DNA from: Halichondria panicea
Lineage: Eukaryota; Porifera; Demospongiae; Suberitida; Halichondriidae
Direction: 5' to 3'
Length of the DNA stretch: 64,000 nucleotides
Assembly: GCF_963675165.1 (NCBI RefSeq)
Contig: NC_087387.1
Location: forward strand, 937,001-1,001,000
How positions within the stretch are numbered: position 1 is the first letter of the stretch; each line of letters starts with the position of its first letter. The position numbers were made by a program, and so were the translations under genes. The notes under the pieces are model-generated. The model saw nothing but the letters and a program-made list of their open reading frames with translations, was not told the DNA's origin and ran no database searches. Of the stretch, positions 1 to 64,000 are shown piece by piece.

Positions 1-7
1 ACTGAGT

Positions 8-1493
8 TCACGAGAGCACATAGCTGGCCTTACTGAACCGGACTGGCAGTCTCCTCCCTCGAGGTCCTCTCACTCTCTTACTGGTCAGGAGGGACGGGCC
101 GCGGACAGCCTGTGGGTGAGAGAGAGTAGAGGTCTATCACATGACATATGAAATCTGGGACTACACAAAATTTATTGATATCGACCAAAACAAAGACTAT
201 AATTATATTATAACACGAAAAAATTTTCAAACTGAACTATCTGATGGACACTTACAGCTACAGAATGCTTTATACTGTACTGTCATAAAACTAACACCAC
301 TCACCTCAGTGAAGGAGGAAGGAGCTTCCAATGTCATTACTTGATTAGCCGCCGGTATCAAGTGTTTGGGTTTGGGGGCAATGAGAGGTGGTTTCCTCCT
401 GGGCTGTGAGGGGGCGGATGTGGGCTGTGAGGGTGTGGAGGTGGGGGTGTCCTTGTTCATAGCCCGCCACTCCCATTGTGATATAAGTGTGCGGTGTGAG
501 GAGGGGAGGAGAGCATCACTCGTTTCCTCATCACTAGACGACCAATCAGACGAGCCAGAATCATCCTTCTCAGTCACATGACTCATGGGTGGAATCTTGT
601 CAGATGGAACATTCGACACTAGAGGTAATTCAATCTCTTTAGGTTCAGAGTCCTTAGGTTCAGGGTCCTTAGGTTCAAAGTACGCTGGTTTTGTTGTAAG
701 GTCATGTGATACTTTAGGTTCCATCTGGCTGTACGGAGAGGTCATGTAGTCATGTGATTTCAAAGGTTCAGTTCCAAATGAGCTTGGTTTGAGCGGATCA
801 AATGTCTTGAGGGAAGATGGTAGCAAATACGAAGGCTTGTCATGTGATAGATATCCTGACGTGCTATAGGTCGCCCCCAGAGAAGTGGAGGGGTAGGACG
901 ACAGACCACTAGAAGAGAGAAAGCTTGGTGTAGTTGACAGAGGCGAATACTAGGAGGAGAAAAAAGTGAATACAAAGTATATTAAAACATTTTTACTTAC
1001 AGTGGAGCCGTAGGAAAGTCCATACGGTGCAGAGCTGACCACACCCATTTTAGGAGCACCCCCTCCAGAGGAAAGTTGGTCCTTCAGAGCTCTTATCTGT
1101 ATAAACGAATAAAACACAAATAATAATTTTTAATCAATAAATCATCACATTGAATTAAAAAAATGTACGAAAATTAATGAACCTCTCTCTCCATGTCCTG
1201 TGCATGTTGCTCGGCAACCATTGCCCGTTCATCGGCCAACTGTAATAGCTGAGTGTGTACTTTACTAGAGACACTCTCTGTCCTCTCTCTGGCCACCTCC
1301 CCTACCCTCTCCAGGAGCATCCTCACCTCCGTCTGGGTCTGGAGCAGTTCAGCCTGTACCACTGTGTGCGTGGTGGTGTGGGCGTATGTGTGTGTGGAGC
1401 AGTTCAGCCTGTACCACTGTGTGTGTGGTGGTGTGGGCGTAAGTGTGTGTGTGGTGTGTACATGGGTATGTGTGGAGCAGTTCAGCCTGTACC

Positions 1494-1580
<87 letters not shown>

Positions 1581-3438
1581 TGTGTACGTGGGTGTGTATA
1601 GAGCAGTTCAGCCTGTATCATTGTGTGTGTGGTGTACGTGGGTGTGTGTGTGTGTGGGGAGGGGGGTCACTGCCTATTTCGGCAAAATACCATGGGCTAT
1701 ATATAATAGCCTTCAGAAAAACAAACTAGGCAACCTATTTTCGGGAGGCCATAACAACTTCACTAAAAAGCAATCGATATCAAAACTAAGATATGCAATC
1801 TGTAGCTCTTGACAAGCGCCGTATCATATGATCAATTATTACGCTCTGAAGCCTGAAGCCAACCAAGATGTTACACACACTATAATAATAACTCACATCC
1901 CAGTTTCTGTTCAGCCTCTCTGGCTCGCCCGTCTGCCAGTTTAGCCTGCAACATGTAGTCGATACCACTAGAGGGACGCAACAAAAGTAAGGACAAGGTG
2001 AACGAGGACGAGGGAACTCACCCTCTATTCATGAGTGAGATAGAGTTTTGTTCTTCCAATTTCCTCACCTAAGAGGACAAAAAGTTGCCAATATTGTGCC
2101 ACTAAAGTACTACAAAACTCACCAATATTGATGTACCAGTGAGGCTGTCCTCTAGTTCCTTTATTCTTGCCTCCTTTTCTGCGAGCTGCCTGTTGGCATA
2201 CATCAGCTCAGCCTAAACAATAAACTGACAGTTACAATAATACAAAATTAATATTCCTAATTGGCCCAAGATTTGACATGAAACGCATCAAAATTAAACT
2301 ACAACAGCCCACCCCACACCATACACAATACATCCCACTCCACCCACTCCACATACACACGTACCTTAGCATCTCCGAGGTCATTCTCAAGCCTCATTCT
2401 AGTGGTCACCTCACACACATTTTTCTGGCGTAAATCGCTCAAATCTGATTGAATGATTTTGACGAGGTTATTGGCAACCATTCGCTGCGACTTATCTTCG
2501 TTTAGTTGCTTAACGAGAATTATGTGATCTGCTTTGAGCATGTTCAACTCTTCCACTTCCTTTGCCCGTCGTAAAACATCCAGACAATGCACCATCGTAT
2601 TACAACCCACCTCTCTTAGTGGGCGGGGCTCTGCACTCGTAGCAGCGTCTACAAGTGGGTGTGGCTCTGTATTTGTATCAGCGTCTACAAGTGGGTGTGG
2701 CTCTGTACTCGTACCAGCATCTACAAGTGGGCGGGGCTTCATAGAGTTGCCAGTTGACACCATCTGAACCTCCGTACTTGCAATGACATCGTTGACAATT
2801 GGTCTCCTTGCGTCGGATGATAATAGTGTACCCATTGTAGGGTCTTTGGGTGAAGGTTCGTCTATAGTGGTGTCCATTGGATGTGCTCTACTAGTGACCT
2901 CTGTGAACCTTGTCTCGGCAGCACAAGCACGTGAGTAGGCCTGCTGACTCAGCAATTCTCCAACCATACATTCGGCCAAATACTGCAGAGAATTGTCTTG
3001 CGTTGCTATGACTTCATCACTTTGCTGCCGTGTGGTGTCTTGTGATACAACGGTTTCTATCGGCATATTTTCAGGGATGTATTGCACTCCTCTGGCTTCA
3101 TCCTCTGGGGGGAGGGGCTGCTCTTGTACCTCAAATGTAGTTTGCTGTGCAATGAACTTGGCTTCTGCTGCTAATGCTTGAGACATCATCACCTGGTTGT
3201 TGAGCTCACAAACTAGGGACTGGGCCGTGTAGGGGTCAAATGGTCCATTTTCAGAGTTTGGTTGGTCATCAGTGGGTACCTCATCTTGCTCATTGAGATT
3301 GTCACTTTTAGTGAAGTTATTGAGATCTGATTGATAGTGGAGTCTCGCAAGCAGTGGCTCTGCTCTCTCTGTAGTTGTATAATGGGTCCATGCAACTGAT
3401 GCAGCTTCAGATACAGAGTGTGCTAGGTACTTGTCCAT
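8..3438 (-). CDS. Coiled-coil protein of unknown function, complete eight-exon gene
   Basis: I assembled this model from splice sites. Exons (plus coordinates, read right to left) are 3438-2365, 2212-2123, 2068-2022, 1967-1897, 1361-1183, 1096-1001, 949-305 and 109-8, with all phases agreeing and a TGA stop at 8-10, giving about 767 residues. The start is the ATG at 3436-3438 (MDKYLAHSVSEAASV). Exon 1 is acidic and low in complexity, and holds a run of 12-residue repeats of the type HPLVDADTNTEP (about 2640-2750). Exons 2-5 encode a heptad-rich coiled coil (AELMYANRQLAEKEARIKEL, then QAELLQTQTEVRMLLERVGE). Exons 6-7 are Ser/Pro/Tyr-rich, and the tail is basic (RGPRGRRLPVRF). No enzyme motif or signal peptide is seen. 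The gene starts about 195 bases downstream of the TRIM copy 1 stop, so read-through or a shared transcript is possible. I do not recognise the family; a cytoskeletal or centrosomal scaffold would fit but is a guess. Confidence 0.75.
1342..1627. repeat. GT microsatellite interleaved with four copies of an exon boundary
   Basis: A long (GT)n tract (about 1498-1578) is mixed with four copies of a 27-base motif, GAGCAGTTCAGCCTGTACCA plus a GT-rich tail, starting at 1342, 1397, 1475 and 1601. On the minus strand the motif is the 3' splice site and first bases of coiled-coil gene exon 5 (CACAG, then TGGTACAGGCTGAACTGCTC). The exon border has therefore been multiplied inside a CA repeat. Confidence 0.85.
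2640..2752 (-). repeat. In-frame 36-bp tandem repeat inside coiled-coil gene exon 1
   Basis: About three copies of a 36-bp unit encode 12-residue repeats containing PLVDAGTSTEP, PLVDADTNTEP and PLVDAATSAEP. The frame is kept, so the array lengthens the protein by whole repeats. Confidence 0.8.
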
Positions 3439-3633
3439 TTTCACTTGTATTATAAAATTATAGTTAAATGAGATGGTAAAGATCGTCATAACACATTCAC
3501 AAACGATCTTTCCCAAAATAGGCAGCAGGCAGGTAAAGATCGTCAGTAAAACTAACTGCTTCTCAATCAAAAGTCAAATACACACACAGATTTACTACTG
3601 CCCACATGCACACACACAAAATAATTATATACA

Positions 3634-5814
3634 CTAAAAGATAACAACAGATCCGTCACTGCACACATACACAAAACCATCACTGTCCACAGCTACTCCA
3701 AAAGGAGAAGTGATATGACCATTACCAAATGATGTGACAAACTGACCATCTTTAGTGAACACTGACACACGCTTGTTATTATACTCAGCAACATAAACAA
3801 AACCAGCGACACACACACCACGAGGGTCAGACAGATCTCCTTGTCCACTTCCTTCCTTTCTAATCGAGCGAATAAACCGACCATTCATAGTGAGCACTTG
3901 AACACGATGATTATAACTGTCAGATACATACACAATTTGACTGTCCACTGCAACATCCTCTGGTCGGTTAAAATGCTCATTACCAGTTCCCTTTGAACCA
4001 ATCTGCTTGACTGGCTCCAGCTCTGTCGTCAACACTTGGACTCTATGATTGTCTTGATCGCACACAAATACTTGATCACCAGCGACTGCTATCCCTCGAG
4101 GCCAGTTGAGTTCCTTTGGACCACTTCCCTTCGTCCCAAACCTCTTCAGTAGATCTCCTCTTTTGTTGAACTTGTACACACAGTTATTGCTACTATCACA
4201 GACATAGGTGTTGTCCTCCTTGTCTACTGCCACGCCAGAGATACCGCCAAACCCATGCTTTGATTTGCTGATGCTTCGAATTTGTTTTCCTTTCTTGTCA
4301 AACACCAAAACATCACCACCAAAGTCAGTTACAATCAGTTCTTCTGACGAATTGGATGCCATATATCGAGGTTTGTTGATTCCTCTCATCACCCTCACAG
4401 GTTTGTCCAGCTTGGTGGGGGGTATTTTGATGAATACAGAGAAGGGGCTTCCTGGGATAGGCTGCTCGTTCACTGAGATCAGGAGGTGGTGTCGACCACG
4501 TACCCTAGGGGTGTACTCAACGCTGTACACTCCACCCCTCACAGGCACTGCTTGCAATTCTTGAGATGTGTCATCAGATAGCGTTTTCAGTAGAACTTGT
4601 GGCTTGCCTCTTTTTGAACCGCAATAAAATATCAGTTTTGAACATTTGTCAACTTCAGCTGTTTTGATACCGTCTCCTTTCACAATCGGCTTTCCTTCAT
4701 GGACAATAACATTGTTCTCACACAACTTCTTGAGATTCTCACAAACAAACACTTCAATTCCAAAATCATCTTTCTCCACTGGATCAGGATTGGCTGCTTC
4801 CTTCCCTTGCTTCACCACCTTGGCATCGATTCGACTCACCACCTGCTCTTGCATCGTAATCAGTTCTTCATCACTTGCATTCTCCAGTGTACGCTCTACA
4901 AAGTCAATCAAACTCTGAGCAGTGCCCAGGGACAGGTCCAGACCCTTCTCTTGAACCGTCAGCTTCTCCATCTTTGAATCAGCCAAAGCAGAAGATTCTC
5001 GTAAAACACGGACCTTGCATCGATCGAGAATATCGTGTAGCTCCTGGAACTTGGCATTCACTTGTCTCTCTGTCAGTTCTTTCTGGGCCTGAATCTTCTG
5101 TTTAGTTCCTTTCACTTGATTCACAGCGGTGCTCAGATCAGGCAGTAGGTTCTTGAGTGGGGAGAGGTGCTCCGTCAGCTTTTTGCGAGTTGCGGGGGCG
5201 GCTTTCTTTACAAATTCGTAATTGTGTCCAGCGTGTTCAATAACGATACAGTCTCGACAGATGAGCTTGTTGCAATCGAAACAGAAAATCTTTTTTAGTT
5301 CTTCGTGATCATCACATTTTGGGGGTGGTAGGTTTTCGAATGTTAGTTCTTTCACTCCGCCCTGTTTCAGCTCGTCCAGAGTGGAGACGATATGTGTAGC
5401 AAACACGGCTTTCATACGTTGATGAGATTCTACACATTTTTCACAGATAAAATTGACACACTGTCGGCAGAATGCAGTGGCCTTTCCCCCAGAGCACACT
5501 TCACAGGTGGTCTCCAACTTGCCGTGAGCTTTCTCCATCCTCGAGTGGAGTGCTTTCATCCGGTTGATGAAGAATGCAGTGGGCAGTCTGTCTGGGTTGT
5601 TGTCAGGCAACAGAGTGGGCTCACGACAGTCGGGGCAAGGGAACGGCTGGTTGGGTTGGTAGCGACTGGAGAGTGTGAGGATGCATTGCTTGCAGTAGTA
5701 GTGACAACAAGGGAGCAGCTTTGGCTCCTGGTAGCGGTCATGACAGATGCCACAGGTCACCTCTTGCTCGAGATCAGCAACAACTGGATCAACTGGATTA
5801 GGCCCTTCGGCCAT
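3634..5814 (-). CDS. TRIM-NHL E3 ubiquitin ligase-like protein, copy 1
   Basis: An uninterrupted 726-residue single-exon frame. RING finger: C21, C24, C36, H38, C41, C44, C60 and C63. B-box 1 starts at C104 and B-box 2 lies around 162-200 (CDDHEELKKIFCFDC). A coiled coil follows to about 330, then a filamin-type Ig domain to about 470 (GVYSVEYTPRVRGRHHLLIS), then six NHL blades to the end. This is the TRIM2/TRIM3/TRIM71 architecture. By family knowledge the RING recruits an E2, the coiled coil dimerises and the NHL propeller binds RNA or protein. It carries a VDP insertion in its N terminus, an ESHQRMK-type B-box 1 and a KPIVKGDG-type filamin first half. A probable 5'UTR intron spans 5828-5978 with a GTAAGT donor. 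The complete coiled-coil gene lies directly downstream. The substrate is unknown. Confidence 0.93.
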   Translation of the reverse strand: MAEGPNPVDPVVADLEQEVTCGICHDRYQEPKLLPCCHYYCKQCILTLSSRYQPNQPFPCPDCREPTLLPDNNPDRLPTAFFINRMKALHSRMEKAHGKLETTCEVCSGGKATAFCRQCVNFICEKCVESHQRMKAVFATHIVSTLDELKQGGVKELTFENLPPPKCDDHEELKKIFCFDCNKLICRDCIVIEHAGHNYEFVKKAAPATRKKLTEHLSPLKNLLPDLSTAVNQVKGTKQKIQAQKELTERQVNAKFQELHDILDRCKVRVLRESSALADSKMEKLTVQEKGLDLSLGTAQSLIDFVERTLENASDEELITMQEQVVSRIDAKVVKQGKEAANPDPVEKDDFGIEVFVCENLKKLCENNVIVHEGKPIVKGDGIKTAEVDKCSKLIFYCGSKRGKPQVLLKTLSDDTSQELQAVPVRGGVYSVEYTPRVRGRHHLLISVNEQPIPGSPFSVFIKIPPTKLDKPVRVMRGINKPRYMASNSSEELIVTDFGGDVLVFDKKGKQIRSISKSKHGFGGISGVAVDKEDNTYVCDSSNNCVYKFNKRGDLLKRFGTKGSGPKELNWPRGIAVAGDQVFVCDQDNHRVQVLTTELEPVKQIGSKGTGNEHFNRPEDVAVDSQIVYVSDSYNHRVQVLTMNGRFIRSIRKEGSGQGDLSDPRGVCVAGFVYVAEYNNKRVSVFTKDGQFVTSFGNGHITSPFGVAVDSDGFVYVCSDGSVVIF

Positions 5815-5827
5815 CGTTAGTTCAGAT

Positions 5828-6340
5828 CTGGGGAATGCATTTGTACATTTATTTTATAAAAGTATGAAACTATTCGCAACTAGAAATTGAGTACAAGAAT
5901 GTTCAATAATTGTGCTAAAGTGATCATTAGGTCAAGCTAAAGCTACACCTCTGCAGCTAGTTCAAAAAACGTACTTACTCAGAAGTTCCTAGATACTAGA
6001 TCCTTCAATTTCAGAAGCACAGTAGTTGTTGTTTTGCATGTACCTTGTACTGGTACATGCTACGCCCATTACACAATGTTATAAATCTGATCAGATATGC
6101 CCACTTTTTTGTTTCAACACCCACACTTTTCTTCAAGGAAGCTGAAGTGAAGAAGTGAGTGAATAAAATACAAATGCATGACCACTGTCCTTGAAATAAT
6201 GTGCATAGTAGATCTTTATGATATAAAAGTGTTCAAGATACTCACAACCCATTTTCCTTCCCCTTTCCATCACAATTCCTGTGACTTGTAGCTGGTACTA
6301 TTTGCACTAGTAATATTGCAGAGACTGTATGGTACCGACT
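5828..6340 (-). promoter_or_regulatory. Upstream region of TRIM copy 1 with probable 5'UTR intron
   Basis: Reading towards the gene, the stretch contains a conserved block near 6050-6120 (in other copies ATACGCCCACTTTTTTG), a GTAAGT donor at 5973-5978 and a CCCCAG acceptor at 5828. The same layout recurs upstream of the other TRIM copies. The donor is kept here although the TATAAATA seen next to it in other copies is absent, which favours a true intron over a TATA box. The transcription start is not determined. Confidence 0.5.
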
Positions 6341-6344
6341 GCTC

Positions 6345-6345
6345 C

Positions 6346-6405
<60 letters not shown>
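6345..6405. repeat. Poly-C followed by (CT)n microsatellite
   Basis: A run of C residues passes into about 23 CT units. A much longer CT array occupies the equivalent place upstream of TRIM copy 9 (59560-59707), with matching downstream flank. Confidence 0.9.
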
Positions 6406-6409
<4 letters not shown>

Positions 6410-6533
6410 AGATCAGTGCCTCTCTGGTTCAGTGGTAACAATTACCACCCACAATGTAAGTATCATTAGACGGCTATAATTAATTTTGGGTTTGGATTGT
6501 CCGATTTCAACTGTTTAATGATTTTCTGCATGG

Positions 6534-6600
6534 TAGCTCAAGGTTAGCCTCTATTCAAGGCTGATTTAATCGGCCTTGAATCGAGGCTAGCTCAAGGTTA
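6534..6600. mobile_element. Small fold-back element with 13-bp flanking direct repeats
   Basis: An inverted repeat beginning GCCTC(T)ATTCAAGGC and ending GCCTTGAATCGAGGC (6547-6587) is flanked on both sides by TAGCTCAAGGTTA (6534-6546 and 6588-6600), which looks like a target-site duplication. It shares the GAGGCTA end with the element at 6893-7039. It has no coding capacity. Confidence 0.5.
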
Positions 6601-6881
6601 AGTTCTTTCAGATGGCATAAAATTAGTAATTTCTGAGGCCGTTTTGACAAAAAAGCTTGGGCTATAGGTGGGTGAAAAGTGCAAAATAGTCTCCATAAAC
6701 AATGTTGAGCTGAACATAATAATTTATTATCATCTTAAAGTGCACTCTCTAAGCTTTCAAAATTATTGTTGGACCAACTGTACGCAAGTTATATAGAGTC
6801 CCCTTAGTGATTTTCCAAAGTGGTTCTGTTTTGCTAGCAATGTTATTGTGCACATTCATGTATCTGTTGTATTAAATGTAC
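6601..6881. other. Non-coding stretch between fold-back elements
   Basis: AT-rich sequence without a credible coding frame. Its part near 6770-6830 (CCTTAGTGATTTTCCAAAGT) recurs at 59880-59905, just before the break in TRIM copy 10. This shows it belonged to the duplicated upstream segment. Confidence 0.5.
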
Positions 6882-7049
6882 ACATTGTAATATAGCCTCG
6901 CCCCAGGCCGATCTGTCTCCAATTGAACGCTAGGTCGCCTCCTCTAGCCTCGACCCCAGGCCGATCTGTCTCCAATTGAACGCTAGGAGGAGGCGACCTA
7001 GCGTTCAATTGGAGACGGATCGGCCTGGGGTCGAGGCTAACATTGTAAT
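6882..7049. mobile_element. Hairpin-forming inverted-repeat element flanked by ACATTGTAAT
   Basis: The ends TAGCCTCG and CGAGGCTA bound a 147-base palindromic element (6893-7039) made of two direct copies of a GACCCCAGGCCGATC arm facing one inverted copy. The 10-base sequence ACATTGTAAT occurs directly before (6882-6891) and after (7040-7049). It is probably a non-autonomous DNA element; the superfamily is not identified. Confidence 0.55.
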
Positions 7050-7201
7050 TGCACTGGCTGGTTGGATTGAAGTGGTTGATCCATGCACAGTGTGTTAATC
7101 CTTCAAAAATAATCGTTTGTGGAAGTAGTAATAATTATACGGTATGGCTAGTATTTGCATTAACAACCTCCAGCTATAGAGTGTTTGTTCCTTCCCTACA
7201 G

Positions 7202-8129
7202 GAAACTGTGTGTCCTGGACAACAGTCACTCACTGCACACCATCTACTCCCTCGACCACAGTCCACAAGAGGAGACATTCATCAACAGCTCCTACGTCAG
7301 CATAGACCACTCCTCCCCCATCCAGCACACCTTCACCTTCACCAACGCCCACCCTCACACCACATCCAACAAACCACAAGAGACAGTATTCAATGTGATG
7401 ATATTTACGGCCGACACTATATCCCCCCCTCAACCCACACCAAAGCTAGCACAGTGACAGAGAGTATTAATAGAGAGACTGTGAGTGAGCCACTGTCTAA
7501 TGGAGGGGCAAAGAGAAGAGGATCGTTTGAAGATATCGTCAGCCATTTTCCACTGAGGGAGACAGCACAGTTAAATTTGAATAGACGGCAGAATCACAAG
7601 ACAATTTGCTCAGCAATGATGAGGATGGTTCTGATTAAAAGCATTCCATTATATACCATTGTTAATACGTGTATATTGTGCTACTGTACTTCATGGGTGT
7701 ATTTTCACAAGGGTACGATATTCAGCATTTTGCTGAGCTTGCACTAGCATTTAGTTACATTTGTAGATAGAAGACTCAAGGCTATTGCTAGTATCTGTCA
7801 CTGACTCCTATCCCCCCCGGCCCCCATACACACACACACACAGCATCAGCTGCCAACTCCCAATCTGAGGAAGAGGCTATCTTCACTAACATTCAGCACA
7901 CCCGACTTGGTGCCCATGGCAATGCTGGTCAAAGGTGACAGTCGTACTGACAGACACAGACACTGCTCAGGTCACCACACCCATCGTAGTCGTGCCCAAC
8001 GGTGCCACCATGCACACTGAAGCACAATCTAGTACTGGAACAATGTACTGCTTCAACATGTTGCTTAATGCTTATAATTTTCATTTTAGTAAGTCTAAAC
8101 TTTCAAATTTTTGTACACATCACATTTGA
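7202..8129 (+). pseudogene. Decayed plus-strand gene fragment, copy 1 (unrecognised)
   Basis: After a clear 3' splice site (TTCCCTACAG, ending 7201) a coding-like stretch reads KLCVLDNSHSLHTIYSLDH and continues to about 7455. A second frame then takes over (STVTESINRETVSEPLSNGG), implying a shift at a C-homopolymer near 7428-7434. A further exon-like segment follows a CACACACAG acceptor at 7843 (PTPNLRKRLSSLTFSTPDL or, in another frame, DTDTAQVTTPIVVVPNG). A second copy lies at 10896-12121. Equivalent stretches resemble each other at protein level in places, so this was once coding. I do not recognise the family. It is the only gene-like material on the plus strand. Confidence 0.45.
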
Positions 8130-8225
8130 AAACGGTTAATTAAGATAATACAACCACAGATTTGTCACTCAACACACAAAATTAATAGTAATTATGAAAT
8201 GCAAACTAGTCATGCAAGACAGCCA

Positions 8226-10427
8226 CTAAAAGATAATAACAGATCCGTCACTGCACACATACACAAAACCATCATTGTCCACAGCTACTCCATAAAGATG
8301 GGAAGTGATATGACCATTACCAAATGATGTGACAAACTGACCGTCTTTAGTAAACACTGACACACGATTGTTATCAAAATCAGCAACATAAACAAAGCTA
8401 GTAACACACACACCATGAGGGCGAGACAGATCTCCTTGTCCACTTCCCTTCTTTCCAATCGAGCGAATAAACCGACCACCCATAGTGAGCACTTGCACAC
8501 GATGATTACTATAGTCAGTGACATACACCATTTGTTCATTGTCCACTGCAATATCCTCTGGTCCGTTAAAATGTCCATTACCAGTTCCCTTTGAACCAAT
8601 CTGCTTGACCAGCCGCTCTGTCGTTAACACTTGGACTCTGTGGTTGTTCTGATCGCACACAAACACTTGATCACCAGCGACTGCTATCCCTCGAGGCCAG
8701 TTGAGTTCCTTTGGACCAATTCCCCTTGTCCCAAACCTCTTCAGTAGATCTTCTCTTTTGTTGAACTTGTACACACAACTTTCGCCGTTGTCACAGACAT
8801 ATATGTTGTCCTCCTTGTCTACTGCCACACCAGAGATATTGCTAAACCCATGCTTTGATTTGCTGATGCTTCGAATTCGTTCTCCTTTCTTGTCCAACAC
8901 CAAAACATCACTGTCTCGATCAGTTACAATCAGTTCTTCTGATGAGTTGAATGCCATATACCGAGGGTTGTTGATTCCTCTTATCACTCTTACTGGTTTG
9001 TCCAGCTTCGTAGGGGGTATTTTGACGAACACAGAGAAGGGGCTTCCTGGGATGGGCTGGTTGTCCACTGAGATCAGGAGGTGGTGTCGACCACGTACCC
9101 TAGGGGTGTACTCAACACTGTACACTCCATCCCTCACAGGCACTGCTTGCAATTGCTGAGATGATTCTTCAACTAGCGATTTTAGAGCCACTTGTATTGT
9201 ATGATGCTTAAATTGTGTATTACATTCCACAAGAATCGAAAAATTGTTAAGTGTACTAATTTCAGCAGTTCTAGCTCCATTTCCTTCGACAGTGAACTTT
9301 GTTGGATCCACTTTTCCTTCATACACAAAAACATTGTTCTCACACAACTTCTTGAGATCCTCAGAAACAAACCCTTCGACTTCAAAATCATCTTTCTCTA
9401 CTGGATCAAGATTGGCTGCTTCCTTCCCTCGCTTCACCACCTCGGCATCGATTCGACTCACCACCTGCGATTGCATTGTAATCAGTTCTTCATCACTTGC
9501 ATTCTCCAGTGTACGCTCTACAAAGTCAATCAAACTCTGAGCAGTGCCCAGGGACAGGTCCAGACCCTTCTCTTGAACCGTCAGCTTCTCCATCTTTGAA
9601 TCAGCTAAAACAGAAGATTTTCGTAAAACACGGACCTTGCATTGATCGAGAATATCGTGTAGCTCCTGGAACTTGGCATTCACTTGTCTCTCTGTCAGCT
9701 CTTTCTGGGCCTGTATCTTCTGTTTAGTTCCTTTCACTTGATTCACAGCGGTGCTCAGATCAGGCAGTAGGTTCTTGAGTGGGGAGAGGTGCTCTGTCAG
9801 CTTTTTGCGAGTTGCGGGGGCGGCTTTCTTTACAAATTCGTAATTGTGTCCAGCATGTTCAATAACGATACAGTCTCGACAGATGAGCTTGTTGCAATCG
9901 AAACAGAAAATCTTTTTTAGTTCCTCGTGATCTTCACATTTTGGGGGTGGTGGGTTTTCGAATGTTAGTTCTTTCACTCCGCCCTGTTTGAGCTGTTCCA
10001 GAGTAGAGACGATATGTGTAGCAAACACTTTCATACGTTGATGAGGTCTTACACAATCCTCACAGATGAAATTGACACACTGTCGGCAGAATGCAGTGGC
10101 TTTTCCCCCAGAGCACATTTCACAAGTAGTCTCCAACTTGCCGTGGGCTTTCTCCATTCTCGAGTGGAGTGCTTTCATCCGGTTGATGAAGAACGCAGTG
10201 GTCAGTCTGTCTGGGTTGTTGTCTGGCAATAGAGTGGGCTCACGACAGTCGGGGCAGGGGAACGGCTGGTTGGGTCGGTAGCGACTGGAGAGTGTGAGGA
10301 TGCATTGTTTGCAGTAGTAGTGACAACAAGGGAGCAGCTTTGGCTCCTGGTAGCGGTCATGACAGATACCACAGGTCACCTCTTGCTCGAGATCAGCAAC
10401 AACTGGATCAGGTCCTTCGGCCATCAT
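8226..10427 (-). CDS. TRIM-NHL E3 ubiquitin ligase-like protein, copy 2
   Basis: A full-length 733-residue single-exon frame with RING, B-box 1 (CVRPHQRMKVFATH), B-box 2, coiled coil, filamin domain and six NHL blades. The first Met is doubled (MMAEGPDP); the second Met matches the start of the other copies. Its filamin first half (VDPTKFTVEGNGARTAEIST, then a unique stretch) is the most divergent version in the array. Blade residues also differ, for example RDSD in blade 1 and a two-residue-shorter loop after TTER in blade 4. A probable 5'UTR intron covers 10441-10616 (donor GTAAGT, acceptor CCCCAG). Unlike copies 4-9 it has no coiled-coil or MCM6 fragment behind it, but the plus-strand fragment 7202-8129. 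It appears functional. Confidence 0.93.
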   Translation of the reverse strand: MMAEGPDPVVADLEQEVTCGICHDRYQEPKLLPCCHYYCKQCILTLSSRYRPNQPFPCPDCREPTLLPDNNPDRLTTAFFINRMKALHSRMEKAHGKLETTCEMCSGGKATAFCRQCVNFICEDCVRPHQRMKVFATHIVSTLEQLKQGGVKELTFENPPPPKCEDHEELKKIFCFDCNKLICRDCIVIEHAGHNYEFVKKAAPATRKKLTEHLSPLKNLLPDLSTAVNQVKGTKQKIQAQKELTERQVNAKFQELHDILDQCKVRVLRKSSVLADSKMEKLTVQEKGLDLSLGTAQSLIDFVERTLENASDEELITMQSQVVSRIDAEVVKRGKEAANLDPVEKDDFEVEGFVSEDLKKLCENNVFVYEGKVDPTKFTVEGNGARTAEISTLNNFSILVECNTQFKHHTIQVALKSLVEESSQQLQAVPVRDGVYSVEYTPRVRGRHHLLISVDNQPIPGSPFSVFVKIPPTKLDKPVRVIRGINNPRYMAFNSSEELIVTDRDSDVLVLDKKGERIRSISKSKHGFSNISGVAVDKEDNIYVCDNGESCVYKFNKREDLLKRFGTRGIGPKELNWPRGIAVAGDQVFVCDQNNHRVQVLTTERLVKQIGSKGTGNGHFNGPEDIAVDNEQMVYVTDYSNHRVQVLTMGGRFIRSIGKKGSGQGDLSRPHGVCVTSFVYVADFDNNRVSVFTKDGQFVTSFGNGHITSHLYGVAVDNDGFVYVCSDGSVIIF

Positions 10428-10440
10428 TTATAGTTCAGAT

Positions 10441-10895
10441 CTGGGGAATGCATTTGTAAAAGCATGAAACTAATCTCATGTTTAATTAATGCAAATATTG
10501 GCTAGCTAGAAATTGAGTACTAGTCTAGAATGTTAAATCTGTGAATAATAGTTTGCACTAAGTGATCAATTAGGTCAAGCTAAGCTAGACCTCTGCAGCT
10601 AGTTGAAAAAACTTACCTACTAGATCTATATCAGAAGTTCCTTTCAAGCACATTAATTTGTATGAATCTCAGATACGCCCACTTTTTTGTTTCAACGCCC
10701 ACACTTTTCTTCCCATCATCCATTCACTTCTTCCAGAGTCTCAAAAGAAGTGAGTCCACATTGAGCATGTATGGAAACAAATTGGATAAAAACCTATATT
10801 TATTTGCATACTGCATATTGCTTAGTACAGTCTATCTGGCTGTAAACAATCAGGCTCCAGCTATAGAATTGAGTGTGTGTGTTCCTTCCCTACAG
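10441..10895 (-). promoter_or_regulatory. Upstream region of TRIM copy 2
   Basis: Contains the probable 5'UTR intron (10441-10616) and the conserved ATACGCCCACTTTTTTG block near 10672. From about 10800 the sequence passes into the plus-strand fragment copy 2, whose 3' splice site ends at 10895. Confidence 0.45.
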
Positions 10896-12121
10896 GAAAC
10901 TGTGTGTCCTGGACAACAATCACTCACTGCACACCATCTACTCCCTCACCACAGTCCACAAGAGGAGACATTCATTAACAGCTCCTACGTCAGCATAGAC
11001 CACTTCCCCATCCAGCACACCTTCACCTTCACCAACGCCCGCCCACCCTCACACCAGATCCAAAAAACCACAAGAGACGATAATATTATTGGATGATGAT
11101 ATTTACGGCCGACACTATATCCTCCCTCAACCCACACCAAAGCTAGCACAGTGACAGAGAGTATTGATAGAGGGACTGCGAGGGAGCCACTGTCTAATGG
11201 AGGGGCAAAGATAAGAGGATCGTCTTTGAAGAGATCTTCAGCCATTTTCCACCGAGGAAGACAGCTCAGTTTGAAGAGACGGCAGAATCACAAGACAATT
11301 TGTTCAGTGATGATGAGGATGGTCCTGATTATGATACGCTGGAGCCTGTTGTCATGGATACGTTGTCAGAGGGTGCTCCTCGAGTTCTCAGTAGCATTGC
11401 ATACTGAGAAACAAGGTATGTACATGTACCAGATTGTGTTGCTATAACAGTCATCATATTCATTACCTCGGCATTCCAATCACTATTGTTGTGTACCATT
11501 GTTGATGCACTGTGCTACTGCAGAAGAGGTACGACACACTCGGTGCATCTCTAGCAATTAGTCTCGGATTATCTGCCCACATGTTGTTATTGCTGAGTGT
11601 AATCAGGCTAATTGCTTGAGCTGCACTGCGCCCGTTGTACCTCCTTGAACATTGTGCTGAGCTTGCATTTAATTAGAAGAGTCAAGGCTATTGCTAGTAT
11701 CTGTAACCGCCCACATGCACACACATTAATTTTGATGCTGGTATATTGTGCTATATGTGCTGTACTTCATGGGGGTGTATTTTCGTGAGGGTTCGCTATA
11801 AGTATGGTGCTGAGCTTGCACTATATTTGTATTTGTAGATAGAAGAGTCAAGGCTATTGCTATATCTGTCACTGACTCCTACCCCCCACATGCACACACT
11901 CTCCCCCCCCCCCCCCCCACACACACACAGAGCACCAGCTGCCAACTCCCAATCTGAGGAATAGGCTATCTACGCTAACAATCAGCACACTTGACTTGGT
12001 GCCCATGGCAACGCTGGTCAGAGGTGGGAGTCGTACTGGCAGACACAGACACTGCTCAGATCACACCCATCACGCCCACCACAGCAGCACAACTGACGGC
12101 ACTAGTGGAACAGTGCACTGA
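10896..12121 (+). pseudogene. Decayed plus-strand gene fragment, copy 2 (unrecognised)
   Basis: This is a second copy of the 7202-8129 fragment, beginning after the same TTCCTTCCCTACAG splice site. It has lost a base at the end of the SLHTIYSL stretch. It preserves a longer acidic stretch near 11227-11405 that reads coding-like (IVFEEIFSHFPPRKTAQFEE, then SDDEDGPDYDTLEP), which is degraded in copy 1. The last segment starts after the acceptor ending at 11930 and one frame ends at the TGA at 12119-12121. About 11450-11900 holds only AT-rich intron-like sequence and a poly-C tract. Several frames are broken, so it is probably non-functional. Confidence 0.45.
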
Positions 12122-12355
12122 CTGTATTTGACTCACATCTTAGTTATGCTATTACTTTTACGTAAAGTTCATAAATTCGTTCAATCAATAAACAATATAC
12201 ACATATATACTGGTAGACTACAAAACCACAGATATATGCTACTGCACACACACAAATAAGGTAAGTAACAAAGTGAAGACAACCACAAAACACTAAAAGA
12301 TAACAACAGATCCTTCACTGCACACATACACAAAACCACCACTCACTGTCCACAG
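12122..12355. other. Spacer downstream of TRIM copy 3
   Basis: Contains the out-of-frame continuation of the TRIM copy 3 C terminus (about 12290-12355, still recognisable as the last NHL blade) followed by AT-rich sequence. No other gene is seen. Confidence 0.55.
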
Positions 12356-14461
12356 CTACTCCATAAGAGAAGTGATATGACCATTACCAAATGATGTGAC
12401 AAACTGACCATCTTTAGTGAACACTGACACGCGCTTGTTAGTATACTCAGCAACATAAAGAAAACTACTGACACACACACCACGAGGGCCAGAAAGATCT
12501 CCTTGTCCATTTCCTTTCTTTCCAATCGAGTGAATAAACCGATCATCCATAGTGAGCACTTGAACACGATGATTACCATAGTCAGTGACATACACCATTT
12601 GTACATTGTCCACCGCAACATCCTCTGGTAGGTCATTACCAGTTTCCATTAAATCAATCTGCTTGACTGGCCCCAGCTCTGTCGTCAACACTTGGACTCC
12701 GTGATTCCCTCGATTGCACACAAACACTTCATCACCAGCGACTGCTATCCCTTGAGGGTAGTAGAGTTTTTTTAGAATACTTTCCCTTGTCCCAAACCAT
12801 TTTAGCAGATATCCTCTTTTGTACACGCAGTGTTTGTTGCTGCCAGAGACATAGATCTTGTCTTCCTTGTCTACTGCCACACGAGAGATACTGCCAAACC
12901 AATGTATTGATTTGCTGATGCTTTGAATTTGTTTTCCTTTCTTGTCAAACATCAAAATATCACCGTTCCAGTCAGTTACAATCAGTTCTTCTGATGAGTT
13001 GAATGCCATATACCGAGGGTTGTTGATTCCTCTTATCACCCTCACAGGTTTGTCCAGCTTGGTGGGGGGTATTTTGACGAACACAGAGAAGGGGCTTCCT
13101 GAAATAGGCTGGTCGTCCACTGAGATCAGGAGGTGGTATCGACCACGTACCCTAGGGGTGTACTCAACACTGTACACTCCACCCCTCACAGGCACTGCTT
13201 GTAGCTGTTGAGATGATTGATCAGCTAGCAATTTTAAAGTTGCTTTAGCTTTTGAAAATTGTCGTGGCTGGTGTATATTGATTGAAAAGCAAGCAGGTTT
13301 ATCGATTTCAGCATTTTTAACTACATCTCCTTCCACAGTGCACTTCGTTGGATCCACTGTACCGTCATACACAATAACGTTGTTTTTACACAACTCCTTG
13401 AGACCCTTATAAACAAACACCTCAACTCCAAAATCATCTTTCTCCACTGGATCAGAATTGGCTGCTTCCTTCACCACCTCAGCATCGATTCGACTCACCA
13501 CCTGCTCTTGCATCGTAATCAGTTCTTCATCACTTGCATTCTCCAGTGTACGCTCTACAAAGTCAATCAAACTCTGAGCAGTGCCTAGGGACAGGTCCAG
13601 ATCTTTCTCTTGAACTGTCAGCTTCTCCATCTTTGAATCAGCTAAAGCAGAAGATTCTCGTAAAACACGGACTTTGCATCGATCGAGAATATCGTGTAGC
13701 TCCTGGAACTTGGCATTCACTTGTCTCTCTGTCAGTTCTTTCTGGGCCTGTATATTCTGTTTAGTTCCTTTCACTTGATTCACAGCGGTGCTCAGATGAG
13801 GCAGTAGGTTCTTGAGTGGGGAGAGGTGCTCCGTCAGCTTTTTGCGAGTTTCGGGGGCGGCTTTCTTAACTAACTCTGACTTGTGGTCACAATGATCGAA
13901 TACAACACAGTCTCGACAGATGAGCTTGTTGCAATCGAAACAAAAAATCTTCTTTGGCTCCTCATGATCCTCGCATTTTGGGGGTAGTGGGCTTTCGAAT
14001 GTTAGATCTTTCACTCCGCCCTGTTTGAGCTGTTCCAGAGTAGAGACGATATGTGTAGCAAACACTTTCATACGCTGATGAGATCTTACACAATCCTCAC
14101 AAATGAACTGGACACACTGTCGGCAGAATGCAGTGGCCTTTTCCCCAGGGCACATTTCACAGGTGGCCTCTAACTTGCCGTGGGCTTTCTCCATCCTCGA
14201 GTGGAGTGCTTTCATCCGGTTGATGAAGAACGCAGTGGTCAGTCTGTCTGGGTTGTTGTCTGGCAATAGAGTGGGCTCACGACAGTCGGGGCAGGGGAAC
14301 GGCTGGTTGGGTGGGTAGCGACTGGAGAGTGTGAGGATGCATTGCTTGCAGTAGTAGTGACAACGAGGGAGCAGCTTTAGCTCCTGGATGCGGTCATGAC
14401 AGATGCCACAGGTCACCTCTTGCTCGAGATCAGCAACAACTGGATCAGGTTTTTCGGCCAT
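12356..14461 (-). CDS. TRIM-NHL protein, copy 3, degenerating
   Basis: A 701-residue single-exon frame of the same architecture but with several lesions. In the RING the third zinc ligand Cys of the LPCCHYYC motif is Arg (LPRCHYYC). Residues are missing in blade 2 (CVYKRGYLLK lacks FNK) and blade 4 (TGNDLPEDVAV). A one-base deletion in the last blade converts the usual GHITSP-GVAV stretch into GHITSLME followed by a stop, removing about 25 residues. B-box 2 also differs (CVVFDHCDHKSELV). The filamin first half is the VDPTKCTVEGD type shared with copies 6 and 8. The probable 5'UTR intron is 14484-14585. It may be a pseudogene in the making. The Tudor fragment lies upstream at 14761-16572. Confidence 0.85.
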   Translation of the reverse strand: MAEKPDPVVADLEQEVTCGICHDRIQELKLLPRCHYYCKQCILTLSSRYPPNQPFPCPDCREPTLLPDNNPDRLTTAFFINRMKALHSRMEKAHGKLEATCEMCPGEKATAFCRQCVQFICEDCVRSHQRMKVFATHIVSTLEQLKQGGVKDLTFESPLPPKCEDHEEPKKIFCFDCNKLICRDCVVFDHCDHKSELVKKAAPETRKKLTEHLSPLKNLLPHLSTAVNQVKGTKQNIQAQKELTERQVNAKFQELHDILDRCKVRVLRESSALADSKMEKLTVQEKDLDLSLGTAQSLIDFVERTLENASDEELITMQEQVVSRIDAEVVKEAANSDPVEKDDFGVEVFVYKGLKELCKNNVIVYDGTVDPTKCTVEGDVVKNAEIDKPACFSINIHQPRQFSKAKATLKLLADQSSQQLQAVPVRGGVYSVEYTPRVRGRYHLLISVDDQPISGSPFSVFVKIPPTKLDKPVRVIRGINNPRYMAFNSSEELIVTDWNGDILMFDKKGKQIQSISKSIHWFGSISRVAVDKEDKIYVSGSNKHCVYKRGYLLKWFGTRESILKKLYYPQGIAVAGDEVFVCNRGNHGVQVLTTELGPVKQIDLMETGNDLPEDVAVDNVQMVYVTDYGNHRVQVLTMDDRFIHSIGKKGNGQGDLSGPRGVCVSSFLYVAEYTNKRVSVFTKDGQFVTSFGNGHITSLME

Positions 14462-14483
14462 CGTTAGAAATTGTTTCTCAGAT

Positions 14484-14760
14484 CTGGAGAATGCAATTGT
14501 GTAGTATGTTGAATATTGTATAATTAGCTATATACATGTACTATAGTATAGTCTATACCTCTGCAGCTACTGTATAAAGTCTTACCTACAATCAGAAAAA
14601 GCTTTCCAGGGTTAAAGCATATGGTCAAAGTAAGCAATGAACTGAAGTAGCAGTAAGCTCTAAGTTATGTAAAATTAATGTTTTCATAGCGTTTCACCAG
14701 CGCTATAATATTATAGTGTTTTAATGAGATTCATTGCATTTTCTAGTACAAATTGCGATT
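14484..14760 (-). promoter_or_regulatory. Upstream region of TRIM copy 3
   Basis: A probable 5'UTR intron at 14484-14585 has a GTAAGA donor. The sequence matches the upstream side of the TRIM copy 10 fragment (60220-60530), not the ATACGCCC-type upstream block of most copies, so copies 3 and 10 share a separate promoter lineage. Confidence 0.4.
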
Positions 14761-16572
14761 TTACTCAGAAATTAATACTCGCGAAAATATGTAATCTGAG
14801 ATACGCCCACACTTCTTCACAGTCATATATACAGTACAGATAATAATTGCAGTTAGGCTATAATAGCTAGTCCAGTCATCATCTTCAGTTCTCAAATGAT
14901 AATCACTTGTCAACACTAGGGACTTGCTGCTCAGACGACGTGGGTCGCTATGACAGCACTCATCAGACTCGTTACACCAGGAGTCCTTCCCGCTTAACGA
15001 GGCTCTCTCCAGAGGGGCATCTTGATACCAGCAATTGGCAGCTTCTTTACAATCTCCTTTCTCACAAGTAGACACTTTGACACCATTAAACAAGTTTGTC
15101 GGTGCTAGTACAGCTGACATTGATGATGTCTCTTTAGTGCACAAATAGTTTCTGTTTTGAGGGTCATGAATTGTTTTGATTTCTTTAGTAGGTAACTGAG
15201 CCGAGATAGTAATGATCGTGGGGGAGTGGTTACTGCTTGTGAGGGGGTGGTTTGAGGTGTGGGTGTGGTCTCAGCTAGCAGAGAGGTGGAGCTGAGGTAT
15301 AGTCCTTTAGTGAGGAGCAGGTTAGTTACTCTGTTCTTGCCAACACGATCATAGTAGATATCGACGACACCAACTTGTAGCCCGGATGGTTTCCTGGTAA
15401 CCTTGGCAAACACCTGTAGTCACATTTAAGCAAGCATGAACAAAATGCACACACTATAAAACACATACTATATACACAATTTACAAAGTCTACAGTTTTA
15501 GTTCTACTTATAGGCACTTATTATCAGACTGTGGGGGGACTAAGTGCAACCACAAAAAGTTCCTTCTAAACTGCAGCTACTTCACAGAAGCCTTTCGCTA
15601 CACTATATTCACCATTTTGTGTCGTAGGTGTTTCCATAGTAGCTGTTTGTCCAGTGGGAACCATTCCTCTCCGTGATTGAATGTTGAGTGGAGGCCGTCA
15701 ATAGCCGTGGGGAGGGCCAGGGGAGGGACCACGCCCACTCTCAGTCCGTGGGGGAGCTTGTAGAGGTTACGTAGTGACACACTGTGCATCGTTGAGCCAC
15801 AATCTATCAGCTCCAGTCTAGCCTGAGGCTGTATACACACAGGTGGGGAGATAACAAGCAAATGATCAAAATGATTGGTAATCACGTTTGTCTATAATGT
15901 AGCTTCCCCCGGCGTATTATATCATTCGTAATTTTAGAAGCAAGTATTTTATCCTAGAAATTCACTCTATTCAGAGCTACACAGTTTATAGACTATGGAA
16001 GATGATGTTGAAGGATAATTGCTACAAAACTTGGCTCTATTGAGCAACAGGCACACCACTCACCTGTCCAATATAGTGTGGTCGATTGACCTCTGTCACT
16101 CTAGCTCTCCTGTAGAAGCCATCCTCTTCTCTCTCTTGAGTGCCTCCAACACTCACAAGCACAGCACAATACAGTCCAACCATCAACTGCAGAATGTTCC
16201 GTATAAAAAGCCATCCATGAATGCACATACTCAAAGCAACATGTAACTCTTCTGCCTCTCACAACATGTACCTTATATACAGAGAAACCTCTGACACATT
16301 TAAGCACACTAGTTGACAATGAACTGTCGTCCCCAAACTTATTTTTCTACACCAACTAAATTCAATGCACTAAATTTAATGGACAATAAATTATCTACAA
16401 AGGGACAATATTAATGTCTTGAATAATAAAATGATAGGGCCAAGGTAGTTTGACTGACCTCGCCTCTGCTCATAGTGTTGGGGTCACTGGTGGTCATGGC
16501 AACTGATAGCTCCTCCAGGTCATGCTCTGGGTACTCAGCCAGCTGTATCCAGACACGGTCAGGACTGTTCAC
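14761..16572 (-). pseudogene. Tudor-domain gene fragment, copy 1 (extended Tudor, N terminus missing)
   Basis: The exons join in phase: 16572-16459 (VNSPDRVWIQLAEYPEHDLE), 16186-16064 (GFYRRARVTEVNRPHYIGQ), 15822-15613 (ARLELIDCGSTMHSVSLRNL) and 15413 down to about 15234 (KVTRKPSGLQVGVVDIYYD). Then comes a Cys-rich stretch in another frame (15195-14761), reached only if a 38-base intron is real. The order matches the extended Tudor fold (a Tudor core within an SN-like domain), which by family knowledge binds methylated arginine and acts in germline RNA granules and piRNA pathways. A TDRKH-like protein is possible but unproven. Everything upstream of the domain is replaced by the coiled-coil exon fragment at 16573, so the gene has lost its true N terminus. 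Frames within the remaining exons are open. Confidence 0.6.
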
Positions 16573-17228
16573 CTGCAGTACTTGCAATGACATCGTTGAC
16601 AATTGGTCTCCTTGTGTCGAACAATAATAGCGTATCCATTGTAGGATCTTTGGGTGAAGGTTCGTCTATAGTGGTGTCCATTGGATGTACTCTACTAGTG
16701 ACCTCTGTGAACCTTGTCTCGGCAGCACAAGCACATGGCAATTTTCCAACCATACATTCGGCCAAATACTGCAAAGAGTTGTCTTGCGTTGCTATGACTT
16801 CATCACTTTGCTGCCGTGTGGTGTCTTGTGATACAATAGTTTCGATCGTAATATTTTCAGGGGGGGCTTGCATTTCTCTGGCTTCATCCTCTGGGGGGAG
16901 GGGCTGCTCTTGTACCTTAAATGTAGCTTGCTGTGCAATGAACGTGGCTTCTGCTGCTAATGCTTGAGACATCATCACCTGTTTGTTGAGCTCACAAACT
17001 AGGGACACTGGGCCGTGTAGAGGTCAAATGGTTCATCTTCAGAGCTTGGTTGGTCATGCATCAGTGGGTACCTCATCTTGCATTGAGATTGTCACTTTTA
17101 GTGAGGTTATTGAGATCTGATTGATAATGGAGTCTCGCAAGCAGTGGCTCTGCTCTCTCTGCAGTTGTATAATGGGTCCATGCAACTGATGCAGCTTCAG
17201 ATACAGAGTGTGCTAGGTACTTGTCCAT
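16573..17228 (-). pseudogene. Coiled-coil gene exon-1 fragment, copy 2, joined to Tudor exon
   Basis: A copy of exon 1 of the gene at 8-3438, from its ATG (17226-17228) to the VNDVIAST codons. There it joins the Tudor exon at a short shared stretch (GCAAGTACT). Small insertions at about 17006, 17056 and 17082 break the frame. The reading frame entering the Tudor exon is out of phase and stops after AGEQS. The same lesions are found in the copy at 62312-62967, so the damage predates that duplication. Confidence 0.8.
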
Positions 17229-17390
17229 TTTCACTTGTAATAATATGGTAAAGATCCTCATAACACAATCACAAACCTAAAATAGGTGTAGCAGGCGAGT
17301 AAAGATCGTCAGTAGAGGTAACTGCTCTCAATCAAAAGTCAAATAGTGATTTATTACTGCCCACACACACAAAATAATTATAGATCTACA

Positions 17391-19574
17391 CTAAAAGATA
17401 ACAACAGATCCGTCACTGCACGCATATACAAAACCATCAGTGTCCACAGTTACTCCAAAAAGATTAGTGATATGACCATTACCAAATGATGTGACAAACT
17501 GACAGTCTTTAGTGAACACTGACACACAACCGTTATAATAATCAACAATATAAAACCAGTGACAAACAAAACCAGTGACACACACACCACGAGGGGTAGA
17601 CAGATCTCCTTGTCCACTTCTTTTCTTTCCAATCGAGCGAATAAACCGACCATCCATAGTGAGCACTTGAACACGATGATTATAACAGTCAGTGACATAC
17701 ATCATTTGTTTATTGTCCACTGCAACATCCTCTGGGCAGTTAAAATGCTCATTACCAGTTCCCTCTGAACCAATCTGCTTGACTGGCTCCAGCTCTGTAG
17801 TCAACACTTGGACTCTGTGATTATTCTGATCGCACACAAACACTTGATCACCAGCGACTGCTATCCCTCGAGGGAAGTTGAGTTCTTTTGGACCACGTCC
17901 CTTCGTCCCAAACCTCTTCAGCAGATCTCCTCTTTTGTTGAACTTGTACACACAGTGTTTGCTACTATCACAGACATAGATGTTGTCCTCCTTGTCTACT
18001 GCCACACCAGAGATACCGACAAACCCATGCTTTGATTTGCTGATGCTTCGAATTTGTTTTCCTTTCTTGTCAAACACCAAAACATCACCGCTATAGTTAG
18101 TTACAATCAGTTCATCTGATGAGTTGAATGCCATATACCGAGGTTCGTTGATTCTTCTTATCACTCTCACTGGTTTGTCCAGCTTGGTGGGGGGTATTTT
18201 GATGAACACAGAGAAGGGGCTTCCTGGGATGGGCTGGTCGTCCACTGAGATCAGGAGGTGGTGTCGACCACGTACCCTAGGGGTGTACTCAACACTGTAC
18301 ACTTCACCCCTCACAGGCACTGCTTGCAGTTGTTGGGTCGATTGATCAACTAGCGATTTCAGTACTGCTTGTGGTTTGCCTTGTTTTGAACTGATATAGA
18401 CATTCAGCCTTGCATATTTGTCAACTTCAGCTGTTTTGATGCCGTCTCCTTTCACAATCGGCTTTCCTTCATGTACAATAATGTTGTTCTCGCACAACTT
18501 CTTGAGATCCTCACAAACAAACACTTTGACTCCAAAATCATCTTTCTCCACTGGATCAGGATTGGCTGCTTCCTTCCCTCGCTTCACCACCTCGACATCG
18601 ATTCGACTCACCACCTGCTCTTGCATCGTAATCAGTTCTTCATCACTTGCATTCTCCAGTGTACACTCTACAAAGTCAATCAAACTCTGAGCAGTGCCCA
18701 GGGACAGGTCCAGACCCTTCTCTTGAACCGTCAGCTTCTCCATCCTTGAATCAGCCAAAGCAGAAGATTCTCGTAAAACACGGACTTTGCATCGATCGAG
18801 AATATCGTGTAGCTCCTGGAACTTGGCATTCACTTGTCTCTCTGTCAGTTCTTTCTGGGACTGGATATTCTGTTTAGTTCCTTTCACTTGATTCACAGCG
18901 GTGCTCAGATCAGGCAGTAGGTTCTTGAGTGGGGAGAGGTGCTCCGTCAGCTTTTTGCGAGTTGCGGGGGCGGCTTTCTTTACAAATTCGTAATTGTGTC
19001 CAGCGTGTTCAATAACGATACAGTCTCGACAGATGAGCTTGTTGCAATCAAAACAGAAAATCTTTTTCAGTTCTTCGTGATCTTCACATTTTGGGGGTGG
19101 TGGGCTTTCGAATGTTAGTTCTTTCACTCCGCCCTGTTTGAGCTCGTCCAGAGTGGAGATGGCATGTCCGGCAAATACTCTCAATCGTTTATGAGACTTC
19201 ACACAATCTTCACAGATGAAATTGACACATTGTCGGCAGAATGCAGTGGCCTTTCCCCCAGAGCACATTTCACAAGTGGCCTCCAATTTTCCATGGGCTT
19301 TCTCCATCCTCGAGTGGAGTGCTTTCATCCGGTTGATGAAGAACGCAGTGGGCAGTCTGTCAGGGTTGTTGTTTGGCAATAGAGTGGGCTCACGACAGTC
19401 GGGGCAGGGGAACGGCTGGTTGGGTCGGTAGCGACTGGAGAGTGTGAGGATGCATTGCTTGCAGTAGTAGTGACAACAAGGGAGCAGCTTTGGCTCCTGG
19501 TAGCGGTCATGACAGATGCCACAGGTCACCTCTTGCTTGAGATCAGCAACAACTGGATCAGGTCCTTCGGCCAT
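17391..19574 (-). CDS. TRIM-NHL E3 ubiquitin ligase-like protein, copy 4
   Basis: An open 727-residue single-exon frame with RING C18/C21/C33/H35/C38/C41/C57/C60, B-box 1 of the CVKSHKRLRVFAGH type, B-box 2, coiled coil, filamin domain (KPIVKGDG type, SSKQGKPQAVLKSL) and six NHL blades. Blade 5 has a short internal duplication (TGFVCHWFYIVDYYNG), and blade residues around it differ from other copies (INEP, NYSGD, FNCPED). A probable poly(A) signal (AATAAA on the minus strand, plus 17351-17356) lies about 35 bases after the stop. A probable 5'UTR intron covers 19588-19788. Its 3' 0.86 kb is repeated almost exactly at 63130-64000. Confidence 0.93.
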   Translation of the reverse strand: MAEGPDPVVADLKQEVTCGICHDRYQEPKLLPCCHYYCKQCILTLSSRYRPNQPFPCPDCREPTLLPNNNPDRLPTAFFINRMKALHSRMEKAHGKLEATCEMCSGGKATAFCRQCVNFICEDCVKSHKRLRVFAGHAISTLDELKQGGVKELTFESPPPPKCEDHEELKKIFCFDCNKLICRDCIVIEHAGHNYEFVKKAAPATRKKLTEHLSPLKNLLPDLSTAVNQVKGTKQNIQSQKELTERQVNAKFQELHDILDRCKVRVLRESSALADSRMEKLTVQEKGLDLSLGTAQSLIDFVECTLENASDEELITMQEQVVSRIDVEVVKRGKEAANPDPVEKDDFGVKVFVCEDLKKLCENNIIVHEGKPIVKGDGIKTAEVDKYARLNVYISSKQGKPQAVLKSLVDQSTQQLQAVPVRGEVYSVEYTPRVRGRHHLLISVDDQPIPGSPFSVFIKIPPTKLDKPVRVIRRINEPRYMAFNSSDELIVTNYSGDVLVFDKKGKQIRSISKSKHGFVGISGVAVDKEDNIYVCDSSKHCVYKFNKRGDLLKRFGTKGRGPKELNFPRGIAVAGDQVFVCDQNNHRVQVLTTELEPVKQIGSEGTGNEHFNCPEDVAVDNKQMMYVTDCYNHRVQVLTMDGRFIRSIGKKRSGQGDLSTPRGVCVTGFVCHWFYIVDYYNGCVSVFTKDCQFVTSFGNGHITNLFGVTVDTDGFVYACSDGSVVIF

Positions 19575-19587
19575 CGTTAGTTAAGAT

Positions 19588-20279
19588 CTGGAGAATGCAT
19601 TTGTACAACATTTATAAAAGCATGAAACTATTCTATTAAATATAAAAATTAAATAGCAACTTCGCTAGAAATTGAGTATACAAGAATGTTGAATCTGTGA
19701 ATAATAGTTTGCACTAAGTGATCAATTAGGTCAAGCTAAGCTAGACCTCTGCAGCTAGTTGAAAAAATGGGTACCTGAAAAAACTTACCTACTATTTATA
19801 AGAACTTCCTAGATCCAATTTCAACAATTACAAGCCTTTAATTAATTAGTTTTGCATGTACCTTGTACTGGTACATGCTACGCCCATTACACAATGTTAT
19901 AAATCTGACCAGATACGCCCACTTTTTTGTTTCAACACTGGCCCACACTTTCTTTCAATATGAAAGTACATGTACATGTATGTACAACAATTCTACACAA
20001 CTTGGTAGCAACATTGATATCTCGATCCCTGAGCACTGGGCATGAGATGCCTTGATCCCAGGCCACACTGAATGGAGGCCTTGTAGGAGGCTAGGGATGC
20101 TTCTATTAAAAGCTGTCTTGGTATCTTTCAATTTAAAATTATAATTATCAGCGTACTAGGTACACAAATATTGAGGAATGCATAATTATAAGTATGTGTT
20201 CAATACATGTACATGTATATAACTGGTAAAAATGTTTGCCAAGTTTATAAGTCGTTGAACAAAATAATGTTCGATGTGT
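19588..20279 (-). promoter_or_regulatory. Upstream region of TRIM copy 4 and spacer to MCM6 copy A
   Basis: Contains the probable 5'UTR intron (19588-19788, GTAAGT donor next to a TATAAATA-like string), the ATACGCCCACTTTTTTG block near 19910 and a palindromic ACATGTACATGT tract. It ends in the downstream flank of MCM6 copy A (stop at 20280-20282). No coding frame is credible. Confidence 0.45.
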
Positions 20280-23809
<3,530 letters not shown>

Positions 23810-23975
23810 TTTCACTTGTAATAAGATGGTAAAGATCCTCATAACACAATCACAAACCAAAATAGGCAGCAGGCAGGTAAAGATCATCAGTAGAACTAAC
23901 TGCTTCTCAATCAAAAGTAAATTATTACATACACATAAAACACAGATTGCTACTGCCCACACACACAAATAATAA

Positions 23976-26138
23976 CTAAAATATAACAACAGATCCTTCA
24001 CTGCGCACATAAACAAAACCATCACTGTCCACAGCTACTCCACGAGGAGAAGTGATATGACCATTACCAAATGATGTGACAAACTGGCCGTCTTTAGTGA
24101 ACACTGATACACGATAATCAGCAACATAAACAAAACCAGTGACACACACACCGCGAGGGCCATACAAATCTCCTTGTCCATTTCCTTTCTTTCCAATCGA
24201 GCGAATAAACCGACCATCCATAGTGAGCACTTGAACACGATCATTACTACAGTCAGTGACATACACCATTTGTTCATTGTCCACTGCAACATCCTCTGGT
24301 TCGTTAAAATGCTCATTACCAGTTCCTATTGAACCAATCTGCTTGACTGGCTCCAGCTCTGTCGTCAACACTTGGACTCTGTGATTATTCTGATAGCACA
24401 CAAACACTTGATCACCAGCGACTGCTATCCCTCGAGGGAAGTTGAGTTCCTTTGGACCACTTCCCTTCGTCCCAAACCTCTTTAGCAGATCTCCTCTTTT
24501 GTTGAACTTGTACACACAGCGTTTTATGCTATCACAGACATAGATGTTGTCTTCCTTGTCTACTGCCACACCACAGATACCGTCAAACCCATGCTTTGAT
24601 TTGCTGATACTTTGAATTTGTTCTCCTTTTTTGTCAAACACCAAAACATCACCAAGAAAGTCAGTTACAATCAGTTCTTCTGATGAGTTGAATGCCATAT
24701 ACACAGGGATGTTGATTCCTTTTATCTGCTTCACTGGTTTGTCCAGCTTGGTGGGGGGTATTTTTACGAACACAGAGAAGGGGCTTCCTGGTATGGGCTG
24801 GTCGTCCACTGAGATCAGGAGGTGGTGTCGACCACGTACCCTAGGGGTGTACTCAACGCTGTACACTCCACCCATCAAAGACACTGCTTGCAATTGTTGG
24901 GTCGATTGATCAACTAGCGATTTCAGTACTGCTTGTGGTTTGCCTTGTTTTGAACTGATATAGACATTCAGACTTGCACATTTGTCAACTTCAGCTGTTT
25001 TGATACCGTCTCCTTTCACAATCGGCTTTCCTTCACACACAATAACATTGTTCTCACACAACTTCTTGAGATCCTCACAAACAAACACTTCAATTCCAAA
25101 ATCATCTTTCTCCACTGGATCAGGATTGGCTGCTTCCTTCCCTCGCTTCACCACCTCGGCATCGATTCGACTCACCACCTGCTCTTGCATCGTAATCAGC
25201 TCTTCATCACTTGCATTCTCCAGTGTACGCTCTACAAAGTCAATCAAACTCTGAGCAGTGCCCAGGGACAGGTCCAGACCCTTCTCTTGAATCGTCAGCT
25301 TCTCCATCTTTGAATCAGCCAAAGCAGAAGATTCTCGTAAAACACGGACCTTGCATCGATCGAGAATATCGTGTAGCTCCTGGAACTTGGCATTCACTTG
25401 TCTCTCTGTCAGTTCTTTCTGAGCCTGGATCTTCTGTTTAGTTCCTTTCACTTGATTCACAGCGGTGCTCAGATCAGGCAGTAGGTTCTTGAGTGGGGAG
25501 AGGTGCTCCGTCAGCTTTTTGCGAGTTGCGGGGGCGGCTTTTTTGACAAATTCATAATTGTGTCCAGCGTGTTCAATAACGATACAGTCTCGACAGATGA
25601 GCTTGTTGCAATCGAAACAAAAAATCTTTTTTAGCTCCTCATGATCTTCGCATTTTGGGGGTGGTGGGCTTTCGAATGTTAGTTCTTTCACTCCGCCCTG
25701 TTTAAGCTCGTCCAGAGTGGAGATGGCATGTCCGGCAAATACTCTCAATCGTTTATGAGACTTCACACAATCTTCACAGATGAAATTGACACATTGTCGG
25801 CAGAATGCAGTGGCCTTTCCCCCAGAGCACATTTCACAAGTGGCCTCCAATTTTCCGTGGGCTTTCTCCATCCTCGAGTAGAGTGCTTTCATCCGGTTGA
25901 TGAAGAACGCAGTGGGCAGTCTGTCAGGGTTGTTGTCTGGCAATAGAGTGGGCTCACGACAGTCGGGGCAGGGGAACGGCTGGTTGGGTGGGTAGCGACT
26001 GGAGAGTGTGAGGATGCATTGCTTGCAGTAGTAGTGACAACAAGGGAGCAGCTTTGGCTCCTGGTAGCGGTCATGACAGATGCCACAGGTCACCTCTTGC
26101 TCGAGATCAGCAATAACTGGATCAGGTCCTTCGGCCAT
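23976..26138 (-). CDS. TRIM-NHL E3 ubiquitin ligase-like protein, copy 5
   Basis: An open 720-residue single-exon frame with the complete RING, CVKSHKRLRVFAGH-type B-box 1, B-box 2, coiled coil, filamin domain (KPIVKGDG type) and NHL blades. Variable blade positions include INIPVYM, DFLGD, FNEPED and TDCSND. Blade 5 lacks the usual DxxNxR loop (VADYRVSVF), a six-residue loss that keeps the frame. The VPVRGGVYS motif of the filamin domain is VSLMGGVYS. A probable 5'UTR intron spans 26152-26333. The upstream region is itself duplicated (a second equivalent donor at about 26791). It is followed by coiled-coil fragment copy 3 and MCM6 copy A. Confidence 0.93.
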   Translation of the reverse strand: MAEGPDPVIADLEQEVTCGICHDRYQEPKLLPCCHYYCKQCILTLSSRYPPNQPFPCPDCREPTLLPDNNPDRLPTAFFINRMKALYSRMEKAHGKLEATCEMCSGGKATAFCRQCVNFICEDCVKSHKRLRVFAGHAISTLDELKQGGVKELTFESPPPPKCEDHEELKKIFCFDCNKLICRDCIVIEHAGHNYEFVKKAAPATRKKLTEHLSPLKNLLPDLSTAVNQVKGTKQKIQAQKELTERQVNAKFQELHDILDRCKVRVLRESSALADSKMEKLTIQEKGLDLSLGTAQSLIDFVERTLENASDEELITMQEQVVSRIDAEVVKRGKEAANPDPVEKDDFGIEVFVCEDLKKLCENNVIVCEGKPIVKGDGIKTAEVDKCASLNVYISSKQGKPQAVLKSLVDQSTQQLQAVSLMGGVYSVEYTPRVRGRHHLLISVDDQPIPGSPFSVFVKIPPTKLDKPVKQIKGINIPVYMAFNSSEELIVTDFLGDVLVFDKKGEQIQSISKSKHGFDGICGVAVDKEDNIYVCDSIKRCVYKFNKRGDLLKRFGTKGSGPKELNFPRGIAVAGDQVFVCYQNNHRVQVLTTELEPVKQIGSIGTGNEHFNEPEDVAVDNEQMVYVTDCSNDRVQVLTMDGRFIRSIGKKGNGQGDLYGPRGVCVTGFVYVADYRVSVFTKDGQFVTSFGNGHITSPRGVAVDSDGFVYVRSEGSVVIF

Positions 26139-26151
26139 CGTTAGTTAAGAT

Positions 26152-27279
26152 CTGGGGAATGCATTTGTACAACATTTATAAAAGCATGAAACTATTCTAA
26201 TATAAAAAATTAAATAGCAACTTCCCTAGAAATTGAGTATACAAGAATGTTGAATCTGTGAATAATATTTTGCACTAAGTGATCAATTAGGTCAAGCTAA
26301 GCTAGACCTCTGCAGCTAGTTGAAAAAACTTACCTACTATTTATAAACTAGATATATAGATCCCATGCCCAACAAGCCAGTTTTGCCTGTACCTTGTACT
26401 GGTACATCCATTACACAATGTTATAAATCTGACCAGATACGCCCATTTTTTATAAATCTGACCAGATACGCCCACTTTTTTGTTTCAACACTGGCCCACA
26501 CTTTCTTTCAATATGAAAGTACATGTAATTGTATGTACAACAATTCTACACAACTTGGTAGCAACATTGATATCTCCCTGAGCACTGGGCATGAGATGCC
26601 TTGATCCCAGGCCGCACTGAAGATGGAGGCCTTGTAGGAGGCTAGGGATGCTTCTATTAAATAGCAACTTCGCTAGAAATTGAGTATACAAGAATGTTGA
26701 ATCTGTGAATAATAGTTTGCACTAAGTGATCAATTAGGTCAAGCTAAGTTAGACCTCTGCAGCTAGTTGAAAAAACGGGTACCCGAAAAAACTTACCTAC
26801 TATTTATAAGAACTTCCTAGATCCTTTAATTTCAACAATTACACAAGCCTTTGTTTTGCATGTACCTTGTACTGGTACATGCTACGCCCATTACACAATG
26901 TTATAAATCTGACCAGATACGCCCACTTTTTTGTTTCAACACTGGCCCACACTTTCTTTCAATATGAAAGTACATGTACATGTATGTACAACAATTCTAC
27001 ACAACTTGGTAGCAACATTGATATCTCCCTGAGCACTGGGCATGAGATGCCTTGATCCCAGGCCACACTGAATGGAGGCCTTGTAGGAGGCTAGGGATGC
27101 TTCTATTAAAAGCTGTCTTGGTATCTTTCAATTTAAAATTATAATTATCAGCGTACTAGGTACACAAATATTGAGGAATGCATAATTATAAGTATGTGTT
27201 CAATACATGTACATGTATATAACTGGTAAAAATGTTTGCCAAGTTTATAAGTCGTTGAACAAAATAATGTTCGATGTGT
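26152..27279 (-). promoter_or_regulatory. Duplicated upstream region of TRIM copy 5
   Basis: Two tandem versions, about 448 bases apart, of the shared TRIM upstream block. The AATTGAGTATACAAGAATG string occurs at 26230 and 26678, and GTAAGT donors end at 26333 and 26796. ATACGCCC blocks lie near 26434, 26466 and 26915; the first two form a smaller 28-base duplication. The left version carries the functional-looking junction to the coding exon. No gene is seen within it. Confidence 0.6.
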
Positions 27280-31342
<4,063 letters not shown>

Positions 31343-31517
31343 TTTCACTTGTAATAAGATGGTAAAGATCCTCATAACACAATCACAAACAATCTTTCCC
31401 AAAATAGGCAGCAGGCAGGTAAAGATCATCAGTAAAACTAACTGCTTCTCAATCAAAAGTAAATTATTACATACACATAAAACACAGATTGCTACTGCCC
31501 ACACACACAAATAATAA

Positions 31518-33716
31518 CTAAAATATAACAACAGATCCTACACTGCACACATAAACAAAACCATCACTGTCCACAGCTACTCCATAAGGATCAGTGATAT
31601 GACCATTACCAAACGATGTGACAAACTGACCGTCTTTAGTGAACACTGACACACACTCGTTACCATAATCAGCAACATAAACAAAACCAGTGACACACAC
31701 ACCAAAAGGGCGAGACAGATCTCCTTGTCCATTTCCTTTCTTTCCAATCGAGCGAATAAACCGACCATCCATAGTGAGCACTTGAACACGATTATTACAA
31801 TAGTCAGTGACATACACCATTTGTTCATTGTCCACTGCAACATCATGTGGGAGGTTAAAATGTCCATTACCAGATCCCTTTGAACCAATCTGCTTGACTG
31901 GCTCCAGCTCTGTTGTCAACACTTGGACTCTGTGATTGTATCGATCGCACACAAACACTTGATCACCAGCGACTGCTATCCCTCGAGGGTAGTTGAGTTC
32001 CTTTGGACCACTTCCATTCGTCCCAAACCTCTTCAGTAGGTCTCCTCTTTTGTTGAACTTGTACACACAGTGTTTGCCGCTATCACAGACATAGATGTTG
32101 TCCTCCTTGTCTACTGCCACACCATAGATACCGCCAAACCCATGCTTTGATTTGCTGATGCTTCGAATTTGTTTTCCTTTCTTGTCAAACACCAAAATAT
32201 AACCGCTATAGTCAGTTACAATCAGTTCTTCTGATGAGTTGAATGCCATATATCGAGGGTTGTTGATTCCTCTTATCACCCTCACTGGTTTGTCCAGCTT
32301 GGTGGGGGGAATTTTGATGAACACAGAGAAGGGGCTTCCTGGGATGGGCTGATCGTCCACTGAGATCAGGAGGTGGTGTCGACCACGTACCTTAGGGGTG
32401 TACTCAACACTGTACACTCCACCCCTCACAGGCACTGCTTGCAATTGTTGAGATGATTCATCAACTAGCGATTTTAGAGTCACTTTAATTTTTGAAGAAC
32501 ATTGTCGTGGCTGGTATGTATTGATTGAAAAGCAAGCAGGTTTATCGATTTCAGCATTTTTAGCTCCATCTCCTTCCACAGTGCACTTTGTTAGATCCAC
32601 TTTAGTACCGTCATACACAAAAACGTTCTTCACACACAACTTCTTGAGATCTTCACAAACAAAAATTTCAACTTCAAAATCATCTTTCTCCACTGGATCG
32701 GGATTGGCTGCTTCCTTCCCTCGCTTCACCACCTCGGCATCGATTCGACTCACCACCTGCTCTTGCATCGTAATCAGTTCTTCATCACTTGCATTCTCCA
32801 GTGTACGCTCTACAAAGTCAATCAAACTCTGAGCAGTGCCCAGGGACAAGTCCAGACCCTTCTCTTGAACTGTCAGCTTCTCCATCTTTGAATCAGCCAA
32901 AGCAGAAGATTCTCGTAAAACACGGATCTTGCATTGATCGAGAATATCGTGTAGCTCTTGAAACTTGGCATTCACTTGTCTCTTAGTCAGTTCTTTCTGG
33001 GCCTGGATCTTCTGTTTAGTTCCTTTCACTTGATTCACAGCGGTGCTCAGATCAGGCAGTAGGTTCTTGAGTGGGGAGAGGTGCTCCGTCAGCTTTTTGC
33101 GAGTTGCGGGGGCGGCTTTCTTTACAAATTCGTAATTGTGTCCAGCGTGTTCAATAACGATACAGTCTCGACAGATGAGCTTGTTGCAATCGAAACAGAA
33201 AATCTTTTTTGGCTCTTCGTGATCTTCACATTTTGGGGGTGGTGGGTTTTCGAATGTTAGTTCTTTGACTCCGCCCTGTTTGAGCTCGTCCAGAGTGGAG
33301 ACGATATGTGTAGCAAACAATTTCATACGTTGATGAGATTCTACACATTTTTCACACATAAACTGGACACACTGTCGGCAGAATGCAGTGGCCTTTCCCC
33401 CAGGGCACATTTCACAGGTTGTCTCCAACTTGCCGTGGGCTTTCTCCATCCTCGAGTGAAGTGCTTTCATCCTGTTGATGAAGAACGCAGTGGGCAGTCT
33501 GTCTGGGTTGTTGTCTGGCAATAGAGTGGGATCACGACAGTCAGGGCAGGGAAACGGCTGGTTGGGTCGGTAGTGACTGGAGAGTGTGAGGATGCATTGT
33601 TTGCAGTAGTAGTGACAACAAGGGAGCAGCTTTGGCTCCTGGTAGCGGTCATGGCAGATGCCACAGGTCACTTCTTGCTCGAGATCAGCAACAACTGGAT
33701 CAGGTCCTTCGGCCAT
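31518..33716 (-). CDS. TRIM-NHL E3 ubiquitin ligase-like protein, copy 6
   Basis: A full 732-residue single-exon frame. The RING is intact, with DPTLLP in place of EPTLLP just after it. B-box 1 is the ESHQRMKLFATH type shared with copy 1, whereas the filamin first half (VDLTKCTVEGDGAKNAEIDK) is the type of copies 3 and 8, a mosaic combination. Variable blade residues include YSGY, FNLPHD, TDYCNN and HITDPYG. A probable 5'UTR intron covers 33730-33926. Coiled-coil copy 4 and MCM6 copy B follow downstream. It appears functional as a RING-type ligase with unknown target. Confidence 0.93.
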   Translation of the reverse strand: MAEGPDPVVADLEQEVTCGICHDRYQEPKLLPCCHYYCKQCILTLSSHYRPNQPFPCPDCRDPTLLPDNNPDRLPTAFFINRMKALHSRMEKAHGKLETTCEMCPGGKATAFCRQCVQFMCEKCVESHQRMKLFATHIVSTLDELKQGGVKELTFENPPPPKCEDHEEPKKIFCFDCNKLICRDCIVIEHAGHNYEFVKKAAPATRKKLTEHLSPLKNLLPDLSTAVNQVKGTKQKIQAQKELTKRQVNAKFQELHDILDQCKIRVLRESSALADSKMEKLTVQEKGLDLSLGTAQSLIDFVERTLENASDEELITMQEQVVSRIDAEVVKRGKEAANPDPVEKDDFEVEIFVCEDLKKLCVKNVFVYDGTKVDLTKCTVEGDGAKNAEIDKPACFSINTYQPRQCSSKIKVTLKSLVDESSQQLQAVPVRGGVYSVEYTPKVRGRHHLLISVDDQPIPGSPFSVFIKIPPTKLDKPVRVIRGINNPRYMAFNSSEELIVTDYSGYILVFDKKGKQIRSISKSKHGFGGIYGVAVDKEDNIYVCDSGKHCVYKFNKRGDLLKRFGTNGSGPKELNYPRGIAVAGDQVFVCDRYNHRVQVLTTELEPVKQIGSKGSGNGHFNLPHDVAVDNEQMVYVTDYCNNRVQVLTMDGRFIRSIGKKGNGQGDLSRPFGVCVTGFVYVADYGNECVSVFTKDGQFVTSFGNGHITDPYGVAVDSDGFVYVCSVGSVVIF

Positions 33717-33729
33717 CGTTAGTTAAGAT

Positions 33730-34420
33730 CTGGGGAATGCATTTGTAATTGTACAACATTTATAAAAGCATGAAACTATTCTAATATAAAATAGCAACTT
33801 CGCTAGAAATTGAGTATACAAGAATGTTGAATCTGTGAATAATAGTTTGCACTAAGTGATCAATTAGGTCAAGCTAAGCTAGACCTCTGCAGCTAGTTGA
33901 AAAAACGGGTACCCGAATAAACTTACCTACTATTTATAAGAACTTCCTAGATCCTTTAATTTCAACAATTACACAAGCCTTTAATTAATTAGTTTTGCAT
34001 GTACCTTGTACTGGTACATGCTACGCCCATTACGCAATGTTATAAATCTGACCAGATACGCCCACTTTTTTGTTTAAACACTGGCCCACACTTTCTTTCA
34101 ATATGAAAGTACATGTACATGTATGTACAAAAATTCTACACAACTTGGTAGCAACATTGATATCTCCCTGAGCACTGGGCATGAGATGCCTTGATCCCAG
34201 GCCACACTGAAGATGGAGGCCTTGTAGGAGGCTAGGGATGCTTCTATTAAAAGCTGTCTTGGTATCTTTCAATTTAAAATTATAATTATCAGCGTACTAG
34301 GTACACAAATATTGAGGAATGCATAATTATAAGTATGTGTTCAATACATGTACATGTATATAACTGGTAAAAATGTTTGCCAAGTTTATAAGTCGTTGAA
34401 CAAAATAATGTTCGATGTGT
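33730..34420 (-). promoter_or_regulatory. Upstream region of TRIM copy 6 and spacer to MCM6 copy C
   Basis: Has the probable 5'UTR intron (33730-33926), the ATACGCCCACTTTTTTG block near 34055 and the ACATGTACATGT tract. It ends at the MCM6 copy C stop (34421-34423). No coding frame is credible. Confidence 0.45.
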
Positions 34421-38398
<3,978 letters not shown>

Positions 38399-38565
38399 AA
38401 TAAGATGGTAAAGATCCTCATAACACAATCACAAAAGATCTTTCCCAAAATAGGCAGCAGGCAGGTAAAGATCATCAGTAAAACTAACTGCTTCTCAATC
38501 AAAAGTAAATTATTACATACACATAAAACACAGATTGCTACTGCCCACACACAAATAAAAAATAA

Positions 38566-40725
38566 CTAAAATATAACAACAGATTCATGACTGCACACAT
38601 AAACAAAACCATCACTGTCCACAGCTACTCCACAAGGAAAAATGATATGACCATTACCAAATGATGTGACAAACTGACCGTCTTTAGTGAACACTGACAC
38701 ACGCTTGTTATCATAATCAGCAACATAAACAAAACCAGTGACACACACACCAAAAGGGCGAGACAGATCTCCTGGTCCATTTCCTTTCTTTCCAATCGAG
38801 CGAATAAACCGACCATCCATAGTGAGCACTTGAACACGATGATTATTACAGTCAGTGACATACATCATTTGTTCATTGTCCACTGCAACATCCTCTGGTT
38901 GGTTAAAACATCCATTACCAGTTCCGTATGAACCAATCTGCTTGACTGGCTCCAGCTCTGTTGTCAACACTTGGACTCTCTGATTGCATCGATCGCACAC
39001 AAACACTTGATCACCAGCGACTGCTATCCCTCGAGGACAGCTGAGTTCCTTTGGACCACTTCCATTCGTCCCAAACCTCTTTAGCAGATCTCCTCTTTTG
39101 TTGAACTTGTACACACAGTCTTCGCTGCTATCACAGACATAGATGTTGTCCTCCTTGTCTACTGCCACACACCAGATAGAGCCAAACCCATGCTTTGATT
39201 TGCTGATGCTTCGAATTTGTTTTCCTTTCTTGCCAAACACCAAAACATCACCGTTCCAGTCAGTTACAATCAGTTCTTCTGATGAGTTGAATGCCATATA
39301 CATAGGGTCTTTGATTCCTGTTATCACCCTCACTGGTTTGTCCAGCTTGGTGGGGGGTATTTTGATAAACACAGAGAAGGGGCTTCCTGGGATGGGCTGG
39401 TCGTCCACTGAGATCAGGAGATGGTGTCGACCACGTACCCTAGGGGTGTACTCAACACTGTACACTCCACCCCTCACAGGCACTGCTTGCAATTGTTGGG
39501 TCGATTGATCAACTAGCGATTTCAGTACTGCTTGTGGTTTGCCTTGTTTTGAACTGATATAGACATTCAGATTTGCACATTTGTCAACTTCAGCCATCTT
39601 CACACCATCACCCCTCACAGAAGGATAAACTACAACATTGTTCTCACACAACTTCTTGAGATCCTCACAAACAAACAGTTCAACTCCAAAATCATCTTTC
39701 TCCACTGGATCAGGATTGGCTGCTTCCTTCCCTCGCTTCACCACCTTGGCATCGATTCGACTCACCACCTGCTCTTGCATCGTAATCAGTTCTTCATCAC
39801 TTGCATTCTCCAGCGTACGCTCTACAAAGTCAATCAAACTCTGAGCAGTGTCCAGGGACAGGCCCAGACCCTTCTCTTGAATCGTCAGCTTCTCCATTTT
39901 TGAATCAGCCAAAGCAGAAGATTCTCGTAAAACACGAACCTTGCATCGATCGAGAATATCGTGTAGCTCCTGGAACTTGGCATTCACTTGTCTCTCTGTC
40001 AGTTCTTTCTGGGCCTGGATCTTTTGTTTAGTTCCTTTCACTTGATTCACAGCGGTGCTCAGATCAGGCAGTAAGTTCTTGAGTGGGGAGAGGTGCTCCG
40101 TCAGCTTTTTGCGAGTTGCGGGGGCAGCTTTCTTTACAAATTCGTAATTGTGTCCAGCATGTTCAATAACGATACAGTCTCGACAGATGAGCTTGTTGCA
40201 ATCGAAACAGAAAATCTTTTTTGGCTCTTCGTGATCTTCACATTTTGGGGGTGGTGGGCTTTCGAATGTTAGTTCTTTCACTCCGCCCTGTTTGAGCTCG
40301 TCCAGAGTGGAGATAGCATGTCCGGAAAATACTTTCATTTTATGAGACTTCACACAATCGTCACAGATAAAACTGACACACTGTCGGCAGAATGCAGTGA
40401 CCTTTCCCCCAGAGCACATTTCGCAGGTGGTCTCTAACTTGCCGTGGGCTTTCTCCATCCTCGAGTGGAGTGCTTTCATCCGGTTGATGAAGAACGCAGT
40501 AGTCAGTCTGTCAGGGTTGTTGTCTGGCAATAGAGTGGGCTCACGACAGTCGGGGCAGGGGAACGGCTGGTTGGGTCGGTAGCGACTGGAGAGTGTGAGG
40601 ATGCATTGCTTGCAGTAGTAGTGACAACAAGGGAGCAGCTTTGGCTCCTGGTAGCGGTCATGACAGATGCCACAGGTCACTTCTTGCTCGAGATCAGCAA
40701 CAACTGGATCAGGTCCTTCTGCCAT
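38566..40725 (-). CDS. TRIM-NHL E3 ubiquitin ligase-like protein, copy 7
   Basis: An open 719-residue single-exon frame. RING and B-box 2 are intact. B-box 1 is a short variant (CVKSHKMKVFSGH). The filamin first half is the VVYPSVRGDGVKMAEVDK type shared only with copy 9. Variable blade residues include IKDPMYM, DWNGD, GSIWCVAV, DRCNQR, FNQPED and HIIFPCG. The probable 5'UTR intron is 40739-40917. Coiled-coil copy 5 and MCM6 copy C follow downstream. The gene appears functional. Confidence 0.93.
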   Translation of the reverse strand: MAEGPDPVVADLEQEVTCGICHDRYQEPKLLPCCHYYCKQCILTLSSRYRPNQPFPCPDCREPTLLPDNNPDRLTTAFFINRMKALHSRMEKAHGKLETTCEMCSGGKVTAFCRQCVSFICDDCVKSHKMKVFSGHAISTLDELKQGGVKELTFESPPPPKCEDHEEPKKIFCFDCNKLICRDCIVIEHAGHNYEFVKKAAPATRKKLTEHLSPLKNLLPDLSTAVNQVKGTKQKIQAQKELTERQVNAKFQELHDILDRCKVRVLRESSALADSKMEKLTIQEKGLGLSLDTAQSLIDFVERTLENASDEELITMQEQVVSRIDAKVVKRGKEAANPDPVEKDDFGVELFVCEDLKKLCENNVVVYPSVRGDGVKMAEVDKCANLNVYISSKQGKPQAVLKSLVDQSTQQLQAVPVRGGVYSVEYTPRVRGRHHLLISVDDQPIPGSPFSVFIKIPPTKLDKPVRVITGIKDPMYMAFNSSEELIVTDWNGDVLVFGKKGKQIRSISKSKHGFGSIWCVAVDKEDNIYVCDSSEDCVYKFNKRGDLLKRFGTNGSGPKELSCPRGIAVAGDQVFVCDRCNQRVQVLTTELEPVKQIGSYGTGNGCFNQPEDVAVDNEQMMYVTDCNNHRVQVLTMDGRFIRSIGKKGNGPGDLSRPFGVCVTGFVYVADYDNKRVSVFTKDGQFVTSFGNGHIIFPCGVAVDSDGFVYVCSHESVVIF

Positions 40726-40738
40726 CTTTAGTTAAGAT

Positions 40739-41394
40739 CTGGGGAATGCATTTGTACAACATTTATAAAAGCATGAAACTATTCTAATATAAAATTAAAT
40801 AGCAACTTCGCTAGAAATTGAATCTGTGAATAATAGTTTGCACTAAGTGATCAATTAGGTTAAGCTAGGCTAGACCTCTGCAGCTAGTTGAAAAAACGGG
40901 TCCCCGAAAAAACTTACCTACTATTTATAAGAACTTCCTAGATCCTTTAATTACAAGCCTTTGTTTTGCATGTACCTTGTACTGGTACATGCTACGCCCA
41001 TTACACAATTTTATAAATCTGACCAGATACGCCCACTTTTTTGTTTCAACACTGGCCCACACTTTCTTTCAATATGAAAGTACATGTACATGTATGTACA
41101 ACAATTCTACACAACTTGGTAGCAACATTGATATCTCCCTGAGCACTGGGCATGAGATGCCTTGATCCCAGGCCGCAGCACTGAAGATGGAGGCCTTGTA
41201 GGAGGCTAGGGATGCTTCTATTAAAAGCTGTCTTGGTATCTTTCAATTTAAAATTATAATTATCAGCGTACTAGGTACACAAATATTGAGGAATGCATAA
41301 TTATAAGTATGTGTTCAATACATGTACATGTATATAACTGGTAAAAATGTTTGCCAAGTTTATAAGTCGTTGAACAAACTAATGTTCGATGTGT
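40739..41394 (-). promoter_or_regulatory. Upstream region of TRIM copy 7 and spacer to MCM6 copy D
   Basis: Shows the probable 5'UTR intron (40739-40917), the ATACGCCCACTTTTTTG block near 41025 and the ACATGTACATGT tract. It ends at the MCM6 copy D stop. No coding frame is credible. Confidence 0.45.
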
Positions 41395-43550
41395 TCATGT
41401 CTCAATGACGTAGTTGGGATGAACCACCAGGAATGGATCTTCGTCTGACTCCTCCCCCATCACCAACGGCAACAGAATGTGGTCCTACACACAAAAAACG
41501 CAATTCTAATTAAGCACAAAAGCATCGTTTTAATCAGCATGCCATACGCACATACCAATACACTACTAGTGCACAAAATCTCAAACAAACTGCGAAAAGA
41601 ATCATGTACAAATGTTACGAGGACCATGCATGTACTTTTTGTAAAACTTTCCACCTAGCTTTACATTAGAGACAAATGGGCCCATGGAGACGAGGCTAAC
41701 TGCACGTGCACTCATGATTGACTCACATGTTGCACAAGTCTCTCGATGACCTTCTCCACGAGGAGCTTCTTCTCCGTCAGCTCCTCCACATTCTCTATAT
41801 CATCAGCCACCTCCTTCAGGTACCAGTTCACTAGGTCACCTTCACGAACTCCGCTAGAATCTGGAGGGGGGAGGAGTGTACGTGATGTAGCATCAATACC
41901 CCTATCACACCAAAGCATGTATTTCAAACTGTCACAATCAGTGGGTACAAATCAAAGCCAAGTCGTAGTGTATATAGTTACAAACAAACATAATGTAGCT
42001 GAAGTGATCAGTGTACATACAGCAATCAACACTACAGCCTTTTAATGGCCACTCATGAAGAAAGACTAACCCAGATATAAAGGCCACGCCAAATAAACAA
42101 CCTGTGTACTAAACAAACCCTCAGTCAACAAGGGCCCACACTTAATTGTTCCCCAAAGGTGTCCGCTATAGAGGGGTTTACTACTGACAGCTGCACCTTT
42201 GTCTGCCTCCTCGCTCTGACGCATGTGCAGGATGAGCAGGTTGGAGATGATACGATATTCCTCATACGTAACTCGTATCTTCTTGGTTTTCACCGGCGGT
42301 TGGGTGGATGGATCTGATTGGTCTATTGGAGTGTGGGCGTTCACTCCATTCTCGCCATTGACACCATTTTCACCACTGGTCATGCAGTCCTCATCATTGC
42401 CTACAGTAATGCACATGTGTGTAAAGTTATGAAAATGCTAGAAATTTATAAATAGTTATGTATGGACGCTCAAGTAAGTTTGTTAGCGAAACACACCATT
42501 TATTACTAGCCTTTGGTCTAAAAGTAATTGTTAAGCACATTTAATATCAGCCAGAATTTATTTTCTCAAGGGAATAATTATTACTTGCTAAGAGCCACAG
42601 TATAATGACACCACTCACCATTGATGATCTGTTCATCCTCGTCAAAGTTGATGTCCGGAGTCTCCACACGAATAATGGACTTATTGAGCAAATGAAAGCC
42701 TTCCTTCACATGCTTAGGTTGTACCTGAGGCATGTATAGTCATGTAATGAACCTGATGACAACCATAATATAATATCCAACAAATCATAAGTTATATTCT
42801 GTACACACACCTACAAAATCACCCACACAGGCCACTCTACACCCACACACACCCTCACTCTTCACACTCCACACACCTCATCAGAGCAGTGGATCCTGGC
42901 CATGGCCTCCGCGAGTCGTATCAAACTCTCCAACTGTCTCACGGTGATTCTCCATGACGACCGAGCCACGCCCGAGCAGTCTCTCTGCCGTAGCTTCTTG
43001 TACTGCTCTACCATGTACTCACCAGAGGTGGGGCTGATACGAGGCTTGAACTGACGAGCAAACAATACGTAGCGTTGTATCTCCTCCTGAAGGGGGCGGG
43101 GTCACAGTGGTACAATGACGTATTGATTTGCAACCGATCAATTACCTATACTAGCTAATATAGTACACCATCTAAAAACCACGTATCTCCGCGGTTTTTT
43201 ACGATAATTGTAACGAAGAACTTCAAATTTACCATAACTTATTCAAGCAAAAAGGCTGGTATATTATTCAGGCCGTAACTACAACCCTTCCCCCGTCCGC
43301 ACCACTCACAAGGGAATAGACACGCTCCACTGCCTCTGTCTTGTGACTGTGGAGGTCCACAATACGCCTTGCGATGGCATAGTCAGTCACCTGTGGAGGA
43401 GGGGGAGCATCAATCAACACACTAGGTCAAGGTATCACACTCACAAATACAAATTAACAACAGCTATTGCTACACTATAATAATCATGGGCAGTGGAATG
43501 GCAGAAAAGGGACAGTAGAATGGAACAGAAAAAAATGCGCAGTATTAAAC

Positions 43551-43579
43551 CCCTAACCCTAACCCTAACCCTGAACCCC
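43551..43579. repeat. Interstitial telomere-like repeat (CCCTAA)n
   Basis: CCCTAA units, about three and a half in a row, lie in an MCM6 copy D intron and are followed by CTGAACCCC. Copies A-C have one or two units at the same place (near 22327, 29345 and 36496) and copy E has none. Confidence 0.85.
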
Positions 43580-43760
43580 AAATAGCTAAAAAATGGAAAA
43601 AGACAGCAGCGCTTAATTTACATTTAAAGCGTGTCTTCATGCAGATATTAGAGCACTCACCCACTAAACCACCGCTAACAGTGCACCTGTCATACACATT
43701 GACATACCAGTGTAGACAACAAAACCATAATTAAATTAGATAGCCAGGAAAATAGTTTTA

Positions 43761-44138
<378 letters not shown>

Positions 44139-44290
44139 TTATCTGCTACTGGTAAAAAATTCAAGGTAATCCTCGTCATTTCAAAGCAGAACACATACAG
44201 TATTAACTATACCTATATACATACATGTGTAAACAGCCTAGATACGACTTTATGGATGTGTACAAGCAAGTATAATAATGATGAGAGTTA

Positions 44291-44554
<264 letters not shown>

Positions 44555-44662
44555 TTAACAAGGAATCCAATGGTATATGAAATTTTGAATTTCAGTTAAG
44601 TGTAACAAAGTTATGACAACATTATGAAGGTCAACCTCAACACAAATAACATAATACACTCA

Positions 44663-44896
<234 letters not shown>

Positions 44897-46275
44897 TTAC
44901 CAAGATCTGATGAAACTATCAACTATCCTACTAACAAAGTGTGGCTAATAATGGTGAATTTTACCGAAGGTCGCCAAATTTGAAAACGCCAAGTCAGTTC
45001 AAATTGCTTATTCGCCAAATATTCCAGTTATACAGTATACTCTATAACACTATTGTGGGCACTTGAACTTTGTACTCACCGTGAATGGTGGGGAAGAGTG
45101 AGTTGATGAGGTTCTGGTAAAGATTTTTATCCTGACTCATCTCGTAGATACGTGACCACTCGGCATCGGTCATCTGCTTACGAATGCTCTCCGCTGTTTG
45201 ATCCTCCCCTGTCAAATCACGCCCACTAAACTGGAGGACAAATCGAATGCAGTAATTGTAGGTACATGCATGTAGATGCAACCAAAACAAACGTTAAACC
45301 CTCTAAAAGTATCTTCTAAATGTATACAGCAAATCAGATTATATATGTACTCTATACTCATCAACCCATTGTCTAACGCAACGTGTACAGGAGGCATGGT
45401 CCTGCTTCGTCTATAGACACTCTAAACTAGACAAGAAAACGGCTAGGATTAAGAGAACTGTGGGGTTGGGTTATACATGTACAAACAATTAGGCTGGAGG
45501 AATAAATGGAGGTACATAATTATACTCACCCCGGGCTGTGTCTGTTGTACAGCACATGCCAGAAACGCCAGTCGATAGGTGAGGTCTCTTACACCGAGGG
45601 CCTTGAGTCCTCTCACTCCGTCCCTATCGTACCCCTCCCCACCACGCATACGAGTCGATGTCTCCGCCCTCACTCCCTCTGTACGCAGCTGTGAGACGTC
45701 AGGGACGACAACAAGCGTCCCGATGAAGTCACACTTGTCTCCAGCCTGCACCATCTCTACAGCTTCAGCTCGCAGAATAATCTCAAGACTGTGTGTACGA
45801 AGTAGGTTATAATTATGAATGAGTAACACCAGGAGCGGCACTCCTGTTAACAAGTTGAATGTGCAGTAAATGGTGGAGTCTAATGAACTTACACATGCTC
45901 ACTCTACTTCAACATGTGCTACACTATGTTCTAAGACCGCAGACATCTCATCACACATGTGTTTACACGACAGCTGTCTACTACATGTATACACTGTGTA
46001 TACACTGCATGTAGATGCATACACTAACTAAAGACATAAAACGGTAGCTCAACTGATGCTCACATTAATAATTTAATAGCAACAATACAATATAATGAGC
46101 ATAGAGACCCCTCCCACTCCTCACCTTCGGGGGATGGAGCCTCGTGGCAGCTCCTGCTGTGTCTCCTGGATACGCACTTTCTGGAAGTCAACAAACCGCG
46201 AGGCATTGACATCAAGCATGAACCGTCTTCTGTTCTGACAGTTAGGATTCTTACACACCTGGGGAAATGAACACA

Positions 46276-46392
46276 GGTGTATGAGAGGGTGTGGCTTCTG
46301 GGGATGGTGTATGAGAGGGTGTGGCTTCTGGGGATGGTGCATGAGAGGGTGTGGCCTCTGGGGATGGTGTATGAGAGGGTGTGGCTTCTTTA
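46276..46392. repeat. 30-bp minisatellite in MCM6 copy D intron
   Basis: Nearly four tandem units of a 30-base GTGTATGAGAGGGTGTGGCT-type motif lie in the intron between the exons at 46125-46258 and 46593-46761. Confidence 0.85.
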
Positions 46393-46789
46393 GTGTAATT
46401 AACAGCTCAAGATAGCATACTTGCTGTACGACTGTACGTATAGCACACTTGAAACTGCCATGGCTACAATTAAAATCTTCTGCGTCGACAGGGGACATTT
46501 AATTGAGTTTTGCTCACACACACACACACACACAATCGACTTTATTAGACTTTACTAGGACATTATAATTATTAATGATGTGAAGCACTCACTGTTGGCT
46601 GTGTGAACTTGAACTGCTGCTCAACATCAGAGATGACCGTCTGACACTCGAGACAGAGGAACGTCCCATTGGTCAGCTCGGGATGGACAGGGTGCGTCCG
46701 TACCACTTGCCCACTGATGCGTAGCAGAGTACCCACTTTGGACGTTGAGAGTTCACGAACCCTGTGGGTGAATAAGTTGACACATTATC

Positions 46790-47283
46790 ACTCAAAAAAT
46801 ACTTCGGCCAAATACTGCAGAGAGTTGTCTTGCGTTGCTATGACTTCATCACTTTGCTGCCATGTGGTGTCTTGTGATACAACGGTTTCTATCGTAATAT
46901 TTTCAGGGATGTCTTGCATTTCTCTGGCTTCATCATCTGGGGGGCCGGGGAGGGGTTGCTCTTGTACTTCAAATGTAGCTTGCTGTGTAATGAACGTGGC
47001 TTCTGCTGCTAATGCTTGAAACATCATCACCTGTTTGTTGAGCTCACAAACTAGGGACTGGGCCGTGTAGAGGTCAAATTGTCCATCTTCAGAGCTTGGT
47101 TGGTCATCAGTGGGTACCGGTACTTCATCTTGTTCATTGAGATTGTCACTTTTAGTGAGGTTATTGAGATCTGATTGATAGTGGAGTCTTGCAAGCAGTG
47201 GCTCTGCTCTCTCTGTAGTTGTATAATGGGTCCATGCAACTGATGCAGCTTCAGATACAGAGTGTGCTAGGTACTTGTCTATT
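46790..47283 (-). pseudogene. Coiled-coil gene exon-1 fragment, copy 6, start codon lost
   Basis: A copy of exon 1 with the initiating ATG changed to ATA at 47281-47283 (KIDKYLAHS). It is open to LQYLAE and then joins the MCM6 copy D intron (VFFE, stop). A longer frame beginning in the TRIM copy 8 3' end remains open across it. Confidence 0.82.
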
Positions 47284-47457
47284 TTCACTTGTAATAAGAT
47301 GGTAAAGATCATCATAACACAATCACAAACGATCTTTCCCAAAATAGGCAGCAGGCAGGTAAAGATCATCAGTAGAACTAACTGCTTCTCAATCAAAAGT
47401 AAATTATTACATACACATAAAACACAGATTGCTACTGCCCACACACACAAATAATAA

Positions 47458-49662
47458 CTAAAATATAACAACAGATCCGTGACTGCGCACATAAACAAAA
47501 CCATCACTGTCCACAGCTACTCCATAAACTCTATAAAGATTAGTGATATGAGCATTACCAAATGATGTGACAAACTGACCGTCTTTAGTGAACACTGACA
47601 CACGCTTGTTACCATCCTCAAAAACATAAACAAAACCAGTGACACACACACCACAAGGGGAAGACAGTTCTCCTTGTCCATTTCCTTTCTTTCCAATCGA
47701 GCGAATAAACCGACCATCCATAGTGAGCACTTGAACACGATGATTACTATAGTCAGTGACATACACCATTTGTTTATTGTCCACTGCAACATCCTCTGGT
47801 CCGTTAAAATGCTCATTACCAGTTCCGTATGAACCAATCTGCTTGACTTGCTCCAGCTCTGTTGTCAACACTTGGACTCTGTGATTTTGATCGTCACACA
47901 CAAACACTTGATCACCAGCGACTGCTATCCCTCGAGGGCAGTTGAGTTCCTTTGGACCACTTCCCTTTGTCCCAAACCTCTTTAGCAGATCTCCTCTTTT
48001 GTTGATTTTGTACACACAGTGTTTGGTGCAGTCACAGACATAGATGTTGTCCTCCTTGTCTACTGCCACACCATAGATACTGCCAAACCCATGCTTTGAT
48101 TGGCTGATGCTTCGAATTTGTTTTCCTTTCTTGTCAAACACCAAAATATCGCTATAGTCAGTTAATATCAGTTCTTCAGATGAGTTGAATACCATATACC
48201 GAGGGTTCTTGATTCCTCTTATCACCCTCACTGGTTTGTCTAGCTTGGTGGGGGGTATTTTGATGAACACAGAGAAGGGGCTTCCTGGGATGGGCTGGTC
48301 GTCCACTGAGATCAGGAGGTGGTGTCGACCACGTACCTTAGGGGTGTACTCAATACTGTACACTCCACCCCTCACAGGCACTGCTTGCAATTGTTGGGAT
48401 GTATCATCAACTAGCGATCTTAGAGTCGATTTAGTTTTTGAAGAAAATTGTTGTGGCTGGTGTGTATTGATTGAAAAGCAAGCAGGTTTATCGATTTCAG
48501 CATTTTTAGCTCCATCTCCTTCCACAGTGCACTTTGTTGGATCAACTTTAGTACCATTATACACAAAAACGTTGTTCTCACACAACTTCTTGAGATCCTC
48601 ACAAACAAACACTTGGACTCCAAAATCATCTTTCTCCACTGGATCAGGATTGGCTGCTTCCTTCTCTCGCTTCACCACCTCGGCATCGATTCGACTCACC
48701 ACCTGCTCTTGCATCGTAATCAGTTCTTCATCACTTGCATTCTTCAGTGTACGCTCTACAAAGTCAATCAAACTCTGAGCAGTGCCCAGAGACAGGTCCA
48801 GACCCTTCTCTTGAACCGTCAGTTTCTCCATCTTTGAATCAGCCAAAGCAGAAGATTCTCGTAAAACATGGACCTTGCATCGATCGAGAATATCGTGTAG
48901 CTCCTGGAACTTGGCATTCACTTGTCTCTCTGTCAGTTCTTTCTGGGCCTGGATCTTCTGTTTAGTTCCTTTCACTTGATTCACAGCGGTGCTCAGATCA
49001 GGCAGTAGGTTCTTGAGTGGGGAGAGGTGCTCCGTCAGCTTTTTGCGAGTTGCTGGGGAGGCTTTCTTTACAAATTCGTAATTGTGTCCAGCGTGTTCAA
49101 TAACGATACAGTCTCGACAGATGAGCTTGTTGCAATCGAAGCAAAAAATCTTTTTTAGTTCCTCGTGATCCTCACATTTTGGGGGTGGTGGGCTTTCGAA
49201 TGTTAGTTCTTTCACTCCGCCCTGTTTGAGGTCGTCCAGAGTGGAGATGGCATGTCCGGCAAATACTTTCAATCGTTTATGACACTTCACACAATCTTCA
49301 CAGATGAAATTGACACACTGTCGGCAGAATGCAGTGGCCTTTCCCCCAGAGCACATTTCACAGGTGGTCTCCAACTTGCCATGGGCTTTCTCCATCCTCG
49401 AGTGGAGTGCTTTCATCCGGTTGATGAAGAACGCAGTGGGCAGTCTGTCTGGGTTGTTGTCTGGCAATAGAGTGGGCTCACGACAGTCGGGGCAGGGGAA
49501 CGGCTGGTTGGGTCGGTAGCGACTGGAGAGTGTGAGGATGCATTGCTTGCAGTAGTAGTGACAACAAGGGAGCAGCTTTGGCTCCTGGTAGCGGTCATGA
49601 CAGATGCCACAGGTCACTTCTTGCTCGAGATCAGCAACAACTGGATCAGGTCCTTCGGCCAT
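47458..49662 (-). CDS. TRIM-NHL E3 ubiquitin ligase-like protein, copy 8
   Basis: A full 734-residue single-exon frame with intact RING. B-box 1 is CVKCHKRLKVFAGH, and the filamin first half is the VDPTKCTVEGDGAKNAEIDK type, a combination not seen in other copies. Blade 1 is one residue short (YSDILVF), and the last blade carries a short insertion (HITNLYRVYGVAV). Other variable residues are DCTKH, DDQNHR and FNGPED. The probable 5'UTR intron covers 49676-49828. Coiled-coil copy 6 and MCM6 copy D follow. It is probably functional. Confidence 0.93.
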   Translation of the reverse strand: MAEGPDPVVADLEQEVTCGICHDRYQEPKLLPCCHYYCKQCILTLSSRYRPNQPFPCPDCREPTLLPDNNPDRLPTAFFINRMKALHSRMEKAHGKLETTCEMCSGGKATAFCRQCVNFICEDCVKCHKRLKVFAGHAISTLDDLKQGGVKELTFESPPPPKCEDHEELKKIFCFDCNKLICRDCIVIEHAGHNYEFVKKASPATRKKLTEHLSPLKNLLPDLSTAVNQVKGTKQKIQAQKELTERQVNAKFQELHDILDRCKVHVLRESSALADSKMEKLTVQEKGLDLSLGTAQSLIDFVERTLKNASDEELITMQEQVVSRIDAEVVKREKEAANPDPVEKDDFGVQVFVCEDLKKLCENNVFVYNGTKVDPTKCTVEGDGAKNAEIDKPACFSINTHQPQQFSSKTKSTLRSLVDDTSQQLQAVPVRGGVYSIEYTPKVRGRHHLLISVDDQPIPGSPFSVFIKIPPTKLDKPVRVIRGIKNPRYMVFNSSEELILTDYSDILVFDKKGKQIRSISQSKHGFGSIYGVAVDKEDNIYVCDCTKHCVYKINKRGDLLKRFGTKGSGPKELNCPRGIAVAGDQVFVCDDQNHRVQVLTTELEQVKQIGSYGTGNEHFNGPEDVAVDNKQMVYVTDYSNHRVQVLTMDGRFIRSIGKKGNGQGELSSPCGVCVTGFVYVFEDGNKRVSVFTKDGQFVTSFGNAHITNLYRVYGVAVDSDGFVYVRSHGSVVIF

Positions 49663-49675
49663 CGTTAGTTAAGAT

Positions 49676-50299
49676 CTGGGGAATGCATTTGTACAACATT
49701 TATAAAAGCATGAAACTATACAAGAATGTTGAATCTGTGAATAATATTTTGCACTAAGTGATCAATTAGGTCAAGCTAAGCTAGACCTCTGCAGCTAGTT
49801 GAAAAAACGGGTCCCCGAAAAAACTTACCTACTATTTATAAGAACTTCCTAGATCCTTTAATTTCAACAATTACACAAGCCTTTGTTTTGCATGTACCTT
49901 GTACTGGTACATGCTACGCCCATTACACAATGTTATAAATCTGACCAGATACGCCCACTTTTTTGTTTCAACACTGGCCCACACTTTCTTCAATATGAAA
50001 TTACATGTACATGTATGTACAACAATTCTATGGTAGCAACATTGATATCTCCCTGAGCACTGGGCATGAGATGCCTTGATCCCAGGCCACACTGAAGATG
50101 GAGGCCTTGTAGGAGGCTAGGCTATTAAATAGCTGTCTTGGTATCTTTCAATTTAAAATTATAATTATCAGCGTACTAGGTACACAAATATTGAGGAATG
50201 CATAATTATAAGTATGTGTTCAATACATGTACATGTATATAACTGGTAAAAATGTTTGCCAAGTTTATAAGTCGTTGAACAAACTAATGTTCGATGTGT
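49676..50299 (-). promoter_or_regulatory. Upstream region of TRIM copy 8 and spacer to MCM6 copy E
   Basis: Holds the probable 5'UTR intron (49676-49828), the ATACGCCCACTTTTTTG block near 49945 and the ACATGTACATGT tract. It ends at the MCM6 copy E stop at 50300-50302. No coding frame is credible. Confidence 0.45.
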
Positions 50300-54964
<4,665 letters not shown>

Positions 54965-55235
54965 CTGTGTGTACGAAGTAGGTTATAATTATGAATGAGT
55001 AACACCAGGAGCGGCACTCCTGTTAACAAGTTGAATGTGCAGTAAATGGTGGAGTCTAATGAACTTACACATGCTCACTCTACTTCAACATGTGCTACAC
55101 TATGTTCTAAGACCGCAGACATCTCATCACACATGTGTTTACACGTAGTACATGAATACACTGTGTATAATAATATCACTATAGATGCATACACTAACTA
55201 AATTAAGACATAAAATGGTAGCTTAACTGATGCAC

Positions 55236-55988
55236 ACATACTCAAAGCAACATGTAACTCTGTTGTCTCCCACACCCATGTACCTTATATACAGAGAAAC
55301 CTCTGATGCATTTAAGCACACTAGTTGACAGTTGACAATGCACTGTCCCCAAATTTACTTTTCTAACTGACTAAATACAATAACTCTTCTGCCTCCCATA
55401 CCCATGTATATACCTTATATACAGAGAAACCTTTTATACATTAATTTTAAGCACACTAGTTGACAATGCACTGTCGCCAAATTTACTTTTCTACACCAAC
55501 TACAATGCATGGACAATAAATTATCTACAAAGGCAGTGGCGTAGGAAGTGGGGTGGCTCCAGGGGCTGGAGCCACCGCTTGTTGGAGAGCAATGTTTAGC
55601 TTCAACTGTTGAGCTAGCTATTAAACTGTAAATTACGTGATTATTTCAATGATGGGTTAGGTTGCAAAAGTCTAAAGTACAAAGTGATAGATCTACCACA
55701 GAGATAATGATTGATCTATGAGCCTAGTCTCGAATTCAAGAATACGAAGTTGGGGAGGGCGTGGCCAGACTACTATGAGCCCCCCTTGCAAAAAATCTTC
55801 CTACGCCACTGAAAGGGAAAAATATTAATGTCTTGAATAATAAAAATTAATGATAAGGCCAGGGTTTGACTGACCTCGCCTCTGCTCACAGTGTTGGGGT
55901 CACTGGTGGTCACGGCAATTGATAGCGCCTCCAGGTCATGCTCTGGGTACTCAGCCAGCTGTATCCAGACACGGTCAGGACTGTTCAC
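55236..55988 (-). pseudogene. Tudor-domain gene fragment, copy 3 (one exon plus intron)
   Basis: Only the exon 55988-55875 (VNSPDRVWIQLAEYPEHDLE) and part of the following intron remain. The intron part contains a tandem duplication (two versions of a TTATATACAGAGAAACC region near 55285 and 55418) and a mobile-element insertion at 55534-55811. On the left it is fused to MCM6 copy E intron sequence, and on the right to coiled-coil exon fragment copy 7. Confidence 0.8.
55529..55816. mobile_element. 278-bp MITE-like element with 15-bp inverted termini and AAAGG target duplication
   Basis: The element 55534-55811 begins CAGTGGCGTAGGAAG and ends CTTCCTACGCCACTG, a perfect 15-base inverted repeat. 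AAAGG flanks both sides (55529-55533 and 55812-55816). The uninterrupted site ACAAAGGGACAATATTAATG exists at the equivalent intron position in both other Tudor copies (about 16396 and 62132), which shows insertion rather than ancestral sequence. It has no coding capacity, so it is a non-autonomous DNA transposon. Confidence 0.9.
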
Positions 55989-56648
55989 CTGCAGTACTTG
56001 CAATAACATTGTTGACAATTGGTCTCCTCGTGTCGGACAATAATAGTGTATCCATTGTAGGCTCTTTGGGTGAAGCTTTGTCTATAGTGGTGTCCATTGG
56101 ATGTACTCTACTGGTGACCTCTGTGAACCTTGTCTTGGCAACACAAGCACACGGCAATTTTCCAACCATATTATATTCGGCCAAATACTGCAGAGAGTTG
56201 TCTTGCGTTGCTATGACTTTATCACTTTGCTGTCGTGTGGTGTTTTGTGATACAATAGTTTCTATCGTAATATTTTCAGGGAGACTTGCATTTCTCTGGC
56301 TTCATCCTCTGGGGGGAGGGGCTGCTGTTGTACCTCAAATGTAGCTTGCTGTGTAATGAACGTGGCTTCTGCTGCTAATGCTTGAAACATCATCACCTGG
56401 TTGTTGAGCTCACAAACTAGGGACTGGGCCGTGTAGAGGTCAAATTGTCCATCTTCAGAGCTTGGTTGGTCATCAGTGGGTACCGGTACTTCATCTTGTT
56501 CATTGAGATTGTCACTTTTAGTGAGATTGTCGAGATCTGATTGATAGTGGAGTCTCGCAAGCAGTGGCTCTGCTCTCTCTGTAGTTGTATAATGGGTCCA
56601 TGCAACTGATGCAGCTTCAGATACAGAGTGTGCTAGGCACTTGTCCAT
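55989..56648 (-). pseudogene. Coiled-coil gene exon-1 fragment, copy 7, joined to Tudor exon
   Basis: A copy of exon 1 from the ATG at 56646-56648 to the NNVIAST codons, joined to a Tudor exon as in copies 2 and 8. A small deletion near 56280 shifts the frame after MQVSLKI, so no long product results. Confidence 0.8.
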
Positions 56649-56821
56649 TTTCACTTGTAATAAGATGGTAAAGATCCTCATAACACAATCACAAAAGATC
56701 TTTCCCAAAATAGACAGCAGCAGGTAAAGATCGTCATTAGAACTAACTGCTTCTCAATCAAAAGTAAATTATTACATACACATAAAACACAGATTGCTAT
56801 TGCCCACACACACAAATATAA

Positions 56822-58984
56822 CTAAAATATAACAACAGATTCTTCACTGCGCACATAAACAAAACCATCACTGTCCACAGCTACTCCATAAGGATTAGTG
56901 ATATGACCATTACCAAATGATGTGACAAACTGACCGTCTTTAGTGAACACTAACACACGATTGTTTTCATAATCAGCAACATAAACAAAATCAGTGACAC
57001 ACACACCACGAGGGTCAGACAGATCTCCTTGTCCATTTCCTTTCTTTCCAATCGAGCGAATAAACCGACCATCCATAGTGAGCACTTGAACACGATGATT
57101 ATAATTGTCAGTGACATACACCATTTGTTCATTGTCCACTGTGACATCCTCTGGGTAGTTAAAATGCTCATTACCAGTTCCCCTTGAACCAATCTGCTTG
57201 ACTGGCTCCAGCTCTGTCGTCAACACTTGGACTCTGTGATTGTCTTGATCGCACACAAACACTTGATCACCAGCGACTGCTATCCCTCGAGGCCAGTTGA
57301 GTTCCTTTGGACCACTTCCCTTCGTCCCAAACCTCTTTAGCAGATCTCCTCTTTTGTTGAACTTGTACACACAGAGTTTGTGCCTGTCACAGACATAGAT
57401 GTTGTCCTCCTTGTCTACTGCCACACCAGCGGTATTGCTAAACCCATGCTTTGATTTGCTGATGCTTCGAATTTGTTTTCCTTTCTTGTCAAACACCAAA
57501 ACATCACCGTTCCAGTCAGTTACAATCAGTTCTTCTGATGAGTTGAATGCCATATACTGAGGGTTGTCGATTCCTCTTATCACCTTCACTGGTTTGTCCA
57601 GCTTGGTGGGGGGTATTTTTACGAACACAGAGAAGGGACTTCCTGGGATGGGCTGGTCGTCCACTGAGATCAGGAGGTGGTGTCGACCACGTACCCTAGG
57701 GGTGTACTCAATGCTGTACACTCCACCCCTCACAGGCACTGCTTGCAATTGTTGGGTCGATTGATCAACTAGCAATTTCAGTACTGCTTGTGGTTTGCCT
57801 TGTTTTGAACTGATATAGACATTCAGATTTGTACATTTGTCAACTTCAGCCATCTTCACACCATCACCACTCACAGAAGGATAAACTACAACATTGTTCT
57901 CACACAACTTCTTGAGATCCTCACAAACAAACACTTCGACTCCAAAATCATCTTTCTCCACTGGATCAGGATTGGCTGCTTCCTTCCCTCGCTTCACCAC
58001 CTCGGCATCGATTCGACTCACCACCTGCTCTTGCATCGTAATCAGCTCTTCATCACTTGCATTCTCCAGTGTACGCTCTACAAAGTCAATCAAACTCTGA
58101 GCAGTGCCCAGGGACAGGTCCAGACCCTTCTCTTGAACCGTCAGCTTCTCCATCTTTGAATCAGCCAAAGCAGAAGATTCTCGTAAAACACGGACCTTGC
58201 ATCGATCGAGAATATCGTGTAGCTCCTGGAACTTGGCATTCACTTGTCTCACTGTCAGTTCGTTCTGGGCCTGGATCTTCTGTTTAGTTCCTTTCACTTG
58301 ATTCACAGCGGTGCTCAGATCAGGCAGTAGGTTCTTGAGTGGGGAGAGGTGCTCCGTCAGCTTTTTGCGAGTTGCGGGGGAGGCTTTTTTGACAAATTCG
58401 TAATTGTGTCCAGCGTGTTCAATAACGATACAGTCTCGACAGATGAGCTTGTTGCAATCGAAACAAAAAATCTTTTTTAGCTCCTCATGATCTTCGCATT
58501 TTGGGGGTGGTGGGCTTTCGAATGTTAGTTCTTTCACTCCGCCCTGTTTGAGCTCGTCCAGAGTGGAGATGGCATGTCCGGCAAATACTCTCAATCGTTT
58601 ATGAGACTTCACACAATCTTCACAGATGAAATTGACACATTGTCGGCAGAATGCAGTGGCCTTTCCCCCAGAGCACATTTCACAGGTGGTCTCCAACTTG
58701 CCGTGGGCTTTCTCCATCCTCGAGTGGAGTGCTTTCATCCGGTTGATGAAGAACGCAGTGGTCAGTCTGTCAGGGTTGTTGTCTGGCAATAGAGTGGGCT
58801 CACGACAGTCGGGGCAGGGGAACGACTGGTTGGGTCGGTAGCGACTGGAGAGTGTGAGGATGCATTGCTTGCAGTAGTAGTGACAACAAGGGAGCAGCTT
58901 TGGCTCCTGGTAGCGGTCATGACAGATGCCACAGGTCACTTCTTGCTCGAGATCAGCAACAACTGGATCAGGTCCTTCAGCCAT
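56822..58984 (-). CDS. TRIM-NHL E3 ubiquitin ligase-like protein, copy 9
   Basis: An open 720-residue single-exon frame with intact RING, CVKSHKRLRVFAGH B-box 1, B-box 2, coiled coil, VVYPSVSGDGVKMAEVDK-type filamin first half (as in copy 7) and six NHL blades. Variable blade residues include IDNPQYM, DWNGD, SNTAGVAV, DRHKL, FNYPED, TDNYNH and ADYENN. A probable 5'UTR intron spans 58995-59141. Its upstream flank resembles that of TRIM copy 1, including a CT microsatellite at the same place. Coiled-coil copy 7, Tudor copy 3 and MCM6 copy E follow. It is probably functional. Confidence 0.93.
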   Translation of the reverse strand: MAEGPDPVVADLEQEVTCGICHDRYQEPKLLPCCHYYCKQCILTLSSRYRPNQSFPCPDCREPTLLPDNNPDRLTTAFFINRMKALHSRMEKAHGKLETTCEMCSGGKATAFCRQCVNFICEDCVKSHKRLRVFAGHAISTLDELKQGGVKELTFESPPPPKCEDHEELKKIFCFDCNKLICRDCIVIEHAGHNYEFVKKASPATRKKLTEHLSPLKNLLPDLSTAVNQVKGTKQKIQAQNELTVRQVNAKFQELHDILDRCKVRVLRESSALADSKMEKLTVQEKGLDLSLGTAQSLIDFVERTLENASDEELITMQEQVVSRIDAEVVKRGKEAANPDPVEKDDFGVEVFVCEDLKKLCENNVVVYPSVSGDGVKMAEVDKCTNLNVYISSKQGKPQAVLKLLVDQSTQQLQAVPVRGGVYSIEYTPRVRGRHHLLISVDDQPIPGSPFSVFVKIPPTKLDKPVKVIRGIDNPQYMAFNSSEELIVTDWNGDVLVFDKKGKQIRSISKSKHGFSNTAGVAVDKEDNIYVCDRHKLCVYKFNKRGDLLKRFGTKGSGPKELNWPRGIAVAGDQVFVCDQDNHRVQVLTTELEPVKQIGSRGTGNEHFNYPEDVTVDNEQMVYVTDNYNHRVQVLTMDGRFIRSIGKKGNGQGDLSDPRGVCVTDFVYVADYENNRVLVFTKDGQFVTSFGNGHITNPYGVAVDSDGFVYVRSEESVVIF

Positions 58985-58994
58985 CGTTAGTTCA

Positions 58995-59555
58995 CTGGGG
59001 AATGCATTTGTACAACATTTTAATTAATAATATAAATAGCAATTTCACTAGAAATTGAGTACTAGAATATTGAGTTTGCACTAAGTGATCATTTATAGGT
59101 CAAGCTAAGCTAGACCTATGCAGTTAGTTCAAAAAACTTACCTACTATTTATCAGAAGTTCCTAGATCCTTCAATTTAATTCAGAAGCACATCAGTGTCA
59201 CATTTAAGTTGTTGTTTTGCATGTACCTTGTACTGGTACATGCTACGCCCATTACACAATGTATAAATCTGACCAGATACGCCCATTTTTGTTTCAACGC
59301 CCACACACACTTTTCTACTATTCACCTGAGCTGTGATACAATGCAATGTAGCCAACTGAATGAAGTGAGTGAATCACTCACTGTCCTTGAAGCGTTGATT
59401 ATAGGATCTATGTGCATAGTATATCTTTATATGAATATGAAAAAGTGTTCAAGATGCTCACAACTCGTGAACAGTGCCTTTCCCTTCCCATCACAATTTC
59501 TGCCACTTGTAGCTGGTACTAGTAATATAGCAGAGACTGTATGATACACACTACT
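58995..59555 (-). promoter_or_regulatory. Upstream region of TRIM copy 9
   Basis: Contains the probable 5'UTR intron (58995-59141, GTAAGT donor) and the ATACGCCCATTTTTG block near 59275. The rest matches the region upstream of TRIM copy 1 (5979-6340). Confidence 0.45.
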
Positions 59556-59556
59556 A

Positions 59557-59711
<155 letters not shown>

Positions 59712-59911
59712 AGCTCAGTGCCTCTCTGGTGGCAACAATTACCATCCACAACGTAATCGCAGTGCAACGGTGACAGCTTGCGAGTCTACAACGTTAGACA
59801 GCCATAATTGCTTTCAGAAAATCAAATAATTATTCAGATTGGACCAATGGTACGCAAGTTATTGTCGTTCAAAGAATTGTATCCTTAGTGATTTTCCAAA
59901 GTGATTATACT

Positions 59912-60197
59912 TGCCGTAGGCTTTCTCCATTCTCGAGTGGAGTGCTTTCATCCGGTTGATGACGAATGCGGTGGGCAGTCTGTCTAGGTTTTTGCCTGGC
60001 AATAGAGTGGGCTCACGACAGTCGGGGCAGGGGAATGGCTGGTTGGGTCGGTAGCGACTGGAGAGTGTGAGGATGCATTGCTTGCAGTAGTAGTGACAGC
60101 AAGGGAGCAGCTTTGGCTCTTGGTAGCGGTCATGACAGATGCCACAGGTCACTTCTTGCTCGAGATCAGCAACAACTGGATCAGGTCCTTCGGCCAT
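59912..60197 (-). pseudogene. TRIM N-terminal fragment, copy 10 (RING only)
   Basis: Starts at the ATG at 60195-60197 and encodes about 95 residues: the full RING (C18 to C60) and the linker to MEKAYGK. It then passes abruptly into non-coding sequence like that at 6800-6830 (CCTTAGTGATTTTCCAAAGT). Substitutions such as LPGKNLDRL and AFVINRM mark decay. Its upstream side, with a probable 5'UTR intron at 60220-60331, matches TRIM copy 3, so it is the broken edge of the large duplication. Confidence 0.85.
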
Positions 60198-60219
60198 CGT
60201 TAGAAATTGTTTCTCAGAT

Positions 60220-60529
60220 CTGAAGAATGCAATTGTGTAGAATGTTGAATATGGCATAAACTTTGTATAATTAGCTATATACATGCTATATACATGTACT
60301 ATACCTCTGCAGCTACTGTATAAAGTCTTACCTACAATCAGAAAATGGGTTAAGGCATATGGTAAAAGTAAGCAATGAACTGAAGTAGCAGTAGGCTGCT
60401 CTAAGTTGTAAAATTAATGTTATTCATAGCGTTTCACCCAGCTAGTGTTTTAATGAGATTCATTGCATTTTCTAGTACAAATTAATGTTTGCGATTTTAC
60501 TCAGAAATTAATACTCGCGAAAATATGTA
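60220..60529 (-). promoter_or_regulatory. Upstream region of TRIM copy 10 fragment
   Basis: Equivalent to 14484-14760 and includes the GTAAGA donor at about 60327-60331. No gene is seen in it. Confidence 0.4.
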
Positions 60530-62311
60530 ACTGAGATACACCCACACTTCTTCACAGTCATACCATATCTATGGTCATACAATATTTGCAGTTAGGCTAT
60601 AATAATAGCTAGTCCAGTCATCATTCAGTTAAAATTTTCAGTTCTCAAATGATAATCACTTGTCAACACTAGGGACTTGCTGCTCAGACGACGGTCGCTA
60701 TGACAGCACTCATCAGACTCGTTAGACCAGGAGTCCTCCCCGCTTAACGAGGCTCTCTCCAGAGGGGCATCTTGATACCAGCAATTGGCAGCTTCCTTAC
60801 AATCTCCTTTCTCACAAGTAGACACTTTGACACCATTAAACAAGTTTGTCGGTGCTAGTACAGCTGACATTGATGATGTCTCTTTAGTGCACAAATAGTT
60901 TCTGTTTTGAGGGTCATGAATTGTTTTGATTTCTTTAGTAGGTAACTGAACCAAAATAGTAATGATCGTGGGGGAGTGGTCACTGCTTGTGAGGGGGTGG
61001 TTTAAGGTGTGGGTGTGGTCTTGGCTAGCAGAGAGGTGGAGCTGAGGTATAGTCCTTTAGTGAGGAGCAGGTTAGTTACTCTGTTCTTGCCAACACGATC
61101 ATAGTAGATATCGACGACACCAACTTGTAGCCCGGATGGTTTCCTGGTAACCTTGGCAAACACCTGTAGTCACATTTAAGCAAGCATGAACAAAATGCAC
61201 ACACTATAAAACACATACTATATACACAATTTACAAAGTCTACAGTTTTAGTTCTACTTATAGGCACTTATTATCAGACGGTGGGGGGACTAAGTAAGTG
61301 CAACCACAAAAAGTTCCTTCTAAACTGCAGCTACTTCACAAAAGCCTTTCGCTACACTATATTCACCATTTTGTGTCGTAGGTGTTTCTATAGTAGCTGT
61401 TTGTCCAGTGGGAACCATTCCTCTCCGTGATTGAATGTTGAGTAGAGGCCGTCAATAGCCGTGGGGAGGGACCACGCCCACTCTCAGTCCGTGGGGGAGC
61501 TTGTAGAGGAGTGACACACTGTGCATCGTTGAGCCACAATCTATCAGCTCCAGTCTAGCCTGAGGTTGTATACACACAGGTGGGAGATAACAAGCAAATG
61601 ATCAAATGATTGTGTAATCATGTTTGTCTATATAATGTAGCTTCCCCCGAGTATTGTCATTTGTAATTTTAGAAGCAATTATTTAGAAGTGCCTAGAAAT
61701 TCAGTCTATTCAGGCTACACAGTTTATAGACTATGGAAGAGGACGTTGAAGGATAATGGCTATAAGTGGCTCTATTGAGCAACAGGCACACCCACTCACC
61801 TGTCCAATGTAGTGTGGTCGATTGACCTCTGTCACTCTAGCTCTCCTGTAGAAGCCATCCTCTTCTCTCTCTTGAGTGCCTCCAACACTCACAAGCACAG
61901 CACAATACAGTCCAACCATCAACTGCAGAATGTTCCGTATAAAAAGCCATCCATGCACACACATACTCAAAGCAACATGTAACTCTTCTGCCTCTCACAA
62001 CATGTACCTTATATACAGAGAAACCTCTGACACATTTAAGCACACTAGTTGACAATGAACTGTCGTCCCCAAACTTACTTTTCTACACCAACTAAATATA
62101 ATGCACTAAATTTAATGGACAATAAATTATCTACAAAGGGACAATATTAATGTCTTGAATAATAAAATGATAGGGCCAAGGTAGTTTGACTGACCTCGCC
62201 TCTGCTCATAGTGTTGGGGTCACTGGTGGTCATGGCAACTGATAGCTCCTCCAGGTCATGCTCTGGGTACTCAGCCAGCTGTTGTATCCAGACACGGTCA
62301 GGACTGTTCAC
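60530..62311 (-). pseudogene. Tudor-domain gene fragment, copy 2, frameshifted
   Basis: The exons correspond to copy 1: 62311-62195 (one extra Gln codon, WIQQLAEYPEHDLE), 61922-61800 (GFYRRARVTEVNRPHYIGQ), 61559-61367 and 61163 leftwards. The third exon carries an 11-base and a 6-base deletion (net 17), breaking the Tudor core frame. The Cys-rich last part (LPTKEIKTIHDPQNRNYL) remains open around 60625-60950. Unlike copy 1, this version cannot encode the whole domain. Confidence 0.75.
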
Positions 62312-62967
62312 CTGCAGTACTTGCAATGACATCGTTGACAATTGGTCTCCTTGTGTCGGACAATAATACCGTATCCATTGTAGGATCTTTGGGTGAAGGT
62401 TCGTCTATAGTGGTGTCCATTGGATGTACTCTACTAGTGACCTCTGTGAACCTTGTCTCGGCAGCACAAGCACATGGCAATTTTCCAACCATACATTCGG
62501 CCAAATACTGCAAAGAGTTGTCTTGCGTTGCTATGACTTCATCACTTTGCTGCCGTGTGGTGTCTTGTGATACAATAGTTTCGATCGTAATATTTTCAGG
62601 GGGGGCTTGCATTTCTCTGGCTTCATCCTCTGGGGGGAGGGGCTGCTCTTGTACCTCAAATGTAGCTTGCTGTGCAATGAACGTGGCTTCTGCTGCTAAT
62701 GCTTGAGACATCATCACCTGTTTGTTGAGCTCACAAACTAGGGACACTGGGCCGTGTAGAGGTCAAATGGTTCATCTTCAGAGCTTGGTTGGTCATGCAT
62801 CAGTGGGTACCTCATCTTGCATTGAGATTGTCACTTTTAGTGAGGTTATTGAGATCTGATTGATAATGGAGTCTCGCAAGCAGTGGCTCTGCTCTCTCTG
62901 CAGTTGTATAATGGGTCCATGCAACTGATGCAGCTTCAGATACAGAGTGTGCTAGGTACTTGTCCAT
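62312..62967 (-). pseudogene. Coiled-coil gene exon-1 fragment, copy 8, joined to Tudor exon
   Basis: Near-identical to copy 2 (16573-17228), including the same frame-breaking insertions and the same junction. The ATG is at 62965-62967. Confidence 0.8.
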
Positions 62968-63129
62968 TTTCACTTGTAATAATATGGTAAAGATCCTCAT
63001 AACACAATCACAAACCTAAAATAGGTGTAGCAGGCGAGTAAAGATCGTCAGTAGAGGTAACTGCTCTCAATCAAAAGTCAAATAGTGATTTATTACTGCC
63101 CACACACACAAAATAATTATAGATCTACA

Positions 63130-64000
63130 CTAAAAGATAACAACAGATCCGTCACTGCACGCATATACAAAACCATCAGTGTCCACAGTTACTCCAAAAA
63201 GATTAGTGATATGACCATTACCAAATGATGTGACAAACTGACAGTCTTTAGTGAACACTGACACACAACCGTTATAATAATCAACAATATAAAACCAGTG
63301 ACAAACAAAACCAGTGACACACACACCACGAGGGGTAGACAGATCTCCTTGTCCACTTCTTTTCTTTCCAATCGAGCGAATAAACCGACCATCCATAGTG
63401 AGCACTTGAACACGATGATTATAACAGTCAGTGACATACATCATTTGTTTATTGTCCACTGCAACATCCTCTGGGCAGTTAAAATGCTCATTACCAGTTC
63501 CCTCTGAACCAATCTGCTTGACTGGCTCCAGCTCTGTAGTCAACACTTGGACTCTGTGATTATTCTGATCGCACACAAACACTTGATCACCAGCGACTGC
63601 TATCCCTCGAGGGAAGTTGAGTTCTTTTGGACCACGTCCCTTCGTCCCAAACCTCTTCAGCAGATCTCCTCTTTTGTTGAACTTGTACACACAGTGTTTG
63701 CTACTATCACAGACATAGATGTTGTCCTCCTTGTCTACTGCCACACCAGAGATACCGACAAACCCATGCTTTGACTTGCTGATGCTTCGAATTTGTTTTC
63801 CTTTCTTGTCAAACACCAAAACATCACCGCTATAGTTAGTTACAATCAGTTCATCTGATGAGTTGAATGCCATATACCGAGGTTCGTTGATTCTTCTTAT
63901 CACTCTCACTGGTTTGTCCAGCTTGGTGGGGGGTATTTTGATGAACACAGAGAAGGGGCTTCCTGGGATGGGCTGGTCGTCCACTGAGATCAGGAGGTGG
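63130..64000 (-). CDS. TRIM-NHL protein, copy 11, truncated by the window edge
   Basis: The C-terminal part (filamin domain end and all six NHL blades) of a TRIM gene whose 5' part lies beyond the window. The residues are identical to copy 4 (17391 onwards), including the FVCHWFYIVDYYNG oddity. I see a single silent base difference (63774 against 18035). Confidence 0.93.
   Translation of the reverse strand, partial: HLLISVDDQPIPGSPFSVFIKIPPTKLDKPVRVIRRINEPRYMAFNSSDELIVTNYSGDVLVFDKKGKQIRSISKSKHGFVGISGVAVDKEDNIYVCDSSKHCVYKFNKRGDLLKRFGTKGRGPKELNFPRGIAVAGDQVFVCDQNNHRVQVLTTELEPVKQIGSEGTGNEHFNCPEDVAVDNKQMMYVTDCYNHRVQVLTMDGRFIRSIGKKRSGQGDLSTPRGVCVTGFVCHWFYIVDYYNGCVSVFTKDCQFVTSFGNGHITNLFGVTVDTDGFVYACSDGSVVIF

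Follow-up and report, generated by a model that had tools for sequence, protein, structure and literature searches.

The analysed window, a 64,000-nt stretch of Halichondria panicea (NC_087387.1:937001-1001000; chromosome label C11), contains nine open reading frames on the minus strand, each encoding 701-734 amino acids in a single frame. These genes, W1 to W9, and the domains of W9, which served as numbering reference, are located as follows in window coordinates:

W1, 3634..5814, minus strand: intact TRIM-filamin-NHL gene, 726 aa, one open frame
W2, 8226..10427, minus strand: intact, 733 aa; near-identical sisters L044-L047 elsewhere in the cluster
W3, 12356..14461, minus strand: damaged, without the last blade; RING ligand Cys33 replaced by Arg; carries one TAG
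W4, 17391..19574, minus strand: intact, 727 aa
W5, 23976..26138, minus strand: intact, 720 aa
W6, 31518..33716, minus strand: intact, 732 aa; Pfam RING, B-box, filamin and NHL
W7, 38566..40725, minus strand: intact, 719 aa
W8, 47458..49662, minus strand: intact, 734 aa
W9, 56822..58984, minus strand: intact, 720 aa; numbering reference, Pfam-scanned
W9 RING finger, residues 18-60, 58805..58933, minus strand: near-constant among copies
W9 filamin repeat, residues 371-451, 57632..57874, minus strand: a few shared haplotypes, zero positively selected sites
W9 NHL propeller, residues 462-720, 56825..57601, minus strand: bears the 24 motif codons defined below

Searching the H. panicea genome (131.5 Mb in 39 contigs) with W9 gave at least 66 matches at E<=1e-10, and every listed match lies on C11 (6,808,682 bases). 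Gene counts are lower bounds, since 62 of 335 candidates were scored. At least 47 family genes (47 of the 66 listed matches) are full-length and stop-free, all on C11, and at least 41 of those 47 fall between C11 positions 860,235 and 1,295,722 (435 kb). Four further full-length matches, W3 among them, carry one TAG each, and the remaining listed matches are partial. Whole blocks of the cluster are also duplicated. A sequence-only reading of the window had described nine paralogues; nine minus-strand frames indeed lie where it placed them, but they belong to a family of at least 47 genes, and W3 is damaged. Five H. panicea database proteins (P0003, P0007, P0011, P0013 and P0024) are named 'E3 ubiquitin-protein ligase TRIM71-like'. 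The 46-gene set used below consists of the 47 full-length stop-free genes minus L049, which the start-codon rule of our script trimmed before the RING region; the damaged W3 was also dropped. All analyses refer to one reference haplotype. In six copies a conserved ...TTCCCCAG was seen by eye directly upstream of the ATG; this TTCCCCAG resembles a splice acceptor, and a 5' non-coding exon is possible.

The Pfam scan covered W6 and W9, with which the other copies align along their length. Both contain a RING (zf-C3HC4, above the Pfam cut-off), two B-box stretches (zf-B_box, above cut-off), a filamin repeat and an NHL domain (PF01436; 1.3e-29 in W9, 7.9e-31 in W6). All eight RING ligands (C18, C21, C33, H35, C38, C41, C57 and C60) are present in 46 of 48 aligned sequences, the exceptions being W3 (Cys33 to Arg) and L049 (trimmed ahead of the region), and the eight Cys/His positions of B-box 2 are kept in 48 of 48. 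Residues 201-340 occupy the expected place of a putative coiled coil, and W9 matches TIF1-beta and TRIM25 chains over a stretch that runs from the RING to roughly residue 315. In the NHL alignment, six motif units correspond to six blades. By their domains, the copies belong to subfamily C, the TRIM-NHL E3 ligases. Their activity as ubiquitin ligases is predicted from the intact RING alone, and the N-terminal sequence by itself points to an intracellular location. The domains named at the outset (RING, B-box 2 and NHL) were all recovered, but the filamin domain and the second B-box had been overlooked.

Variation along these proteins is highly uneven. Mean column entropy over the 46 genes was 0.07 bits in the RING, 0.30 in the B-boxes, 0.15 in the coiled-coil region, 0.57 in filamin and 0.48 in the NHL. 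The half described as a constant ligase module is thus near-constant in its RING, but the B-box 1 region varies. Although the filamin mean exceeds the NHL mean, filamin variation consists of a few shared haplotypes. Within the NHL we defined motif sites as the residues on either side of the conserved Pro (P-1 and P+1) and the two after the Asp (D+1 and D+2) in each of six blades, 24 in total; the definition was set after viewing the nine-copy alignment.

W9 motif codons, minus strand, from the alignment: 474, 476, 491, 492, 517, 519, 534, 535, 564, 566, 580, 581
W9 motif codons, minus strand, from the alignment, continued: 610, 612, 627, 628, 657, 659, 672, 673, 697, 699, 714, 715

Of 720 columns, 47 reached at least 1.5 bits. 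The NHL holds 29 of these, including 22 of the 24 motif sites, in agreement with the claim that changes cluster at two fixed places per blade. Seven other NHL columns reached this level: 516, 537, 675 and 698 are at most two residues away from a motif site, and the strand or loop ahead of the Pro holds 555, 557 and 601. The residue series read off by eye before Pro also hold in the alignment, namely R, G, C, E, L, Q, G, Y in blade 4 of copies 1, 2 and 4-9 (codons CGA, GGA, TGC, GAA, CTC, CAA, GGA, TAC), W, W, Y, F, F, Y, C, C, W in blade 3, and D, R, G, T, G, R, R, S, D in blade 5. Taken as a unit, the 24 residues form 40 distinct faces in the 46 genes, with a median of 17 differences of 24 between gene pairs (range 0-23); the five-gene group of W2 and L044-L047 shows 0 or 1 face differences.

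The copies are mosaics of one another. For informative sites outside the motif, r2 was 0.38 for sites within 30 bases of each other and dropped to 0.10 at distances of 200-800 bases, the share of site pairs with all four combinations rose with distance from 26% to 83%, and in 45 of 46 genes no single paralogue was nearest across all nine regions. We therefore conclude that segments are exchanged among copies, and read the mechanism as gene conversion.

Selection was assessed at domain and site level. Domain-wide dN/dS among eight window copies was 0.10 for the RING, 0.22 for the B-boxes, 0.33 for the coiled-coil region, 0.51 for filamin and 0.83 for the NHL; no domain exceeded 1, and the excess is limited to motif sites. 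With a self-written FUBAR-type grid model on the 46 genes (threshold P(dN>dS)>=0.9), 22 of 24 motif sites passed, compared with 21 of 235 in the rest of the NHL, 2 of 340 in residues 1-340 and 0 of 121 in filamin. At motif sites the mean synonymous rate was 2.5 and the nonsynonymous rate 12.1. The sequence-only reading had staked its recognition hypothesis beforehand on site-wise dN/dS above 1 at the variable positions, and it is this outcome that the motif sites gave. Because copies exchange segments, such tests are inflated, as seen from false positives in neutral simulations. A recombination artefact behind the motif signal was nevertheless rejected: when each blade was given its own tree, the threshold was still passed at 20 of 24 motif sites and at 27 of 235 NHL sites outside the motif. 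In four neutral simulations, likewise on blade-wise trees, 8, 24, 18 and 7 of 259 sites came out falsely positive. The sites that failed were 534 and 566 with one NHL tree, and 534, 564, 580 and 581 with blade trees. Given these false-positive counts, a signal clearly beyond noise remains at the motif sites only, and the 21 positive NHL sites outside the motif may be noise.

Counts between nearest pairs gave the same picture (20 of 23 disjoint pairs, a number that the codon totals imply; the three pairs exceeding 120 differing codons were excluded). Of 478 motif codons, 227 differed nonsynonymously and 6 synonymously, with 113 differing by more than one base. The corresponding counts were 180 nonsynonymous and 218 synonymous of 6796 in residues 1-340, 114 and 71 of 2417 in filamin, and 283 and 132 of 4687 in the rest of the NHL. 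A reading without positive selection would hold that these loops are merely unconstrained and drifting, with gene conversion homogenising the remainder. The motif sites are surface loops by homology, and the strong mosaicism described above (45 of 46 genes; r2 decay) is what it would call for. However, in all 15 pairs among W4-W9 the motif codons differed at 33-49% of bases, versus 3.5-6.6% for other NHL codons, and intergenic divergence was 1.7-3.1% in the ten W4-W8 pairs (4.2-5.8 kb aligned) and 5.6-6.4% where W9 was one partner (five pairs, 0.5-1.5 kb aligned). Motif codons thus lie about 7- to 28-fold above intergenic divergence, which neutral sites should not exceed, and the excess consists of amino-acid-changing differences. 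Relaxed constraint was rejected on these grounds, and we consider it extremely improbable. Diversification is focused on the motif codons and is selective in nature. Four proteins from other short contigs, orthologue- or allele-like (P0014, P0015, P0032 and P0042), showed 0 differences of 21-24 face residues; face turnover is therefore not fast at every gene.

Saturation confined to isolated codons amid near-identical neighbours could also arise if a retroelement- or deaminase-like process hypermutated the motif codons. Among pairs with the same residue, silent differences at two-fold residues were 8.5% at the motif, 5.7% in the rest of the NHL and 7.2% in residues 1-340, a rise in one of two classes that would fit such targeting, as would the median fitted synonymous rate of 1.24 at the motif versus 0.50 in the rest of the NHL; this mild rate excess may be a saturation effect. 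At four-fold residues, in contrast, silent differences were equal (5.5% versus 5.6% in the rest of the NHL). Mean base entropy, which was 1.10 bits at the first codon position, 1.17 at the second and 0.70 at the third, can be read as a trace of hypermutation, but the ratio of third- to first- and second-position entropy, 0.62, fits simulations of mutation plus selection (0.60, sd 0.05; 36 of 60 at or below). Likewise, transversions exceeded transitions at the motif (253 to 204 over 23 pairs, a transition/transversion ratio of 0.81; at four-fold sites transitions:transversions were 182:107), but simulations with kappa 2.5 (mean 0.76) and kappa 4 (mean 1.01, sd 0.11) bracket this ratio, which is nearly 2 sd under the latter mean; for kappa 6 the mean was 1.36. 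These spectrum simulations are rough, since they produced 330-343 differing codons versus 233 in the data (20 of 23 pairs) and are thus more saturated. Recent duplicates, moreover, have identical or near-identical faces. Silent rates, codon-position entropy and spectrum largely refute targeted mutagenesis, with reservations for the two-fold class and the fitted rate, and we give it very little credence. As silent changes at motif codons are not clearly elevated, selection, not targeted mutation, explains the pattern.

The position of the variable residues on the propeller was derived from relatives of known structure. In a phmmer search the solved NHL structures that best matched W9 were Thin (6d69) and TRIM71 (6fpt), at E of about 1e-56. 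The consulted part of PMC5908797 lists the RNA-contacting residues of zebrafish LIN-41, places its RNA-binding surface on the upper face, opposite the filamin domain, reports that LIN-41 and Brat bind RNA with that NHL face, and stresses rapid change of the RNA-binding surface. Of the 14 contacts taken from that list, 13 fall, by chain numbering, at P-1, P+1, D+1 or D+2 (P=2e-14; 26 such positions of 276, two of them from a spurious extra Pro anchor), and the remaining one, Cys563, is at P-2. By alignment, then, the variable sites correspond to known ligand-contact positions, and homology to zebrafish LIN-41 suggests that they sit on the upper, ligand-binding surface of the propeller. The sequence-only reading had also made its recognition hypothesis depend on the variable residues being neither buried nor scattered on the propeller; the equal repeat positions agree with this, in an alignment rather than a model of the protein itself.

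The same coincidence raises the possibility that the faces read different RNAs, as diversified post-transcriptional regulators or as restriction factors against viral or transposon RNA. The solved structures closest to W9 (Thin and TRIM71/LIN-41) and the rapid change emphasised in the consulted part of PMC5908797 are in line with this. The composition of the faces, however, is not that of LIN-41. Net charge averaged -0.2 (sd 1.9, range -4 to +3; 46 genes), compared with +8 at the equivalent 24 positions of LIN-41 (DrLIN41), so that a basic upper face of the LIN-41 type was found in none of the 46 genes (maximum +3), and acidic residues make up 13.7% of the face. The most frequent residues in the 46 genes were Y (13.5%), S (12.0%), R (10.4%), N (9.7%), G (9.6%), E (7.1%) and D (6.6%), followed by C (6.4%), Q (5.8%), F (4.2%), H (3.0%), W (2.9%) and K (2.5%). 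Richness in Tyr, Ser, Gly, Asn and Arg resembles antibody and lamprey-receptor binding sites. Because the faces are uncharged and rich in these residues, protein or glycan ligands would be clearly favoured over RNA, and RNA reading appears unlikely.

Among known systems, TRIM71/LIN-41, TRIM2/3, Brat, Mei-P26 and Thin are likewise TRIM-NHL proteins, and TRIM71 combines filamin and NHL as the sponge copies do; these are few conserved genes per animal, and the LIN-41 face is strongly basic where the sponge faces are near 0. Tachylectin-2 has a propeller fold but is a lectin, no ubiquitin ligase, and is not known to form a tandem cluster of the sponge kind. The coral gene, according to the consulted part of PMC2880987, is a candidate for a role in immunity, highly diverse in its amino acids and positively selected, features that the sponge family shares. 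The finTRIMs, in the sections consulted of PMC2657112, comprise 84 clustered genes in zebrafish with positive selection on C-terminal ligand-binding loops (16-21 selected sites, mostly in B30.2 beta-sandwich loops, and a few also near the RING). They thus resemble the sponge family as a large clustered TRIM set with a selected C-terminal domain, but carry B30.2 instead of NHL, and their selected sites, as described there, do not follow the periodic four-per-blade pattern of the sponge.

A closer parallel is offered by the HNWD genes of Podospora anserina (het-d, het-e and het-r; NLRs). As described in the consulted parts of PMC1805685 and PMC2873952, they are a multigene family with WD40 propellers and a separate effector part, govern fungal allorecognition, and undergo concerted evolution and exchange between loci; in each repeat codons 7 and 9, within the loop that joins strand d to the following repeat's strand a, and codons 25 and 27, in the b-c turn, are selected, all at the propeller top. 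The sponge family likewise has two selected codon pairs per repeat at the propeller top (by homology) and exchange between loci. The two differ in architecture, NACHT/WD40 versus RING/NHL, and in lineage, fungus versus sponge. Neither NACHT or WD40 nor B30.2/PRY-SPRY appeared among the Pfam families shown (22 for W6; 25 of 27 for W9), and the C-terminus is NHL. HNWD repeats, as far as these texts show, are near-identical and shuffled, whereas sponge blades keep their own sequences, and exchange in the sponge apparently takes place between corresponding blades of different paralogues. We regard HNWD as the closest analogue, the resemblance being one of working principle only, and classify the sponge system as a variant of diversified-propeller recognition that uses TRIM-NHL ligases.

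Taken together, we think it probable that the locus encodes tandem intracellular TRIM-NHL E3 ligases in which a constant output half is joined to a diversified binding surface on the NHL upper face, selected and exchanged between copies. The RING/B-box/coiled-coil half would provide one common output, and the upper face of the six-bladed propeller the diversified binding surface. Ordinary point mutation would generate the face diversity, diversifying selection on four residues in each blade would maintain it, and short-tract exchange (gene conversion) together with block duplication would redistribute it among the copies. The faces would then bind varied ligands, presumably non-self proteins or glycans for the most part and not RNA, and binding would lead to ubiquitination in an immune or self/non-self role. 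The recognition repertoire with a constant E3 half proposed earlier is therefore well supported as an inference by the selected motif sites and the LIN-41 contacts, with the face itself placed by homology only.

A role in allorecognition, gamete recognition or symbiont tolerance rather than pathogen defence would match HNWD, the closest analogue, which controls fungal allorecognition in the consulted parts of PMC1805685 and PMC2873952. It would also fit the 1,234,121-bp ENA contig, whose close relatives P0012, P0016, P0020 and P0029 have faces without counterpart in this genome, as expected of haplotype-specific repertoires. We consider such a role, in place of defence, quite unlikely. Somewhat more credible, though still tentative, is an anticipatory germline repertoire that serves both immune and self/non-self recognition, with tens of intracellular RING ligases per haplotype, 24-residue paratopes and variation between haplotypes, as a counterpart of HNWD. 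If true, it would be an animal, NHL-based version reached independently with the same four positions per blade, with a common ubiquitin output, partly different sets in different haplotypes, and dual use. Invertebrates are thought to depend on expanded receptor families, and to our knowledge few intracellular repertoires are split, as antibodies are, into a constant and a variable portion. In this case a single chromosome shows which part varies and at which positions, under what selective regime, and to what constant output it is joined. Independently, a fungus evolved the same design on another propeller, and the sponge genes offer concrete, testable candidate receptors for how sponges distinguish microbes and other individuals. 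Among the best open-access literature matches, with most subscription journals outside this scope, we found no report of a sponge TRIM-NHL expansion or propeller diversification, and the consulted part of PMC8242945, on H. panicea immune genes, does not treat TRIMs.

The pattern was also sought in other gene sets. The contigs of 332,846 and 1,234,121 bp (group B) were rejected as an independent set: proteins of the 332,846-bp contig match this genome, 9 of 10 compared being identical to H. panicea genes over the compared stretch. In three groups from other contigs, some of whose proteins may be haplotypes of one another, motif sites were again enriched among the 24 most variable columns, with 19 in group A (12 proteins, 66-70% identical to W9; P=1e-28), 14 in group C (23 proteins, 47-50%; P=3e-17) and 12 in group D (6 proteins, 56-62%; P=2e-13). 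A second H. panicea TRIM-NHL family, on chromosome C3 (16 stretches), had 19 columns of at least 2 bits, all in the NHL, and 13 of its 24 most variable columns fell in 20 motif positions (P=2e-15; positions found by pattern, which caught 4 of 6 Asp anchors). Since the C3 family and groups A, C and D vary at equal positions, the four-per-blade design seems general to such TRIM-NHL expansions, each with its own gene set. The repertoire had been called lineage-specific; this holds for the gene cluster, which belongs to the H. panicea lineage, but not for the pattern, which recurs in these sets. Mean entropy in the C3 family reached 2.00 bits at the motif, compared with 0.30 for the other NHL positions and 0.23 for the part preceding the NHL.

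The TRIM copies in the window are interspersed with repeated exons that belong to a gene for an MCM helicase, in all likelihood MCM6. One or two exons of each kind were assigned by domain scan and the remaining ones by blastp. The P-loop exon gave a domain match at 7e-44, and the MCM6_C and OB matches were both under their respective cut-offs. On NC_087387.1 as a whole, the P-loop exon has 25 full matches, two of which carry a stop. The MCM helicase gene, whole or in its 3' part, was amplified together with the ligases, as putative gene copies.

Repeated and partial features of the window
20946-21317, 27953-28324, 35092-35463, 42066-42437, minus strand, MCM6_C-like exons
22585-22935, 29556-29918, 43758-44138, 52657-53007, minus strand, P-loop exons of MCM
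45449-45898, 54565-55074, minus strand, OB-like exons of MCM
2299-3573, 30998-31537, 38050-38565, 46788-47516, 56262-56753, minus strand, second repeated open frame
59859-60413, minus strand, TRIM fragment upstream of W9, limited to the RING and its following linker, probably a remnant copy

The second repeated open frame (MDKYLAHSVSEAASVAWTHYTTTERAEP...) follows, or overlaps, the ends of at least five TRIM copies in the window; in the one copy scanned (2299-3489), no Pfam match was found at 0.1.

Two widely separated blocks of ~4 kb, 14173-18261 and 59909-64000, are 95.6% alike, the product of a block duplication inside the TRIM cluster. The type of the damaged copy W3 occurs four times on NC_087387.1 (949296, 1038658, 1106359 and 1197289), each time with one TAG and with a W2-like copy within a few kb (945229, 1034592, 1102294 and 1193187). 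W3 is thus apparently a dead gene type, multiplied as a passenger of block duplication.

Five proteins from a 1,234,121-bp ENA contig (P0012, P0016, P0020, P0023 and P0029) are close relatives, with 91-97% identity outside the face, the 24 hypervariable NHL propeller residues. No exact counterpart of any was found among the 48 aligned TRIM-NHL sequences of the reference genome, from which they differ by a minimum of 3 to 16 face residues. This contig possibly represents the other haplotype or another individual, and if so, the repertoire would differ within the species.
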